In this document: positions 1 through 64,000 of the stretch, one piece after another
Position numbering within the stretch: the first letter of the stretch is position 1
Layout: each line of letters starts with the position of its first letter
From: an uncultured Pontibacter sp.
GTDB taxonomy: Bacteria > Bacteroidota > Bacteroidia > Cytophagales > Hymenobacteraceae
Length of the DNA stretch: 64,000 nucleotides
Direction: 5' to 3'
Assembly (NCBI RefSeq): GCF_947495565.1
Contig: NZ_CANLZM010000003.1
Coordinates: 310,001-374,000, forward strand
Made by a program: the position numbers and the translations under genes
The notes under the pieces: model-generated
What the model was told of the DNA's origin: nothing
The model's input: only the letters and a program-made list of their open reading frames with translations
Databases searched by the model: none

Positions 1-50
1 CGGCTATACAGCCGGGCTTTGTCTATCTAGAGAGAAAGAAGGTTTCTTTT

Positions 51-398
51 TTAAGCTGAGAATGAGCTTCCGCAGCCGCAGGTGCTGGTAGCCTGTGGGT
101 TGTTAAACGTAAAACCGCGTGCATTCAGGCCGTCCTGGAAATCCACTTCCATGCCCATCACATACATGCCGTGCTTTTTGTCCATAATCAAAGTTACGCC
201 GTCCAACTGAAACGTTTCGTCAGACTCTTTCGGCTTATCAAAGCCAAGCAAGTAAGAAAGTCCGGAGCAGCCACCGCCTTGCACGCCAATGCGCAGACCA
301 TACTCAGCTGGTACGTTCTTTTCCTTCAATATATTCTTCACCTCTTCCAAGGCTTTTGGTGTCAGGGTTATAGGTGCAGTTTTGGTTTCTGTTGCCAT
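51..398 (-). CDS. A-type iron-sulfur carrier protein (HesB/IscA/ErpA family)
   Basis: Carrier that receives [Fe-S] clusters from a scaffold and passes them to apoproteins in the cytoplasm. The product is 115 residues, the usual family length. It has the three conserved cluster-binding cysteines: C44 in GGCSG, and C107 and C109 in the C-terminal CGCG motif. An upstream in-frame ATG would add 13 residues (to 437), but the chosen start (MATETK) matches family N-termini and has the ACT-ATG start context that recurs in this window. No suf or isc genes are adjacent, so this copy stands alone. Family assignment is firm. Which paralogue it is (ErpA, IscA or SufA) cannot be decided from sequence alone. 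Confidence 0.9.
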   Translation of the reverse strand: MATETKTAPITLTPKALEEVKNILKEKNVPAEYGLRIGVQGGGCSGLSYLLGFDKPKESDETFQLDGVTLIMDKKHGMYVMGMEVDFQDGLNARGFTFNNPQATSTCGCGSSFSA

Positions 399-556
399 AG
401 TATAAATGTCTTTATTTGTAGCCACAAACTTAAGCAATTATCTACAAAGATGCTTGCCAACGCTACGTTGTACTTAGTAAACAGGCAAAGCTATGAAATG
501 ATTCATGCATCTAGAATTAATTTTTTGCGATATTTATACTTTCAAACACTGAAAAT

Positions 557-1099
557 ATGGCTGACTTTTTCGCTTTACTGATAGAACTTATAAAACTTGC
601 TTTGCCTGCGCTGGTGCTGGTAGGCGGATTGTATTATTTACTGCAGAAACACTATGAGCGCGAAGAACGACTGCGGGCGGAGCATGTGCAGCAAAAAAAT
701 AGCAAAGAATCAGAAGTAGTTACGCCCATTAGGCTGCAGGCTTACGAGCGGGTGGTGCTGCTGCTGGAGCGTATAACGCCTAGCAACCTGCTGCTGCGGG
801 TAAGCCCAGCCGGACAAACTGCTGCAGAATACCACCGTTTGCTGCTCTCCGAGATAAGAAACGAGTTTAACCATAACATGTCGCAGCAGGTGTATATGAG
901 CGAGCAGGCCTGGCAGCAGGTAAACCACGCCCGCGAAGATGTGGTGAAGCTCATCAACAAAACGTACCAGGAGCTACCCGAAGGTGCCCGTGGCACTGAC
1001 CTGGCCAAACGCGTGCTGGAAACTGTGCTGGTAAATGAGCAGGATCCTACAGCTCAGGCTATCAACTTTGTGAAACAGGAGGTAAGGCAAACATTTTAA
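557..1099 (+). CDS. Membrane-anchored protein of unknown function
   Basis: The product is 180 residues. One hydrophobic segment at about residues 8-28 is followed by a charged linker and a mostly helical soluble domain rich in Gln, Glu and Arg. The layout suggests a single membrane anchor with a cytoplasmic domain. I recognise it only as a type of conserved Bacteroidota protein without a known role. It is divergent from the Fe-S carrier gene and convergent with the serC-like gene, so it is probably transcribed alone. The reading frame is supported by the membrane segment, its length, and the purine-rich codon pattern shared with neighbours. No catalytic motif was seen. Confidence 0.75.
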   Translation: MADFFALLIELIKLALPALVLVGGLYYLLQKHYEREERLRAEHVQQKNSKESEVVTPIRLQAYERVVLLLERITPSNLLLRVSPAGQTAAEYHRLLLSEIRNEFNHNMSQQVYMSEQAWQQVNHAREDVVKLINKTYQELPEGARGTDLAKRVLETVLVNEQDPTAQAINFVKQEVRQTF

Positions 1100-1175
1100 G
1101 TTAGATAGTTTAGGAGTTTGAGAGTTAAAAAGTGACTTTTCAAACCAAAGTCTATGGCGCAAACATTGGTTTGTG

Positions 1176-2270
1176 CTATGCTAAACCCTCTAACTCCCGC
1201 AGCTTTTCTAGCAGTTTCTTCACTTGCTCCATAGTATGCGCCGGAAAGTTGGCAATACGGATCTGACTCTCTTTATACTTACCGTAGCCACTGCCTACCT
1301 GCAAATCATACTTGGCTAAGTGCTTGTTTACTTCAGAGGCTGGAATAGTGGTGTTGGCTACAATAGTGGTTTTAGAGCAATGCTCCGGTTTCTGCACGGC
1401 TGGCAAAAAGATACTGCTCTGCTCCAGAAAAGCGTATACTGCTGCTGCCTTGGCCTCTGTCTCCTGCCGGATAGTAGCAATGCCAATGCGGTTCATGTCC
1501 TCCAGTACTTTGCCCAGCAAGTATATATTGAGCACGTTCGGAGTTTCTACGGTCTGGTTTTGCAGAGCCTTCTCCTGGAGCGAGGGTAACGTATGGTAAG
1601 AGCCGATAGAAATGCCGCTCTCCTGCATATCTCGGGCTTTGGCCATGCAGCGGTCGTTTACAAGCCATACGCCCAAACCCGCCGGTAAGCCGAAGCACTT
1701 CTGCACCGAAAAGTAAACTGAGTCGACCTTAGAATAATCGAATGCAGGGTAGGGGAGCGATGATACGGCATCCACATAAATAAGCGCATCCGCCGGTGAT
1801 TTTCCCCTGAATCTGCTGATATCCTCCACCGGAAGGCAAGCGCCTGAGCTTGTCTCGTTCTGGATCAGGGCCACTAACTCCGCCGTTTCCGGCACATGTA
1901 TACTTTCCAGCTCAAAGCCTTGGCTAAACGGCACCTCGTGCTGCTGCGCCTCACGGCCCAGTTCCTGCGCCATCTCATAAAATCGCTTCGAGAAAGAGCC
2001 GTTTACCAAATGGAAGCTCTCCCGGCGCACGTTGTTCTGCATAGCCCGCTCCCAAACCTCCGTAGCCGACGACACAAAGAATACTTCATACTCATCCGGC
2101 AACTGCAACAACTCGCGCAGTCCGCTTTCCGCACTAGCGTAAATCTCCTGAAACTGCTTGCTGCGGTGCGAAATGCTCCCGATTTTCTGGGCCATTGCTT
2201 CCTGCAGGTGCTGCGGCACAGTGGGGTAAAGCTCCGATGGGCCAGGGGTAAAGTATACTTTGTTGTTCAT
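1176..2270 (-). CDS. serC: Phosphoserine aminotransferase-like class V aminotransferase
   Basis: PLP-dependent aminotransferase of 364 residues that probably converts 3-phosphohydroxypyruvate to phosphoserine. Visible features are the N-terminal FTPGPSEL motif, H35-R36 in SHRSK, D167 in YVDAVSS (which would pair with the PLP ring nitrogen), and K191 in SVQKCFG as the Schiff-base lysine. It lies 119 bases downstream of the SerB-SerA fusion on the same strand. Together the two genes would supply all three steps of the phosphorylated serine pathway. The sequence is closer to the atypical SerC and alanine-glyoxylate aminotransferase group than to E. coli SerC, so the role rests partly on context. 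The start region carries a full AAGTATACTT palindrome at 2251-2260, inside the first codons. Confidence 0.85.
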   Translation of the reverse strand: MNNKVYFTPGPSELYPTVPQHLQEAMAQKIGSISHRSKQFQEIYASAESGLRELLQLPDEYEVFFVSSATEVWERAMQNNVRRESFHLVNGSFSKRFYEMAQELGREAQQHEVPFSQGFELESIHVPETAELVALIQNETSSGACLPVEDISRFRGKSPADALIYVDAVSSLPYPAFDYSKVDSVYFSVQKCFGLPAGLGVWLVNDRCMAKARDMQESGISIGSYHTLPSLQEKALQNQTVETPNVLNIYLLGKVLEDMNRIGIATIRQETEAKAAAVYAFLEQSSIFLPAVQKPEHCSKTTIVANTTIPASEVNKHLAKYDLQVGSGYGKYKESQIRIANFPAHTMEQVKKLLEKLRELEGLA

Positions 2271-2389
2271 GGCTACTGCTAAAGTATGATGTTATGGCTT
2301 AGGCTGATTTTTTACTTATGAAAGGTTTTCCTTTTCCGGAAAGATGGTAAAGCTGCTTGTTCAAAGTATAAAATCAACCTGAATTAACT

Positions 2390-4282
2390 CTAATATAGTA
2401 TGCGGAATTTGATAGTGTGCGGCACCTGCCTCATGTCACCTACTACTTGCTTGTCGTAAGCCTTATCAATGTCAGTGATTACGTAGCCTACATGTTCGTT
2501 TGTTTTGAGGTACTGGCCCAAGATGTTTACCTGGTTTTTGGCAAGCACCTGGTTGATGTTTGCCAGCACACCCGGCACGTTGGCATGTATGTGTATGAGA
2601 CGGTGTGCGTTCTTCAGCTCCGGCAGCTGCAGGTTCGGGAAGTTTACGCTGCCGTAGGTATTGCCCGAGTTGATATAGTCCATGATACGGTTCGGAACAA
2701 AATTGGCGATGTTAACCTGCGCCTCCGATGTGCTGCCCCCAACATGCGGCGTTAGTATGACATTGGGCAATCCGCACAATTCGCTCTCAAACGGGTCGCT
2801 GTTGGTGGCAGGCTCCTCAGGAAACACATCCGCGCCCACACCGCTTATCTTACCTGATTTCATACTTTGCACCAGCGCCTCGATATCCACCACATGGCCC
2901 CGGCTCAGGTTCAGGAAGATGGCGCCGTCTTTCATAGCGGCAAATTCTGCTGCCCCAAACATGTTTTTGTTTTCTGGGCGGCCATCCACGTGCAGTGTTA
3001 CGATATCGGCTTTCTCCAGTAGCTCGCGCAGGGTGCTGCACTTGCGGGCATTACCTAACTGTAGCTTCTCTACCACATCGTAATAATATACTTCCATGCC
3101 CATGGCCTCCGCTAGCACCGATAACTGCGCCCCGATATTGCCATAGCCCACAATACCTAGTTTTTTGTCGCGCACCTCAAAGCTGCCTTTTGCCGATTTA
3201 TCCCACTGGCCCAGGTGCATTTTACTGCTCTTGTCCACTACGCCGCGGCTCAGCATGATAATCTCGCCCAAAGCCAGCTCCACCACACTTCTGGTGTTGC
3301 TATAAGGAGCATTGAAAACCGTAATACCGGCCTCCAGACAGGCATCTAAATCAATCTGGTTTGTGCCGATGCAGAAGGCGCCCACGCACATCAGGCGGTT
3401 GGCATGCTCCAGCACCTTACGCGTTAAGTGGGTTTTGCTTCTGATACCAAGTATAGACACGTTCTTGATCTTCTCGCACAACTCGTCCTCATCCAGGGCT
3501 CCGCTGATGGTCTCTACCTGATAGCCTTCTCTGCGGAACAGCTCAACAGCCTGCGGATGCACATTTTCGAGCAGCAGCACGCTGATGCGGTTTTTAGGAT
3601 ATGATATGGCCATGGGTAATTTATTTTGATACAGGAATTCGTCGAGGCTTGGGGCAATATGTTCTGCTTTAGCCACTACACTCTCGCGGGCCACGTTTTC
3701 TGTGAACGCGTAAAATTTATTTGCCAGTCCGGCTTCTTTTATCTCATAATCGGTGTAGCCGTCGCCCAGCACGTAAACATCGCCAGGCAAGGCCAAATGT
3801 TCCAGCAGTTTAATCTTGCCTTTATCCAGGCTCAGCAGGTTTGCTTCATCAAAACCAACTAAATTGCCCTGCTCGTCTACCTCAAACGTATTGGCGTAGA
3901 TATTCTCCTCCTTAATGCCATACTCTGTTACAATAGGGACAATAAATTCTTTGAACCCGCTGGAGATAATAAATATCTGGTCGGCGTAGGCTTGCAGAAA
4001 ATCGCGGTTGCGGCGGATGGACTCTGATACTTTGTCTTTAAGCGTGCTGATGAGCTGCGGCAGGTGGTTTTGGTGTGCCTGCAGGAGGTTAAGGCGCTGC
4101 GTCAGCCCCTCCGAGAAGGAGCTTTGGCCGGCCATGGCACTGTCGGTAATCTGCTTTACCTGTTCCAGTATGTGTTCGCGTTCCGGGTGGTTTTGGAGCG
4201 AAATAGCCCCCAGTTCATCTAGTGCCTCAACTTGTGTAAAGGTGCTGTCAAAATCAATGATGAAGTATTTATCCTTACTCAT
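2390..4282 (-). CDS. serA: Phosphoserine phosphatase-phosphoglycerate dehydrogenase fusion
   Basis: Two enzymes of serine synthesis in one 630-residue chain. Residues 1-215 are a HAD phosphatase: D10 and D12 in DFDST (motif I), S107 in ISSG (motif II), and GDGYTD at 173-178 (motif IV). Residues 230-545 are a D-3-phosphoglycerate dehydrogenase: NAD-binding GYGNIG at 379-384, R461 in NLSRGH, and H513 in TPHVGG. Residues 555-630 form an ACT domain, the usual site of serine feedback. The enzyme would catalyse the first and last pathway steps, with the SerC-like protein encoded next to it doing the middle one. The fusion is in frame with no sign of a broken junction. A terminator for bshA separates it from the upstream gene. 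Confidence 0.92.
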   Translation of the reverse strand: MSKDKYFIIDFDSTFTQVEALDELGAISLQNHPEREHILEQVKQITDSAMAGQSSFSEGLTQRLNLLQAHQNHLPQLISTLKDKVSESIRRNRDFLQAYADQIFIISSGFKEFIVPIVTEYGIKEENIYANTFEVDEQGNLVGFDEANLLSLDKGKIKLLEHLALPGDVYVLGDGYTDYEIKEAGLANKFYAFTENVARESVVAKAEHIAPSLDEFLYQNKLPMAISYPKNRISVLLLENVHPQAVELFRREGYQVETISGALDEDELCEKIKNVSILGIRSKTHLTRKVLEHANRLMCVGAFCIGTNQIDLDACLEAGITVFNAPYSNTRSVVELALGEIIMLSRGVVDKSSKMHLGQWDKSAKGSFEVRDKKLGIVGYGNIGAQLSVLAEAMGMEVYYYDVVEKLQLGNARKCSTLRELLEKADIVTLHVDGRPENKNMFGAAEFAAMKDGAIFLNLSRGHVVDIEALVQSMKSGKISGVGADVFPEEPATNSDPFESELCGLPNVILTPHVGGSTSEAQVNIANFVPNRIMDYINSGNTYGSVNFPNLQLPELKNAHRLIHIHANVPGVLANINQVLAKNQVNILGQYLKTNEHVGYVITDIDKAYDKQVVGDMRQVPHTIKFRILY

Positions 4283-4335
4283 AAATACAAATAGCTTAAA
4301 AAGGCTTAAGGAGAGATTAAGCTTGTAAGGTATAA

Positions 4336-4374
4336 AAAAAGAACCGACCTTGCAGCAGCAGGCCGGTTCTTTTT
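4336..4374 (-). terminator. Intrinsic terminator downstream of bshA
   Basis: Inverted repeat with arms 4336-4350 and 4360-4374 (core GAACCG/CGGTTC, one mismatch) flanked by A and T runs on both sides. It lies just after the bshA stop codon and before the SerB-SerA start, so it should end bshA transcription on the minus strand. Confidence 0.8.
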
Positions 4375-4403
4375 GAAATTAAGCTTTTGTAGCGTGTAAG
4401 CCT

Positions 4404-5540
4404 TTATAGTATTGCCAGTTGCTCATCTATAATGCGCTGATAGAAACGCTCGTAAATAGGTACGATCTTCTTGATGTCGAAGTCCTTGGCGCGTATTAGG
4501 GCGTTGGCTTTAAATTTTGGAAGGTTTTCATCGTCTAATATGTGGAGGGCGTTTTCAACCATCTCATCCACAGCACCTACAGGGCTTGCAAAACCTGTTA
4601 CGCCGTTAATGTTAAGCTCCGGTATACCGCCTGCGTTAGAGGAAACAACCGGCACCTCGCAAGACATGGCCTCTAAGGCTGCCAGACCGAAGCTTTCTTT
4701 TTCAGATGGCATCAGGAAGAGGTCGGCAATAGAGAGCACCTCCTCCACAGCCTCCAGCTTGCCTAAAAAGCGCACATCCTGGCAAATTTGCAGCTCGCGG
4801 CATAGCTTCTCCATTTTAGGGCGCTCGGGGCCATCGCCTACCAGCAGCAGGCGGCTCGGTATTTTGCTGTGTACTTTTGCAAAAATCCGGATTACATCTT
4901 CCACACGCTTCACTCCTCTGAAGTTGGAGGTATGCACCAGTAATTTCTCGTTGCTTGCTGCTATAGCAGTGCGGAAATGCTCTTTTTTCTGCCGCTTAAA
5001 CTTCTCCAGGTCTATAAAGTTGGGGATAACCTCAATGTCTTTCTCAATCTGGAAAAAATCGTAGGTTTCGGAGCGTAAGCTATCGGAAACCGCCGTTACG
5101 CCATCAGACTGGTTTATGCTGAAGGTAACCACCGGCTCAAAAGAGGCGTCTTTGCCTACCAGCGTAATGTCCGTGCCGTGCAGCGTGGTGATAATAGGGA
5201 TGTTGATGCCCTTTGTGCGCAGAATTTGCTTGGCCATGTAAGCCGCCGAAGCATGCGGGATAGCGTAATGCACGTGCAGCACGTCCAGCTTCTCGAACCG
5301 CACAATATCTACCATCTTGCTTGCCAGCGCCAACTCATAAGGCGGGTACTGAAACAGCGGGTAGGTAGGGATGTATACTTCGTGATAGAAAAGATTCTCG
5401 TTGAAAACATCGAGGCGGGCAGGCTGGCTGTAGGTAATGAAATGTACTTTGTGGCCCTTCAGGGCAAGTTCTTTACCAAGCTCAGTGGCTACCACGCCAC
5501 TGCCGCCAAAAGTAGGGTAACAGACTATACCGATTCTCAT
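4404..5540 (-). CDS. bshA: N-acetyl-alpha-D-glucosaminyl L-malate synthase BshA
   Basis: GT4 glycosyltransferase that joins UDP-GlcNAc and L-malate in the first step of bacillithiol synthesis, in the cytoplasm. The 378-residue product begins with the family signature MRIGIVCYPTFGGSGVVATELG. It has the acceptor-site segment HVHYAIPHASAAY, the LHGTDIT motif, and the C-terminal donor-site motif PSEKESFGLAALEAMSCEVPV with the E-x7-E arrangement of GT4 enzymes. The length is typical. It is 73 bases downstream of the GH3/serine-hydrolase gene on the same strand and is probably cotranscribed. The start has the recurring ACT-ATG context. bshB and bshC are not in this window. Confidence 0.95.
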   Translation of the reverse strand: MRIGIVCYPTFGGSGVVATELGKELALKGHKVHFITYSQPARLDVFNENLFYHEVYIPTYPLFQYPPYELALASKMVDIVRFEKLDVLHVHYAIPHASAAYMAKQILRTKGINIPIITTLHGTDITLVGKDASFEPVVTFSINQSDGVTAVSDSLRSETYDFFQIEKDIEVIPNFIDLEKFKRQKKEHFRTAIAASNEKLLVHTSNFRGVKRVEDVIRIFAKVHSKIPSRLLLVGDGPERPKMEKLCRELQICQDVRFLGKLEAVEEVLSIADLFLMPSEKESFGLAALEAMSCEVPVVSSNAGGIPELNINGVTGFASPVGAVDEMVENALHILDDENLPKFKANALIRAKDFDIKKIVPIYERFYQRIIDEQLAIL

Positions 5541-5613
5541 AGTTCAGGATGTATGGCAAAACAACAAGTGCAGCCCCTTTTTGTTGCTGCACTCGCTAAA
5601 CTACTGATTTTTT

Positions 5614-8562
5614 TTATGTTTTAGGCACCATCGCCTTGTAGATCACATCATGTATTCTGGTACGGATGTTATACTTTACAAGCTTGTTATTGCTGGCATC
5701 CGGGTATACCCGGTTAGACAGGAAGATGTAGATCAGCTTGTTCTCTGGGTCTGACCAGGCGGCTGTTCCGGTAAAGCCGGTGTGCCCAAACGTACTCTGC
5801 GAGGCTAAGCTTGATGTTGGCCCATTGCCGTCTGGGGCGGGTTTGTCCCAGCCTAAACCACGGCGGCTGGTGTCGAACTGCCGCGTTGCAAACTCATACA
5901 CGACATCAGAAGTATAGTATCTGTGGCCGCCGTAGTTGCCGTTGTTCATGTTCATCTGCATGAGTATGGCCAGGTCGTTGGCATTGGAGAACAAACCCGC
6001 GTGACCTGCCACACCGCCCATCATGGCGGCACCCTGATCATGCACCGTACCGCGAATCAGGTTTTTACGGAAGTAATTGTCGTCTTCTGTCGGAGCGATG
6101 ATTTCGCGCGGGTGTCTAAGCAGCGGTGTATAGGTTAGCGTGCTAAGGCCAAGCGGAGCATAAAAGTTCTGGTCCAGGAACTCCTCAATAGGCTGGTTTA
6201 GCATGGTTTCTGCCACCCGCTTCATAATATAGAAACCAAGGTCGCTGTAGGCATAGTTGTAAGTACCGCTTTTTTGCTTGGGTAGCAGCGGCGTCTTCAC
6301 CGTCCAGGACCAAAGCGAGTCTTCCATGGAGTTTATGGAGTATACGCCCGGTATCACCTCGTTCATGTACATGTCGTTTTGTGTGCTGGCGTAGAAGGTT
6401 TGCTTCAGTTTGCGGTTGTCTATCGTTTTCTGCCAGGTAGGGATACCAGGTTTCAGGCCGGCCTGGTGCGCCAGGATATCACGCATTTTAAGGTTGGCTT
6501 TGTTCGTGCCTTTTACTTCAGGCAGGTAAGTGGCCAGGTTCTCGTCCAGATTAATTTTGCCCTGATCTTTCAGAAACATGATTGCCTGCAGGGTAGCGGC
6601 CACCTTAGTGATAGAGGCAATATCGTAAATGGTGTTTTTGGTTACGGGCTTAACCGCATCGTAAGTATAGTGCCCGTAGGTTTTATTGTACACCACAGTA
6701 CCATCTTTTACCACCAGCACCTGCATACCTGGCGTAGCGGCATAAGTAATAGCCTCTGTGGCAATGTTGTCAATCTGAGCAAGTGTGTTGGAGTCCATGC
6801 CCACACTTTCCGGAACGCCATACTTCAGGCGGCCTAACGTAGCGGTAGGCAGGCCTGTGCCAGCAGTATACTTCGCGGAGGCCGAGATAGGTAGCTTGCC
6901 TTGTGCGGCACGGGCACCAAACAGCACCTGCGGCACCAAGGATTGCGACACAGGATTGTCTTCGTAGCCGCTTACCAGCCACTCATTGCCCTCAAAAAGT
7001 TTCAGGCTATAGGCGTTGCCCATCACGGCCACCACTACTTTTTTGTTGGTGCGCTCGCGCAGGTACTGGATAAAAGCGAGTGTGCCTGTTCCGATGCCAA
7101 AGTTTTTGGCAGGCGTGTTGTTCATGCCATGGATGCTTACCACCACCACATTGTTATGCTGCAGTTGCGGTATAATGTTGGTAAAGGCAGAATCAGGGGC
7201 GTAGCGGTTCGGAATGCTGAAACGGTTAACAGGTGCATAATTGGCCATTGCCTCCTGAAAAGTATTATCCGCTGAAGTGCCTATGGCCACAGAGGCAATG
7301 CTGAGCGTATCCAGGTTGCGGAAAGGAATAAGGTTGCTTTTGTTTTCTACTACCGTAACAGCATGCTCGTAAAGTTGCTCCTGAATCACTCGGCTGGTTG
7401 GGCGGTCAATCTCTTCCTGCAGGTTCTCCAGCTTTACTGGTTTATACTTGTTTAAGCCGGCCCAGTACTTAGCGTGCAGGATTTTTCGCACCCGCTGGTC
7501 TATTTCAGCTTGGGTAATCTGTCCTTTTTTTACAGCTTTTGATATTTTATCTACGGCAGTGGGAACATCTTCCGGAAACAGAAGTACGTCATTACCAGCT
7601 AGTAGCGCTTTTAAGTCTACCTCGCCTGGTTTATAGTAGCGGCTAACGCCCTGCATATTTAAGGCATCGGTAAAAACAAGGCCTCTATACTTCATCTTAT
7701 CTTTTAAGAGCCCGGTAACTATGGGTTTAGAAAGCGTGGCAGCCTGGTTTTTGGTGGAGTCTACGGAAGGCAAGTATAAATGCGCCACCATCACACCCAT
7801 TACACCGGCATCGAAAGACTGCTTAAACGGGTATAGCTCCACATCTGTCAGGCGCTGCATGTTGTGCTGGATAACAGGAAGGTTGTAGTGGGAATCGGTA
7901 TCGGTGTCTCCGTGTCCGGGAAAGTGCTTGGCCACAGCCATCACACCATGGTCTTGTAAACCACGGATATAGGCGATGCCATACCTGCTCACAATTTCTT
8001 TAGTCTCCCCAAAGGAGCGGGTACCGATAACAGGATTGTTAGCATTGTTGTTTACGTCCAGAACCGGGGAGAAGCTCACGTTCACGCCAAGGCGCTTCAT
8101 CTTCAAAGCAATCTCACGGGCCATTAAGTATACATAGCGGTCGTCATGCATGGCTCCGAGCGTCATCTGGCGGGCAAAGTGCATGCTGCTGTCCAGACGC
8201 ATGTTCAGGCCCCATTCAGCATCCATGGCCACTAAAAGCGGTACTTTAGCCTGGCTTTGGAAGCGGTTGGTAAGCTTGGCCTGGCGCATAGGTCCGCCTT
8301 GCATAAACATAATGCCGCCAATGCCATACTGGCCCACCAGCGAGTCTATCTCACTTATGTGCTGCTGATTTTTGTTGGAGTAGGCGGCCACCATAAACAG
8401 CTGGCCAATGCGTTGTGAAGGAGTAAGCGAGGTCATCACACTGTCGACCCATTGCTGTTCCCGAGGGGGCGCAATAATCTCCTCTGATGGATTAAATGAC
8501 ATCAGGGGCCCCATGACAAGGAAAACAAGAATCAACACACCTACACTAAAACTCTTCAACAT
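5614..8562 (-). CDS. GH3 beta-N-acetylglucosaminidase-like/serine hydrolase fusion, exported
   Basis: Exported 982-residue protein with two catalytic domains. An N-terminal signal segment (about 1-22) is followed by a glycoside hydrolase family 3 domain of NagZ type, with KHFPGHGDTDTDSH at 212-225 and a probable nucleophile D299 in FTDALNM. The C-terminal region from about 590 is a class C beta-lactamase/DD-peptidase-like hydrolase, with S650-I-T-K653, Y772-S-D774 in the YxN position, and an HTG motif near 930. Such fusions occur in Bacteroidota and are thought to act on peptidoglycan fragments in the periplasm. The substrate here is an inference. It is the first gene of a two-gene unit with bshA. 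A TAATTTTG box lies 30 bases upstream of the start. Confidence 0.9.
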   Translation of the reverse strand: MLKSFSVGVLILVFLVMGPLMSFNPSEEIIAPPREQQWVDSVMTSLTPSQRIGQLFMVAAYSNKNQQHISEIDSLVGQYGIGGIMFMQGGPMRQAKLTNRFQSQAKVPLLVAMDAEWGLNMRLDSSMHFARQMTLGAMHDDRYVYLMAREIALKMKRLGVNVSFSPVLDVNNNANNPVIGTRSFGETKEIVSRYGIAYIRGLQDHGVMAVAKHFPGHGDTDTDSHYNLPVIQHNMQRLTDVELYPFKQSFDAGVMGVMVAHLYLPSVDSTKNQAATLSKPIVTGLLKDKMKYRGLVFTDALNMQGVSRYYKPGEVDLKALLAGNDVLLFPEDVPTAVDKISKAVKKGQITQAEIDQRVRKILHAKYWAGLNKYKPVKLENLQEEIDRPTSRVIQEQLYEHAVTVVENKSNLIPFRNLDTLSIASVAIGTSADNTFQEAMANYAPVNRFSIPNRYAPDSAFTNIIPQLQHNNVVVVSIHGMNNTPAKNFGIGTGTLAFIQYLRERTNKKVVVAVMGNAYSLKLFEGNEWLVSGYEDNPVSQSLVPQVLFGARAAQGKLPISASAKYTAGTGLPTATLGRLKYGVPESVGMDSNTLAQIDNIATEAITYAATPGMQVLVVKDGTVVYNKTYGHYTYDAVKPVTKNTIYDIASITKVAATLQAIMFLKDQGKINLDENLATYLPEVKGTNKANLKMRDILAHQAGLKPGIPTWQKTIDNRKLKQTFYASTQNDMYMNEVIPGVYSINSMEDSLWSWTVKTPLLPKQKSGTYNYAYSDLGFYIMKRVAETMLNQPIEEFLDQNFYAPLGLSTLTYTPLLRHPREIIAPTEDDNYFRKNLIRGTVHDQGAAMMGGVAGHAGLFSNANDLAILMQMNMNNGNYGGHRYYTSDVVYEFATRQFDTSRRGLGWDKPAPDGNGPTSSLASQSTFGHTGFTGTAAWSDPENKLIYIFLSNRVYPDASNNKLVKYNIRTRIHDVIYKAMVPKT

Positions 8563-8990
8563 CTACGCTACTATTTATTAATTGGAACAAGTCAAAATTA
8601 AGCCTAATTTTGCATTAGGCGGTTCGGAAATACAGAAATAAAAGTCTGATAGCCGGCTTTTTTATTAACTGGCCTGATAAGAAGAAGGAAAACTTCCTGA
8701 CAGCCTATCTGCAGCTATTGTGGCCTCAAAGGGTAGCCTTGTTTTGCTAACGCCACGTGCCCCGGCAATGATACAACTTATCGCCATACTTTTTAAGATG
8801 AAAGGAGAGGCGAATCAGTTAGCAGCTGCCCCAGCCTCTGACTGGCAGCAGTCTGTAATTTAATAATAATTTTAATCCTAAATTAGTTCTGTATTTACAA
8901 ATAAGTATAAGCAAATATTTAGCCACAATGGCAGAACAGGCTGATTTAGAATGAAAAAAACTATATAGTAATAAGGAGTTAGAAAAGCGG
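8563..8990. other. Intergenic region between divergent GH3 fusion and mutL
   Basis: 428 bases without a gene. It must hold promoters for both flanking genes. On the minus strand a TAATTTTG box (8593-8600) fits the Bacteroidota -7 element for the GH3 gene, with no clear -33 TTTG. A plus-strand TAATTTTG also occurs at 8605-8612. Nothing else recognisable was seen apart from one AAGTATA motif near 8903. Confidence 0.5.
8593..8600 (-). promoter_or_regulatory. Putative -7 box for GH3 fusion gene
   Basis: TAATTTTG on the minus strand matches TAnnTTTG and ends 30 bases before the start codon at 8562. No convincing -33 TTTG lies at the usual distance, so the call is tentative. Confidence 0.4.
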
Positions 8991-10856
8991 ATGCCTGATA
9001 TCATACATTTACTGCCTGATTTCCTTGCCAACCAGATTGCAGCTGGTGAGGTGGTGCAACGCCCTGCCTCCGTGGTGAAGGAGCTGCTGGAGAACGCGAT
9101 TGATGCGCAGGCTACTACCGTGCAGCTGATTGTGAAGGAGGCGGGCAAGCAGTTGGTGCAAGTGGTGGATAACGGCTTAGGTATGACCGAGACGGATGCC
9201 CGCATGTGCTTCGAGCGCCATGCCACCTCCAAGATCCGGAGCACAGAAGATCTCTTCCGGATCCGGACGATGGGATTTAGGGGCGAGGCCATGGCTTCTA
9301 TAGGTGCGGTAGCGCAGGTAGAGCTTAAAACAATGCCGCACGGTGCCGATACTGGTACAAAACTGCTGATAGAGGGATCAGAGGTGGTGCTGCAGGAGCC
9401 GGTGGTAACGCCCGAGGGTACCTCTATTGCTGTAAAGAACCTGTTCTACAACGTGCCTGCCCGGCGTAATTTCCTGAAATCCAACGCAGTGGAAATGCGC
9501 CACATTCTGGAGGAGTTCCAGCGAGTAGCCCTTGCCTACCCGGATGTTACCTTTACGCTGCACCACAACGAAATGGAGGTGTTTAACCTGCCGGCCACCA
9601 AACTGAGCCAGCGCATTGTAAGCATCTTTGGCAGCACCTATAAAAACCAGATGGCATACTGCGAGGAGGACACAGGCTTTTTGGTGGTAAAAGGCTATGT
9701 GGGTAAACCTGAGCATGCTAAGAAAACACGCGGAGAGCAGTTTTTCTTCGTGAACAACCGTTACGTGAAGAGCGGATACCTGAACCATGCCGTGATGACG
9801 GCCTTTGAAGGACTAGTGGCTAAGGACAATCACCCGTTCTACGTGCTCTTCATCGACATCGACCCGGAGAAGATCGACATCAACGTACATCCTACCAAAA
9901 CAGAAATAAAGTTTGAGGATGAAAAAACCGTGTATGCCATTGTGCATGCAGCCGTAAAGCGCGCCCTCGGAGCCTACAATATTGCCCCTTCGCTGGATTT
10001 TGAGCAGGACGTAAATTATGCACCGTTACAGCCTATACGCCTTCAGGGCGGCTTTAACAGCGAGTTTGAGCCGGAACGCAAATCTTTAGGTAGCGGCAGG
10101 AGCAGTGGCGGCAGTACCTCGTTTCCGGGGTTTACGCCTCCGGCCACTACTACAAAGCGCGCCACCTCCAGGGGTTGGGAGCAGCTGTACGAGCCGCCAA
10201 AGGAGGCGCAGCAGGAGGAGCGTATAAGTATGGCCAGCTCAGAAACAGGCTTGCTGAGCGATGCCTTTGCTGACACAGCGCCTGCCTCCACTAAAAAAGC
10301 AATTCAGATACACCAGAAGTACCTGCTGGTGCAGGTAAAGTCGGGTATGATGGTGATAGACCAGCAGGCGGCGCAGGAGCGTATACTTTACGAAAAGTAT
10401 ATCGCGTCGCTTCAGAAAAAAACCGGGGCCTCGCAGGCGCTGCTGTTTCCGCAAACCGTGGAGCTTTCGGCTACGGATGCTGTGCTGATAAAAGAACTGG
10501 CGGCAGAGTTTAAGGATATGGGTTTTCAGTTCGAGGATTTTGGCGGCAACACCATCATACTGAACGGTATACCTGCCGATGTGCATGCCGCTGACGAGAA
10601 AGAGTTGCTGGAGGAGCTGATTGAGCAATACAAAAACAACTCGGCTACGTTAAAGCTTGATAAACGGGAAAATCTGGCCCGCGCCATGGCAAAAAGGTTA
10701 TCGACACGCTCGCAGGCACGTATGAGCGACCTTGAAATGAATTCGCTCGTAGACAAGCTTTTTGCGTGCCAGGTGCCAAATTATACGCCTGGCGGGCAAA
10801 AGACACTGGTTATTATGGAGCTGAGCCAGCTGCATGATCTTTTCCTGAAAAACTAA
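8991..10856 (+). CDS. mutL: DNA mismatch repair protein MutL
   Basis: Mismatch-repair ATPase that couples MutS recognition to strand cleavage. The 621-residue product has the GHKL ATPase motifs: ELLENAIDA, DNGLGM, HATSKI and GFRGEAMASIG. Residues 1-335 are the ATPase and transducer, a low-complexity linker rich in Ser, Gly and Pro follows (about 355-430), and the C-terminal dimerisation/endonuclease domain closes the protein. The endonuclease metal motif is a variant, DQQAAQERILYE instead of DQHAxxExxxxE, and the usual CPHGRP-type motif is replaced by YTPGGQ. The start ATG has no Shine-Dalgarno. Transcription is from the shared upstream region. Function is certain at family level. Whether nicking activity is retained is open. 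Confidence 0.97.
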   Translation: MPDIIHLLPDFLANQIAAGEVVQRPASVVKELLENAIDAQATTVQLIVKEAGKQLVQVVDNGLGMTETDARMCFERHATSKIRSTEDLFRIRTMGFRGEAMASIGAVAQVELKTMPHGADTGTKLLIEGSEVVLQEPVVTPEGTSIAVKNLFYNVPARRNFLKSNAVEMRHILEEFQRVALAYPDVTFTLHHNEMEVFNLPATKLSQRIVSIFGSTYKNQMAYCEEDTGFLVVKGYVGKPEHAKKTRGEQFFFVNNRYVKSGYLNHAVMTAFEGLVAKDNHPFYVLFIDIDPEKIDINVHPTKTEIKFEDEKTVYAIVHAAVKRALGAYNIAPSLDFEQDVNYAPLQPIRLQGGFNSEFEPERKSLGSGRSSGGSTSFPGFTPPATTTKRATSRGWEQLYEPPKEAQQEERISMASSETGLLSDAFADTAPASTKKAIQIHQKYLLVQVKSGMMVIDQQAAQERILYEKYIASLQKKTGASQALLFPQTVELSATDAVLIKELAAEFKDMGFQFEDFGGNTIILNGIPADVHAADEKELLEELIEQYKNNSATLKLDKRENLARAMAKRLSTRSQARMSDLEMNSLVDKLFACQVPNYTPGGQKTLVIMELSQLHDLFLKN

Positions 10857-10983
10857 CTTGACAGCTGGTTGTTAAAAGGTTGTTTTTCCGGCAAAGGCTG
10901 GGTATCCGAATCTACTATTGATCTAAAGTGCAAACCTGAAGTTAAGCTAACGCAGGGTTTATACTTTAACTAACGATAAAAGC

Positions 10984-11769
10984 ATGTTCAATATCACCCC
11001 TATGGTCAGGAACCTCCTGATCATCAACGTGGTCGTTTATTTATTGCAGCTTAGCGGAGTAATAGGCGTACGCGATTTCGCACTGCACTATTTTGCATCA
11101 GACTACTTCAAGCCTGTTCAGTTGCTTTCTCATATGTTTATGCATGACACACGTTCATGGGGACATATCTTCAGCAACATGTTTAGCCTTTTTATTTTTG
11201 GGCCAATGCTTGAGAGGTTTTGGGGAGCGCAGAGATTCTTGATTTTCTATTTAATAACAGGATTGGGAGCAAGTATTCTCTACACAGGCGTAAGAGCGTA
11301 TGAGTTAAATAAATTAGAAGAAGAAACAGTATACTATATTGAAAATCCATCTCCCCTGGCATTTGCTAATTATATGGATGAACACGTAGATGAAGGCTTT
11401 AGACGTGACCTTGCTGTAGCCTATAAAAAGAATGTTAACGATCCGCGATACATAGAAGCAACTATAGATCAGGTAAAGGAAGTATACGTTGCTATCTATA
11501 ATAGTCCACTTGTAGGTGCCTCCGGGGCTGTTTTCGGTATTCTGATGGCTTTCGGCTTGCTATTCCCGAACCTGGAGCTGTTCCTGCTCTTTCTGCCCAT
11601 TCCTATAAAGGCCAAATACTTTGTGCTGTTCTACGGGGCCTATGAATTGTATGCCGGATTCAACCGAGTACCCGGCGACAACGTAGCACACTTTGCACAC
11701 CTCGGCGGCATGCTGTTCGCGTATATACTTGTAAGAATGTGGCAGCGCAACGATTACAGTAACTACTAA
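10984..11769 (+). CDS. Rhomboid family intramembrane serine protease (first of two)
   Basis: Integral membrane protease of 261 residues with about six hydrophobic segments. The catalytic serine is in GASGAVFG and the catalytic histidine in AHFAHLGG, the standard rhomboid Ser-His dyad. A hydrophilic loop of about 65 residues sits between the early helices and the serine helix, longer than in GlpG. It is followed after 6 bases by a second rhomboid gene, so the two are very likely one transcript. Substrates are unknown. The tandem arrangement suggests either a heteromeric unit or divided substrate specificity, which is inference. Confidence 0.93.
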   Translation: MFNITPMVRNLLIINVVVYLLQLSGVIGVRDFALHYFASDYFKPVQLLSHMFMHDTRSWGHIFSNMFSLFIFGPMLERFWGAQRFLIFYLITGLGASILYTGVRAYELNKLEEETVYYIENPSPLAFANYMDEHVDEGFRRDLAVAYKKNVNDPRYIEATIDQVKEVYVAIYNSPLVGASGAVFGILMAFGLLFPNLELFLLFLPIPIKAKYFVLFYGAYELYAGFNRVPGDNVAHFAHLGGMLFAYILVRMWQRNDYSNY

Positions 11770-11775
11770 GGTATA

Positions 11776-12684
11776 ATGAGTATAACCAACGATATAAAAA
11801 ACGCTTTCCGGCAGCCCAACAACACGCTCAAGCAGCTCATACTCATCAACGTGATTGTGTTTGTGGTGCTGATCGTGACGCGCACCATCCTGATCCTGAC
11901 GAGCGGCACCTGGGTCTATAATCTGATCATGCGCTTTATGGCGCTTAACTCTGACCCGCTCTTGTTTATAACCCGCCCCTGGACGCTCATAACGTATTTC
12001 TTTACGCACGAGGGTTTTCTGCACATCATCTTTAACATGCTGAACCTTTACTGGTTTGGTCAGTTGCTGCGCGAGTACCTGGGCGATAGAAAGCTGCTGA
12101 GCCTCTACTTTCTGGGCGGTATAGCGGGTGGTGTGCTGTACATGCTGAGCTACAACTTTATACCATACTTTGCAGACCGGGCGGCTTTTTCGTTTATGAT
12201 CGGGGCCTCGGCAAGTGTGTTGGCTATTGTGGTAGGTGCGGCTACGCTGCTGCCTAACTTTGCCTTCAACCTTATACTTATAGGCCCTGTCAGGATAAAG
12301 TATATTGCGGCTTTTCTGGTGCTGCTCTCTATATCAGGCGCTGTAGGCGATAACGCAGGAGGTAATATTGCACACATTGGCGGGGCCGTGATAGGCTGGC
12401 TGTTTATTAAGCAGCTGCAGCGCGGCAACGATATGGGGCGCCCAATAATGGCTGTTTTCGATTTTTTCGCCAACCTGTTTAAGCGCAAGCCTACGCTCAG
12501 GGTTACCCATAGCCGCTTTACCGGAGGGGCTAAAACCAAACCCAACGGCAGGAGCAGCAGCCGGCCCGGCACGCCAGACCAGCACGAAATAGACCGCATA
12601 TTAGATAAAATATCCAGCTCTGGTTACGAGAGCCTCTCCAAAGAGGAAAAACAGAAACTCTTCCAGGCAAGTCAGAAAGACTAA
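11776..12684 (+). CDS. Rhomboid family intramembrane serine protease (second of two)
   Basis: Integral membrane protein of 302 residues. The serine motif is GASASVL (one position different from the usual GxSG) and the histidine is in GNIAHIGGA. The first part (about 1-220) has several membrane helices. A cytoplasmic tail of about 80 residues follows, starting with a basic Ser/Gly-rich stretch and ending in a small acidic helix (DRILDKISSSGYESLS), a tail type often seen on Bacteroidota rhomboids. It is encoded immediately after the first rhomboid and followed by a strong terminator. Confidence 0.92.
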   Translation: MSITNDIKNAFRQPNNTLKQLILINVIVFVVLIVTRTILILTSGTWVYNLIMRFMALNSDPLLFITRPWTLITYFFTHEGFLHIIFNMLNLYWFGQLLREYLGDRKLLSLYFLGGIAGGVLYMLSYNFIPYFADRAAFSFMIGASASVLAIVVGAATLLPNFAFNLILIGPVRIKYIAAFLVLLSISGAVGDNAGGNIAHIGGAVIGWLFIKQLQRGNDMGRPIMAVFDFFANLFKRKPTLRVTHSRFTGGAKTKPNGRSSSRPGTPDQHEIDRILDKISSSGYESLSKEEKQKLFQASQKD

Positions 12685-12694
12685 ATTTTAAAAT

Positions 12695-12727
12695 CGGCAC
12701 CGCTCCCAAAGTGGTGCCGTTTTTTTT
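12695..12727 (+). terminator. Intrinsic terminator after the rhomboid pair
   Basis: Stem CGGCACC (12695-12701) pairs with GGTGCCG (12713-12719), followed by eight T residues. It lies 11 bases after the second rhomboid stop codon. Confidence 0.9.
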
Positions 12728-12849
12728 ATGCACATACTTGGTGAGTAGGTAAGTATAGGCGTGTTAGCTCGATATAGCTGCTGCAACTGCAGCATTAGGT
12801 AAAACCCTACAGCGGCAGTTAAGTATAATCTTGCAATCACAAAGATTTT

Positions 12850-15444
12850 ATGAAACCAAGTATAGAGAAGTGCAATTTTTGGGGCCTGCTGCTCAGCTGC
12901 TGGCTGTGCTGCCATGTGGCCGCTGCACAAAACATATCACCCCAACAGGATAGCATTACGGTAGCCATCGCCCCTGAGTACGATGATGTGACCAAGCGCC
13001 ACCGTTTCTGGTTTGGCTACAATTACCGTAACCTCTGGGCTACACCTGTAAAAATGCGGGTATTCAGGCTTGATGAGGAGCAGGGCGGAATGAGGATTCT
13101 AAAGCGCGGTGGTGGGCAGCAAACCAAATCACTGCGCCTGCAGGACGCAACAGGCCGAGAATGGGTGCTGCGCACGGTGCAGAAAGATCCGGAAAAAGCC
13201 CTGCCGGAGAACCTGCGCGAAACTGTGGCCAAAGATATTGTGCAGGACCAGATTTCTGCGTCACATCCTTTTGGAGCCCTGGTTGTGCCCCCGCTGGCCG
13301 AGGCGCTGAATGTGCTGCACACCAACCCTGAGATAGTATACTTGCCCGATAGCCCAGCGCTAGCAGCAGACTCATTGGCCTATTATGCCAATGCCGTATA
13401 CCTTTTTGAGGAGCGGGAGCCGATTCGCAACGGTGTGGATACCGACAACACAGAAACAGTGCTGGAGAAGCTGGAAGATGACAATGATGACCGTGTAAAC
13501 CAACACGCCGTGCTGCGGGCAAGGCTGCTGGATATGGTGGTCGGCGACTGGGACCGCCATGAGGATCAGTGGCGCTGGCGCGATCTGGAGGATGAAATCG
13601 GAAAACTTTACGATCCTATTCCCAGAGACCGCGATCAGATTTTCTTTAAAAACGAAGGTGTTATCCCAAAGATCGGCTCACGGAAGTGGATTATGCCCAA
13701 ATTTCAAGGATTTGATGAGGAGATACGCGGTATTGAGGGCTTTAACTTTAATGCCCGCTACTTCGACCGCATGTTTATGTCGCACCTGAGTGAGGAAGAC
13801 TGGTTAGAGCAGGTGCGTTTTGTGCAGCAGCAGCTAACTGATAATCTAATTGACAGGGCCGTGCGCAGTATGCCATCTCCGGTATATGAGCAAAGCGGGC
13901 CGGAAATAGCACGCATTATAAAGGCCCGTCGCGATAACTTGCAGGAGCAGGCAGTTACTTACTATCGTTTTCTGGCAAAGGCTGTGGATATACCAGGCTC
14001 TGATAAGCACGAGGAGTTTGTGCTGAACTACCTGCCAAACGGCGACATCAACCTTAAAGTATACAAGATACTGAAAGAAGGCACGCGCGACCGGTTGCTG
14101 CTGGATCGTACTTTCAACCCAAAGGTTACCGATGAATTGCGTTTGTACGGGCGTGGCGATGAGGATGTCTTCACGGTGCAGGGTAACGGTAAATCAAGTA
14201 TAAAAACACGGTTAATCGGGGGCGGAAGTGCCGATACATTTAACATAGCCAGTGATTTTCGGAACAAAGGCAAGCTGCTGATCTACGACCGATCTGACCA
14301 GGAAAATACGTTGCCTAATAAAAGTATGGCAAAGCTGCGGGTATCTACCGATACAAGTGTAAACAACTATGATCCGCGCAGTTTTAAGTATAACCAGCTC
14401 ATGCCGCTAGGTACTGTAGGGTATAACTTTGACGACGGTATTTTGCTGGGGTTGGGATTTAGGTACACCAAACACGGTTTCAGAAAAGAGCCCTATGCGG
14501 CGCAGCATAAGCTTATGGTTGGCCATGCGCTGGCAACCAATGCTTTTTTCGGGAGCTACGAAGGCGATTTTCCGCAACTGCTGGGCAAATTGGACTTAGG
14601 CGTAAAGATTGATGCCAAGGCTCCTAACAACACCAGCAACTTTTTCGGTGTGGGCAACAACACCGATTTTATAGACACCGGAAGCCGGCCTATACGCTAT
14701 TACCGCACCCGCTACGATTTTGTGGAGGCGCAGGTGGTGCTACGGCGGCAGCTTACGCAACGGTTTCAGGTATATGGCGGCCTTACGGGTCAGTTTTTCA
14801 GCATGCAACCCGGCGACAATGAAGGGCGCTTTATTAACCTGTATCAGGAGCAAAACCCGGACGAAACCCTGTTTACAAGCAAATACTACAGCGGTTTGGT
14901 TGGCGGCTTTACATTAGATACACGCAATAATAGTATACAGCCATCCAAAGGGATGTACTGGAGTGCAAACCTGCGCAGTGTAGGGCAGCTAAACAACGAA
15001 AAGGAAAAGTACACGCAGCTACGCTCTGAGGTAGGTATATACTTTAAACTGAGCGAAAACTTTGTAGTAGCCAATCGGGTTGGCGGCGGCACCACCTACG
15101 GAGACCCTGCTTTTTTCCAGCTTTTATACTTGGGCGGCACGGATAACCTTCGCGGCTACAGAAACTATCGCTTTGCGGGGGAGCAGATGCTGTTTCATAA
15201 CCTGGAGCTGCGCCTCAAACTATTCGACTTTAAATCATACTTGTTTCCGGGTTCTGTTGGCCTGATCGGGTTCAATGATGTAGGGCGTGTTTGGGCAGAG
15301 GGAGGCGAAGACGGCGGCGGTCTGCATCATGGCTTTGGCGGAGGCTTTTATGTCTTGCCTGCCGAACTTATACTTTTGCACGGCGTTGTCGGCTTCTCAG
15401 AAGATGGCGTGCTGCCATACTTTTCGGTAGGGTTTAGGTTTTAA
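12850..15444 (+). CDS. Outer-membrane protein: kinase-like region plus Omp85-type barrel
   Basis: Exported protein of 864 residues. A signal peptide (about 1-26, ending AAAQ) is followed by a soluble region of about 400 residues. This region holds VGDWDRHEDQWRW (residues 231-243), which resembles the catalytic loop of HipA and phosphatidylinositol-kinase-like folds, and an upstream WVLRTVQKDP strand that could supply a lysine. From about residue 520 the sequence turns into an amphipathic beta barrel with the Omp85 hallmark LGGTDNLRGYR and a terminal phenylalanine, as in BamA/TamA proteins. Related Bacteroidota proteins often carry an N-terminal metallophosphoesterase, which is absent here. 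The gene stands alone after a terminator. The kinase-like reading is from motif similarity only. Confidence 0.75.
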   Translation: MKPSIEKCNFWGLLLSCWLCCHVAAAQNISPQQDSITVAIAPEYDDVTKRHRFWFGYNYRNLWATPVKMRVFRLDEEQGGMRILKRGGGQQTKSLRLQDATGREWVLRTVQKDPEKALPENLRETVAKDIVQDQISASHPFGALVVPPLAEALNVLHTNPEIVYLPDSPALAADSLAYYANAVYLFEEREPIRNGVDTDNTETVLEKLEDDNDDRVNQHAVLRARLLDMVVGDWDRHEDQWRWRDLEDEIGKLYDPIPRDRDQIFFKNEGVIPKIGSRKWIMPKFQGFDEEIRGIEGFNFNARYFDRMFMSHLSEEDWLEQVRFVQQQLTDNLIDRAVRSMPSPVYEQSGPEIARIIKARRDNLQEQAVTYYRFLAKAVDIPGSDKHEEFVLNYLPNGDINLKVYKILKEGTRDRLLLDRTFNPKVTDELRLYGRGDEDVFTVQGNGKSSIKTRLIGGGSADTFNIASDFRNKGKLLIYDRSDQENTLPNKSMAKLRVSTDTSVNNYDPRSFKYNQLMPLGTVGYNFDDGILLGLGFRYTKHGFRKEPYAAQHKLMVGHALATNAFFGSYEGDFPQLLGKLDLGVKIDAKAPNNTSNFFGVGNNTDFIDTGSRPIRYYRTRYDFVEAQVVLRRQLTQRFQVYGGLTGQFFSMQPGDNEGRFINLYQEQNPDETLFTSKYYSGLVGGFTLDTRNNSIQPSKGMYWSANLRSVGQLNNEKEKYTQLRSEVGIYFKLSENFVVANRVGGGTTYGDPAFFQLLYLGGTDNLRGYRNYRFAGEQMLFHNLELRLKLFDFKSYLFPGSVGLIGFNDVGRVWAEGGEDGGGLHHGFGGGFYVLPAELILLHGVVGFSEDGVLPYFSVGFRF

Positions 15445-15628
15445 GCCTATTTAGAAATGCGGTGAGAAGCACTGAGTCCAATCACTCCTGGCCCAGAGCT
15501 ATGCTCGCCACCTTCTAACTCTCGTTCTAGGTAGTCTAAGGCGAGTGCATTTTCACCTCACCCCGGCCCTCCTCTAAAAACAGGGGAAGGAGTTCGGTTC
15601 TAGTTGCATCAGCAGGGGCTATCGATCT

Positions 15629-15776
15629 GATCCCAGTCTTTCCGTTGAGCGCCTTGTATTGATGCGGTGCCCGAGGGGCAGCCTGCAGCGGAGCGATGGC
15701 AGCTTCAATACACAGCGCGATGCGGGAAGACGAGGCCTCCCGGCCTGGAGGGAGCCAAAGCCAGAAATGAAACGAG
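15629..15776. repeat. Dispersed structured repeat, module 1, copy A
   Basis: About 148 bases related to 24129-24274. Conserved blocks are TTGAGCGCC, a CGGTGCC...GGCAGCC hairpin with a bulged G, CAGCGCGATG, and GCCAAAGCC followed by GAAATGAAA. The outer stem pairs GTCTTTCC (15636-15643) with GGGAAGAC (15724-15731). Copy B has different bases that still pair. An inner stem pairs GTATTGA with TCAATAC. No protein is encoded. Confidence 0.75.
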
Positions 15777-15865
15777 CAGGTTGTAAAACCGTGAATGAAA
15801 AGTAGCTAGCAATTATAGCCTATTTTAAGCTAATGGAAGCCGTGGCTAAAGTATAGATGACAGGC

Positions 15866-15965
15866 ATTAAGTATAGCCAAAGTATAAAATATGGCTTTTC
15901 AAGCCAATTGAGTTACAAACTCAACATCATAAAAAGGCACAAGTATAAATACTTGCGCCAGGAGG
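15866..15965. repeat. Dispersed hairpin repeat, module 2, copy A
   Basis: Shares an exact 26-base block (15878-15903, beginning CAAAGTATAAAATATGG) with 24338-24363. After it come two short hairpins: TTGAGTT-ACA-AACTCAA and CAAGTAT-AA-ATACTTG, the second flanked by GGCA and CGCC. Copy B has hairpins at the same places with different arm sequences. Confidence 0.75.
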
Positions 15966-16034
15966 GTAATCTACTCTAACTTATATATTTTGACACTTGC
16001 AGAAGCTTCGCACACTGCGAGGCCTGTAAAAACA

Positions 16035-16066
16035 AAATCGCCACTTCTGAAAAGAAGCGGCGATTT
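16035..16066 (-). terminator. Terminator of mdh
   Basis: AAATCGCC (16035-16042) pairs with GGCGATTT (16059-16066), with an inner CTTCT/AGAAG stem and a GAAA loop. On the minus strand the stem is followed by a T-rich tract. It lies 24 bases after the mdh stop codon. Confidence 0.85.
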
Positions 16067-16089
16067 CAGTATCAATAAGTATGCGTTAC

Positions 16090-17028
16090 TTATGCTTTGG
16101 CAGACATGTTGTCTAAAGCATCCATAACTTCTTTTACGTGGCCGCGCGATGTTTCAAGCAGTTGCTTTTCGTCTTCGTTCAGCTGCAGCTCGATGATTTT
16201 CTCGATACCGTTTTTGCCAAGTATAACCGGCACGCCTAAGTATACGCCGTCAATGCCATACTCGCCTTCCAGCTTCACGCAAACCGGGAACACACGGCGC
16301 TGGTCGCGCACGATAGCCTCTACCATCTGAGCAGCTGCGGAACCCGGTGCATACCAGGCAGAAGTACCCATTAGTTTTACCAGCTCGCCACCACCGTTCT
16401 TGGTGCGGTCTACGATTGCGTTCAGTTTATCTTCCTCGATCAGCTCAGTTACCGGGATGCCACCAACAGTTGTGTAACGCGGAAGCGGAACCATGGTGTC
16501 GCCGTGGCCACCCATCAGTACTGCCTGGATATCTTTTGGAGATACGTTCAGCTCCTCAGCCAGGAACGCACGGTAACGCGCCGTATCCAGGATGCCGGCC
16601 ATGCCCATTACGCGGGTGCGTGGCAACTTAGAGGTAATATGGGCTGCGTACGTCATCACGTCCAGTGGGTTAGAAACCACAATAATGATGGCGTTAGGAG
16701 AGTGCTTTACAATGTTCTCGGTTACCGACTGCACAATACCTGCGTTGGTAGAGATCAGGTCGTCGCGGGTCATGCCTGGCTTTCTAGGAAGGCCCGATGT
16801 GATTACCACCACGTCAGAATCTGCGGTTTTGCTGTAATCGTTTGTTACACCTACAGTGCGTGTGTCGTAAAGGTTGATTGGCGACTTCTGCCAGATATCC
16901 AGAGCTTTGCCTTCAGCAAATCCTTCTTTAATATCCACTAGTACTACTTCGTTCGCGATTTCGCGGTAAGCCAGCACATCGGCGCATGTAGCCCCAACGT
17001 TACCTGCTCCAACTACGGTTACTTTCAT
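16090..17028 (-). CDS. mdh: Malate dehydrogenase
   Basis: NAD-dependent oxidation of malate to oxaloacetate in the TCA cycle, cytoplasmic. The 312-residue product is of the LDH-like MDH type. It has GAGNVG at 7-12, the mobile-loop motif GLPRKPGMTR whose arginines bind the dicarboxylate, SNPLDVMTY, and the catalytic histidine in MGGHGDTMVP. Arg rather than Gln in the loop favours malate over lactate. It is a single gene ended by a strong hairpin terminator. The tilS gene upstream is on the same strand, 152 bases away. Start choice is firm because residue 1 begins the first beta strand (MKVTVVGAG). Confidence 0.97.
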   Translation of the reverse strand: MKVTVVGAGNVGATCADVLAYREIANEVVLVDIKEGFAEGKALDIWQKSPINLYDTRTVGVTNDYSKTADSDVVVITSGLPRKPGMTRDDLISTNAGIVQSVTENIVKHSPNAIIIVVSNPLDVMTYAAHITSKLPRTRVMGMAGILDTARYRAFLAEELNVSPKDIQAVLMGGHGDTMVPLPRYTTVGGIPVTELIEEDKLNAIVDRTKNGGGELVKLMGTSAWYAPGSAAAQMVEAIVRDQRRVFPVCVKLEGEYGIDGVYLGVPVILGKNGIEKIIELQLNEDEKQLLETSRGHVKEVMDALDNMSAKA

Positions 17029-17180
17029 GTTCGGATATAGTTTTATTATAGTTTGAGATTCGTTTAAGTCCTGTAAAAGTAGAAAAATCTATTGTAAAAA
17101 ACTTCGTTTTTGTATCAAGTATCACGACACACGCACCACGGCTTTTTTGACTTCAAAATGCGCGTGATACCTGATACGCG

Positions 17181-18512
17181 CTATGCGATGCTTTTTAGCG
17201 AAATCTCCACCACCCGCTCAGTCTTTTCATTTACTTTAAAGCGGTTATCCAGGCGCTGGCCCACTACCCAGGCAATAGACTGGTCAGAGACTAATACAAG
17301 CGTTTGGCCCTTTAGGTTGGCGGGTACTTTCTTATCGATCAGTAAATCGCTGATTTTTTTCTTACCGTTCATGCCCAGCGGCACAAACCAGTCGCCCTCC
17401 TGCCAACTGCGCAGCTTCAGGGGGAACCTCAGCTGATCGGCATCCAGGGCAGCCACGTATGGTTTTGTGTTGAGTTTATACTTGTCGGCATCAATGTATT
17501 TAATGCTGAAAGTATGGTTTCCGGCTTCAACTTCCGTGTCGCCTTCCTGTATAAGTATACTTCCGAAGCTGCTTAGGTTACGCAGTGTAATTACCAGCTG
17601 GTCGCGGTCTTTTACCAGCGTATGGCTCGGCGAGTCGAACTGCTTGCCCGAAATACCCTCCAGCGCCTCCACCAGCTCCAGCACCACACTATAGCTGAAG
17701 TTGAAAGGCCGCAGCAGCTCGTGCAGCACCACCGGCAGGCCCGTCACGTTCTGCAGCGGCACCAGCGAGATGTAGGTGGCATTCTCATACTCTTTTACAC
17801 TTTGCTCGCGCAGGTTCTCAATGTAAGCGGCTACAATGCTTTCGGCATGGCTTACACGCTCGGCGGTGTGCTGCATGGTTTCCTCCAGGCTCGGGTTTAT
17901 CTCCTTCAGCACCGGAATCACCTCGTGGCGTATTTTGTTGCGCTGGTACTTGGTGGTTTCGTTAGAGCTGTCTTCGCGCCAGATGATCTTGCGCTCCGTC
18001 ACGTACTCGTAAATATCGTCTTTGGTAACCGCAAGCATGGGGCGGATAATGTGGCCGTTCTTGGCCGGAATGCCGTGCAGACCCGCAATGCCGGTGCCTT
18101 TGGTCAGGTGTAGCAATATGGTTTCGGTCAGGTCGTTACTGTGGTGGGCTGTGGCAATATACTGATAGCCTTCCTGTTGGCGCACCTGCTCAAACCACTG
18201 GTAGCGCAGGGTGCGGGCAGCCATTTGGGTTGATAGCTTCTCCTGCTCGGCAAAGGCACGGGTGGCGAAGTTTTCGGTAAAGAACGGCACATCATACTTT
18301 TTGGCCAGTTTTTTGACGAACAGTTGGTCGGCTTCGGCATCCTCGGCGCGCAGCCCGAAATTGCAGTGCGCCACCGCAAAGTCATACTTAAGCTGGTGCA
18401 GTATTTCGCAGAGCACCGCTGAGTCGATGCCGCCGCTAACGGCTGCTAAAATTTTATCCGTAGGCGCACAAAGGCCTTGCGATTGTATGAAACCTGAAAC
18501 TTTCTGTAGCAT
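17181..18512 (-). CDS. tilS: tRNA(Ile)-lysidine synthase
   Basis: ATP-dependent enzyme that converts C34 of tRNA-Ile(CAU) to lysidine so that it reads AUA. The 443-residue product has the PP-loop SGGIDS at 26-31, followed by the N-type PPase fold (HCNFGLRAEDAEADQ, ATAHHSNDLTETILL). A middle helical domain comes next, then a C-terminal substrate-recognition domain (RSWQEGDWFVPLGMNGKKKISDLL). AUA codons are common in this window because the abundant AAGTATA motif often places ATA in frame, so demand for TilS should be high. It is divergent from the OstA-like gene upstream. Confidence 0.96.
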   Translation of the reverse strand: MLQKVSGFIQSQGLCAPTDKILAAVSGGIDSAVLCEILHQLKYDFAVAHCNFGLRAEDAEADQLFVKKLAKKYDVPFFTENFATRAFAEQEKLSTQMAARTLRYQWFEQVRQQEGYQYIATAHHSNDLTETILLHLTKGTGIAGLHGIPAKNGHIIRPMLAVTKDDIYEYVTERKIIWREDSSNETTKYQRNKIRHEVIPVLKEINPSLEETMQHTAERVSHAESIVAAYIENLREQSVKEYENATYISLVPLQNVTGLPVVLHELLRPFNFSYSVVLELVEALEGISGKQFDSPSHTLVKDRDQLVITLRNLSSFGSILIQEGDTEVEAGNHTFSIKYIDADKYKLNTKPYVAALDADQLRFPLKLRSWQEGDWFVPLGMNGKKKISDLLIDKKVPANLKGQTLVLVSDQSIAWVVGQRLDNRFKVNEKTERVVEISLKSIA

Positions 18513-18636
18513 AAAGCAGCGGCTGGTAATTTTTTTCTAATTTTGAAGTATAAAATAGACGAAAGACTGTTAAGCAAAGGACAATAGAATCGGAATCCTT
18601 TGTCGTGATGTCTCTAGTACTTTGTCTACAATCTAA

Positions 18637-20265
18637 ATGAACTATACAAAACTACTCTTTTCTCTCGTCTTTAGCCTGCTTGCGTTCACTGTTTTCGGGC
18701 AACAGCAGCGCCCGAGGCAGGGCCAGGCAGAGAAAATGCCTGTAGACCTGCAGCAGGCCGACAGCCTGATCGGCGGTACCTTTAACGGGCAGCGCATCGA
18801 TAAGCTCATCGGCAACGTGATCTTTAAGCAGAAAGACGGCACGCTTTACGCTGACTCTGTGTATCAGTATAAAGAGCAAAACGTGCTGGAGGCTTTTGGT
18901 AATGTGCGTATCAATCAGGCTGATACGGTAAACATTACCGGAGACCGAGCTACCTATAATGGCGACACCCGCTCAGCGAAAATAATCGGTAACGTAGTGA
19001 TGCGCGACCCCCGCATGACCCTGACCACACCAAGCCTGGATTATAACCTAAATACCCGCACCGCAACCTATACTGAGGGCGGCACCATTGTAGACCCTGA
19101 AAACCGACTAGTAAGTAAACGCGGCTCCTACAATACCAAGACTAAAATGTTTGACTTTCAGCAGGACGTGAACGTAAAAACTGCTGATTATACTATCAAG
19201 GCTCAGAATATGAGGTACAACACGCTCACAAAAGTGGTGTACTTTCAGGGGCCAACCTTTATAGACGGCGAGCAGGGGGATCTTTATGCTGAAGAGGGCA
19301 CCTACAACACTATCACGAAGGTATCGAACTTTGGCCGTAACGCTTACATACTTACCCCGGAGTATCGTTTGGGCGGTGATAAGTTGTATTATGACCAGAG
19401 CAAAGGCTATGGCTACGCAGAGAAAAACGTGTCGCTGCGCGCCCTGAAGGATGATGTAACCATACGCGGCCAAATCGGGCGCTACTGGCGCGACAGGGGC
19501 GAGGCCAAAGTATACGGCAGCCCGACCATGGAAACGGTCATGGAAGGCGATACGCTTTTTCTGTCTGCAGATACGCTATACTCTCAGGAGACAAAGGGAG
19601 CCAGAACCGCAAGTATGATTTACGCCTATCCCGACGTTAAAATATTTAAATCGGACCTGCAGGGCAAATCCGACTCGCTGAGCTACAACCGCACCGACTC
19701 TGTAATGCACATGAATGTGAAACCGGTACTTTGGAACGAGCAGAGCCAGTTGGTGTCTGATACCATCCATATACAGTTGCGCAACCAAACCATCGACCGC
19801 ATGTACATGTACAGCAATGCTTTTATTACTTCTGAAGACTCGCTGAAAAATTACAACCAGGTAAAGGGGCGCGACATGACAGCCTATTTTCAGGATGGGA
19901 AAATTAAGCGGGTAAACGTGAACGGCAACGGCGAGAGCTTATACTTTGCCTTGGAGGGAGACTCGGTGCTGACGGGAATGAACAAAGCCATCTGCAGCGA
20001 TATGATTCTGAAGTTCGCGGAAAATAAACTGCAGACAATCTCGTTTCTGGTACAGCCGGATGCCAGTTTCGTGCCGCCCCATGAGCTAAACGAAGCCGAT
20101 AGGCGCTTAGAGGGTTTCAACTGGATGGCAGAGTTGCGGCCAACAAAGCAGCAGGTGCTGGCAAAACAGCTGCAGCCTGCCGTAACCGCAGCGCCTAAAA
20201 AAGCACCAGCTGTTCCGTCTGCTAAGGCTAAAAAACGTGCGGCCAGGCAGAAAAACAAGCAGTAA
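18637..20265 (+). CDS. OstA-like (LptA/LptD N-domain) LPS transport protein
   Basis: Exported 542-residue protein with a signal peptide ending at FGQQ (about residue 22). It is built of repeated beta strands of the OstA/LptA type (GNVIFKQKDGTLYADS, GNVRINQADTVNITGDRA, GNVVMRDPRMTL), which stack into a jelly-roll groove that carries lipopolysaccharide across the periplasm. The last 40 residues are rich in Ala, Lys and Pro and probably disordered. It is followed after 70 bases by bamD, placing LPS transport next to outer-membrane protein assembly. It lacks the C-terminal LptD barrel, so it is the periplasmic-bridge type. Confidence 0.88.
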   Translation: MNYTKLLFSLVFSLLAFTVFGQQQRPRQGQAEKMPVDLQQADSLIGGTFNGQRIDKLIGNVIFKQKDGTLYADSVYQYKEQNVLEAFGNVRINQADTVNITGDRATYNGDTRSAKIIGNVVMRDPRMTLTTPSLDYNLNTRTATYTEGGTIVDPENRLVSKRGSYNTKTKMFDFQQDVNVKTADYTIKAQNMRYNTLTKVVYFQGPTFIDGEQGDLYAEEGTYNTITKVSNFGRNAYILTPEYRLGGDKLYYDQSKGYGYAEKNVSLRALKDDVTIRGQIGRYWRDRGEAKVYGSPTMETVMEGDTLFLSADTLYSQETKGARTASMIYAYPDVKIFKSDLQGKSDSLSYNRTDSVMHMNVKPVLWNEQSQLVSDTIHIQLRNQTIDRMYMYSNAFITSEDSLKNYNQVKGRDMTAYFQDGKIKRVNVNGNGESLYFALEGDSVLTGMNKAICSDMILKFAENKLQTISFLVQPDASFVPPHELNEADRRLEGFNWMAELRPTKQQVLAKQLQPAVTAAPKKAPAVPSAKAKKRAARQKNKQ

Positions 20266-20296
20266 GAAAGAAAGCTGTCGCCATTGCCTAATCTCT

Positions 20297-20328
20297 TTTG
20301 TAAATCAAACGGATATTCTATAATTTTG
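20297..20328 (+). promoter_or_regulatory. Canonical Bacteroidota promoter of the bamD operon
   Basis: TTTG at 20297-20300, a 20-base spacer, and TAATTTTG at 20321-20328 match the -33/-7 consensus exactly. The bamD start codon is at 20336, only 7 bases after the -7 box, so the transcript should be nearly leaderless. Confidence 0.8.
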
Positions 20329-20335
20329 CCTGTTC

Positions 20336-21160
20336 ATGAATAGAGGCTTTTTCCATAGTATCGCACTGTTTTGCCTGTTGCTGCTGGCCACTGGCTGTAG
20401 TAACTTTCAGCAATTGCTGAAAAGCAACGACGTCAGCAAGAAGTATAAAGCTGCGCTGGAGTATTATGAGCAGGATGAGTTTTACCGCGCTTCTCAGCTT
20501 TTTGACCAGGTAACCGATCTGTTGGCTGGTACGGAGGAGGCTGAAAAGGCACTGTTTTACCGTGCTAAGTCTCACTTTATGCAAGGCAACTACATCCTGA
20601 GCGATGCCTATTTCAGAAACTTCTACACGGTTTACCCACGCAGCCCTTTTGCCGAGGAAGCTATGTTTTTGCAGGCACAGTCGCTGTATGAGCAGTCGCC
20701 GAGCTACGAAGAAGACCAGACGCCAACCATAACGGCCATTGAGGCGTACGAGGAGTTTTTGATCCGTTACCCAACCAGCGAAAGAGCTACTGAGGCAAAC
20801 AGAGTACTGGAAGAACTGTACACCAAACTCGATAGAAAAGACTTTAACCAAGCCCAACTATACTATAAACTGCGTTACTGGCGCTCAGCTGCAGTAGCTC
20901 TGAACAACTTTTTGCAGGAGCACGCCTCTTCGCCTTATGCCGAGGAAGCAGCTTACCTAAGGTTTGACGCACAGTACCGCTTTGCTTTGGAAAGCGTGCC
21001 GAGCAAGCAGGAAGAGCGTTATGACCTGGCACTGGATTACTTCCAGTCTTTTGTAGACATGTATCCGGAGAGCAGGTATAAGCGCGATGCCGAGCGTGTG
21101 TTCGATTCAGTGCAATCGGCTTTGGCAGATATGAGAAAATCAAAACAACAGAATTCATAA
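20336..21160 (+). CDS. bamD: Outer membrane assembly lipoprotein BamD
   Basis: Lipoprotein of the BAM complex that helps BamA insert beta-barrel proteins. The 274-residue product starts with a type II signal peptide and lipobox (LLATGC, Cys at about residue 21). TPR-like helical pairs follow (YKAALEYYEQDEFYRASQLF, AEKALFYRAKSHFMQGNYILSDAYFRNF, AIEAYEEFLIRYPTSE), typical of BamD/ComL. It is first in a tight operon: rpoZ starts 11 bases after its stop, and coaBC and a DUF4835 gene follow. The same order is common in Cytophagales. Its near-leaderless promoter is described separately. Confidence 0.95.
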   Translation: MNRGFFHSIALFCLLLLATGCSNFQQLLKSNDVSKKYKAALEYYEQDEFYRASQLFDQVTDLLAGTEEAEKALFYRAKSHFMQGNYILSDAYFRNFYTVYPRSPFAEEAMFLQAQSLYEQSPSYEEDQTPTITAIEAYEEFLIRYPTSERATEANRVLEELYTKLDRKDFNQAQLYYKLRYWRSAAVALNNFLQEHASSPYAEEAAYLRFDAQYRFALESVPSKQEERYDLALDYFQSFVDMYPESRYKRDAERVFDSVQSALADMRKSKQQNS

Positions 21161-21171
21161 AGTATACATAT

Positions 21172-21501
21172 ATGGCATCAGTTCCATCATCAATCGTTAC
21201 CCGCAACATGGCCGACTTTGCAGAGCAAACCGGCAACATGTACATGTCTGTGTCTGTTATCTCTAAAAGAGCAAACCAGATTTCTGTAAAGCTGAAAGAA
21301 GAGCTGAACTCCAAGCTGGCTGAGTTTGCCACTACGGTAGACAACCTGGAGGAGGTGTTCGAAAACCGCGAGCAGATCGAGATTTCCAAGTATTACGAGC
21401 GTCTGCCTAAGCCAACCAACCTTGCTATCGAGGAGTTTTTAGAAGGAAAGGTATACGTAAGAAAGCCAGAGGAAGAAACCGAGGAGGACATCAACCTGTA
21501 A
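21172..21501 (+). CDS. rpoZ: RNA polymerase omega-like subunit
   Basis: Small 109-residue protein matching the Bacteroidota form of the omega subunit, which helps assemble the beta-prime subunit. The core MSVSVISKRANQISVKLKEELNSKL corresponds to the conserved omega helix segment, and the C-terminus is acidic (EEETEEDINL). It sits between bamD (11 bases) and coaBC (9 bases), the usual place for this gene in the phylum. It is more diverged from E. coli RpoZ than most RNA polymerase subunits, so the call relies on both the motif and the context. Confidence 0.85.
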   Translation: MASVPSSIVTRNMADFAEQTGNMYMSVSVISKRANQISVKLKEELNSKLAEFATTVDNLEEVFENREQIEISKYYERLPKPTNLAIEEFLEGKVYVRKPEEETEEDINL

Positions 21502-21510
21502 AACAGGCGG

Positions 21511-22071
21511 ATGCTGAAAGGTAAAAGAATCATATTGGGAGTTTGCGGAAGTATAGCAGCCTACAAAGCTGCCATACTCGTCCGCCAACTCATAAAAGCA
21601 GAAGCAGAAGTACAGGTCATTTTGACTGCTTCTGCTTCTGAGTTTATAACCCCTTTAACGCTGGCCACCCTCTCCAAACGGCCAGTGCTAAGCCAGTTTG
21701 TGAAAGACGAAACCGGCACGTGGAACAATCACGTGGATCTTGGGCTTTGGGCCGATGCTCTGGTAGTGGCCCCGGCCAGTGCCAACACAGTGGCCAAATT
21801 CGCAAACGGCTTCTGCGATAACCTGCTCAGCGCCATTTACCTGTCGGCGCGTTGCCCTGTTTTTGTAGCCCCAGCCATGGACCTGGATATGTACCGCCAT
21901 CCGTCGGTGCAAAACAACTTTACCAAACTGCAGGGCTACGGCAACCGCATTATAGAAGCGGGCTACGGCGAACTGGCCAGCGGGCTGGTAGGGCAGGGGC
22001 GTATGGCAGAGCCGGAGGAGATAGTGCAGGTGCTTCAGAATTTTTTTTCAGGTGACAGAAAGATCGTTTAA
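21511..22071 (+). CDS. coaBC: CoaBC N-terminal part (phosphopantothenoylcysteine decarboxylase), frameshifted
   Basis: Decarboxylase half of the coenzyme A enzyme CoaBC. It uses FMN and converts 4'-phosphopantothenoylcysteine to 4'-phosphopantetheine. The 186-residue product has the flavoprotein start GVCGSIAAYKA, the ASANTVAKFANG motif, and the PAMDLDMY active-site segment. The frame ends 24 bases after a run of eight T residues (22041-22048). The ligase half continues in the next frame, overlapping by 20 bases. Removing one T from the run gives one continuous protein reading QNFFQVTERSFKGK. This is therefore a frameshifted, split or slippage-dependent coaBC, or a base-count error in the run. 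Confidence 0.9.
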   Translation: MLKGKRIILGVCGSIAAYKAAILVRQLIKAEAEVQVILTASASEFITPLTLATLSKRPVLSQFVKDETGTWNNHVDLGLWADALVVAPASANTVAKFANGFCDNLLSAIYLSARCPVFVAPAMDLDMYRHPSVQNNFTKLQGYGNRIIEAGYGELASGLVGQGRMAEPEEIVQVLQNFFSGDRKIV

Positions 22072-22714
22072 AGGTAAAACAGTCCTGCTCACGGCAGGGC
22101 CTACGCACGAGCCCATAGACCCGGTACGCTTTATCGGGAACCACTCTACAGGTAAAATGGGTTACGCATTAGCAGAACAGTTTGCTGCGTACGGGGCAAA
22201 AGTTGTGCTGGTGTCGGGGCCAACCAACCTGCACACGCACCACGCCAACATACAGGTAAAGCGGGTAACCACAGCCAGCGAAATGTATAAGGCAGTTCTA
22301 AAGTATGCCGATGCTGCTGATATTTGGGTGTTTGCGGCTGCCGTGGCAGACTATCGCCCCAAAACTGTTGCCGCTAAAAAAATCAAGAAAGATGGCGACG
22401 AACTGACAATAGAGCTGGTGAAAAACGTTGATATTGCGGCAGCGCTAGGCAAGCAGAAGCAGGAGTGGCAGTATTCGGTAGGCTTTGCCCTGGAAACTGA
22501 TAACGAAAGCGATAACGCACGCGGAAAACTCCGTAAGAAGAACCTAGACATGATCGTGCTGAATTCGCTCAACGACCCTGGGGCAGGTTTCGCGCATGAC
22601 ACCAACAAAATCACCATCATAGAAGAAAACGCCACGCATGCTTTTGACCTCAAAAAGAAAAGCGAGGTGGCAGAGGATATTGTAAACCTAATTTTGGAGC
22701 GAATACATGGCTAA
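22052..22714 (+). CDS. coaBC: CoaBC C-terminal part (phosphopantothenate-cysteine ligase), frameshifted
   Basis: Ligase half of CoaBC, joining cysteine to 4'-phosphopantothenate with CTP. The 220-residue frame from a GTG carries TAGPTHEPIDPVRFIGNHSTGKMGYALAEQ, the KKIKKDGDEL segment with the conserved lysines, and an AAAVADYRP motif that are all typical of CoaB. It lies in the +1 frame relative to the decarboxylase half. The GTG at 22052 is the first usable start but has no obvious ribosome-binding site, so translation may instead come from slippage at the T8 run or by coupling to the upstream stop. The next gene overlaps its end by 8 bases. Confidence 0.9.
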   Translation: MTERSFKGKTVLLTAGPTHEPIDPVRFIGNHSTGKMGYALAEQFAAYGAKVVLVSGPTNLHTHHANIQVKRVTTASEMYKAVLKYADAADIWVFAAAVADYRPKTVAAKKIKKDGDELTIELVKNVDIAAALGKQKQEWQYSVGFALETDNESDNARGKLRKKNLDMIVLNSLNDPGAGFAHDTNKITIIEENATHAFDLKKKSEVAEDIVNLILERIHG

Positions 22715-23612
22715 GAAAGTACTTGTTTTGCTGATGCTGATTTTTACTGCCTGGAGTGCCAAGGCGCAGGAACTGCAGTGCGATGTGGTGGTAAACAGTG
22801 AGCAAGTACAGTACACAGACCGGCAATTATTTACAGAAATGCAGACGCGCATTTTTGAGTTTATGAATAACCGCCGCTGGACCAGCCAGCCTTATGGCTC
22901 TGATGAACGAATCAAATGCCGCATCCTCATCAACCTGACGGAGATGCCGGAAATCGGCTCTTTTAGGGCAAACGTGCAGGTACTGTCGGTAAGGCCGGCG
23001 TATGGCACCGGCTACGAATCCGTACTTTTCTCTTTTATTGATAAAGACTGGACCTTCCAGTTTAATGCCGCCCAACCACTAGAGTTTGCCGAGAACAATT
23101 ATACATCCAACCTGTCTTCGATGCTGGCTTTTTATGCCTACATGATCATCGGGATGGATAACGACAGCTTTGGCCGTTTAGGAGGCTCGCCGTCTTTTGA
23201 TAAAGCCAGGGCCATACTTAACATCGCTGCCTCGCAGGGTGCTGGCTACCCAGGCTGGAAAGCATTCGATAGCAACCGCAATCGCTACTGGCTGATCGAC
23301 AATGTGCAGGACCCGCAGTTTTTGCCGTTCCGGGAAGGACTTTATACCATGCACCGCCAGGGGCTGGACCAAATGGCTGAGAAGCCGGAGGAGGCACGGC
23401 AGAACGTGCTCGGCATGCTCACCAGCATACAGCGCCTGCAGCAGCAGAAACCAAACGCCGCCATACTTCGTGCCTTCTTCGATGCGAAGGCCGATGAGCT
23501 AGCCAATATGTTCAAGACCGCCGCACCGGCGCAGAAGCAGCAGGCATTCTCCATCCTATCGCAGGTAGACCCTACCAACAACAGCAAATACGAGATTTTG
23601 CTAAAACGCTAA
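22707..23612 (+). CDS. DUF4835 protein, PorD-type (type IX secretion-associated)
   Basis: Exported protein of 301 residues with a signal peptide ending at KAQ (about residue 21). The sequence matches the DUF4835 type (ELQCDVVVNSEQVQYTDRQLF start, NNRRWT, FAENNYTSNLSSMLAFYAYMIIGMDNDSFGRLGG). This family is linked to PorD of the type IX secretion system. The link is from memory of the family and is not visible in the sequence itself. It overlaps coaBC by 8 bases and is the last gene of the bamD operon. A secreted protein with a type IX sorting domain is encoded at 33136-36192, so the pathway is present. Confidence 0.8.
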   Translation: MAKKVLVLLMLIFTAWSAKAQELQCDVVVNSEQVQYTDRQLFTEMQTRIFEFMNNRRWTSQPYGSDERIKCRILINLTEMPEIGSFRANVQVLSVRPAYGTGYESVLFSFIDKDWTFQFNAAQPLEFAENNYTSNLSSMLAFYAYMIIGMDNDSFGRLGGSPSFDKARAILNIAASQGAGYPGWKAFDSNRNRYWLIDNVQDPQFLPFREGLYTMHRQGLDQMAEKPEEARQNVLGMLTSIQRLQQQKPNAAILRAFFDAKADELANMFKTAAPAQKQQAFSILSQVDPTNNSKYEILLKR

Positions 23613-23684
23613 AATTTTTAGAATTTCGCTAAAAGCGCGTATCTTCACGGAGCAAAATTTGTTGCCGACTTTATACTTGCGCCC

Positions 23685-23915
23685 ATGGGAAAACGCCAGA
23701 TCCGCATTTTCAAAACTAAACTTTTAAACCACCGTTTTGAGCTGTTGCAAAGCCCTGCCGTGCAGGTAGTGTTGCGCTCCAAAGTAGTGCTGACCGGCAA
23801 GTTGAAGCGTTTAGATGAAAGTGGGGCAGAACTGCAGGACCTGCGTTTCAACTACCACAATTTTCCGTTGGAGCAGGTGGAGGAGATCATCTATGATGTG
23901 GAGGCTCCGTACTGA
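23685..23915 (+). CDS. Small conserved hypothetical protein
   Basis: The product is 76 residues, basic in the first third (MGKRQIRIFKTKLLNHRF) and acidic at the end, predicted mostly beta. It has no signal peptide or membrane segment. I do not recognise the family. It follows the DUF4835 gene by 72 bases on the same strand. The frame is favoured over the antisense reading because of its balanced composition and its purine-rich codon pattern. The role is unknown. Confidence 0.6.
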   Translation: MGKRQIRIFKTKLLNHRFELLQSPAVQVVLRSKVVLTGKLKRLDESGAELQDLRFNYHNFPLEQVEEIIYDVEAPY

Positions 23916-24003
23916 AGTATGAAGTATAGCCAGCTTACTGGGAGCTTATACTTTAGAAATAAATGGGAAAGTATAAATGCTGAAGATAAAAGAACTGCTG
24001 TTC

Positions 24004-24047
24004 CGGATTTATAATCCGCGGCTCCATACTTCCGGATTGCAAATCCG
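24004..24047. repeat. Two CGGATT hairpins
   Basis: CGGATT-TAT-AATCCG (24004-24018) and CGGATT-GCA-AATCCG (24033-24047). They have the same size and TNNAA-type loop as the module 2 hairpins further along, and are probably another set of the same hairpin family. Confidence 0.7.
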
Positions 24048-24128
24048 AAAGAGCGGAATTACTGGAAGTAACAGTTCGTGCAAGTATAGAAGTATGCTTT
24101 ACCGTAATATTGCTGGAAAAAGAAAACT

Positions 24129-24274
24129 AATCCCAATCCTTGGGTTGAGCGCCTATGCGAGGTTTTACGGTGCCGCAGGCAGCCCGAGGTACGAGGGCAG
24201 GAAAAGCTCCCAGCGCGATGCCCAAGGATGAGCCTACTCGGCCTTGAGAGCGCCAAAGCCGGAAATGAAATGAG
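24129..24274. repeat. Dispersed structured repeat, module 1, copy B
   Basis: Diverged copy of 15629-15776. The outer stem is ATCCTTGGG (24136-24144) with CCCAAGGAT (24221-24229), all pairs intact although several bases differ from copy A. TTGAGCGCC, CGGTGCC...GGCAGCC, CAGCGCGATG and GCCAAAGCC are conserved. Confidence 0.75.
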
Positions 24275-24325
24275 ACGCTCGTGGGGCTGGAGGATCAGCA
24301 GTAGTTTGATAAGTATAGCTTGAAT

Positions 24326-24425
24326 TCAATACTAAATCAAAGTATAAAATATGGCTTTTCAAGGCAGTCGGGTTGCAAACCCTACACCATAGAAGGCACG
24401 AGTTGCAAACTCGCGCCAGCGGCAG
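24326..24425. repeat. Dispersed hairpin repeat, module 2, copy B
   Basis: Carries the exact 26-base block shared with copy A (24338-24363), then hairpins GGGTT-GCA-AACCC and CGAGTT-GCA-AACTCG, the second followed by CGCC as in copy A. Confidence 0.75.
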
Positions 24426-24557
24426 GTCAGTGTTGAAATGCTTGCGTCAGGAGCAACAGTAAAAGTCAGATTCCATACTTCAAAAAAAGAACAGAATTAA
24501 CGAACTTTAGCATAGGCCAAAATACTTCTTATGTCTATAGTCATGTGTGATTAGTAT

Positions 24558-26255
24558 ATGCTGATAGATCTTAAAATAAAGAATTACGCCCTGATCGAGA
24601 AACTGGAGATGAATCCGTCGCCGGTGCTCAACATTATTACGGGCGAGACAGGTGCCGGTAAGTCCATTATGCTGGGCGCTATTGGTCTGCTGCTGGGCAA
24701 CCGCGCCGATACCAAGCTGCTCTTTAACCAAGCGGAAAAGTGTGTGATTGAGGGCGTGTTCGATATCTCGAGCTATAACCTGCAGGAGCTTTTTACTAAG
24801 GAGGATCTGGATTTTGATAACCAGTGCATTCTGCGCCGCGAGATCAGCCCGAGCGGCAAGAGCCGTGCCTTTGTGAACGACACGCCGGTAACGCTGGACG
24901 TAATCCGCAAAATAGGTGAGAACCTGATGGATATTCACTCGCAGCACGATACACTGCAGCTCGGCGACACCAGCTATCAGCTAAACATCCTGGATATTTA
25001 TGCAGGCAATACGTCCTCTATGGGCAATACTACTTTCGATATTTATGCCGGAAATCTATCGTACCTGCGCAAGTATAACGAGAGCTACCGCCAGTACAAG
25101 AAGCTGGAAAGTGATTATAAAAAGCTGACCGACCAACTGGCGCAGGCGCAGAAGGAGCACGATTACCATGCCTTTTTGCTGAACGAACTGGACGAGGCTG
25201 GCCTGCAGCAGAACGAGCAGGAGGAGCTGGAGGGAGAGCTAAAGCAGTTGGAAAACGCTGAGGACATCAAACTAAAGCTGACGCAGGCAGTACAGAGTCT
25301 TACAGAATCGGAGTTTAACATCACTTCTGCACTAAAAGACACTGTGCATACATTAAGCCAACTGTCGGCTTTCTCTACTAAGTATGAGGAGCTTCGCAGC
25401 CGCACCGAAAGCTGCATGATAGAGCTGAACGACATTGCCGGAGAACTGGAGGACGCCGACCGCAACACCGAAGCCGATCCGGAGCGCACGCTGGAGGTAC
25501 AGGAGCGCCTGAACCTGATTTATACTTTGCAGCGCAAGCACCAGGTACATAGCAATGCAGAGCTACTGCAAATTCAGCGGGAACTGGAGGAGAAGGTTGG
25601 CAGCGTACTTAACCTGGACACCGCTATCACCAACACTGAAAAGGCCATGAAGGCCGCAGAGCAGGAGGTGCTGGAGAAGGCAGCCATACTTTCGGAGCGC
25701 CGGAAAGCATCATTCTGCACTTTTGAGGAAGAACTGTACAAGTTGCTGGCGGAGCTGGGCATGCCGAACGCTCGCATCGTAATTCAGCACAACGAGGTAA
25801 CGCCATCGGCAACCGGTACCGATGATATAAGTATACTTTTCAGCGCCAACAAAGGTGCGCAGCCGCAGTCGCTGATCAAGGCCGCCTCGGGTGGTGAGTT
25901 CTCTCGCCTGATGCTAAGTATAAAGTATATGCTGGCCGACAAAACTGCCTTGCCAACCATCGTTTTCGACGAGATAGATACAGGTATTTCCGGAGAGGTG
26001 GCCGTGAAGGTAGGCAAAATGATGCAGCAGATGGCGCAGAAGCACCAGATTATTGCTATTTCGCACTTGCCACAAATAGCGGCACAAGGCAACTCGCATT
26101 ACTTTGTGTACAAGCACGACACGGAAGACCGCACCATCAGCCGGGTGAAGAAGCTGGATAATCAGGAGCGCATCAACGAGATTGCCCACATGATTGCCGG
26201 TGCCAACCCAAGCGATAATGCCTATCAAAGTGCCAAAGAGTTGCTTTCACTCTAA
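24558..26255 (+). CDS. recN: DNA repair protein RecN
   Basis: SMC-like ATPase of double-strand break repair. The 565-residue product has the Walker A motif GETGAGKS at 29-36 and a long central coiled coil (about 155-380, rich in Glu, Leu and Gln). At the C-terminal end are the signature ASGGEFSRLMLSIK, the Walker B VFDEIDTGISG and the ISHLPQIAAQG motif. Length is typical. A full AAGTATACTT palindrome lies inside the gene at 25829-25838, and two further copies follow at 25916-25930. It is preceded by the repeat region and followed after 80 bases by fabI. Confidence 0.96.
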   Translation: MLIDLKIKNYALIEKLEMNPSPVLNIITGETGAGKSIMLGAIGLLLGNRADTKLLFNQAEKCVIEGVFDISSYNLQELFTKEDLDFDNQCILRREISPSGKSRAFVNDTPVTLDVIRKIGENLMDIHSQHDTLQLGDTSYQLNILDIYAGNTSSMGNTTFDIYAGNLSYLRKYNESYRQYKKLESDYKKLTDQLAQAQKEHDYHAFLLNELDEAGLQQNEQEELEGELKQLENAEDIKLKLTQAVQSLTESEFNITSALKDTVHTLSQLSAFSTKYEELRSRTESCMIELNDIAGELEDADRNTEADPERTLEVQERLNLIYTLQRKHQVHSNAELLQIQRELEEKVGSVLNLDTAITNTEKAMKAAEQEVLEKAAILSERRKASFCTFEEELYKLLAELGMPNARIVIQHNEVTPSATGTDDISILFSANKGAQPQSLIKAASGGEFSRLMLSIKYMLADKTALPTIVFDEIDTGISGEVAVKVGKMMQQMAQKHQIIAISHLPQIAAQGNSHYFVYKHDTEDRTISRVKKLDNQERINEIAHMIAGANPSDNAYQSAKELLSL

Positions 26256-26335
26256 ATAGGAATTGCTATATTGCTGCTTCGTTTCCGGGCTTGCCGGTAA
26301 CATTGGATTAGGCAATCAATAAAATAACAAAAGAC

Positions 26336-27148
26336 ATGTCTTATAATCTTTTAAAAGGAAAGAAGGGGATCATTTTCGGTGCGCTGGATGAGAAATCTAT
26401 TGCCTGGAAGGTAGCCATGCGTGCCAAAGAAGAAGGTGCGGAGTTTGTTCTTACAAACGCACCGATCGCTATGCGTATGGGTGAGATCAACAAACTGGCC
26501 GAGCACTGCAATGCGCAGATCATCCCGGCTGACGCTACATCGGTAGAGGACCTGGAAAACCTGTTCACAAAGGCGCAGGAGATCCTGGGCAGCAAAATTG
26601 ACTTTGTACTTCACTCTATCGGCTCTAGCCCGAACATCCGCAAAGGCAAAGCGTACGGCGACCTGAATTATGATTGGTTCCAGAAAACGCTGGATATCTC
26701 GGCGCTATCTTTCCATAAGGTGATGCACGTGGCTGAGAAGCAGGACGCCATGAACGAGTGGGGTTCTATTGTAGCGCTGTCTTACATTGCGGCGCAACGC
26801 GTATTCCCGGATTATACTGACATGTCGCATGCCAAGGCTATTCTGGAATCTATTGCCCGTAACTATGGCTACCGTTTTGGTAAGCTGAAGAATGTACGTG
26901 TAAATACCATTTCTCAGTCTCCGACTAAAACGACAGCCGGTACAGGTGTGGGTGGTTTCGACGCGTTCTACGACTATGCTGATAAGATGTCTCCGCTGGG
27001 CAATGCCTCTGCCGAAGATTGCGCCAACTATGCTATCACGCTGTTCTCAGACCTTACCCGCATGGTAACAATGCAGAACCTGATGCACGATGGCGGATTC
27101 TCTTACATGGGCGTTTCTGAGGATATCGTGGATATGATCTCTAAATAA
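26336..27148 (+). CDS. fabI: Enoyl-ACP reductase
   Basis: Last reductive step of each fatty-acid elongation cycle, NADH-dependent. The 270-residue SDR-type protein has the modified nucleotide motif GALDEKSIAW, HSIG at about 93-96, and the catalytic Y150, Y160 and K167 (Y-x6-K). These are the positions that distinguish FabI from ordinary SDR enzymes. The end matches family length. Codon use is strongly biased, suggesting high expression. It is followed by a perfect hairpin terminator. Confidence 0.95.
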   Translation: MSYNLLKGKKGIIFGALDEKSIAWKVAMRAKEEGAEFVLTNAPIAMRMGEINKLAEHCNAQIIPADATSVEDLENLFTKAQEILGSKIDFVLHSIGSSPNIRKGKAYGDLNYDWFQKTLDISALSFHKVMHVAEKQDAMNEWGSIVALSYIAAQRVFPDYTDMSHAKAILESIARNYGYRFGKLKNVRVNTISQSPTKTTAGTGVGGFDAFYDYADKMSPLGNASAEDCANYAITLFSDLTRMVTMQNLMHDGGFSYMGVSEDIVDMISK

Positions 27149-27180
27149 GTTTGAGCAGGATACTCAACTTATAAAATATA

Positions 27181-27217
27181 AAATAGCCTCTGCTGATGTA
27201 GCAGAGGCTATTTTGTT
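27181..27217 (+). terminator. Terminator of fabI
   Basis: AAATAGCCTCTGCT (27181-27194) pairs perfectly with AGCAGAGGCTATTT (27200-27213), followed by TTGTTTT. Confidence 0.9.
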
Positions 27218-27360
27218 TTAGAGAAACCAATACTCTCCCTACTTTAGGAGGAGTTTCTGCAGAGGTAAAAGGTATACTTAGCTACCCTATGTTTACTAAA
27301 CTGAAGTAGTGGCCGGAGAGAGGAGCTATGTTTCATCCTACGGCTGAGCTCCGGTTATAC

Positions 27361-27732
27361 TTACTCCTCCTCCCGGTGCACCGCGTTAAAATCAAAAGCG
27401 GGGATGCAGATAGACCAGTACTCGGTTTCGTGATTGTAGGGGTTGGAGTAGCGGATGCGGGCTCCGGCTTTTATAAGTATAGATTCACCGGCGTTCACCT
27501 CCACTTCCTCACCGTCAATTTCAATCAGTTTTTTGCCGCGGGTAACAATCGTTATCTCATCAAACTCCGGAGTTTGGTGCGGCTCTCCCCATTGCGGCGG
27601 CGCAACCATGTGCGCCACGCTAAAGGCATTGGTTTGCGTGGAGGCGTTTCCGAAATGCTCTTCTATCAGTTTGCCATCGGTGGTTGGTACCTGAAACGGC
27701 TTCGTCTGCTTAAAATATTTTTTCTGGCTCAT
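27361..27732 (-). CDS. Cupin domain protein
   Basis: Small single-domain cupin of 123 residues. Metal-site residues of motif 1 are visible in PQWGEPHQTPEFDEITIVTRG, and motif 2 includes VNAGESILIKAGARIRYSNP, which gives a conserved double-stranded beta-helix fold. The substrate cannot be told from sequence. Such proteins often bind sugars or act as isomerases or dioxygenases. It is transcribed toward fabI with a shared intergenic terminator. The start has the ACT-ATG context. Confidence 0.85.
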   Translation of the reverse strand: MSQKKYFKQTKPFQVPTTDGKLIEEHFGNASTQTNAFSVAHMVAPPQWGEPHQTPEFDEITIVTRGKKLIEIDGEEVEVNAGESILIKAGARIRYSNPYNHETEYWSICIPAFDFNAVHREEE

Positions 27733-27756
27733 AGTTAACGCTGTTTAAGTATAAGG

Positions 27757-27993
27757 CTATTGCTTGTCTGCGCATGCGCCCTGCGTGTAGGAGGTAACGC
27801 CAGCCTTATCGGCCATGCAGGAATTGCTGTATGTTTTGCCGTCGCAGCCGCATACTGGTTCATATTGCATGGTGCAGATAGCTTCGGGATCTATTTTTGC
27901 CGGATCGATGCAGGTGGTTTGCGGCGTATTGTTGTTAACGCAGGAGGCGAGGCTGGCAAGTATGAAGGACGAGGCGATAAGTACTTTTTTCAT
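27757..27993 (-). CDS. Kazal-type protease inhibitor lipoprotein
   Basis: Small lipoprotein of 78 residues. The signal peptide MKKVLIASSFILASLASC has a lipobox cysteine at 18. The mature part is one Kazal-like domain with the pattern C-x-PVCGCDGKTYSNSCMA, ending GVTSYTQGAC, so six cysteines could form the usual three disulfides. It would be anchored in the inner or outer membrane facing the periplasm or cell surface, and could inhibit serine proteases. An upstream in-frame ATG (28047) would add 18 residues ahead of a complete signal peptide and was rejected. Cysteines imply an oxidising compartment. Confidence 0.85.
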   Translation of the reverse strand: MKKVLIASSFILASLASCVNNNTPQTTCIDPAKIDPEAICTMQYEPVCGCDGKTYSNSCMADKAGVTSYTQGACADKQ

Positions 27994-28178
27994 AGTTTCT
28001 GGTTGGTTAAAAATAGTTACGTAAAAGGCAGAAAAGCACACAAGCACTAACCTGTAAAGGCTGAGTGCGTATGTATCTGCAATTACAAAAATATAGAAAT
28101 AAGAACGGATTCAGCCTGTCTTTTGGTATGGTCTGTTTAAACCCTTTTCTTTCTTATAACAACCGTTAATATAAAACT

Positions 28179-28607
28179 ATGAATCAGATCAATAAAGACA
28201 GTGATAAAATTTTGATAGCCACGCTAGCCGGTATTGGTGTAGGTGTGGCTGCAGGAGTGTTACTAGCTCCAAAGACAGGACGTGACGCCCGCGAAGAGTT
28301 AATGCGCCAACTGAACAAGGCCAGCGAAGATGTTAATAATAATGTGAAACGCTGGACGGCTGATCTCAAAAATAAACGCAGCAAAAAAACAGGCGCACAA
28401 GCCGACGAAGACTATGATTTTGTGATGCACGGCTCCTGGGATGATGTAAAGAGACAGCTCCGCAATAATTACGACGACCTGACAGAGGAGGACCTGGATT
28501 ACAAGCAAGGGCAAGAAAACGAACTGCTAGATCGTTTGCAGCAAAGAATAGGTAAAACCAAAGATGAGTTAAAGCGCATGTTGTCTGACCTTAACTTTAA
28601 ACTATAA
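28179..28607 (+). CDS. YtxH-type small protein (1 of 3)
   Basis: The product is 142 residues. A glycine/alanine-rich membrane segment (ATLAGIGVGVAAGVLLAPKTG, about residues 13-33) is followed by a charged helical tail. The GxxxG-rich segment ending LAPKTGRxxR is the YtxH signature. Such proteins are small membrane-associated stress proteins of unknown mechanism. The tail is longer than in the other two copies and includes an acidic stretch (WDDVKRQLRNNYDDLTEEDLDY) of the CsbD-like type. The start has an AAAACTATG context shared with the next gene. Confidence 0.85.
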   Translation: MNQINKDSDKILIATLAGIGVGVAAGVLLAPKTGRDAREELMRQLNKASEDVNNNVKRWTADLKNKRSKKTGAQADEDYDFVMHGSWDDVKRQLRNNYDDLTEEDLDYKQGQENELLDRLQQRIGKTKDELKRMLSDLNFKL

Positions 28608-28610
28608 GGT

Positions 28611-28640
28611 TTTGAGAATTGTTATTTTCTCATAAATTTG
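28611..28640 (+). promoter_or_regulatory. Putative promoter of second YtxH gene
   Basis: TTTG at 28611-28614, an 18-base spacer, and TAAATTTG at 28633-28640 fit the Bacteroidota promoter. The YtxH start codon is about 120 bases downstream, leaving a leader of about 110 bases. Confidence 0.5.
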
Positions 28641-28760
28641 TTGCTTATACGGCAACTATAATAGAATCTTATAGTATAGGTATAACTTAATGCTGTTGTA
28701 GCCGTTATAACAGCACACAAGAGTTTAAGGATTAAAGATCATAAAAATTAGACAAAAACT

Positions 28761-29102
28761 ATGAAAGACAATAGCGGAAAAGTTTTGCTTGCTATGCTGG
28801 CTGGTGCCAGTGCCGGTGTTATTGCGGGTTTACTTATGGCACCAGATACAGGTGAGGTTACCCGTAGCAGCGTTAAAAAATGGGCGGGCAAAATGAGCAA
28901 AGATCTTGAGAAAAACCTTCAGGACGGCCTGGAAGAGATTAAAAAGATGAGCGGCGATACATTCGGTAAGTCTGCGGAAGGCAACAAAGGCGGTAACGAT
29001 AATACCGGCACCTCTGCATCTTCCGGCTCATCATCAGCCTCTGCAGGATCAGCTACAACAGGTGGCAGCTCTGCAACCGGCAGCACAGGCGGAAACGCTT
29101 AG
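28761..29102 (+). CDS. YtxH-type small protein (2 of 3)
   Basis: The product is 113 residues. The membrane segment AMLAGASAGVIAGLLMAPDTGEVTRSSVKKW again ends in the conserved LAPDTGxxxR form, with a short charged tail. The last 40 residues are almost only Gly, Ser, Ala, Thr and Asn, low-complexity and probably disordered. It follows its neighbour by about 150 bases with its own promoter, and is followed by a terminator. A paralogue of the genes on both sides. Confidence 0.85.
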   Translation: MKDNSGKVLLAMLAGASAGVIAGLLMAPDTGEVTRSSVKKWAGKMSKDLEKNLQDGLEEIKKMSGDTFGKSAEGNKGGNDNTGTSASSGSSSASAGSATTGGSSATGSTGGNA

Positions 29103-29194
29103 TCCCTGTAAAAGATTTAAATTCAGACAAACTACAGCCAAAACTGTGGCCTTGTGCCGCTGTTTGCTGAGGAGGCCAGTAGTGCGTCATCTAA

Positions 29195-29228
29195 AAAATC
29201 GCCTACCCTTAACTGGGCAGGCGATTTT
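29195..29228 (+). terminator. Terminator after second YtxH gene
   Basis: AAAATCGCCT...CCC (29195-29208) pairs with GGG...AGGCGATTTT (29215-29228), with a six-base loop and one mismatch. Confidence 0.8.
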
Positions 29229-29339
29229 GCTTTAAGCAGCAGCTATGTTAACCTAAAACGCTTGTTCGCGTTATAATTGATATAGTAATGCCTCCGAAGA
29301 GAGGTCTTTTAAAAATCAATATTAAAACAGAAATAAACT

Positions 29340-29783
29340 ATGAGAACCCATATGGAATGCCGCTCACTTGGCGAGCACAAATCTAATTATAGCACACACG
29401 AATCTGTACGCCAGATTAAGCAGAAAGGAACAGAGCACAAAACCGGTAAAGCGAAGAGCAGCAGTGGCGGCCAAGTGGTAGCAGGACTAATTGCTGGTGC
29501 AGCCGCAGGTGTTATAGCAGGAATGATGCTTGCCCCGGACAAGGGCACTGTGATGCGTAAAAAAGTATCTAACCAGGCAAGCAAGCTGGGTGAGCAGGTA
29601 AACAAAGGCTACAGCAGCACCAAAGGCAAAGTTAGCGACTGGACAAGTAAGGTTAAAGGCGATAAGTCTGGTAACCAGATGCAAGGCAAAGTACAGAAAA
29701 GCCCATACACAGATCCTAATAAATGGGATGATCAGGAAAATAAAAATATGACCAACACTGCCAGAAACACACCTGGACTGTAG
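29340..29783 (+). CDS. YtxH-type small protein (3 of 3)
   Basis: The product is 147 residues. A basic, polar N-terminal part of about 48 residues is followed by the glycine/alanine segment LIAGAAAGVIAGMMLAPDKG (about 52-71). A basic tail then carries repeated Lys/Gly motifs (GKVSDWTSKVKGDKSG). The conserved ending of the segment marks it as the third YtxH copy in tandem. The longer N-terminal extension is unlike the other two. Its end is the 54-base perfect palindrome that also ends lysS on the opposite strand. Confidence 0.82.
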   Translation: MRTHMECRSLGEHKSNYSTHESVRQIKQKGTEHKTGKAKSSSGGQVVAGLIAGAAAGVIAGMMLAPDKGTVMRKKVSNQASKLGEQVNKGYSSTKGKVSDWTSKVKGDKSGNQMQGKVQKSPYTDPNKWDDQENKNMTNTARNTPGL

Positions 29784-29790
29784 GTGAACA

Positions 29791-29844
29791 TAAACCATAA
29801 AAAAACCGCCTGTTAATATTAACAGGCGGTTTTTTTATGGTTTA
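29791..29844. terminator. Bidirectional terminator, 54-base perfect palindrome
   Basis: The 27 bases at 29791-29817 are exactly complementary to 29818-29844. The core is ACCGCCTGTTAAT, with A7 and T7 tracts and a TAAACCAT end. It sits between convergent YtxH and lysS genes and serves both. Confidence 0.92.
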
Positions 29845-29855
29845 TACTGAGAGTT

Positions 29856-31400
29856 TTACTTCTGCTCGTCCTCTTTCTTATCCTGCTTCTCCGGCTTCAT
29901 CTGCGGGAAGAACAGTACATCCTGAATTGAGTTAGAGTCTGTCATGATCATGGTCAGCCGGTCTATACCTACACCCAAACCTGCTGTTGGCGGCATGCCA
30001 TACTCTAGCGCACGTAAGAAGTCCTCATCCAGAGCCATGGCCTCTACGTCGCCGCGTCTGGCCAGTTCCAGCTGTTCCTCAAAGCGGGCACGCTGGTCTA
30101 CAGGGTCATTTAGTTCAGAGAAGGCATTACAAATCTCCTTGCCGTTGCAAATAGCCTCAAAACGCTCTACCAAACCTGGCTTGCTGCGGTGCTTCTTAGC
30201 AAGTGGGCTCATCTCTACAGGGTAATCTGTAATAAATGTCGGCTGAATCAGGTATGGCTCTGATGTTTCCCCGAAAATCTCATCAATCAGCTTGGCTTTA
30301 CCCATTGTTGGGTCTGTATGGATGCCCAACTTCTCTGCCGTCTGGCGCAGCTCTGGCTCACCCATTTCAGAAATATCGATTTTAGTGAAATGCTCGATGG
30401 CCTCATACATTGTGTAGCGCTTCCATGGGCGGGCAAAGTTGATGATGTTCTCGCCTACTTTAACCTCTGTAGTGCCGTGCAGGGCTAAAGCCACTTTCTC
30501 TACCATTTCCTCTACCAGCTCCATCATCCAGTTGTAGTCTTTATAGGTAACGTAAAGCTCCATTACAGTAAACTCCGGGTTATGGAAACGGCTCATGCCT
30601 TCGTTACGGAAGTCTTTGGCAAACTCGAACACACCGTCAAAACCACCTACAATCAGGCGCTTAAGGTAAAGCTCGTTGGCAATACGCAGGTACAGCGTCA
30701 TATCCAGCGTGTTGTGGTGCGTTTTAAACGGACGCGCTGCGGCACCGCCATGTATAGGCTGCAGTATAGGCGTTTCTACCTCCAGGTATTCTTTCTCTGT
30801 CAGGAAGTTACGCATGGTGTTAACAAGCTTGGTACGCTTCTTAAAAGTATCGCGCACGTGCGGGTTCACGATCAGGTCTACGTAACGCTGGCGATAACGT
30901 AATTCAGGGTCGTTAAACGCGTCGTATACGTGCTCCACGCCGTTCTCATCTACTTCGCGCTTCACAATTGGCAGCGGTCTCAGTGATTTGGTCAGTACCT
31001 TCAGCTCTGTTACGTGTACAGAAATCTCACCTACCTGCGTTACAAAAGCATAGCCTTTAATACCGATGAAGTCACCGATGTCGAGCATTTTCTTGAATAC
31101 CGTGTTGTACAGGTCCTTGTTCTCGCCAGGCGCAATGTCATCGCGCGACACATAGATCTGGATACGGCCAGTGCTGTCCATCAACTCCGCAAAAGAGGCT
31201 TTGCCCATAATACGGCGGCTCATTAAACGGCCAGCCAGCGTTACCTCCTGGAAGTTGTTTTTCTCCTTATCAAAATTTTCCTTTATCTCCTTGGCAGTGG
31301 CCGTAACCTCAAATGTCTCAGACGGATATGGGTTAATGCCCATTTTCTCCAGTTCTTCGCGCTCATGGCGTCTGCGTAGTTCCTGTTCGCTCAGTTGCAT
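29856..31400 (-). CDS. lysS: Lysyl-tRNA synthetase (class II)
   Basis: Charges tRNA-Lys. The 514-residue product has an N-terminal OB-fold anticodon-binding domain ([21 protein letters not shown]). The catalytic domain carries motif 1 (RQRYVDLI), motif 2 ([15 protein letters not shown]) and motif 3 ([11 protein letters not shown]). The C-terminal end is charged and disordered ([13 protein letters not shown]). Codon use is biased, as expected for a translation gene. Convergent with the YtxH group across a shared terminator. Confidence 0.97.
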
Positions 31401-31643
31401 GCGATTTATACTATATGTGGTAAGTTCAAATCAAGCTGCAAAATTCGGAAATAATCGGCAGCTTTTAAAGTGTTAATTGCTGATTGTTAAATTGCTGAGG
31501 TGCTGTAGCAGGTTTTATGTTTGATAATGCGTGTAATCTGCTGAGGCGCATCATATTCTATGCTTTGTGAGAACTAAATAGCAGAGCAAGTTAAGGTGTA
31601 AGCTCAGGTGCAGAAAACGATACTTATACTTATAGCAGCAGGC

Positions 31644-31680
31644 AAAAAAAGGCCCCAGCAAGTATAAACCTGCTGGGGCC
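31644..31680 (-). terminator. Terminator of the 354-residue gene
   Basis: GGCCCCAGCA (31651-31660) and TGCTGGGGCC (31671-31680) pair around a loop AGTATAAACC, with A7 at 31644-31650 giving T7 on the minus strand. The loop contains the AAGTATA motif. Confidence 0.9.
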
Positions 31681-31698
31681 AAGGAAGGAAAGTATGCT

Positions 31699-32727
31699 TT
31701 ATGCCGCCTGACCTAGTTCGTAGTCTTCGTTGCCAAGCAGCGGCTTTATCTGTTGTTGCAGTCTTGCCTCTACAAAGTTACCCTGCAGGTGCTTCGGCAA
31801 TTCCCGCACAGAAGACTCATACTTTTGCAAGCCGACAGCCTGCGCCACATAGCACTCGTGTATTCCGTTCAGGTAGCTTACCAACTGCAGCAGCGACTCA
31901 TGAAACAGTTTAAAGTCGATCTCAGCCTGCACGAAACGTTCAATCTCACGATGAGAGGAGGAGATGCGCAGGCGCGCCATCAGGTCAAACAGTGTAGTAT
32001 AGCCTATGCGCCAGGTTAGCTGCTGCCAGTGCTGCGGCCCGAATTTCTGGAGTACCTCGCCGGTTTTGCTGCTCCGGATAGCTGTGGCGGTGTTGGCCTG
32101 CACCTGCTGCCTTACAGCCTTGGCGCGTTGGCGGCGGGTGGTGCGCAAAAACTGCCCTATCTGCGACTGCGCTTCCAGCTCTTTTCCCGCAATCTGCAGG
32201 CCCGGCTTGTAGTGCGCCAGCGGCAGGCGGTGTACGTTAAAATCATCATAATGGCCTGATGCGTAGAAGCCCATTGCCCGCGGGTACGCATTTTTTACTA
32301 CCAACCTCCCGGCTTCACGTAGCACCCAAGCCTCATTATTTGTTTTTACGCCGCGCGTGTACAGGAACGCTTGCAAGCCCGCAAACACAGCATAATAAGC
32401 CTGCGGAAAAGTCCAGTGCAGCGCGTTACGCATGTATTCCTCATCGCCAAGCTCGGCGGTGGCACGCAAAGCATACTCAGTGCTCCAGCTATTTAGCAAC
32501 AGCTTTTTTATAGCCTCCAAGTCTTGTTCGTTTAGATCCGGCTTCTGCTCATGCAGCACCGGCAGTTGGCCCGGCGCCACGGTGCCAGAGTTTTGGATGT
32601 GGTAGTTTATCGCAAAAAAGTAGTTCAGAAACACCTGTGCAGGTATGGATTTCTGCCATACTTTATCTGTGTTTTGTGTTTCCTCCTGATACAGGGGAAG
32701 CACCTTTTCTTCATCTCTCTCTTTCAT
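31699..32727 (-). CDS. Protein of unknown function with a HEPN-like segment
   Basis: The product is 342 residues from MKERDEEK (an upstream ATG at 32763 would add 12 residues that look less likely). It has no signal peptide. A helical segment, WTFPQAYYAVFAGLQAFLYTRGV, resembles the HEPN core pattern of a tyrosine-rich helix (YYAVF...A). This is a weak match by eye only. The middle holds a basic, Arg/Gln-rich stretch (FLRTTRRQRAKAVRQQ), and the rest is helical. I do not recognise the family. It is alone on its strand, ends in a strong terminator, and is divergent from the secreted nuclease. Confidence 0.6.
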   Translation of the reverse strand: MKERDEEKVLPLYQEETQNTDKVWQKSIPAQVFLNYFFAINYHIQNSGTVAPGQLPVLHEQKPDLNEQDLEAIKKLLLNSWSTEYALRATAELGDEEYMRNALHWTFPQAYYAVFAGLQAFLYTRGVKTNNEAWVLREAGRLVVKNAYPRAMGFYASGHYDDFNVHRLPLAHYKPGLQIAGKELEAQSQIGQFLRTTRRQRAKAVRQQVQANTATAIRSSKTGEVLQKFGPQHWQQLTWRIGYTTLFDLMARLRISSSHREIERFVQAEIDFKLFHESLLQLVSYLNGIHECYVAQAVGLQKYESSVRELPKHLQGNFVEARLQQQIKPLLGNEDYELGQAA

Positions 32728-32763
32728 ATATAATAAACAAATATGAGGCAGCATCAGTTGCAT

Positions 32764-33135
32764 AAAATCAGGAAATAACGGCTGTTTTGGTGATATTAAA
32801 TTACTGGTTTACAGCTGGTTGTATGGGATGTTGAAATGTTCGTAATAAAGCATTGCAGCAGCGTTTTGGATGCTGCTTAACTATAGCCGCTCTAGTGCTT
32901 GAACTTGTTATTATAGATTGCTGAATAATTGTACTTTTATAATTTTATTAGCTGCTGAGGCGGGCAAAGGTTGTACTCAGGGGTTTGTTAAGAATTTAAT
33001 AACACAACATACCATTTACATTTCTAATTTTGCAGGATATGTCAGGCGCCATACCTACAGTCTTGCACTTCCTTTTTTTGCAGCAGCAGCGCCTGTTGCC
33101 ATATTTGTTGTCAACCCAAATCAATCAAATATTTT
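32764..33135. other. Intergenic region upstream of the secreted nuclease
   Basis: 372 AT-rich bases with no gene. A TAATTTTG box at 33025-33032 on the plus strand could be the nuclease promoter, about 100 bases before its start; no -33 TTTG is at the right distance. Nothing else was seen. Confidence 0.45.
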
Positions 33136-36100
33136 ATGAGTAAACATTTACAAAAGCTAGGAGCTCTTGTAGCGGGCTTTGCTATGCTTGGCAGTACACA
33201 AGTGCTGGGGCAGGCTTCCGTTAATTCCCTCCCTTACAACCAGAATTTTGACGGCATGACTACCTCGTTACCTGCCGGATGGAATGCTGTTCGTTTCTCA
33301 GGTAGTGGCACAGCAGGAGCAGAACTGACTCCCAAGCAGTCAGATGGATCAGACAACTCTGGATCTGTATATAGCGTAGGTTCGTCTAACAGTTCAGACC
33401 GTGCCTTGGCTACGCTAGCCTCTGGATCGACTGTTCCTCGCTTTGGAGCCAGCTTTATTAATAATACTGGTGCTGCTTTAGCAGGAGTTAAATTAACTGG
33501 CGTAGCAGAACAATGGAGAAGTGGCAGTAGTAGCGATGTGAATGAGGTGGTTGTTTTCGAATACAGCCTGAATGCGTCTTCTATCAATGACGAGACAGCT
33601 ACATGGGTGCCTGTGCCTGCACTAAATCTAATTGAGATATTAACAACATCATCAACAGCTGAAGGAGTTGATGGCAATGTAAATAAAACCAGTATTGCCG
33701 CAAGTCTGGCAGGCGTTACCTGGAATGAAGGTATTACTCTCTGGATCCGTTGGACTGATGCTAATGATGGAGGAAGTGATGGTATGTATGCGTTGGATGA
33801 TTTTTCAATTACATCTAGCGACGAGCCGATTCCCGTAGACGAAACAGCGCCAGCAGTGGTAAGCCTTTCTCCGGTAAATGGCGGCGAAGGTGTATCGGTT
33901 AACAGTAAACTGTTGCTCACGTTCGACGAAGCTGTAGTGGCAGACGCGGTAGGCGTTATCATTATCACCAACGTAACAGCTGGTACTACTACCCAAATAG
34001 CTGCCAATGATGCTGATAAAGTAAGTATAAATGGCGGAGCCGTTACCGTTAATTATACTTTAGCACCAGAAACCAGCTATAGTATAGCCCTGGCAGCAAA
34101 TTCTTTTAAAGATGCAGCCGGTAATTCTACAGCTGAAATAGCAGCCGGCAACTGGGCTTTCACAACGCAAGGAGTAGGGATGCCTGTGGCTGATAGCTAC
34201 TTTGAGAGTTTTGACAACTGCTCTCCGGATGCCAGCACAACGCTATCAGGCAACTGGATGCACTACAGCGTAACCGGATCTGAGACGTGGGCTTGTACCC
34301 AGTATGGCGCTGACAACTCTTTCGGTGTGCAGATGAACGGCTACAACGGCGGCGTAAAAGTAAACGAAGACTGGCTGATCTCTCCTGCCTATAACCTGCA
34401 GGGCCTTGAGCTGCCGGCAATGTCAGTAAATTACGCAACCAAATACAGCGGCGCTGCGCTGCAGGTAAAGGTATCAACAAACTACAGCGGCACCGGCGAC
34501 CCATCAGCGGCCACCTGGACAGAGCTGCTGACGCTTCCGTCGGACAACACGGATACCTGGAAACTGCTGCAGAACATCAACCTGACAGCTTATAAATCAG
34601 AAGGTACGCACATTGCCTTTGTATACTTTTCTGACAGCGATGCCGGTGCTTCTCGTTGGACGCTGGACAATTTCAAAATAGAAAATGCTTCCACAATATT
34701 CTCTGTGGATGAGCTGAATATCAACTTTGGCCTTGTGGCGGTTGGTAACACATCAGAGGCGCAGGAGTTTACTTTTAACGCCATTGGCTATGCGCAGGAG
34801 GTGGTGCTTACCGCTCCGGCCAGCTTCGAGCTGTCCAAAGACAACGTTGCCTTCCAGCAGAGCCTGTCTTATACTGCTGAGGAGGCTGCAGCCCAAAACA
34901 AAGTATACGTGCGCTTTAAACCGTCTTCGGCGGCAGTGTTTGCAGGTGCTATTACCTTTACCAGCGGCAACGAGCTGAACAAGGAGCACGGTATGCTGCA
35001 GGGTTCGGCATTAAGCTACGACAACACATTGGATATTGCCACCTGGAACCTGGAGTGGTTTGGCTCCACCAGCAATGGGCCGAGCAACGAGGCATTGCAG
35101 TACGAAAACGCTAAACAAGGCATAACTGCGTTGAACGCTGATATAATTGCGGTGCAGGAGATTGTAGACGTTAACCTAATCAAGCAACTGGCAGAGGAGC
35201 TTGGCTATAAGTATGAGGATATGGATACGGAGTGGCTCTACAGCAACTCACAGCGCACCGGAGTACTTTACAGGCCAGAGATACTTACTGTAAGAAAAGA
35301 GAAAACGCTGCTTTCTAAATTGTATGCTGATATCAAAGCCGGTAGAACAACATTGCCAGGGTATCCTTCTAGTAGCTCAACTTTCTGGGCAAGCGGCCGT
35401 CTGCCGTACCTGGTGCAGTTCGAAACCAACATCAACGGAGTTCGCCAGTACATCAACGTAGTTAACATACATGCCAAAGCCAACAGCGGCGATGACATTA
35501 CGCAGTACGACAGACGCAAGTATGATGTGCAGGTGCTGAAAGACTCGCTTGATGCCCAGTACGGCAACACCAACCTGGTTATGCTCGGCGACTTCAATGA
35601 TGATATTGACGAATCTGTAGTGGCCGGTGCCGGCCCGTCGTCTTACAAAGTTTTTGTGGACGATAGCAACTACAAAGCCCTCACCTATGAGCTGAGCTTG
35701 ACAGGGGCTTACAACCTGGTTGGCTCGTATAAGAGCTTCCTGGATCACATCCTGATTTCGCAGAGCCTGGAGGATGAGTACATTGCTAACTCAATTGTTA
35801 TCCGTAACGATTTCCTGAACAGCATTGCTAACTATGGCAGCACCACGTCAGACCACTTGCCGGTAATGGCCCGCTTCCAGCTGGTGACCAACGACCCTGA
35901 GCAGGAAACGCCAACTGGCATTGCTGATGCCACTAAAGGCCAGTTTAGTGTGTATCCTAACCCGGTGCAGAACTTTGTGAGACTGTCGTTGCCGGAGCGT
36001 GTGCGCGGCTTCAAGAACATCGCCTTGGTTGCTTATGGCATAGATGGGCGTGTGCTGTTTACAGCAAACGGTTCTCAGGAGGGTGTGCAGCAGGTGCTGA

Positions 36101-36192
36101 GCGCTGAGGCTGCTACATTAAAGCAAGGTATGTATATCCTGAAAATTGAGGCTGGTAAAGAGGTATTTGTAACCCGAATGCTGAAAAAGTAA
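33136..36192 (+). CDS. Secreted endonuclease/exonuclease/phosphatase-fold protein with T9SS sorting domain
   Basis: Secreted 1018-residue protein. A signal peptide (1-26) is followed by a choice-of-anchor-type beta domain, an Ig-like domain (about 233-340, starting VDETAPAVVSLSPVNGG), another beta-sandwich (about 350-515), and a connecting Ig-like domain. An endonuclease/exonuclease/phosphatase catalytic domain starts at about residue 630 with WNLEWFG and continues with QEIVD, NIHAKA, GDFNDD (about 817) and SDHLPV (about 904). The last 80 residues are a type A type IX secretion sorting domain (VYPNPVQ...GMYILKIEAGKEVFVTRM). The protein is expected on the cell surface or outside the cell, degrading nucleic acids or phosphoesters. 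The precise substrate is not shown. Confidence 0.92.
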   Translation: MSKHLQKLGALVAGFAMLGSTQVLGQASVNSLPYNQNFDGMTTSLPAGWNAVRFSGSGTAGAELTPKQSDGSDNSGSVYSVGSSNSSDRALATLASGSTVPRFGASFINNTGAALAGVKLTGVAEQWRSGSSSDVNEVVVFEYSLNASSINDETATWVPVPALNLIEILTTSSTAEGVDGNVNKTSIAASLAGVTWNEGITLWIRWTDANDGGSDGMYALDDFSITSSDEPIPVDETAPAVVSLSPVNGGEGVSVNSKLLLTFDEAVVADAVGVIIITNVTAGTTTQIAANDADKVSINGGAVTVNYTLAPETSYSIALAANSFKDAAGNSTAEIAAGNWAFTTQGVGMPVADSYFESFDNCSPDASTTLSGNWMHYSVTGSETWACTQYGADNSFGVQMNGYNGGVKVNEDWLISPAYNLQGLELPAMSVNYATKYSGAALQVKVSTNYSGTGDPSAATWTELLTLPSDNTDTWKLLQNINLTAYKSEGTHIAFVYFSDSDAGASRWTLDNFKIENASTIFSVDELNINFGLVAVGNTSEAQEFTFNAIGYAQEVVLTAPASFELSKDNVAFQQSLSYTAEEAAAQNKVYVRFKPSSAAVFAGAITFTSGNELNKEHGMLQGSALSYDNTLDIATWNLEWFGSTSNGPSNEALQYENAKQGITALNADIIAVQEIVDVNLIKQLAEELGYKYEDMDTEWLYSNSQRTGVLYRPEILTVRKEKTLLSKLYADIKAGRTTLPGYPSSSSTFWASGRLPYLVQFETNINGVRQYINVVNIHAKANSGDDITQYDRRKYDVQVLKDSLDAQYGNTNLVMLGDFNDDIDESVVAGAGPSSYKVFVDDSNYKALTYELSLTGAYNLVGSYKSFLDHILISQSLEDEYIANSIVIRNDFLNSIANYGSTTSDHLPVMARFQLVTNDPEQETPTGIADATKGQFSVYPNPVQNFVRLSLPERVRGFKNIALVAYGIDGRVLFTANGSQEGVQQVLSAEAATLKQGMYILKIEAGKEVFVTRMLKK

Positions 36193-36216
36193 GCTAATTT
36201 ATTACCATACTTACAG

Positions 36217-36255
36217 GAGAAGCCTGCCACTAATGTGGCGGGCTTCTTTGTTTTT
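36217..36255 (+). terminator. Terminator after the secreted nuclease
   Basis: GAGAAGCCTGCCAC (36217-36230) pairs with GTGGCGGGCTTCTTT (36235-36249), with one mismatch, then TTTGTTTTT. Confidence 0.85.
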
Positions 36256-36321
36256 ACAGCAAAATCAAAGAGAAACCAAGTAGGGCTGAAGGCGGTAAAC
36301 CAAGTATAAATTTATTTTGAG

Positions 36322-36726
36322 ATGAACATCGTAGACAGACCACAAATTGCCAATAATACACACGCCACCGTACTTGTAGGGGCAGGGCTAACCAGCTACT
36401 TCCTAAACGAGAACAGGCCTAAAACCGCTCTTATTCCTCCGTTGGCAGGCGGAACTTTGCTGCTCCTCAGTTCCAGAATCAAGTCCGGGGATAAGAGTGT
36501 GGCGCATGCGGCAGTTGGCCTGACTTCGCTGCTGAGCGTGATGACGGGTGTGCTTTTTTCCAAAGCCATTGCGCCATCAGAAATAGCAAAGCAAAAATTT
36601 AAGCCCGAAGTACGGCAGCGCAGGGCCGGCATATTCGGGCTGATGACGTTAACAGGTATAGCCGCTGTGGGCGTATATGTGGCAGGCTTTATTCAGAAGC
36701 GAAAGCAGGCCGAAAGCAAAGGCTAG
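36322..36726 (+). CDS. Small membrane protein of unknown function
   Basis: The product is 134 residues with four hydrophobic segments (about 15-28, 36-51, 60-82, 100-122) and a basic C-terminal end. The Ala/Gly-rich helices and the basic end are reminiscent of small TMEM14-like proteins, but the match is weak and I do not assign a family. Its stop overlaps the stop of the convergent ggt gene by 4 bases (36723-36726). Confidence 0.65.
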
Positions 36727-38456
36727 AAACCGGCTGCGGCATCGTCGCCACGCGGGTCAGCGCCACCTTCCAGTTTACCGTTCGGCAAAACAAGTATGGC
36801 ATCCACACGGCCAAACTGACCGCGCTGCTTTAAAATATAGCCTTTGCTTACCAGCTCAGCGCGTACTGCGGCAGGTATGGCATCGGCGGTGTGCTGTATT
36901 TCGTCGGGCAGCCACTGGTGGTGGAAGCGCGGTGCGGCTACAGCCTGCTGCATACCCATGTTATGCTCTACCACATTTAGGATTGTCTGGAAAACCGAGG
37001 TCATGATAGTGGAGCCGCCGGGCGTGCCGACAACCATAAACAGCTTGCCGTCTTTTTCAAGTATAGTGGGTGTCATGGAGCTGAGCATACGCTTGTTCGG
37101 TTGAATGGCATTGGCTTTTCCGCCTACCAGCCCGAACATGTTCGGCACGCCCGGCTTCGCGCTAAAGTCGTCCATCTCGTTGTTTAGCACAAAACCAGCA
37201 CCCTTTACCACTACTTTAGAGCCGTATCCGCCGTTAAGTGTGGTGGTGATAGAAACGGCATTGCCTGCAGGGTCTACTATGCTGAAGTGGGTTGTTTGCT
37301 CCGTCTCATACACAGGCAGCTCACCAGCTTTTACGGCAGAGGAAGGTGTGGCCTGCGCCAGGCTCATGGTGCCCATACGTGCTTTTAAGTATTCCTCGTC
37401 CAGCAGTTCGTTTACCGGTACATCCACAAAATCAGGATCGCCGAGGTAAGTAGCGCGGTCTGCATACACACGTCTTTCTGCCTCTGTCATAAGCTGGATG
37501 GTTTCGGTGCTCTGCCAGCCATACTTGCGCAGGTTGTAAGGTTCTACCATTTTCAGAAGCTGCAGCAGCGCAATGCCTCCGCTGGAGGGCGGGCCCATTG
37601 AAATCACTTTATAATCTTTGTAACTGCCCGTGACAGGCTCCCGCCAGACAGAAGTATAGTTTGCCAGGTCTTCATGCGAGATGATGCCGTTGCCGCGCTG
37701 CATTTCCTTCACGAACAGATCAGCTGTCTCACCGGCATAGAAACCCTCGCGGCCTTTGTCGCGGATACGCTCCAGTGTACGGGCCAGGTCTGAGTGGCGC
37801 AACGTATCTCCGGCCTGCCACTCCTGTTCCTGCACCAGGTAAGGCAGGTGCTTATTGTTGTTGATAAAGCTTTGTTTTGAGTTGTTCAGGCCTTGCGCCT
37901 CTTTTTGAGTGAGTACTACGCCATTGCGGGCCAGGTCTACGGATGGCTGCACCAAATCTGCCCAAGGCAGAGAACCCAGCTTTTGGTGTATCTTCACCAT
38001 GCCATCCACCGCTCCCGGCACACCTACTGCAAGGTGGCCGTCAGTGCTCAGGCCATCTACTACTTTGCCAATACTATCCTGATACATTCTTTCCGTAGCT
38101 GCGCCAGGGGCTGTCTCCCTAAAGTCGAGGGTTACGATATCGCCGGAGGCGCTACGGGCAACCATAAAACCGCCGCCGCCTATGTTACCTGCCACCGGAA
38201 AAGCCACTGCCAAGGCAAACTGGGTTGCTATGGCCGCATCATAAGCATTGCCTCCTTTGCGCAAAATCTCCATACCTATGCGTGAGGCATCCGGATGTGC
38301 CGATACCACCATGGCCTTCTCAGAAGTATAACCACGCGCGGCCTCAGGCGTTTCCTTGGGTGGTAGGGTGGCGCAGCCGCTGAAAAGGGTAGGGAGCAGC
38401 GCTATAAGCAGCAGCCATACTTTAGCCGTAGCAGTTAAAGGAGATGTCAGGTGCAT
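36723..38456 (-). CDS. ggt: Gamma-glutamyltransferase, exported lipoprotein
   Basis: Hydrolyses or transfers the gamma-glutamyl group of glutathione-like compounds in the periplasm. The 577-residue proenzyme is expected to self-cleave before the nucleophile Thr389 in TTHFS to form two subunits. The N-terminal half carries [13 protein letters not shown] and NIGGGGFMV; the C-terminal half carries NNEMDDFS and GTPGGSTI. A lipobox (LFSGC) near residue 27 makes it a probable lipoprotein. An ATG at 38483 would add 9 residues but lies 8 bases from the preceding terminator, so 38456 is preferred. Convergent with the small membrane-protein gene. Confidence 0.92.
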
Positions 38457-38493
38457 GATGTTCGTGTTGATGTTTGGGCACATAAGATATAAA

Positions 38494-38525
38494 AAAACGC
38501 CAGCTATTGCACATAGCTGGCGTTT
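38494..38525 (-). terminator. Terminator of the C-terminal processing protease gene
   Basis: AAACGCCAGCTAT and ATAGCTGGCGTTT form a 13-base stem with loop TGCAC. The A7 run at 38491-38497 becomes T7 on the minus strand. It separates this gene from ggt. Confidence 0.9.
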
Positions 38526-38545
38526 CTCTTCTAGATGGGTTTCGC

Positions 38546-40654
38546 TTATTTCAGATCTTCCTGAATGATGGCCACGGCCTCTTCCACGTATACATCCTGC
38601 TTTAAGCTCTTAATAAACTCTTTGTTACGGGCAAGTTTAGCTGTGTCGCTGCCTAAGGCTTGCATATCCTGCTGCAGGCGCTTCACATCAAGCACTGGCA
38701 CCTCTTTCTGCGCTTCCTCCAGACGTTTGGCTTCTGCTTCTGCCTTTTGCTGCTCCGTTTTATACTTCTCCAGCTGCAGTGAGCGGGTAGTGTTGTCTGA
38801 CTGCTTCTTCAGGCGTTCCGCACTTTCTTTTATAAGACCAAAGCTGTTGTTGTTTGATACACGCTGCTGGCTATGAGATTTTACCTGCGTCAGGTTTAGC
38901 TTGCCGTTGTTCCATGGCTTATATTTTGCCGGAGATATTTCATCAAACGGAAGGGCAAAATCCTGCTCCTTCTCGCCAAACTCCAGGTAAGCATAGGCAT
39001 CCGGAAGCACAACATCTGGCGTAACGCCGCGCAGCTGTGTGGTGCCGCCGTTAATTCGGTAGAACTTCTGCGTTGTCAGTTTTAGTGCTCCAAACGGCTT
39101 ATAAGGGTTAAATTGTGCAGGTAACGCCTCATCCAGTTCAAAGAACTGCTGCACGGTGCCCTTGCCAAAAGTAGAGCTGCCCACAATTACAGCACGCTTA
39201 TAATCCTGCATGGCTGCTGCCAAAATTTCTGAGGCCGAGGCACTGTTAGAGTTTACCAGTATTACCAGCGGGCCGCCGTACTGCACTTGCGTGTCGCGGT
39301 CATCAAGTACTACGGCTTTGCCGGAGGCTGTTTTAACCTGCACTACCGGGCCTTGTTCTATAAACAAACCAGCCATTTCCACGGCATCGGCCAAAGAGCC
39401 GCCACCGTTATTGCGAAGGTCTAGGATAAGGCCTTTCATGCCGGCTGACTTTAATTTGTCAACTTCCTTTTTTACGTCAGCACCACTAAAGCGTCCGTTC
39501 TTGTTCTCAAAGTCGGCGTAAAAGCCTGGCAGTTTAATGTAACCGATTTTATCTTTATCCTCAATCAGGGCAGACTGAGCATATGTTTCCTCAAATACAA
39601 TCACATCCCTCACGATTGGGATAATCTTATTTGAACCATCCGGCTTTTTCACGGTCAGACGTACTTCAGTTCCTTTTTTACCACGGATAAACTGGATTGC
39701 ATCGTCCAGGCGCATACCTTCCACCAAGATTGGTTCTTCTGCACCCTGGCCAACCTTCTGGATAATGTCGCCTGGCTTTAGCTCACCTTGTAAGTATGAG
39801 GGGCTACCGGGCACAATCTCCATTACTCTAATCTGGCCATCTTTTTCCTGCAGAGAGGCTCCAATACCTTCCAGGCGGCCGGTAAAGTTAATGTCGAAAT
39901 CAGCTTTGGCTTTAGGCGGGAAGTATCCTGTGTGCGGGTCGTACACGTTGGTAACCGCATTAATATAAGTAGCACGGTGATCTTCGCGGTTTATCTTAGC
40001 CAAGCGCTGGTAAAGGTCGCTGTATGTTTTCTGCACTTTCTCACGCGCCTCTTTCTCCAGCTGCTCAAAAGATTTCTGCTCTGCTTTAGGGTCCTTCTCC
40101 AGCTGCTTCTGCTGCTCTTCCTGCATGTCTACCAGTCGTATCAGTGTCTGGTACTTCAGTTGCTTGCGCCACGCTTCTTTCAGCTCTTCCTTGTTCTTGG
40201 CATATGGAAGCTTCTCGCCGTCCAGCTCAATCTGCTCATTTTGGGTAAAGTCGAACGGCTGGCCCAGAATTTCTTTGTAGTATCCTTCAGAATCCTTTAT
40301 GCGCTGCTCATATAGGTCTGCAGACAGATCAAAAAACTGAAAAGTACCTTGTCTCAGCTCATCGTCTATCGCAGTTTCATACTTCTGCAGTTGCTGCACA
40401 TCTGGCTCTAGCAAGAATTTCTTGTTGAAATCTAGCCGCTGCAGGTAAAGTTTGAATACTTTTTTAGAAAAGGCATCGTCTACTTTCTCTGGCTGATAGT
40501 GGCCTGAGTTCAAACCCTGCATCAAAGCTTTGATCAGAATCTCGTTCTTACCCTCTGGCGTAGCACCGTTTTTATAGAGTATGAATGATCCTGTAACAAG
40601 GATGACAGCCAATACCGACAGTATTATTTTGAAACGAGTTGTCAATGATATCAT
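38546..40654 (-). CDS. prc: Carboxy-terminal processing protease (Prc/Tsp, S41 family)
   Basis: Periplasmic protease that degrades or processes proteins from the C-terminus. The 702-residue product has an N-terminal signal/anchor (about 7-26) and a helical region. A PDZ domain ([19 protein letters not shown]...[11 protein letters not shown]) is followed by the S41 catalytic core with [17 protein letters not shown] (about 467-483) and [10 protein letters not shown] supplying Ser and Lys. The C-terminal part is long, basic and coiled-coil rich, as in E. coli Tsp. The length fits that subfamily. It is transcribed alone between two clear boundaries. Confidence 0.93.
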
Positions 40655-40900
40655 CTATTTAAATAAGTTGAACTAAAGGTTAGATTGCAAAAGTGGTGCC
40701 GCTTACAGGCTTACGCATGGATTTAATATGTAATGTAAGAGAAAAAAATATTTTATCATAGTGGCGCAAGCCAGCATCCTACAAAACAAGTGCTTAAAAT
40801 ACTACATACGTGGTACAGCAATTAATATTATAACTCCTTGCGGGCTTTTTTCGTTTCCGATAGTATAATGTACAAATTATAAAACCATTAACTTAAAACT

Positions 40901-41353
40901 ATGAATAACAACGAAAGAACCATAGATGTTTTACAGGAACTGAATCAGTTTGTGAACGATAGAATTGAAGGTTACGAGCGTGCCGCCAACCATACAAAAG
41001 ACCCGGCGCACCAGTCTTACTATAACGACCTGAAAACCCAAAGCCGCCAGTTCTCTAATGAGATAAACAGTACCATTAGCAGCATGGGCGGAGACACGCA
41101 AAGCAGTACAACCGCAAAGGGTAAGGTGTTCCGTGGCTGGATGGACGTAAAGTCAACAATTACCGGCAACGACGAGGAAGCACTGATAAAGGCTAACCTT
41201 ACCGGCGAGGAGTGGGCTCAGAAAGCTTATAACGATGCGCTGGACCACAGAACCGAGCTTCCGCAAAATGTAGTACAGATGGTTGAGAAGCAAAAACAAG
41301 CCTCACTTGCCACCTGTGAGCGCCTACGCCAAATGGAAAAATCAGCTGATTAA
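40901..41353 (+). CDS. DUF2383/PA2169-type four-helix protein
   Basis: The product is 150 residues, all helical, hydrophilic, with no signal peptide. The pattern DVLQELNQFVNDRIEGYERAANHTKDPAHQSYYNDL matches the ferritin-like DUF2383 family, usually about 150 residues and linked to stress or stationary phase. A likely metal-ligand pattern of Glu and His in the first helices is visible but not certain. The start carries the AAAACTATG context shared with the YtxH genes, suggesting joint regulation. It ends in a clear terminator. Confidence 0.85.
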   Translation: MNNNERTIDVLQELNQFVNDRIEGYERAANHTKDPAHQSYYNDLKTQSRQFSNEINSTISSMGGDTQSSTTAKGKVFRGWMDVKSTITGNDEEALIKANLTGEEWAQKAYNDALDHRTELPQNVVQMVEKQKQASLATCERLRQMEKSAD

Positions 41354-41376
41354 CAGTAGTTCAAGCATAAGATTGA

Positions 41377-41409
41377 AAAGGGTTGCCAACTAATGGCAGC
41401 CCTTTTTGT
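41377..41409 (+). terminator. Terminator of the DUF2383 gene
   Basis: AAAAGGGTTGCC (41377-41388) pairs with GGCAGCCCTTTTT (41395-41407) around a six-base loop, with T5 and more T residues after it. Confidence 0.85.
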
Positions 41410-41459
41410 TTTAAGAAGTGTGGCACAACGAGTTTGCTGTTTTAGAAGATAGAAGTTAG

Positions 41460-42092
41460 ATGAAGAACATACTTATATTTGGGGATAGCCTGACCGCTGG
41501 CTATGGTTTGCCTGCCGCCCATGCCTACCCCAGCATTATTCAGGAGCGGCTACGGCAGGAGGGGTATACTGATTATAAGGTGCTTAACGGTGGCCTCAGC
41601 GGCGATACTACTGCTGGCGGCGTGCACCGGGTAGACCGTTGGCTAAACGAACCCGTGGCTATTTTTATACTTGCCTTAGGCGCTAACGACGGACTTAGGG
41701 GCATACCTGCCCGCGAAACAACGCAGAACCTGCAGGAGATCATCAATAAAGTGCGACATAAAAACCCGGAGGCGAAAATTATACTTTCTGGCATGGAAAT
41801 ACCTGATATTGTGCCGGGGCGCTATGCCGCAGAATTTCGAAAGCTGTTCCGGGAGTTGGCTATTGAAAACAACATTCATTTTATACCTTTTCTGCTAGAG
41901 GGCGTGGCTGGCAACCGGCACCTGAACCTGCCAGACGGCGTGCACCCGAACGCGGAGGGGCAGAAGCTGCTGGCACAGCATACCTGGGGCAAACTGAAAA
42001 ACTGTTATAAAAGCAGGAAGGCGAGGAGATTTCTCCTCGCCTTCCTGCTTTCTGTTTATAAGTATAGCGGATGCTTGTCTACTCGGGGGTAA
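41460..42092 (+). CDS. GDSL/SGNH esterase (TesA-like), C-terminus altered by a frameshift
   Basis: Hydrolase of the SGNH family with arylesterase or lysophospholipase activity. It has FGDSLTAGYG (Ser near residue 10), GGLSGDTT, the GAND block, and DGVHPN with the Asp-His pair. The family normally ends shortly after HPNAEGQKLLAQ, here near residue 180. This frame instead runs on for 29 residues through its own terminator (42010-42051). Adding one A to the A5 run at 41997-42001 gives ...KLKKLL and a TAA stop, the usual family ending. The tail is therefore probably an artefact of an indel. There is no signal peptide; it is predicted to be cytoplasmic. The role is not narrowed by context. Confidence 0.85.
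   Translation: MKNILIFGDSLTAGYGLPAAHAYPSIIQERLRQEGYTDYKVLNGGLSGDTTAGGVHRVDRWLNEPVAIFILALGANDGLRGIPARETTQNLQEIINKVRHKNPEAKIILSGMEIPDIVPGRYAAEFRKLFRELAIENNIHFIPFLLEGVAGNRHLNLPDGVHPNAEGQKLLAQHTWGKLKNCYKSRKARRFLLAFLLSVYKYSGCLSTRG
42010..42051. terminator. Bidirectional terminator, 20-base stem
   Basis: The 20 bases at 42010-42029 are exactly complementary to 42032-42051, core GCAGGAAGGCGAGGAGA. It sits between convergent genes. The GDSL reading frame runs through it, which supports the idea that the frame is shifted. Confidence 0.9.
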
Positions 42093-42675
42093 TGCCGGTG
42101 TCGCGTCTTTTAAGCTCTACTTCTCTGCCTTTTGCTTGCTCATACTGAGCTTGAAGCTCTTTTAAAGTATTACGCGCCCAAAACGAGAAAGGCGTTGCCT
42201 CGGCTTCATCCATATCTTTCAGCTCTCCGTCAAGTTCGTCTATGGCATCTTGCTGAGCTTCTGTTAACCTCTCCCAGTACGCCTCGTTAAAATTTTCGGC
42301 TTCGCGAAGTTCGTTGAGATGCTCTGTATGTTCCTCTTCTATCTGCTGAGGCAGCGTTACCTTGTACTCCTGCGCCAGTTCTTGTAGCTCTTCCTGTTTA
42401 GTGGAGTACCAGTCTACCAGGTTCTGACCGTAGCTTCTCAGTACCTCTGATGTGCCCTGGGCCGCAGCCAGTTTACCAAGCTCCATTTGCAGCATATTGT
42501 TGCGGGCGGTAAAGGCCATTAACTCTTGCCTGTCTTCTGTAAGCGTAGAATCAGTGCCGGCTATGGTGGCTGTTTGTGCGCTGGTGTCAGTGTTCTGTTC
42601 GCCGGATCCGGAGTCGCAGGAGGCAAAGAGTAAAGTGCCTGCCGCACACCAAATGGCTATCATCGCATTTTTCAT
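42079..42675 (-). CDS. DUF4142-type lipoprotein
   Basis: Periplasmic lipoprotein of 198 residues. The lipobox is at LLFASC (Cys about residue 20), followed by a low-complexity acidic linker and a helical domain (MAFTARNNMLQMELGKLAAAQGTSEVLRSYGQNLVDWYSTKQEELQ) matching the DUF4142 ferritin-like fold. The role is unknown. The family often appears in stress regions. The start has the ACT-ATG context. Its stop lies inside the tail of the misread GDSL frame, so the two overlap by 14 bases. Confidence 0.85.
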   Translation of the reverse strand: MKNAMIAIWCAAGTLLFASCDSGSGEQNTDTSAQTATIAGTDSTLTEDRQELMAFTARNNMLQMELGKLAAAQGTSEVLRSYGQNLVDWYSTKQEELQELAQEYKVTLPQQIEEEHTEHLNELREAENFNEAYWERLTEAQQDAIDELDGELKDMDEAEATPFSFWARNTLKELQAQYEQAKGREVELKRRDTGITPE

Positions 42676-42726
42676 AGTTTGCTGTTATATTAGAATATTA
42701 AATGTTATACCCTAGTGCATACGAAA

Positions 42727-43158
42727 CTATGGCAAATTGTTTTCTGTGCGGGTGTGGCTGTGCAAGGCAAGTATGTTAGAAAGTGACGGAATGGAAAGAG
42801 GTTTTGCAATGAAACCAACCACCACATCATAGTTGCGTGCTCTTTGTTTGTGCATTTCCTCCTCAGAGGAAGTAAACATCGAGATGAACGTATCATGGCG
42901 TTGGGCAAAGCCTAAAGCATGGTAACGGTCCAGAAAATCAAACCCATCCAAAGAAGGCATGTTGATATCGAGCAAGATAAGATCCGGAAAAGCAGTATCT
43001 TTAGTAACCTCAATAGAATGAAGAAATTCCAGCGCTTCCGGCACACTGTGGCAAACAGATATCAAATCGCTGACATCAGCATCCTCCAATATGATCTGAG
43101 AAAATAAATTATTGATCTGATCATCATCAATAATTAAAATATGTTGCAGTTTATACAT
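42727..43158 (-). CDS. Single-domain response regulator
   Basis: Stand-alone receiver domain of 143 residues. It has the acidic pocket IIDDDQ, the phosphorylation aspartate in LILLDINMPSLDG, the Thr/Ser switch in MFTSSEEE, and the conserved lysine in IAKPL. There is no output domain, so it must act by protein-protein contact, as in CheY-like and phosphorelay proteins. Partner kinases are not nearby. The gene lies in the stress and envelope cluster between the DUF4142 and glycine-zipper genes. Confidence 0.92.
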   Translation of the reverse strand: MYKLQHILIIDDDQINNLFSQIILEDADVSDLISVCHSVPEALEFLHSIEVTKDTAFPDLILLDINMPSLDGFDFLDRYHALGFAQRHDTFISMFTSSEEEMHKQRARNYDVVVGFIAKPLSIPSLSNILALHSHTRTENNLP

Positions 43159-43385
43159 TTTTGGCTGCTATTGGGCTTTCTAATGATTAGTTATAGTTGA
43201 GTAGTACAAAGTAATAGCAAAGCCATACTTAGAATGCTCAAGGTTAGTAGCGGTGGTATTGTGTTATAACGTCAAAGTTAAGGAGAATAGTGTTCAATGC
43301 AGCATATTTATACTTGAATAGATACTAAAATAAATTAGATGCTTAGGATGAAGGATGTTTAAAGCTTTTTGTTTTATGCATAAAA

Positions 43386-43424
43386 AAAGCGCCTGAAACT
43401 ACTACTTGTAGCTTCAGGCGCTTT
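43386..43424 (-). terminator. Terminator of the glycine-zipper protein gene
   Basis: AAAGCGCCTGAA (43386-43397) pairs with TTCAGGCGCTTT (43413-43424), inner stem CTAC/GTAG. On the minus strand a T7 run follows. Confidence 0.85.
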
Positions 43425-43450
43425 GGTTTTAAGCGATTTATTTAAAAATA

Positions 43451-43987
43451 TTAATAATAAATATGCTCGCCTCTGTTTTGCTGGAAATGCGTATCGAAAT
43501 AGCGTGCATCTTCTGCGTTGTGTGGTTTGAAACCAAGCACGATATTACCTTCTTTTACGCCTGTCTCATATACTTTGGCTCTTTCTTCAGGTATACCGGC
43601 ACCAATCAGTGCGCCAATCAGACCACCTGTTAAGCCACCTGCGCCAGCACCGGCTAAACCAGCCGCCAACGGACCAGCTACTACCAAGCCAAGGCCAGGG
43701 ATTGCTATTGAAGTACCAATAGCTGCCACAGCACCTACAATAGCGCCTAGCGTACCGCCAATTGCTGAACCGGCTCCTGTGCCTTCCAATGATTTATTTC
43801 CTAATTCAGTAGTGTCATCAGCGTCGTCATCGCCGAAGTGGCGCTTTCTGCCTTCGTCAGACATTACCACATTGATTTCGTCTTTATCATAGCCACGTGC
43901 TCTTAATTCATCATAGGCACGTTCTGCACTTTCTCTGTCTCTAAACATTACGGTCATCATGCCCGCACTATCAGTTTTATTTACCAT
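43451..43987 (-). CDS. General stress protein with glycine-zipper domain
   Basis: The product is 178 residues from MVNKTDSAG. An upstream ATG at 44050 would add 21 residues and was rejected. The first 60 residues (MTVMFRDRESAERAYDELRARGYDKDEINVVMSDEG) are the general-stress 17M-like domain. The central part (GAGSAIGGTLGAIVGAVAAIGTSIAIPGLGLVVAGPLAAGLAG) is a glycine-zipper membrane segment rich in GxxxG, and a hydrophilic end follows. The family is usually induced by salt or osmotic stress. Neighbouring fasciclin, DUF4142 and response-regulator genes suggest an envelope-stress setting. Confidence 0.85.
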   Translation of the reverse strand: MVNKTDSAGMMTVMFRDRESAERAYDELRARGYDKDEINVVMSDEGRKRHFGDDDADDTTELGNKSLEGTGAGSAIGGTLGAIVGAVAAIGTSIAIPGLGLVVAGPLAAGLAGAGAGGLTGGLIGALIGAGIPEERAKVYETGVKEGNIVLGFKPHNAEDARYFDTHFQQNRGEHIYY

Positions 43988-44149
43988 AGCTTTTTTAGTT
44001 TTGGTTTTATAATCATGTAAAGCCGACAAGCTTATTTTAGTGTCTGCCAACTTTGTAATGTATAACGGGTAAGCTTTCCTGTTAGTTACGAATATGAGCC
44101 AATGAATGCTTAATAAGCTGTTTTGTATTGATTAGCGGCTGTATTAAGC

Positions 44150-44815
44150 TCATTCTGCAGGCGGCCCAAGCACGCGGTCAACAATATGTACTATTCCGTT
44201 GGATGCCTGCACATCCATTACCAATATAGAGGCTTCGCCTACGCTAATATTATCGCCCTGCCTGGATACTATAATTTCATCCCCCTGAGCTGTTATCATC
44301 GGCATGCCGTTTTTCATCTCGCTGGAAGGTACGCGGTTTGGAAGCACATGCGCCTGAAGTATTCTCCTTAACTCCGGTTTACTGCCGGGGCGCTTCAGCG
44401 CTTCTACAGTGCCCGCAGGTAAAGCCGCAAAAGCATCATTGGTAGGTGCAAATACTGTATAAGGAGCAGGGCTTTCCAGTACAGTTACCATGTCCGCCGC
44501 TTTAATTAGCTCCAGAAAAGTAGACAACTCAGGGGTTTGTTGTGCCAGCGCTACAATATTTGGCTTTCGCCCCAATGGGTTATCCGCCGAAACTATTTCG
44601 CTTGTCTGGTCTTCAGCAGGCATATCTGTGTCAGGGTCCATGGTTGACTGCGAATCGGATGATTCAAGCCCTGATTGATCTTCCGTAGTTGAGCCTGTCG
44701 CATCGCCGGGAGCATTCACTGTATTATCCATAGTGGCGTTGGTGTCAGAACTGGCACAGCCCGAAAGTAACAATGCTGCCATAAAAGCGACCGAGAGTAG
44801 TTTTATTGTTTTCAT
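44150..44815 (-). CDS. Fasciclin-domain lipoprotein (1 of 2)
   Basis: Lipoprotein of 221 residues. The signal peptide ends in LLLSGC, and a Thr/Ser/Asp-rich linker of about 60 residues follows. The fasciclin domain has NIVALAQQTPELSTFLELIKAA, APTNDAFAALPAGT (the conserved motif), LRRILQAHVLPNRV, and NGIVHIVDRVLGP. Fasciclin proteins mediate adhesion or surface structure. This one would be in the periplasm or at the cell surface. A second, more diverged copy follows on the same strand about 1 kb away. Confidence 0.92.
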   Translation of the reverse strand: MKTIKLLSVAFMAALLLSGCASSDTNATMDNTVNAPGDATGSTTEDQSGLESSDSQSTMDPDTDMPAEDQTSEIVSADNPLGRKPNIVALAQQTPELSTFLELIKAADMVTVLESPAPYTVFAPTNDAFAALPAGTVEALKRPGSKPELRRILQAHVLPNRVPSSEMKNGMPMITAQGDEIIVSRQGDNISVGEASILVMDVQASNGIVHIVDRVLGPPAE

Positions 44816-45041
44816 AGTAAATAAGTATGGTACAGTCATTTTACATGATTGTGCCGCTAAATGTTAATCAGTTTATACTGTACTTTAGAAAATGAAAGTA
44901 TAAAAAGCGATTGATGCTCTGGTATTTAGTATGAAATGTGGTTTGAGCTGATGGTCTAATCAGGTATGTATAGCAAGTATAAATCACTGCGTTAGAAATA
45001 CTCTGATTTATACTTGAGGAGGCATAACCGCTGTAAATAGA

Positions 45042-45069
45042 GAAAGCCCTCTTTTAAAAGAAGGCTTTC
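45042..45069 (-). terminator. Terminator of second fasciclin gene
   Basis: GAAAGCC(C)TCTTTT pairs with AAAAGA(A)GGCTTTC, with one mismatch, at 45042-45069. Confidence 0.75.
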
Positions 45070-45098
45070 GTGCTTATTAAATAAAATCAATCTCTGGA

Positions 45099-45839
45099 TT
45101 AATATCCGATAGCATCGGTGTCTTGAGTGTTTTCACGAAGTATAACACTGTCAATAACATGAATAACACCGTTAGAACCTTCAATATTGCTTTTTACAAT
45201 CTGGGCTCCACCAATACGAATATCTGTGTTGTTCACACCTACCTGTACCGGTATGTAGGAATCTTCACCAACCTGAATTTGCGAGTTGTTCTGGAACTGT
45301 AGCGAGGATACCTCACTTGGTAAAACGTGCATCTGCAGTACGCTCATCAGAACGGCTTTATTTTCCTCTTTTAGAAGAGACTCCAATTTTTCTTTCGGAA
45401 CTTTAGAAAAGGCCTCGTTGGTAGGGGCAAGCAATGTATATTCGTCTAGTCGCTGCAGGTCGCTTACTAAGTCGCTCTTCTCAATGAGCGCTACAAAAGT
45501 GGATAAGTTAGGGTCCATTTTCGCCAGCGATAGCACATCGTATTGCTCAGTATCATCTATATCAGAGAACATATCGTCTATAGAGCCTGTGTTTTGCATT
45601 GATAAGGCAGCGGCTGATGTTGCTGTTGCCGTCATATCAGATGTAGCCATATTATCGGTACGCATATCATCTGTTCCTTCCATGTCGGAAGTTGTACCGG
45701 CCATTGTCTGGGTTTCGCTCATGGTCATGTTATCGTCCATGGCGGTAGTGTCATTCATCGCATCATTTGAACTCGCGCAGCCAAAGCCAAACAGCATAGT
45801 AGCGGCAAGAGCCATTGGTATAATCATTCTCTTTTTCAT
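45099..45839 (-). CDS. Fasciclin-domain lipoprotein (2 of 2)
   Basis: Lipoprotein of 246 residues. The signal peptide ends at LFGFGC, and a Met/Thr/Asp-rich linker of about 70 residues follows. The fasciclin domain includes LLAPTNEAFSKVPKEKLE and NGVIHVIDSVILREN, with the usual loss of the catalytic-like residues of other families. The linker composition is like that of the first copy, indicating a shared origin. The gene has its own terminator. Confidence 0.92.
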   Translation of the reverse strand: MKKRMIIPMALAATMLFGFGCASSNDAMNDTTAMDDNMTMSETQTMAGTTSDMEGTDDMRTDNMATSDMTATATSAAALSMQNTGSIDDMFSDIDDTEQYDVLSLAKMDPNLSTFVALIEKSDLVSDLQRLDEYTLLAPTNEAFSKVPKEKLESLLKEENKAVLMSVLQMHVLPSEVSSLQFQNNSQIQVGEDSYIPVQVGVNNTDIRIGGAQIVKSNIEGSNGVIHVIDSVILRENTQDTDAIGY

Positions 45840-45998
45840 AGCTTTCAGTTTTTTATTAGTTGCTCAAAATAGTTGAGTAATAATTTCAACTATTATATAA
45901 CTGAATTGCGCTGAAAATGTTGAGCTATGATGCTTATTTTGTGTGTGTTAAAGTGTGCTGAGAAGCAAGTGGGCTTAAAGGTTACCGCCTTACGCTAA

Positions 45999-47087
45999 TT
46001 AATTATACACCTTCACCACAAATACGTACTCTTTCAGTTTTTTGAGTTGCTGTGGCCTGTTTTGAGCAGAAAGTGTATTATTCTTTGGTAAAATTAAAGG
46101 CTGCACTTGTCCTGTAATAGCCAATTCGTTAATCAGCTGCATTAGGTAAGCTGATTTAATGGCAAAGGCTGCTCCTTCCTGACCTGCCTGCTTGCCGCTG
46201 ATTACACCAATCAGGTTGCCTCTGTCATCAAGTAAAGGGCCGCCGCTGTTGCCGGGGTTAAGCGGTATAGATATCTGGTAGGCTGTAGTATCGCCTTCAA
46301 AGCCGGAGGAGGAGCTGAGTGAGCCTTCTCCAAACACGATATCCTCGCGAGGGTAGCCAAGTGTAAACACCTTCTCGCCAAGCTCGCTTTCTGTATCTTT
46401 AAAAGTATAAGGCAATTTTCCGAAGCCCTCAAAAGTGTCTTCAGTAACTTTAAGTATAGAAAGGTCGTGAATCTCGTCGCGGTAAACTTCGGTAACTTTA
46501 TACTTTGAGCCGGCTTTATTTTCTATCATAATAGAATCTGCGCCTTCCACAACGTGTGAGCTGGTTACCACATATCCATCGGAAGAAATAGCAAAGCCAG
46601 TACCGCTAAAGGCTGCAGGGCGTGGGGTTGCCGGTTTGCTGGCGTCGTTTATGCCATTGATGATGGCAGTCTGCGCTTTTTTGAGGCGCTCCACCTCGCG
46701 GCGCAGCTCTACATAGCGTGCAGTTTGCTGTTGCACCGGCGCCTTCATCTGCTGCACACTCCAAAGCGTACCGAATACCGAAAGCAACGAAACGCTGGCC
46801 GCTACCGCAACTGTTTGCCTGTGGCGGTTCCAGAACACTTTCCAACCGTTTGGCGTGGCCGGCTGTTGCTCAACTTCCATCTGGCTGTGAATGGTGTTCA
46901 GTTGCTGGCGCAGGTCTTGGCGCTGCCCAAAGGCTTTTAGGGCCTGTAGCATTTGCCTGTGCTCGCGCACCTGCTCAGCCAGGCGTGCATCAGTGCGCAG
47001 CAGTGCCTCAAAGCCAGCCCTTTCCTCAGCGGCCATCTGCCCGTTCAGGTAGCGTTCAATCTCTTCGTATGCGCGGTACTCTAACAT
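45999..47087 (-). CDS. Anti-sigma-like domain fused to trypsin-like serine protease
   Basis: Membrane protein of 362 residues with three parts. Residues 1-60 are cytoplasmic and helical (EIERYLNGQMAAEERAGFEALLRTD), like the anti-sigma domain of ECF sigma regulators. A membrane helix at about 92-112 is followed by a coiled coil to 145. The periplasmic part from about 158 is a trypsin-like (S1C, DegP-type) protease with H178 in SSHVV, D208 in HDLSIL and S281 in GNSGGPLL. No PDZ domain is present. The sigma factor gene lies 33 bases upstream, so this is very likely its regulator. How cleavage would signal is inference. The start lacks a Shine-Dalgarno. Confidence 0.9.
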   Translation of the reverse strand: MLEYRAYEEIERYLNGQMAAEERAGFEALLRTDARLAEQVREHRQMLQALKAFGQRQDLRQQLNTIHSQMEVEQQPATPNGWKVFWNRHRQTVAVAASVSLLSVFGTLWSVQQMKAPVQQQTARYVELRREVERLKKAQTAIINGINDASKPATPRPAAFSGTGFAISSDGYVVTSSHVVEGADSIMIENKAGSKYKVTEVYRDEIHDLSILKVTEDTFEGFGKLPYTFKDTESELGEKVFTLGYPREDIVFGEGSLSSSSGFEGDTTAYQISIPLNPGNSGGPLLDDRGNLIGVISGKQAGQEGAAFAIKSAYLMQLINELAITGQVQPLILPKNNTLSAQNRPQQLKKLKEYVFVVKVYN

Positions 47088-47120
47088 CTTAGTCTTTCTC
47101 CCAGAATAGTGTTAACCTGA

Positions 47121-47702
47121 TTAAACCTCAGGCTTATAGGTAGCAAAAAATATCTTCTTCAGGCGCTGCAGGCATTTATACTTCTGGTTCTTGGCTGTAT
47201 CTGTATTGGTATAGCCAAACTTATCCGTAATGTCCTGCATGTTTTGCATGCGTATGTAATAGTCCTCAATTAAACTGCGGCACGGCTCCCCGAGCTGCTC
47301 CAAGGCGTCGCCCATCACGCCAAACTGCCTTTCCTGCTCCTCGTGCTGCAAGGTATCATCCTCAACGGGCACAAAGCTATCTGAGTCGTCTAGTTTGGTG
47401 GCAAAGCGGCCTTTCTCTGCCAGTCGCTTCAGCCAGAGCCTTCTGCACACAGAGTACAGGTAGGTTTTTATCTGGCAGGTAAGCTCCAGGCTGTTATCCC
47501 GAATCTTTTCGTAAAACACGATGACGCCCTCCTGGTAAATGTCCTTGGCCTCGTCATCGGTTCCGCTGTTATTCAAAATAAAGTGAGAGATCATCGGGAA
47601 GTATAGTTTGTACAGGTGGGCGAGCGCTCTTTCGTCGCTGCGCCGGATGCCCTCTATCACCGCCTCATCCGTCTCATACAAACTCTTCTTCATTCCAGTC
47701 AA
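47121..47702 (-). CDS. ECF-type RNA polymerase sigma factor
   Basis: The product is 193 residues with region 2 (ALAHLYKLYFPMISHFILNNSGTDDEAKDIYQEGVIVFYEKI), a short linker and a region 4 helix-turn-helix (QDITDKFGYTNTDTAKNQKYKCLQRLKK). The architecture is that of ECF sigma factors. It lies immediately before the anti-sigma/protease gene on the same strand. A second ATG three codons in is a possible start (47693). Targets are unknown. The surrounding genes make envelope or stationary-phase stress plausible. Confidence 0.9.
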   Translation of the reverse strand: MTGMKKSLYETDEAVIEGIRRSDERALAHLYKLYFPMISHFILNNSGTDDEAKDIYQEGVIVFYEKIRDNSLELTCQIKTYLYSVCRRLWLKRLAEKGRFATKLDDSDSFVPVEDDTLQHEEQERQFGVMGDALEQLGEPCRSLIEDYYIRMQNMQDITDKFGYTNTDTAKNQKYKCLQRLKKIFFATYKPEV

Positions 47703-47839
47703 ATTTTAATACGCTAGCGGGCGTTTTGTAACCCATCAAAAAAATATTTTTAAAAACTTTCAGAAAGCAGGGTTACCTCTTCCCGTTTTCGGTATGAAGG
47801 TCAAAATCGAAACCAAAACTCTTAATCACAAACACAAAA

Positions 47840-48028
47840 ATGAAAAATTTATTCCAATTCGCTATCGTAGCTCTTGCTCTTGTTACTTTCACTGCGTGCA
47901 ACGAAGAAGCAACTACTGAGACTGAAGCTGTTGAGACTGAGGTTGTAGAAGAAACTCCAGTTGTTGAGGAAGAAGTAGTAGTAGAAGATTCTGCTGCTGT
48001 TGAGGTTGACTCTACTGTTATCCAGTAG
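47840..48028 (+). CDS. Small acidic lipoprotein
   Basis: The product is 62 residues. The signal peptide MKNLFQFAIVALALVTFTAC has a lipobox and Cys at 20. The mature part of 42 residues is almost entirely Glu, Val and Thr repeats (EEATTETEAVETEVVEETPVVEEE), giving a strong negative charge. A terminator follows. The antisense frame is longer but has no plausible content. The function is unknown; a highly charged surface or periplasmic lipoprotein could bind cations. It is divergent from the sigma factor gene. Confidence 0.8.
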   Translation: MKNLFQFAIVALALVTFTACNEEATTETEAVETEVVEETPVVEEEVVVEDSAAVEVDSTVIQ

Positions 48029-48074
48029 TTATAGCTAAGAACTACAGCGAATAGCTTATAGTTCTGAAACACAT

Positions 48075-48114
48075 CAACGGGCCTTGTGCATACGCGCAAG
48101 GCCCGTTGCTTTTT
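48075..48114 (+). terminator. Terminator of the acidic lipoprotein gene
   Basis: CAACGGGCCTTG (48075-48086) pairs with CAAGGCCCGTTG (48097-48108), followed by a T-rich stretch. Confidence 0.85.
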
Positions 48115-48117
48115 ATG

Positions 48118-48184
48118 GGCCAGCTAAAGTATGCTTCTTCCTCAAAACAGGAGGGCCAGCTATACTTTAGCTGGCCCTCCTGTT
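48118..48184. terminator. Competing hairpins after proline dehydrogenase
   Basis: AACAGGAGGGCCAGCTA (48146-48162) pairs perfectly with 48168-48184 and should end the proline dehydrogenase transcript on the minus strand. GGCCAGCTAAAGTAT (48118-48132) also pairs perfectly with 48163-48177. The two pairings share one arm and cannot both form. Confidence 0.75.
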
Positions 48185-48195
48185 ATATTCTGTGG

Positions 48196-49383
48196 CTAGC
48201 GCTTTACTTTTTTGCGTCGCTCAATTTCGCTTTTTATTAAGCTGAACTCGCGGCTGCTCTGGCCGGCTATGGCTGTGTTTTCGTTGGCGCGGCGCAGCAA
48301 GTATGGCATTACCTCCACCACCGGGCCGTAAGGCACATACTTGGCCACATTGTAGCCGGCGTTTGCCAGGTTGTAAGATAGGTTGTCGCTCATGCCGTAA
48401 AGCTGTGCAAAGTACACGCGCGGATCGTTCGGGGCAATGTTATACTCTTCCATCAGATCCATGAGCAGGTAGCAGCTGGCCTCGTTGTGTGTGCCGTTGC
48501 AAAAAGCAATACGGTCTATGTGCTTTATGCAGAAGCGAAGGGCGTTATCGAACAGTTCGTCTGAAGCCTCTTTTGTAGGGTTGATCGGGCTTGGGTAGCC
48601 CTCCAGCTGCGCACGCTTTCGCTCCTTCTCCATGTAAGCACCACGAACCAACTTGGCTCCCAGGTAGTAGCCACCCTTTATGGCATTCTCATAATCCTGC
48701 TGCAGCACATCCAGCCTGTCGTGGCGGTAGAGCTGGTAGGTGTTATAGATGTTGGCTTTCTCCTTGTTATAGAGCTCCATCATCTCATAGGTCAGGTTGT
48801 CAATCGTCTCCTGAATCCAGCTTTCCTCGGCATCAATAAATACGCGCACATCACGCTGGTAGCAACTTTTGCAGATTTCATTTACACGGTCGCGGCCGCG
48901 CTCGAAAGCGGCGCGCTCGGTTGCCGAAAGCTCCTGCTTCTTTTGCACCTTCTCCAGCAGGTTGATGTCGATCAGGCCGGTGATCTTAAACACTGAGAAC
49001 GGAATATTTTTGTTGCCGTGTGCTTTTTCAATGCCGTGCAGCAGCTCATCGCGGGTAGCGTCAAAGCTTTTCTCGTCGCCCTCGCCCTCCACAGAATAAT
49101 CCAGAATAGTGCCGATGTTATACTTTGCCAGCTCCTGTATCGCACGCTCCGACTCCTCAATCGTTTCGCCGCCGCAGAAGTGGTTAAAAATAGTAGGCTT
49201 GATAATAAACTTAACCGGCAGGTGCAGGGTAAGGGCTGTGCTTAGCAGAGCGCCGCCGGCCTTTACAAACACGTTGCTGTTCATGGATTTAAACAGCAGG
49301 TACATCTTATATAGCTCAGCGTCGGATTTAGATGAGAAAGCGACAGCTGTATCGTCGAAAGACACTTTGGTAATCAGGTTCAT
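48196..49383 (-). CDS. Proline dehydrogenase
   Basis: Flavoenzyme of proline breakdown, oxidising proline to pyrroline-5-carboxylate. The 395-residue single-domain protein has the beta/alpha barrel motifs VFIDAEESWIQ, GAKLVRGAYMEKER with catalytic lysine and arginine, and FAQLYGMSDNLSYNLA near the end. It lacks the aldehyde dehydrogenase half of long PutA, so the second step is elsewhere. It has a TATCTTTG box upstream at 49404-49411. It is divergent from the shikimate operon and ends in the hairpin at 48146-48184. Confidence 0.93.
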   Translation of the reverse strand: MNLITKVSFDDTAVAFSSKSDAELYKMYLLFKSMNSNVFVKAGGALLSTALTLHLPVKFIIKPTIFNHFCGGETIEESERAIQELAKYNIGTILDYSVEGEGDEKSFDATRDELLHGIEKAHGNKNIPFSVFKITGLIDINLLEKVQKKQELSATERAAFERGRDRVNEICKSCYQRDVRVFIDAEESWIQETIDNLTYEMMELYNKEKANIYNTYQLYRHDRLDVLQQDYENAIKGGYYLGAKLVRGAYMEKERKRAQLEGYPSPINPTKEASDELFDNALRFCIKHIDRIAFCNGTHNEASCYLLMDLMEEYNIAPNDPRVYFAQLYGMSDNLSYNLANAGYNVAKYVPYGPVVEVMPYLLRRANENTAIAGQSSREFSLIKSEIERRKKVKR

Positions 49384-49403
49384 GTAAGGTAGTATTAGTG
49401 GTG

Positions 49404-49411
49404 CAAAGATA
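49404..49411 (-). promoter_or_regulatory. Putative -7 box of the proline dehydrogenase gene
   Basis: TATCTTTG on the minus strand matches TAnnTTTG and ends 21 bases before the start codon. The -33 position (CAAC on plus at 49431-49434) is only a partial match. Confidence 0.5.
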
Positions 49412-49460
49412 GCGCTTCGGGCCTAGTACACAACCCTAAAGGAGAGGAGCGTTAGCTAAA

Positions 49461-49484
49461 TTTATACTTTGCCCAAAGTATAAA
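49461..49484. repeat. Inverted pair of the abundant AAGTATA motif
   Basis: TTTATACTTTG (49461-49471) and CAAAGTATAAA (49474-49484) are perfect complements with a two-base spacer. They lie between divergent genes. Two opposed copies of the widespread motif make a hairpin-capable element here. Confidence 0.75.
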
Positions 49485-49606
49485 CACCCGGCCCAGGTTT
49501 GCTGTTTAGCTGTAAGGGCGATTTGGAGCATATGCCTCGGTAATTTATACTTTGTTGCTGCCTTTTTGCGCCGCATCGGCTACCTTTGTAACAATACACG
49601 CAATTG

Positions 49607-50695
49607 ATGAAGTTTAATCAGAAACATTCTTTTTTTACAGAACTGCTGGCAGGGCAGGGGCAACCGCTGGTAATAGCAGGCCCGTGCAGCGCCGAAACTG
49701 AAGAGCAGGTGATGCAGACAGCACAGGCGCTGAAGCAGCAGCGTATACATTTATTCCGGGCGGGCATCTGGAAGCCCCGTACCCGCCCCGGCAGTTTTGA
49801 AGGCGTGGGGTCTGAAGGGCTGCTTTGGCTTAACCGTGTAAAGCGGGAGTTGGGCATGAAAGTAACCACCGAAGTCGCCACTGCCCGCCATGTAGAGGAG
49901 GCGCTGAAGCAGGAGGTAGATGTGCTCTGGATAGGCGCGCGTACCACGGTAAACCCTTTTGCCGTGCAGGAAATTGCCGATGCCTTGAAAGGTGTAAAGG
50001 TGCCGGTGATGATTAAAAACCCTGTAAACCCTGACCTGGCGCTGTGGATTGGGGCAATAGAGCGTATTTACCATGCTGGCGTGAGTGATATGGCGGCTAT
50101 CCATCGTGGTTTCTCGTCTTATCAAAAATCAAAGTATAGAAATGTGCCGGTGTGGCAGATCCCGATTGAGCTGAAGGCCCGTTACCAAAGCCTGCCGGTT
50201 ATTGTGGACCCCAGCCATATCGGGGGCAAGCGGGAGCTGATTTTCCCGGTATCGCAGAAGGCGCTGGACCTGGGGTATGATGGCGTGATGATAGAAACAC
50301 ATCCTAACCCCGAGCAGGCCCTGAGCGATGCGGAGCAACAGGTAACCCCAGCCAGACTAGCTGAAATACTGGGCCAACTGCAAGTGCGCAAAAGCCACTA
50401 CGACGATGTTGAGCTAGAGAACCGCGCCGAAGAGCTGCGCCTGCAAATAGATGCTGCGGACCATGATATTATCGCTGCGCTGGCCAAGCGCATGGCCTTG
50501 GTAGAGCAGATCGGTGATTATAAAAAGCAGAATAACGTACAAGTGCTGCAGTTGGAGCGATGGAAGGAGATTTTCAGAAGCCGAGGCGAGTGGGCCGAAG
50601 ATGCCGGGCTGCATGCTGCCTTTATAGAAGAGCTTTATAAGCTGATCCACGTGGAATCTATCCGTAAGCAAACCCAGATCCTGGACGGCGTTTAA
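49607..50695 (+). CDS. DAHP synthase/chorismate mutase fusion
   Basis: First step of the shikimate pathway plus chorismate to prephenate. Residues 1-260 are a type I DAHP synthase (beta/alpha barrel) with AGPCSAETEEQ, RAGIWKPRTRPGSFEG, and the metal and substrate residues in DPSHIGGKRELI. A chorismate mutase type II (AroQ) helical domain (about 270-360) carries LRLQIDAADHDIIAALAKRM and KKQNNVQVLQLERW. The fusion is common in Bacteroidota. The ATG at 49607 is chosen; a TTG just before it is not. A TACCTTTG box lies at 49581-49588. It heads the aroB-aroA group. Confidence 0.95.
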   Translation: MKFNQKHSFFTELLAGQGQPLVIAGPCSAETEEQVMQTAQALKQQRIHLFRAGIWKPRTRPGSFEGVGSEGLLWLNRVKRELGMKVTTEVATARHVEEALKQEVDVLWIGARTTVNPFAVQEIADALKGVKVPVMIKNPVNPDLALWIGAIERIYHAGVSDMAAIHRGFSSYQKSKYRNVPVWQIPIELKARYQSLPVIVDPSHIGGKRELIFPVSQKALDLGYDGVMIETHPNPEQALSDAEQQVTPARLAEILGQLQVRKSHYDDVELENRAEELRLQIDAADHDIIAALAKRMALVEQIGDYKKQNNVQVLQLERWKEIFRSRGEWAEDAGLHAAFIEELYKLIHVESIRKQTQILDGV

Positions 50696-50822
50696 TTAAT
50701 TATTGAATTGCTGTATTGTTAAATGTTAAATGGATGGTTTATTGGATTAATTGACAGAAAAGCCAAACAACTACTACCTCCACAATTTTTAACTTTTCAA
50801 CTCTCTAACTTTCTAACTCAAA

Positions 50823-51863
50823 ATGACTGAAGCTATACATATAGGCCCGGATACGCTAAAGGAGCAGCTGCCAGAACTGCTGAAGAACCGCGCGTTCAGC
50901 AAAGTGGCGGTGCTGGTAGATGAAAACACACTGCACCACTGCTACCCAACACTAAAGCCATACTTACCCGAGCACGACCTGATACAAATTGAGAGCGGCG
51001 AGGAACATAAAGCCCTGCAGACCTGCGAGCAAATCTGGCAGCGCATGACGGAGCTGAACTTGGACCGCTGGTCGGTGCTGGTAAACCTGGGTGGCGGTGT
51101 GATTGGGGATATGGGCGGTTTTTGTGCGGCAGTTTTTAAGCGCGGGATATTCTTTGTGCAGGTGCCCACAACGCTGCTGGCGCAGGTAGATGCCAGTGTG
51201 GGCGGCAAAACCGGTATCGATTTCCATGGCCTTAAAAACCACATCGGGGTATACCAGGAGCCGCAGGCGGTGTTCATCAACCCGGCTTTTCTGCAAACTT
51301 TGCCACAGCGGGAGCTAAAGTCGGGCTATGCGGAGATCATCAAACACTGGCTGATAGCGGACAAAAACGCTTTTATGGAGCAGCGCCACATTGGCCTGTT
51401 CACAGAGGATTGGGATGGGTTAATTCGCCATTCGGTAAGTATAAAATCCGGTGTGGTGGAGCAGGACCCGCTGGAGGGCGGCTTGCGCAAGATCCTGAAC
51501 TTCGGGCATACCGTAGGCCATGCCGTGGAAAGTTATCTGCTGGAGCAGCCGGAGCGGAAGTTGCTGCACGGCGAGGCTGTGGCAGTTGGGATGCTCTGCG
51601 AAGCCTGGATCAGTAAAAAACATGACTTGCTCTTGCCTGAGGAACTGGATAAGATCGAAACTTTTCTGGTGTCTGTGTATGAGAAAGTAAGGCTATCGGA
51701 AGATGATATACAGCACATTGCCCAACTGGCGCTTCAGGATAAAAAGAACACCCGCTCCACTATCAACTGCACGTTACTGCAAGGCATCGGCAAAGCTGTG
51801 TACGACCAGCCAATAACGGTACAGGAAATTATTGAATCATTACGCTACTATACTTTACTATGA
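50823..51863 (+). CDS. aroB: 3-Dehydroquinate synthase
   Basis: Converts DAHP to 3-dehydroquinate with transient NAD use. The 346-residue product has the NAD-binding segment GGGVIGDMGGFCAAVFKRG, VPTTLLAQVDASVGGKTGID, and NFGHTVGHAVES with the metal-binding histidines. Length and motifs are typical. It follows the DAHP synthase fusion by 127 bases and overlaps aroA by 4 bases (ATGA), showing translational coupling. The start has no Shine-Dalgarno. Confidence 0.96.
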   Translation: MTEAIHIGPDTLKEQLPELLKNRAFSKVAVLVDENTLHHCYPTLKPYLPEHDLIQIESGEEHKALQTCEQIWQRMTELNLDRWSVLVNLGGGVIGDMGGFCAAVFKRGIFFVQVPTTLLAQVDASVGGKTGIDFHGLKNHIGVYQEPQAVFINPAFLQTLPQRELKSGYAEIIKHWLIADKNAFMEQRHIGLFTEDWDGLIRHSVSIKSGVVEQDPLEGGLRKILNFGHTVGHAVESYLLEQPERKLLHGEAVAVGMLCEAWISKKHDLLLPEELDKIETFLVSVYEKVRLSEDDIQHIAQLALQDKKNTRSTINCTLLQGIGKAVYDQPITVQEIIESLRYYTLL

Positions 51864-53089
51864 GCCAGAGCCTCACCCTAAGTCACCCTAACGGCAAATT
51901 GGCCGGAAGTATAAAATTGCCTGCTTCTAAAAGTGAGGCCAATCGCGCCCTCATTATCGCGGCGCTGTCGGGGCAGGAGTCGCAGCTGCACAACCTTTCT
52001 GAGGCCAACGATACACAGCTGCTTCAGCGCCTGCTGCAGAGCGATGCGGAAACCATAGATGCAGCGGATGCTGGTACGGTAATGCGGTTCCTGACGGCTT
52101 ATTATGCTATAACCGGACAGCAAAAGACATTAACCGGAACAGATCGGATGTGCCAGCGGCCGATTAAAATACTGGTGGAGGCGCTGCGTGAGTTGGGCGC
52201 AAGTATAGAATATGTAGGCGAGGAAGGGTATCCGCCCCTGAAAATAAACGACTTTAACGGCAGCGGACAGAAGCGCTTGAAAGTGCGCAGCGACATTAGC
52301 AGCCAATATATTTCCGCTTTGCTGATGATAGCGCCCCTGCTCCCCGAAGGGCTGGAGCTGGAGCTGGAGGGAAAGATCGGCTCAAGACCTTATATTGAGA
52401 TGACGCTCTCGCTGATGAAGCACTTTGGAGTAGACGCTGATTTCTCCGGAAACATGATCACTGTAAAGCCTCAGAAGTATAAATCCGCTGCGTTTACGGT
52501 AGAGTCTGATTGGTCTGCGGCAAGTTACTGGTACAGTTTGGTGGCTTTGGCCCAGGAGGCTGACGTTACGCTGCTGGGGCTAAAGGAGAAATCCTTTCAG
52601 GGCGACCGCGCTGCAGTGGACATCATGTACCGATTAGGCGTATATACCGAATTTGCCAAAGACGGCGTTAGGCTGCTGAAAAAAGAGCACGAGCGGCACA
52701 TTTCCTTAGACTTCTCTGACTGCCCAGATCTGGCGCAAACGGTGGTGGCTTTATGCGCTGCCATAGGTGTAACGGTGGATATAACAGGCCTGGAGAGTCT
52801 GCGGATAAAGGAAACGGACCGTATTCAGGCGCTGCAAATAGAGGTCTTGAGCTTAAATGCGTCGCTGCAAGAGATTACACCGGGCATATTTCGTTTGAAG
52901 CCGGATATTATGCAGAAAAAACCTTTGTCGTTCCGCACGTATCAGGATCACCGTATGGCGATGGCTTTTGCACCGGTTGGGTTGCTGCAGCCCGTCGAAA
53001 TTCAGGAGCCGGGAGTGGTGCGCAAGTCGTACCCGCGTTTTTGGGAAGATCTGGAGAAAGTTGGTTTTGATGTAAAGTATAAAGAGTAG
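51860..53089 (+). CDS. aroA: 5-Enolpyruvylshikimate-3-phosphate synthase
   Basis: Sixth step of the shikimate pathway. The 409-residue product has the two-domain fold with the LPASKSEANRALI start (PEP-binding Lys and Arg), the DAGTVMRFLTA loop, SDISSQYISALLM, and the RIKETDRI motif. The DHRMAMAFAP sequence near the C-terminus is diagnostic of AroA. It overlaps aroB by 4 bases and is followed by an unrecognised gene after 5 bases, so the four genes form one operon. Confidence 0.96.
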   Translation: MSQSLTLSHPNGKLAGSIKLPASKSEANRALIIAALSGQESQLHNLSEANDTQLLQRLLQSDAETIDAADAGTVMRFLTAYYAITGQQKTLTGTDRMCQRPIKILVEALRELGASIEYVGEEGYPPLKINDFNGSGQKRLKVRSDISSQYISALLMIAPLLPEGLELELEGKIGSRPYIEMTLSLMKHFGVDADFSGNMITVKPQKYKSAAFTVESDWSAASYWYSLVALAQEADVTLLGLKEKSFQGDRAAVDIMYRLGVYTEFAKDGVRLLKKEHERHISLDFSDCPDLAQTVVALCAAIGVTVDITGLESLRIKETDRIQALQIEVLSLNASLQEITPGIFRLKPDIMQKKPLSFRTYQDHRMAMAFAPVGLLQPVEIQEPGVVRKSYPRFWEDLEKVGFDVKYKE

Positions 53090-53094
53090 CGCCA

Positions 53095-53613
53095 ATGCAG
53101 GACCGGAAACTATATGGAGATGCCAAACTGATAGAGGAGCGCCTGAGCCAGATGCAGCTGATGGAAGAGGCCGCTGGCGGCTGGGCGGCTGTGTACAAGG
53201 ATGCTGCTGCAGGAAGGTTCTGGATGAAGTGTTTTACCACTGCAGGCGAGCAGGGCGGCGGCTACCAACTCCTTATAAAGCTGCCTTTGCCCACCACTGA
53301 TGAGCTGATTACAGCTGCGATAACGTCTGATTTTGAAGACGAGGCTGTGGCGGCTGTCATGCGCTTGCTGGAGGAGGAGGCAGTGGAGAAGAAGGATTTC
53401 AGGGAGCAGCTGGTGCAGCGGCTGGAGGAAACAGACCTGCAAAGTATGGGAACAGAGCAAAAGCAGCGCCTGCGAAAAGTAATCACGCTAACTTCCTTGA
53501 TAGACCCCCTAAACAAACGGGAGGTGCTGGGGAAAACTGCCGCGGAAGTGCAGGCTGATACGTTATACTTTGAGGTGGTGTCCGAAAGGGCGCGGCGGCT
53601 GCTGCAGCTGTAA
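53095..53613 (+). CDS. Conserved hypothetical protein after aroA
   Basis: The product is 172 residues, cytoplasmic, rich in Glu and Leu. A segment around residues 30-75 (GWAAVYKDAAAGRFWMKCFTTAGEQGGGYQLLIKLPLP) could be beta-strand rich, and a helical second half follows. I do not recognise a family. It follows aroA by 5 bases and is likely cotranscribed, so a regulatory or accessory link to aromatic synthesis is possible but not shown. It ends close to the convergent metal-receptor gene. Confidence 0.7.
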   Translation: MQDRKLYGDAKLIEERLSQMQLMEEAAGGWAAVYKDAAAGRFWMKCFTTAGEQGGGYQLLIKLPLPTTDELITAAITSDFEDEAVAAVMRLLEEEAVEKKDFREQLVQRLEETDLQSMGTEQKQRLRKVITLTSLIDPLNKREVLGKTAAEVQADTLYFEVVSERARRLLQL

Positions 53614-53636
53614 TTCCAGATCTGCCACATTCATAC

Positions 53637-54434
53637 TTATACTTTTAGCTCCCGCTTCACCTCATCAACTACCTGCTGCAAGTAAGCCGGAGCATGCAGC
53701 AACCTGCTGCCGTACCAGCTGAACATCTCGCCATCCACCACTTTTATACTTGCCTGCGGGCATATTTCCTGAAATTCCTGTATATGCTTTGCTTTAAAAG
53801 GGTAAGGCTCTGAAGATAAAAGTATAAGCTGCGGATTAGCCTCTTGTAATTGCTCTGGAGTGGTTTCCGGGTAACGTGCCAGGTCAGCGAAGGCGTTTGT
53901 AAAGCCGCAGCGCCCAAGAATGTGGTCTATTATGTTGTGGCTGCCCACAGCCATATAAGGCTCTCGCCAGATAAAGTAAGCTGTTTTTATACTTGGTTGC
54001 ACCGGCTGCAGTTGCTTAAAGCCAGTTTTTATACGTTGCTCCAGTTCTGCGGCTCTCGCCTCTGTGCCTGTTACCTGGCCAACCTGCCGCAGCATCTCCA
54101 GCGCATCTGCCAAAGTATAAATATTGCTCATCCACACCGGGTACTTTTGCTGCAGCTGCTCAATGCCTTCCTTATAGTTTTCCTCTTTATTGCCGATGAT
54201 CAGATCGGGTTGCAGTTCGTCTATCTTCTCGAAGTTGAAATTCTTGGTGCCGCCAACCTTTACCTGGTGCTTTACCTGCTCTTTTGGGTGGATGCAAAAT
54301 TTAGTGACACCCACCGTGCGCTCGGCTAACCCTAAATCAAATAAAAGCTCTGTCTGGGAAGGTACCAGCGACACAATTCGCTGCGGCGGGTGCGGCAGCG
54401 TAACCTGATAGCCCATTTGGTCGGTAAAAATCAT
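53637..54434 (-). CDS. BtuF-type helical backbone metal receptor without signal peptide
   Basis: The product is 265 residues, of the fold of substrate-binding proteins for cobalamin, haem or iron complexes. It has PPQRIVSLVPSQTELLFDLG and QPDLIIGNKEENYKEGI followed by a second lobe (GSHNIIDHILGRCGF...EANPQLILLSSEPYPFK). There is no signal peptide or lipobox; the chain begins MIFTDQMGYQVTLP, the usual start of the mature domain. It therefore appears cytoplasmic, or its start is misplaced. No in-frame upstream ATG encodes a signal sequence in the preceding bases. Its ligand is unknown. Confidence 0.82.
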   Translation of the reverse strand: MIFTDQMGYQVTLPHPPQRIVSLVPSQTELLFDLGLAERTVGVTKFCIHPKEQVKHQVKVGGTKNFNFEKIDELQPDLIIGNKEENYKEGIEQLQQKYPVWMSNIYTLADALEMLRQVGQVTGTEARAAELEQRIKTGFKQLQPVQPSIKTAYFIWREPYMAVGSHNIIDHILGRCGFTNAFADLARYPETTPEQLQEANPQLILLSSEPYPFKAKHIQEFQEICPQASIKVVDGEMFSWYGSRLLHAPAYLQQVVDEVKRELKV

Positions 54435-54530
54435 TTTGTCAGTTCTCAGTTACAAATTCAAAATCTTGAAGTAAAGGAAGTTCTTGTTTGGCTGCCGTGT
54501 ATCTCTTAATATACTACGGCTGGAAAAACA

Positions 54531-54567
54531 AAACCTCACAGGCCTTAAAAAGCGCGCTGTGAGGTTT
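54531..54567 (-). terminator. Terminator downstream of the M42 peptidase
   Basis: AAACCTCACAG (54531-54541) pairs with CTGTGAGGTTT (54557-54567). On the minus strand a T-rich tail follows. Confidence 0.85.
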
Positions 54568-54598
54568 GCATATACTTGGCTAAAAGTATTATTCTAGA

Positions 54599-55669
54599 TT
54601 AGTTTAGATAGCGGAAGTCCTGCTTATCTTCAATTTTAAGTATTGTTTCGTAAATCATGTTGATTACGTTCTCCACATCGTCTTTGTGTACTGTTTCTAC
54701 GGTGGTGTGCATGTACTTAAGCGGCAGCGAGATTAAGGCAGAGGCCACGCCAGCGTTAGAGTAGGCAAAGGCATCGGTATCGGTGCCTGTTGCACGTGAA
54801 ACAGCTGAACGCTGGAACGGAATCTCTTTCTCCTGCGCCGTTCTGATAATCAAATCGCGGAGGTTGTTCTGTACCGCTGGGCCATAAGCAATCACCGGGC
54901 CTTTGCCGCAGTGAATATCGCCGCTGTTTTTCTTATCGTACATCGGAGATTGCGTATCGTGGGTTACGTCGGTAATAATAGCCACGTCCGGTTTAATGCA
55001 GTGCGCGATCATCTCTGCGCCACGCAGGCCAATCTCCTCCTGCACAGAATTTACAATGTACAGGCCGAACGGCAACTGCTTACCCTCTTCCTTTAGGCGG
55101 CGTGCCACTTCGGCAATCATAAAGCCACCGATACGGTTATCCAGCGCACGGCCTACGTAGTAGCGGTCGTTCATGACGGTAAACTCATCCTCAAAAGTAG
55201 CCACGCATCCTACATGAATACCCATCTTCTCCACTTCCTCGCGGTTGCTGGCGCCACAATCCAGGAAAACGGTGTCCAGCGTTGGCGCTTTGTCGTTTTC
55301 TACTTTGCGCACATGTATGGCAGGCCACCCGAACACTGCTTTTACAATGCCTTTTGCCGTGTAGATATTTACGCGTTTTGAAGGCGCGATCAGGGCATCT
55401 GAGCCGCCGTTGCGCTTCAGGTAAATATAGCCTTCCGGAGTAATGTAGTTTACAAACCAGCTGATTTCATCGGCATGAGCCTCAATCACCACTCTGTACT
55501 CCGCCTCCGGGTTGATAACGCCAACCACCGTGCCGTACGTGTCTACAAAGTACTCATCAATGTATGGTTTCAGGTACTCCAGCCAAAGCTTTTGGCCTTC
55601 AGCCTCAAAACCAGTGGGGGCGGAGTTATTCAGGTATTTCTGTAAAAAATCAAAAGATTCTTGACGCAT
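54599..55669 (-). CDS. M42 family metallopeptidase
   Basis: Cytoplasmic aminopeptidase of the M42 family (TET/glutamyl-aminopeptidase type), 356 residues. Binuclear metal residues are in AHADEIS (His-Asp), ALDNRIGG (Asp), VQEEIGLRGA (Glu-Glu) and KYMHTTVE (His). The full set supports an active enzyme. It follows the carboxylase subunit gene by 110 bases on the same strand. The gap carries inverted repeats (55685-55764). Confidence 0.93.
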   Translation of the reverse strand: MRQESFDFLQKYLNNSAPTGFEAEGQKLWLEYLKPYIDEYFVDTYGTVVGVINPEAEYRVVIEAHADEISWFVNYITPEGYIYLKRNGGSDALIAPSKRVNIYTAKGIVKAVFGWPAIHVRKVENDKAPTLDTVFLDCGASNREEVEKMGIHVGCVATFEDEFTVMNDRYYVGRALDNRIGGFMIAEVARRLKEEGKQLPFGLYIVNSVQEEIGLRGAEMIAHCIKPDVAIITDVTHDTQSPMYDKKNSGDIHCGKGPVIAYGPAVQNNLRDLIIRTAQEKEIPFQRSAVSRATGTDTDAFAYSNAGVASALISLPLKYMHTTVETVHKDDVENVINMIYETILKIEDKQDFRYLN

Positions 55670-55779
55670 ATGCTGCTAATTATGAATTAGAAATTAAAAA
55701 TCATGATTCTGAAGAAATCAGAAAAAGCTTTTAAAGTATACGGGCCGTTTCTGATTTCTAATTCTGAATCTATAATTTT

Positions 55780-57339
<1,560 letters not shown>

Positions 57340-57680
57340 ATGAAGGGTATAAATATATATACAGTTCTGAATGTTAGTTTCCTCAAATTTATAAACTCTG
57401 GCGCTAATTACGGTACAGTTGTAGCATTTTTTGAATATCAGGCTGCTGCTGCCAGCATAATGCTGCTTTGCAGATGCGCTGCCATGCTTCCGGGTTGCGT
57501 GAAAAAGTGCAGCCAGAGAAGCTGGTGCAGGCTTAGTTTATACTTTTAAGGCACCGGTGGCAGCACTATCGCGTTATTTATGCCGCTTCGATTCTTAATT
57601 AACTGCAGATGTGCTATTTTTGGGATCTCGAACAGAAGGTAACGGAACCTAAACTCTGTTCCGAGCCTTTTATTTAAACT
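57340..57680. other. Intergenic region before mltG
   Basis: 341 bases with no gene. A TATTTTTG box at 57615-57622 could be the mltG promoter. The leader has a two-part hairpin (57627-57665). Two short frames were rejected. Confidence 0.5.
57627..57665 (+). promoter_or_regulatory. Leader hairpin upstream of mltG
   Basis: CTCGAACAGA (57627-57636) pairs with TCTGTT(C)CGAG (57655-57665), with an inner AGGT/ACCT stem. It ends about 15 bases before the mltG start codon. A role in translation control is possible and not shown. Confidence 0.4.
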
Positions 57681-58757
57681 ATGGCCAACGAAGTCAAAAA
57701 CCCTAAAATTATCAGAAAGCGGAAGCCGAAAAGCATGGTGGTGCCCGGCCTTATTGCGCTGGTTATGTTCTTGTTTGTGAGCTTTTCTTACTACGCATAC
57801 CAGATCGTGTACACGGCAAACGTGGATACAAAGGAGCGGGAAGTATACGTGCTGATCCCGACGGGCGCTACGTATGAGCAGGCAATGGATTCTGTGGAGG
57901 CAAGCGGCGTGATCATCGATAGATTATCGCTTCGGTTTATGTCTAAACTAATGGATTACGATGAACTGGTGAAGCCGGGCCGCTACAAACTGGAGCATGG
58001 CTGGAGCAATCGCCAGCTGATCGGGGTGCTGCGCCTGGGGCAGCAAATGCCGTTAAACCTCACCTTCAGCAATGTGCGCCTGCGCAGCCAGCTGGCTGCC
58101 AAACTGGCCACCGACCTGGAGGCAAGCGAGCAGGAGCTTGATAGCCTGCTCAACGATGCCGCTTACCTGCAAACGCTGGGTTTCGACACGACCAGTATCG
58201 TAAGCATGTTCATCCCGAACACGTACGAAGTGTATTGGACCACCACGGCCCCGGAACTGATGCAGCGCATGAAAACCGAGTACGATAAGTTCTGGACTCC
58301 GGAGCGTATAGCCAAAGCCGAGCAACTCGGCATGACGCAGCAGCAGGTGTCTACACTGGCCTCTATTGTGCAGGCCGAGACGCTGAAGAGCGATGAAAAA
58401 CCGCGTGTAGCCGGTGTGTACCTCAACCGCCTGAAACGCGGTATGCTGCTGCAGGCTGACCCTACGGTTGTTTTTGCAGTGCGTGACTTTACGATTCGCC
58501 GTGTGCTTAACAAGCACCTCACCCACGATTCGCCTTACAACACCTACAAGTATAAAGGTTTGCCTCCGGGCCCTATAAACGTGCCGGTTATCTCCAGCAT
58601 TGATGCCGTGCTAAACCCGGAGCAGCATAACTACCTTTACTTCTGCGCGAAGGAGGATTTCTCTGGCTACCATGCCTTTGCCACTACCGTAGCGGAGCAT
58701 CAGGCCAACGCTCGCCGTTTCCATCGTGCGCTAAACGAGCGTAATATCATGAAGTAG
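57681..58757 (+). CDS. mltG: Endolytic murein transglycosylase MltG
   Basis: Inner-membrane lytic transglycosylase that cuts nascent peptidoglycan. The 358-residue product has a membrane anchor at about 18-38 (SMVVPGLIALVMFLFVSFS) and a LysM-like part. The YceG catalytic domain has the Glu in VQAE (about residue 233) within SIVQAETLKSDEKPRVAGVYLNRL, and the end is LPPGPINVPVISSIDAVLNPEQHNYLYFCA. Length is typical. The start has the ACT-ATG context and a hairpin leader. Confidence 0.94.
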   Translation: MANEVKNPKIIRKRKPKSMVVPGLIALVMFLFVSFSYYAYQIVYTANVDTKEREVYVLIPTGATYEQAMDSVEASGVIIDRLSLRFMSKLMDYDELVKPGRYKLEHGWSNRQLIGVLRLGQQMPLNLTFSNVRLRSQLAAKLATDLEASEQELDSLLNDAAYLQTLGFDTTSIVSMFIPNTYEVYWTTTAPELMQRMKTEYDKFWTPERIAKAEQLGMTQQQVSTLASIVQAETLKSDEKPRVAGVYLNRLKRGMLLQADPTVVFAVRDFTIRRVLNKHLTHDSPYNTYKYKGLPPGPINVPVISSIDAVLNPEQHNYLYFCAKEDFSGYHAFATTVAEHQANARRFHRALNERNIMK

Positions 58758-58907
58758 ACTTTTAAGTGTTGATTGCTTATTGCTGGGCTTCTATAAAAGG
58801 TAATCGCATAGAATATCTTACATGCCGTTGCCCTCACCATAGTATCAATTACACAGCGGGTATATTTATCAAACAATCAACAATCCAACAATTTAACCAT
58901 TAAACCA

Positions 58908-59318
58908 GTGTTTGAATCAGAAGTACAGATACGCGTGCGCTATGCCGAAACCGACCAGATGGGCTATGTATACCACGGCAACTACGCCGCCTACTATGAG
59001 GTAACGCGCACAGAGGTTTTCCGCCGGTTGGGCATAGAGTATAAGGAGATGGAGGCCACGGGCACCATGATGCCGGTGCTGGAGTTGAAGAGTAAGTTTA
59101 TTCGCCCTGCTAAGTATGATGACCTGCTGACTATCAAATTGTTGCTTAAAAGCAAACCGCACGGATCACGTATAAAGTTTGAGTACGAAGTGTATAACGA
59201 GCAAGGTACTCTGCTTACGATCGGGGAAACGATCATGGTTTTCGTGGATATGAAGACCGGCCGACCGACAGAGGTGCCAGCGCTCATACACGGTAAGTTA
59301 GACGAGCATTTTAGTTAA
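58908..59318 (+). CDS. YbgC/FadM-type acyl-CoA thioesterase
   Basis: Hot-dog-fold thioesterase of 136 residues starting at GTG. The motif YAETDQMGYVYHGNYAAYYEVTRTE, with an Asp in the YxExD box, is diagnostic of YbgC/4-hydroxybenzoyl-CoA thioesterase types. It overlaps the next gene by one base (TAATG), so the two are coupled. Context with a BrkB-like membrane protein is common in the phylum. The acyl-CoA substrate is unknown. Confidence 0.92.
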   Translation: MFESEVQIRVRYAETDQMGYVYHGNYAAYYEVTRTEVFRRLGIEYKEMEATGTMMPVLELKSKFIRPAKYDDLLTIKLLLKSKPHGSRIKFEYEVYNEQGTLLTIGETIMVFVDMKTGRPTEVPALIHGKLDEHFS

Positions 59319-60292
59319 TGAGGCTGAACCAGCAATACCTGAAGCGCCGCCGCGCCTATCGCAAGTTCATCGTTTTCCTGAAACGATGGCGGTTTAACAG
59401 TGGCAGGTCTTCGGTGTATGATGTGGCCGATGTGCTGATAGGGGAGCTGCGCCTGGACTCCATCACCAAGCGGGCTTCTTACATGGCCTTCAACTTTACG
59501 CTGGCAACCTTTCCTACCATCATCTTCCTTTTCACGCTCATCCCGTACATTCCCAGCATTCTTTCGCTGGATCTGGGGGAGAGCATCCTGGACTTCCTGG
59601 CAGACTTTATGCCCGAGGAGATGTATACGGTAACCTATAGCACCATTGAGGACATCGTAAACAAGCCGCGCGGTGGTTTGCTTTCTTTCGGTTTTCTATT
59701 TGCGCTGGTGCTGTCCACCAACGGCATTATGTCGCTGATGGATGCTTTCGATAAGAAATACCATACTTTTTATAAGCGTACCTACCTCCGCAAACGTATG
59801 ATCGCCACCATCCTGACGGTTGTGCTCAGTTTGATTCTGCTTACAGCCGTGGCGGCTATCTTCTTCGGGCAGTGGATTCTGGATGTGCTGGTGTTCTATG
59901 AAATCGTAACCGAAAGCTATACTTATACTTTGCTGGTGGTGCTGAAGTATATCGCCATCATTATGCTGTTTCTGCTGGCCACCTCGCTTATTTATTACTT
60001 TGTGCCTGCCATTGAGGATAAGTGGCCGTTTTTTTCTGCGGGAGCCGTGGTGGCTACAGGGCTTATCTTTCTGGTTTCGATGGGCTTTTCGCTCTACATC
60101 AGCGCTTTCGATACCTATAACAAGTTTTACGGGTCCATCGGAGCCCTTATCGGTTTGATGATCTGGCTCGATTTTGTTTCCATGATCCTCATACTTGGCT
60201 TCGAAATAAACGTCAGCATCGATACCGTGACAAAACGCTTGGTGCGCATACCCACATCGCATTCGGGTAAAATGGCAAGAGCTAAAGTATAG
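59318..60292 (+). CDS. YihY/BrkB-family membrane protein
   Basis: Integral membrane protein of 324 residues with six hydrophobic segments (RASYMAFNFTLATFPTIIFLF, GFLFALVLSTNGIMSLMDAF, TILTVVLSLILLTAV and others) and the YihY core. It is encoded in a one-base overlap with the thioesterase. The family has been called ribonuclease BN or virulence factor BrkB, but the nuclease function is not supported. The mechanism is unknown. The C-terminal end is basic. Confidence 0.88.
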   Translation: MRLNQQYLKRRRAYRKFIVFLKRWRFNSGRSSVYDVADVLIGELRLDSITKRASYMAFNFTLATFPTIIFLFTLIPYIPSILSLDLGESILDFLADFMPEEMYTVTYSTIEDIVNKPRGGLLSFGFLFALVLSTNGIMSLMDAFDKKYHTFYKRTYLRKRMIATILTVVLSLILLTAVAAIFFGQWILDVLVFYEIVTESYTYTLLVVLKYIAIIMLFLLATSLIYYFVPAIEDKWPFFSAGAVVATGLIFLVSMGFSLYISAFDTYNKFYGSIGALIGLMIWLDFVSMILILGFEINVSIDTVTKRLVRIPTSHSGKMARAKV

Positions 60293-60376
60293 CTTTTATA
60301 CTATACCTTTTAGGGTTTTATACTTACCTTGGGTATGGCTGCTGCGTGTAAGCGGTGGCTGCAAACCGGATAATAT

Positions 60377-62203
60377 ATGGCCTTCTTCAAAAACATATCT
60401 CTCCAAAACCTGTGGCAGGGTGCCGCAAGTACATTTCTGCGCTTCCCGCTGGTGCTCTTGTCTGCTTTTGTGGGTACGGCTGCGGCTATTTACCAAGTCG
60501 GGTTAGAGTATGAGCAGCGGGAGCAAAACCTGTGGCTGACCAAAATCATACTTGTAAGCGTACTCGGCCTTATCCTGTTCTTTACGCTGGAGTTGCTCGG
60601 GCGTAAGTATAAATGGGCGCAGCCACTGCGTTGGCTGAGTTGGGTCGGCGGATTGGCCTTTTTAACGATCTACTACTGGCTGCTTCCGGAGTACCTGGAG
60701 CAGCGGCACTACCAGCGCCTGTTTGCGTTGTTGCTGGTGCTGCACCTGGCTGCCTCCTATGCCATGTTTGCAAACCGACGGATAGAGAATGCGTTTTGGC
60801 AGTTCAATAAAAACCTCTTCCTGCGCATTCTCACCGCTGTGCTTTATTCCGGGGTGCTTTACTTGGGTTTAGTGGTAGCCATCGTGGCACTTGACCAGCT
60901 TTTCTCTATGGATATTGATGGTGAAGTGTACGGGCAGCTTTGGTTCTTTATGGTGGGGGTGTTTAATACCTGGTTTTTCTTGGCAGGTGTACCAACCAAC
61001 GTAGCCGAACTGGAGCAGGCGCATACTTACCCGAAAAGTCTCAAAGTTTTTACGCAGTTCGTGCTGCTGCCGCTCGTTACTGTTTACCTGCTTATTTTGT
61101 ATGCATACCTGGGTAAAATCATTGTGCAGTGGGAATGGCCGGAAGGCTGGGTGTCGGTGCTGGTGCTGTGTTTTTCTATTGCCGGTATCCTGTCGCTGCT
61201 GCTCATTTACCCTATCCGCAACGAGGAGGGCAACACCTGGATACGAACCTTCTCGAAGTGGTATTTCCGTGCGCTGTTCCCGTTGATAATCCTGCTAGGG
61301 CTGGCCATTTGGCGGCGCGTGACGGAGTATGGCATCACAGAGGAGCGTTATATTGTGCTGGCATTGGCTCTTTGGCTCTTCTTAACTGCTTTATACTTTC
61401 TTTTTAGCAAGGCCAAGAATATCAAGTTTATACCTGTTACTTTAAGTATAATTGCGTTGGTAGCCGCTTTTGGGCCGGTAAATATGTTTAAGGTGTCGGA
61501 GTGGAGCCAGGTAAGACGCCTGCGCACGCTGCTTTTACAGGAAGGCATACTTGTGGATGGCAAGATTAAGCCGATGGCGGAAAAAGTAACCGAAGAGTCG
61601 CTGGTAGAGGTGAGCGCTATTACTGACTATCTGGCCCGCCACCACGGCTTTGAAGAAATAGAAGATTGGTTTACCTCTGATTTAAGCGAGGTTGCTGAAG
61701 TTGATAGCTCCGGGAAATGGGATGTGTGGCAAAGGCCAACCAACATGCGAAACGCTGTGCTTGCACAGATGGGTCTGGAGTATACCCTAAATGTAAAAAT
61801 TGATTCCGAATTATACTTTGGATACAGGCTTAACGATTACATTGCCTACAGCCAAGTATTTGCCATAGCCGGTTATGATTATGCTGTGGAAGCCGCTTTT
61901 CATAAAGACTTGCAAAAGCAGGAACTGAAGTTAGGTGCTACCCCGCTCGTGCTCACTTTAGAAAAAGAAGTACTTTTTATTGCCTTGGAAAAGGAAACAC
62001 TGCAGCTTGATTTAGCACCGATCATTAAAAAATTAGCCGAGACAGAAAGAATCAGCAGCAACCAGCAAGAACTGACTTATACTTTAGCAGGGCAGGAGGC
62101 AGAGGTCAAAATCATACTTAAAGAACTGATCGGGAATAAGCGAAAAGCCGGCAATGAAATACAAAACCTGGAGGTTTTACTTTTAATTAGCCTGAATCAG
62201 TAA
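60377..62203 (+). CDS. DUF4153-family multi-pass membrane protein
   Basis: Integral membrane protein of 608 residues. The first two-thirds hold about 10-12 hydrophobic segments, and the last 200 residues are soluble with mixed alpha/beta character. The pattern (start MAFFKNISLQNLWQGAASTFLRFPLVLL) matches the DUF4153 family. The function is unknown. It follows the BrkB-like gene by 84 bases on the same strand and is probably part of the same unit. The last AAGTATA/TATACTT motif of the window (near 62080) lies inside it. Confidence 0.85.
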   Translation: MAFFKNISLQNLWQGAASTFLRFPLVLLSAFVGTAAAIYQVGLEYEQREQNLWLTKIILVSVLGLILFFTLELLGRKYKWAQPLRWLSWVGGLAFLTIYYWLLPEYLEQRHYQRLFALLLVLHLAASYAMFANRRIENAFWQFNKNLFLRILTAVLYSGVLYLGLVVAIVALDQLFSMDIDGEVYGQLWFFMVGVFNTWFFLAGVPTNVAELEQAHTYPKSLKVFTQFVLLPLVTVYLLILYAYLGKIIVQWEWPEGWVSVLVLCFSIAGILSLLLIYPIRNEEGNTWIRTFSKWYFRALFPLIILLGLAIWRRVTEYGITEERYIVLALALWLFLTALYFLFSKAKNIKFIPVTLSIIALVAAFGPVNMFKVSEWSQVRRLRTLLLQEGILVDGKIKPMAEKVTEESLVEVSAITDYLARHHGFEEIEDWFTSDLSEVAEVDSSGKWDVWQRPTNMRNAVLAQMGLEYTLNVKIDSELYFGYRLNDYIAYSQVFAIAGYDYAVEAAFHKDLQKQELKLGATPLVLTLEKEVLFIALEKETLQLDLAPIIKKLAETERISSNQQELTYTLAGQEAEVKIILKELIGNKRKAGNEIQNLEVLLLISLNQ

Positions 62204-62273
62204 AATTTTATCTTTGTAAATCAGGTGGTTGCGTACTTGTTGGTAGTGTTTAGTGAAAAATATTAGCCGGATA

Positions 62274-62305
62274 TTTGGTAAAATCAAGCCAAGCCCATAC
62301 TTTTG
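62274..62305 (+). promoter_or_regulatory. Canonical promoter of tRNA-Ser
   Basis: TTTG at 62274-62277, a 20-base spacer, and TACTTTTG at 62298-62305 match the Bacteroidota consensus. The tRNA starts at 62321. Confidence 0.8.
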
Positions 62306-62320
62306 TACACGAAATAAGAC

Positions 62321-62405
62321 AGAGAGTTGGCGGAGTGGTCGAACGCGGCGGTCTTGAAAACCGTTGACTGTAACAGGTCCGGGGGTTCGAATCCCTCACT
62401 CTCTG
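62321..62405 (+). tRNA. tRNA-Ser (anticodon TGA)
   Basis: Acceptor arms AGAGAGT (62321-62327) and ACTCTCT (62398-62404) pair, with discriminator G. The anticodon TGA is at 62355-62357 in the loop CTTGAAA. A long variable arm (GAC...GTC) and TTCGAAT in the T loop confirm a class II serine tRNA. CCA is not encoded. A tyrosine recombinase gene follows, and such genes commonly use tRNA 3' ends as attachment sites. Confidence 0.95.
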
Positions 62406-62429
62406 CTGGTAGGAATACCAAAATCAGCT

Positions 62430-62467
62430 AAAAGCCTGCAAATCAAGAGTTTGCAGGCTTTTTTGTT
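62430..62467 (+). terminator. Terminator of tRNA-Ser
   Basis: AAAAGCCTGCAAA (62430-62442) pairs with TTTGCAGGCTTTT (62450-62462), followed by TTGTTTTT. Confidence 0.85.
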
Positions 62468-62656
62468 TTTACCGGACTCCTTAATTTTGCCCCTTTTCAG
62501 GTATTTTAGGTGAGTTGTCCGGTGAGTTCCTCCAACGCCTCCAATGACTCACCGAATAAGGGTGTAACTAATTGATTAACAAGGTGTACGAAAGCTGTAC
62601 ATCTTGACTGCGGTTGACTGCAAGGCTACTTTTGTTTAACCTTTCAAGTCACTGTT

Positions 62657-63871
62657 ATGAGCATCAACTTCAGTATCCTCTTCTACCTCAAGAAGCCGAA
62701 GAACTACCAAACAGGCCCCGTGCCGATCTACCTGCGTGTCACTGTGGCCGGCAAGCGGGCCGAATTAACCACAAGCCGTTCCGTTGAGCCGGATAGGTGG
62801 ATTTCCTCCGCGGGGCGCGCAAAGGGCACGAAGGCAGCAGCCAAGTCCTTGAACGCCTACCTGGATAACCTGCAGGCCAAGGTGTACGAGGCACACCGCC
62901 AACTCGTGGAGGCAGGACTGCCGCTGACTGCAGAGGCCATCAAGAATAAGTTTCTGGGGAAAGTGGAGAAGGGCAGGACGCTGGTGGAGGTCTTCTCCGA
63001 GCACAACAGCAAAGTAGCGGCCCTGGTCGGGGATGAGTTTGCCCCCGGCACCTTGGAGCGCTACACCACCTCGCTCAAGCACACGCAGGAGTTTATGCAA
63101 TGGAAGTATGGGGTGGAGGACATGGAGGTCAGGGAGATAAACCACGCCTTTGTCACCGACTACGAGTTCTACCTGCGCAGCGTACGCAAGTGCTCCAACA
63201 ACACGGCTGTCAAGTACATCAAGAACTTCGGCAAGATCATACGCATCTGCCTTTCCAATGGGTGGATTTCCTCGGATCCCTTCGCCAACTACAAGTCCAA
63301 GATAAAGACCGTAGAGCGGGTGTTCCTCTCAGAGGAGGAGCTGCAGCGGCTGGCGGAAAAGGAGTTCCCTACAGAACGCCTGGCGCAGGTGCGGGACATC
63401 TTCCTGTTTAGCTGCTTCACGGGCCTGGCCTACGTGGACGTGCAGAAACTAAGGTGCTCAGACGTACAAAAGGGTATTGACGGGGAGCAGTGGCTATGCA
63501 AGCAGAGACAGAAAACGGATACGCCCTCCCGAATTCCCCTGCTGCCGACAGCCCTTCGGATCATTAATAAATACAGACTGCACCCGCAGTGCCTGCATGA
63601 AGGGAGAGTGCTGCCGGTGCCGAGCAACCAGAAGATGAACGCTTACCTGAAGGAGATCGCCGCCCTGTGCGGGATCCAGAAGCAGATGACCTTCCACACC
63701 GCCCGCCACACCTTTGCCACCACCGTCACGCTTCTCAACGGGGTGCCGATGGAGAGCGTCTCGAAGATGCTGGGGCACACCAACCTGAGGACTACCCAGC
63801 ACTATGCCAAGATCCTGGATGTGAAGGTGGGGGAGGATATGCGGCTGCTCCGGAAGCGGCTGAAGTTGTGA
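62657..63871 (+). CDS. Tyrosine recombinase/integrase of a mobile element
   Basis: Site-specific recombinase of 404 residues. It has an N-terminal arm-type DNA-binding domain (about 1-95), a core-binding SAM-like domain (about 108-205), and a catalytic domain. The second and later catalytic residues are visible: Lys in KQRQKTDTPSRIPL, H-x-x-R in FHTARHTFA (about 346-349), HTN at LGHTNLRTTQHY, and nucleophile Tyr383. The first Arg is replaced by Ala in CFTGLAYVDVQ (about 253), as in the Bacteroidota integrase group where another residue takes over. Coding style (GGC, CTG, AAG-rich) and loss of the AAGTATA motif mark it as foreign. The tRNA-Ser lies 250 bases upstream. Confidence 0.93.
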   Translation: MSINFSILFYLKKPKNYQTGPVPIYLRVTVAGKRAELTTSRSVEPDRWISSAGRAKGTKAAAKSLNAYLDNLQAKVYEAHRQLVEAGLPLTAEAIKNKFLGKVEKGRTLVEVFSEHNSKVAALVGDEFAPGTLERYTTSLKHTQEFMQWKYGVEDMEVREINHAFVTDYEFYLRSVRKCSNNTAVKYIKNFGKIIRICLSNGWISSDPFANYKSKIKTVERVFLSEEELQRLAEKEFPTERLAQVRDIFLFSCFTGLAYVDVQKLRCSDVQKGIDGEQWLCKQRQKTDTPSRIPLLPTALRIINKYRLHPQCLHEGRVLPVPSNQKMNAYLKEIAALCGIQKQMTFHTARHTFATTVTLLNGVPMESVSKMLGHTNLRTTQHYAKILDVKVGEDMRLLRKRLKL

Positions 63872-63891
63872 TTCACTTGTTGGTGGAGGAG

Positions 63892-64000
63892 TTAGCTCTT
63901 CTCCATGTAGGGCTGCCAGTTGACGATGAGCACCTTCTCGTCTTCCAGCAGGAGGTAGCCGTAGTCGTAGCAGAAGTGGTAGGTGTTGCCACCCTTTGTG
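63892..64000 (-). CDS. Partial gene at the window edge, element-associated
   Basis: The C-terminal 35 residues of an unidentified protein are read on the minus strand, ending ...IVNWQPYMEKS and the stop at 63892-63894. The stretch is Tyr/Leu rich (YHFCYDYGYLLLEDE). The codon style is the same as the integrase, GC-rich and unlike the core genes. The rest lies beyond the window, so nothing can be said about function. Confidence 0.5.
   Translation of the reverse strand, partial: TKGGNTYHFCYDYGYLLLEDEKVLIVNWQPYMEKS

What the first reader, a model, noticed from the sequence alone, without database searches (positions are those of the whole stretch)
1260..62090. Massively over-represented heptamer AAGTATA/TATACTT across the core genome segment
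Counting by eye I find about 125 copies (roughly 70 as AAGTATA and 55 as TATACTT) in 62 kb. At this base composition one would expect about 8 on both strands together. Copies occur in genes and between them, in both orientations, with A-rich or T-rich flanks. Three form the full palindrome AAGTATACTT (2251, 17553, 25829). In genes it often forces rare codons such as ATA, for example Ser-Ile as AGT-ATA or Ile-Leu as ATA-CTT, which argues for selection on the DNA word itself. The spacing of one per 500 bases is like DNA-uptake or chromosome-maintenance motifs (Haemophilus USS, Neisseria DUS, cyanobacterial HIP1). No copy is seen after about 62090, including the whole integrase region.
Basis: seen in the sequence. 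Interest (0 to 1): 0.88.

Follow-up and report, generated by a model that had tools for sequence, protein, structure and literature searches.

The report
Genome-wide DNA word with species dialects
Bacteria of the genus Pontibacter carry thousands of copies of one short DNA word spread through their genomes, whose spelling changes between groups of species like dialects; it looks like the self-recognition tags some bacteria use when taking up DNA, but these bacteria seem to lack the pili that read such tags elsewhere.

Summary
Confirmed and extended. The window (a Pontibacter chromosome) has 127 AAGTATA on both strands (71+56), 8.7 expected; in coding sequence 92 against 13.0 in codon-preserving shuffles (z 22). 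Genome-wide, AAGTATAA occurs 4542 times against 159 for the reversed word. Excess is alike in genes and between them, with almost no strand polarity. Words are scarce around most relaxases and after the tRNA-Ser/integrase junction at 62.3 kb.

Among 32 Pontibacter-group genomes it has dialects: AAGTATR in 13, cAGGTATAG in one clade of 11, GGTATR in one; three are weak and four have at most a residue. All forms share GTATR. Words are conserved above pooled anagram controls, and 9.8% of A-site comparisons are rewritten to the B form in place (control 2.75%). In 345 other genomes of the class AAGTATAA stays within about 2.4 times its control.

Best explanation: a DNA-uptake-sequence-like tag spread by biased uptake and recombination. 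Type IV pilus motors were not found; ComEC, DprA and an HHH (ComEA-like) protein are in all 34 genomes searched but do not track the word. No reader protein was found, so the mechanism is inferred. Chi, KOPS and Eco57I-type methylases fit worse.

The parts
535..62084 (.). Word-bearing core chromosome segment: 127 copies of AAGTATA/TATACTT (about one per 0.5 kb) plus variant AAGTATG (57 in the whole window)
1519..61450 (+). 71 copies of AAGTATA on the + strand
   Evidence: Starts: 1519 2251 2364 3449 5910 6663 7772 8126 8903 10395 11480 12298 12751 12821 12858 14057 14196 14386 15849 15869 15880 15941 16219 16238 17553 18546 19508 20441 21160 21549 23922 23969 24082 24311 24340 25071 25829 25916 25923 27475 27747 31660 34023 34901 36302 37059 37652 38324 42060 44896 44975 45138 46403 46452 47599 49476 50132 51437 51907 52201 52475 53075 53820 54113 55734 57841 58548 59945 60285 60605 61444
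535..62084 (-). 56 copies of AAGTATA on the - strand (read TATACTT on +)
   Evidence: Starts: 535 1274 1899 2254 3087 5374 5670 6867 7443 7686 10382 10960 11724 12273 13337 15038 15125 15369 17477 17556 19940 23672 23947 25521 25832 27273 27356 31625 34054 34622 38761 41666 41780 43309 43569 45009 46499 47177 48161 49119 49463 49546 51849 53564 53638 53745 53988 54571 56368 57539 59918 59924 60319 61392 61812 62078
2251..2260 (.). full palindrome AAGTATACTT
17553..17562 (.). full palindrome AAGTATACTT
25829..25838 (.). full palindrome AAGTATACTT, inside recN
24558..26255 (+). recN, used to fetch the comparison loci; holds six word starts (25071, 25521, 25829, 25832, 25916, 25923)
   Evidence: TIGR00634 446 bits
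62321..62406 (+). tRNA-Ser(TGA), possible attachment site at the edge of the word-free stretch
   Evidence: ARAGORN; role inferred
62657..63871 (+). tyrosine integrase of a probable island; no word in the gene or up to the window end
   Evidence: PF17293, PF13102, PF00589

Best explanation
AAGTATR works like a DNA uptake sequence. A DNA-binding receptor of a natural-transformation route without type IV pili prefers fragments carrying the word; recombination of such fragments into the chromosome replaces word-less alleles, so copies build up wherever the sequence tolerates them, in both strands, in and between genes, and not in elements that arrive by conjugation. When the receptor changed its reading of the bases flanking a constant GTATR core, old words were rewritten in place (AAGTATA to AGGTATAG); when the preference was lost, words decayed. 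Shown: the over-representation, its genus-wide distribution, the dialects and shared core, conservation, in-place rewriting, scarcity next to relaxases, near-absence of polarity, no pilus motor found, presence of ComEC, DprA and an HHH protein. Inferred: that the driving step is uptake, that these species are competent, and the existence and nature of the receptor.
For: Asymmetric 7-9-mer with tolerant edges, 16-fold over an order-1 expectation (809/50.4 in 424 kb). Coding and non-coding excess alike, about 10-fold over anagrams. Three dialects sharing GTATR: A AAGTATR; B cAGGTATAG (ramchanderi AGGTATA 384/13.9, AGGTATAG 205/3.6); C GGTATR (P. sp. E15-1), like the Neisseriaceae DUS dialects with their common CTG core (PMC3630211, passages). 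In the seven-gene tree and in three gene subsets, A lies in several separate branches and B is one clade. Words kept above pooled anagram controls: 52 v 34%, 45 v 23%, 40 v 22%, 62 v 34%. In place A to B 487/4993 (9.8%) v 2.75% control; B to A 529/4084 (13.0%) v 3.5%. One-mismatch differences hit all seven positions with relatively more transversions than controls, unlike a single-mismatch repair bias. Relaxase neighbourhoods: A 0-13 per 20 kb in 13 of 14 loci, B 1-4 in 5 of 6; core pieces of this genome 30-48 per 20 kb. ComEC, DprA and an HHH protein of about 315 residues each in 34 of 34 genomes; these three kinds are among eight genes essential for transformation in Riemerella anatipestifer of the same phylum (PMC8459023, passages and section 19), and R. 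columbina prefers its own DNA (PMC7965970, section 16).
Against: No receptor was found. ComEC, DprA and the HHH gene are equally present in word-poor species and outgroups; gene neighbours of comEC, addAB and the HHH gene do not track the word. DUF5689, a domain of one essential Riemerella protein, is in 12 of 34 genomes and does not track; the other Riemerella genes (ComF, RecA, DUF1343, the carboxypeptidase-regulatory-domain protein) were not searched for. Spacing is close to geometric with an excess below 80 bp, not even. I found no report of competence in Pontibacter, but one search listed only 10 of 1060 papers and does not settle it. Scarcity next to relaxases would also follow from any slow chromosomal process. 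Some anagram controls equal or exceed the word's conservation (9/103, 1/104, 2/104, 4/208), and 7 of 59 match the A-to-B rate. The comparisons share history and are not independent.
Confidence: 0.5

Rival explanations
1. HIP1-like word: a solitary methyltransferase modifies the word and methyl-dependent mismatch repair, or selection on methylation, makes it accumulate; a change of methylase changes the word.
For: In cyanobacteria variant highly iterated words go with matching methylases, and deviation is rarest at the core (PMC4390886, passages); here too the core GTAT is the strict part and spelling switches by clade.
Against: The core is not a palindrome. One-mismatch differences occur at all seven positions and are transversion-rich relative to controls. 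Eco57I-type methylases, which could read an asymmetric site, are patchy and do not track the word; other methylase families were not tested.
Confidence: 0.14
2. Chi-like word: AddAB stops degrading at the word, so fragments that carry it recombine more often; changes in AddAB give the dialects.
For: AddB-like nuclease in 34 of 34 genomes, with an adjacent helicase-like protein taken for AddA (by its position and N-terminus, no family search) in all 19 Pontibacter-group regions fetched. A recombination-based drive need not give strand polarity.
Against: AddAB of ummariensis (word residual) is 86-89% identical to this genome's, closer than that of vulgaris, arcticus or ruber (73-81%), which keep the A word; B-clade AddAB (72-80%) is about as diverged as that of distant A species. 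Weakened by trees: ummariensis sits with this genome's group on addAB but elsewhere on other genes, so its addAB may be a late arrival. Known Chi sites are strongly strand-biased (recalled); here 347:301.
Confidence: 0.12
3. Binding site of an abundant nucleoid or chromosome-organising protein kept by weak selection at thousands of sites.
For: Density near 2 per kb, both strands, in and between genes; conserved between species.
Against: Would need weak selection on thousands of separate sites; several species live almost without the word; scarcity next to relaxases and clade-wise rewriting are not specifically predicted.
Confidence: 0.14
4. Codon or base-composition artefact, or a dispersed repeat family.
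For: The word is AT-rich and favours certain dipeptides.
Against: Codon-shuffle z 22 and intergenic z 21; information falls to background beyond -1 and about +3, so no larger repeat; relatives of like composition lack it.
Confidence: 0.01

Closest known systems
DNA uptake sequence (DUS) of Neisseriaceae and its dialects
   Same: Short asymmetric word, thousands of copies, both strands, in and between genes, clade-specific dialects around a shared core (CTG there, GTATR here).
   Different: Different phylum and word; no type IV pilus motor found, hence no ComP-type pilin system; uptake not shown; no known receptor.
Uptake signal sequence (USS) of Pasteurellaceae
   Same: Asymmetric core, some mismatches tolerated, divergent specificities between lineages.
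   Different: No periodic AT tracts in the flank (the USS flank is recalled); the proposed receptor ComN is a pilin (PMC12616744, abstract and outline), part of a system whose motor is not found here.
HIP1 and variant highly iterated palindromes of cyanobacteria
   Same: Very high density, genome-wide, spelling variants by lineage, strict core.
   Different: HIP words are palindromes tied to methylases; this core is asymmetric and Eco57I-type methylases do not track it.
Chi sites (RecBCD/AddAB) and KOPS
   Same: Genome-wide asymmetric words (recalled).
   Different: Almost no strand polarity; AddAB relatedness does not follow the word.

Membership tests
DUS/USS (pilus-dependent uptake sequences) | Short asymmetric word far above expectation on both strands, genic and intergenic | tested here: met
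DUS/USS (pilus-dependent uptake sequences) | Dialects by clade with a common core | tested here: met
DUS/USS (pilus-dependent uptake sequences) | Depleted in conjugative elements | tested here: met
   20 of 28 relaxase places read: 18 of 20 low (0-13 per 20 kb); two not (36 and 18), but their bins at the relaxase are empty or nearly so
DUS/USS (pilus-dependent uptake sequences) | Type IV pilus machine with a pilin receptor | tested here: not met
   PF00437 motor: in all 32 Pontibacter-group genomes the best match is partial and at most 25.3 bits (two pass the 24.9-bit cut-off, over about 60 of 370 positions of 648-residue frames); Adhaeribacter soli 419 bits. Pilins themselves were not searched for
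DUS/USS (pilus-dependent uptake sequences) | ComEC, DprA and a periplasmic HHH protein | tested here: met
   34 of 34 each; in G074 the comEC and dprA frames hold stops. Periplasmic location not tested
DUS/USS (pilus-dependent uptake sequences) | More even spacing than random (recalled) | tested here: not met
   near-geometric, excess below 80 bp
DUS/USS (pilus-dependent uptake sequences) | The word raises uptake or transformation | not testable with these tools
   needs a bench assay
HIP1-type words | Palindromic word | tested here: not met
   AAGTATR is asymmetric; the 10-base palindrome occurs only three times in the window
HIP1-type words | Cognate methyltransferase tracking the word | tested here: inconclusive
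   PF07669 does not track; other families not searched
Chi (AddAB) | Strong leading-strand polarity (recalled) | tested here: not met
   347:301
Chi (AddAB) | Word follows AddAB lineage | tested here: inconclusive
   ummariensis against vulgaris/arcticus/ruber speaks against, but its addAB may have moved
KOPS / FtsK guide words | Polarity along the replichore (recalled) | tested here: not met

The most novel reading that the evidence does not exclude
Pontibacter has a sequence-specific DNA-uptake system that works without type IV pili, with an unknown outer-membrane or surface receptor that reads GTATR plus flanking bases. It marks self DNA across the genus and has split into at least three dialects, an independent invention of uptake sequences outside Neisseriaceae and Pasteurellaceae.
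Probability: 0.45. Interest if true: 0.93.

Novelty: new variant of a known kind. Interest (0 to 1): 0.82.

Why it matters
The uptake-sequence dialects I know of are in two families of Proteobacteria, both with pilin receptors reported or proposed. A genus-wide word with three dialects, in-place rewriting and several losses, in a phylum where a transformation screen turned up no pilus gene among the essential ones, gives a genetic handle: the gene that reads the word should be present in A, B and C species, altered between them, and missing or broken in species with only a residue (ummariensis, silvestris, beigongshangensis, Botryobacter). It also offers replicates of how such words arise, switch and decay, which bears on whether uptake drive, methylation or chromosome function makes genome-wide words.

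Tried and rejected
Candidate reader genes tested and not following the word: pilus motor PF00437 (not found), ComEC, DUF5689, DprA, AddB PF12705, Eco57I methylases, HHH_3. Neighbourhoods of comEC (20 genomes), addAB (20) and the HHH gene (10) show no word-tracking gene. The window's secreted nuclease (33136-36192), which shares the choice-of-anchor J label with a Riemerella transformation protein, also has matches in Rufibacter, matches only at its two ends in P. cellulosilyticus and gives no match in the mucosus and chinhatensis flanks held, so it was dropped. Periodic flanks (none), close word pairs in this genome (no spacing stands out apart from the palindrome), strand polarity (almost none).

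Corrections on the way: the conservation control used 25 sampled anagrams and gave 17-28%; one search used 40; with all anagrams gives 22-34% and replaces both. The A-to-B control (2.2%) is replaced by 2.75%. P. sp. E15-1 was first labelled word-less and is now dialect C after more sequence. The literature was searched only in the held open library: the listings showed no report of this word or of uptake sequences in Pontibacter; one search listed 10 of 1060 papers and 10 of 33.

Full report
What is there. The window is G000:C3:310001-374000. Its RecN is 97% identical to that of Pontibacter mangrovi and it encodes a T9SS-tailed protein: it is a Pontibacter chromosome (Bacteroidota, Cytophagales, Hymenobacteraceae; lineage). 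AAGTATG is also in excess (57/8.3), AAGTATC and AAGTATT are not.

It is not codon usage. Shuffling synonymous codons among the window's called ORFs gives 13.0 (maximum 27 of 300) against 92 observed; intergenic DNA has 34 against 2.3. Over 427 kb of this genome the word has 557 fully coding and 244 fully non-coding copies (9 on edges), against 58.2 and 23.0 per anagram, so the excess is about 10-fold in both. Genome-wide AAGTATAA occurs 4542 times against 159 for the reversed word.

Anatomy. Outside the seven bases, information is confined to -1 (A), +1 (A, C or G, rarely T), +2 (A) and weakly +3; nothing further out to 40 bp, no periodicity. One-mismatch neighbours are mildly raised (mean of the 21 ratios listed about 1.8), A to G at the last place most (6.5). 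Spacing is close to geometric (mean 517 bp) with an excess below 80 bp (160 observed, 113 expected). Forward and reverse copies are 347 and 301 over 340 kb with positive GC skew throughout.

Dialects. RecN-flank loci of 80 named genomes show the word in 12 Pontibacter and not in Adhaeribacter, Rufibacter or Hymenobacter. Searching the word-poor Pontibacter for other words gave AGGTATA(G), 423 against 14 expected, in 11 species. Larger samples gave 384/13.9 in P. ramchanderi, and a third form, GGTATR, in P. sp. E15-1 (GGTATAC 72/6.6, GGTATAA 72/8.1, CCATACC 84/11.6). Around GTATA, A has A at -2 and -1; B has A then G, with C or G after and C next; C has mainly G at -1. P. ummariensis, silvestris, beigongshangensis and Botryobacter ruber show no strong form (each of the A and B words at or below about 3 times expectation), but not zero: AAGTATAA over its control is 509/138, 688/336, 260/204 and 308/193. 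Diazotrophicus, pamirensis and harenae are weak. Genome-wide AAGTATAA: 13 A genomes 3552-7030 (controls 80-189), 11 B genomes 276-453 (controls 108-188), the other 8 of the group 260-1201 (controls 124-336), two outgroups at control level. Among 345 other genomes of the class the largest ratio that I read in the table is about 2.4 (that draw held no other member of the genus).

History. In a seven-gene protein tree (23 rows, 4146 columns) A species lie in several separate branches, B is one fully supported clade in a group with the A species vulgaris and ruber, and E15-1 pairs with diazotrophicus; the fewest changes of the five-state label are 8. Trees from three gene subsets keep these points in outline (8, 8 and 7 changes) but differ in deep forks and in the place of ummariensis: next to this genome's group on addAB, near E15-1/diazotrophicus on the comEC-region genes, and near the B clade on RecN alone. 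Outgroup rows are long. The simplest reading is that A arose early in the genus, was rewritten to B once and to C once, and was lost or weakened several times.

Maintenance and rewriting. In aligned orthologous DNA (RecN and comEC regions) AAGTATA is kept in 629/1215, 577/1285 and 847/2105 comparisons, against 34, 23 and 22% for all anagrams pooled; AGGTATA within B in 2706/4360 against 34%. A few anagrams do as well (9/103, 1/104, 2/104, 4/208), perhaps some of them because they overlap the word (not checked). Comparisons are not independent, since species share history. A sites read in B species: 461/4993 still AAGTATA (9.2%; control words kept 10.1%), 487 are AGGTATA (9.8% against 2.75%; 7 of 59 controls match it). 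B sites read in A species: 301/4084 still AGGTATA (7.4%; controls 15.1%), 529 AAGTATA (13.0% against 3.5%; 1 of 59). Differences fall at all seven positions, with a lower transition share than in controls, which does not suggest one biased repair reaction.

Foreign DNA. Of 28 relaxase places in 16 of 24 word-bearing genomes I read 20. In A species 13 of 14 neighbourhoods have 0-13 words per 20 kb and one has 36; in B 5 of 6 have 1-4 and one 18; in those two the bins at the relaxase are empty or nearly so. Core 20-kb pieces of this genome have 30-48. In the window the words stop at 62084; a tRNA-Ser follows at 62321 and an integrase at 62657, and the next 4.9 kb to the contig end hold one copy.

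Mechanism. Uptake drive is the known process that spreads an asymmetric, strand-neutral word through coding and non-coding DNA and lets its spelling change with a receptor. Neisseriaceae show eight dialects around a CTG core, distributed in line with the core-genome phylogeny (PMC3630211, passages). No type IV pilus motor was found in Pontibacter: in 32 genomes PF00437 finds only partial matches of at most 25.3 bits, against 419 bits in Adhaeribacter soli. In Riemerella anatipestifer, same phylum, a transposon screen found eight essential transformation genes: ComEC, DprA, ComF, RecA, and four without counterparts in the known machinery (an HHH protein, a DUF5689 protein, a carboxypeptidase-regulatory-domain outer-membrane protein, a DUF1343 protein); no pilus gene is among the eight (PMC8459023, passages and section 19). 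R. columbina prefers its own DNA, without an identified motif (PMC7965970, section 16). ComEC, DprA and an HHH protein of about 304-346 residues are in all 34 genomes searched. None tracks the word, so a separate reader must exist if this is uptake; I did not find it.

Rivals. AddB-like protein is in all 34 genomes; ummariensis, with only a residue of the word, has AddAB closer to this genome's than vulgaris, arcticus and ruber, which keep it, though its addAB may have moved. With the lack of polarity this argues against Chi and KOPS without excluding Chi. HIP-type words have matching methylases (PMC4390886, passages); Eco57I-type enzymes do not track here, other methylases remain untested. 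A nucleoid-protein site cannot be excluded.

Verdict. It works like a DNA uptake sequence; it should not be filed as a DUS or USS, because the pilus system was tested and not met and uptake is unproven.

Noticed in passing
window 62321-64000 and L006 1-2940: tRNA-Ser followed by a tyrosine integrase and, in L006, a second recombinase-like ORF (385-1839, judged from its sequence) near the contig end: a probable tRNA-anchored island, word-free from 62085 to the window end and with one word in L006.
   Followed up: partly
L204 (P. mangrovi relaxase region) and L220 (P. sp. BT731 relaxase region): Both carry nine copies of the other dialect's word (AGGTATA in an A species, AAGTATA in a B species; reversed controls of the home word 1 and 1), as if these stretches came from a relative with the other dialect.
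   Followed up: no
window 33136-36192: Diverging secreted protein with Big_5, choice-of-anchor J, endonuclease/exonuclease/phosphatase and T9SS sorting domains; P. cellulosilyticus and aydingkolensis copies match only at the two ends, without the nuclease part.
   Followed up: partly
L280 (P. ummariensis addAB) against L262: P. ummariensis groups with this genome's species on addAB but elsewhere on comEC-region genes and on RecN: possible transfer of addAB or of other genes.
   Followed up: partly
G074 (P. sp. HSC-14F20): Stop codons inside the comEC and dprA frames in this assembly although the B word is present in its RecN region (L039); a draft error or a recent loss.
   Followed up: no
Botryobacter ruber loci L050, L168, L230-L233: A different excess, GAGGTAGA and GAGTTAGA types (24/1.7, 20/2.0 in 117 kb), possibly a dispersed repeat.
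   Followed up: no
P. beigongshangensis loci L052, L169, L234-L237: Palindrome CTCCGGAG in excess (32/2.8 in 122 kb).
   Followed up: no
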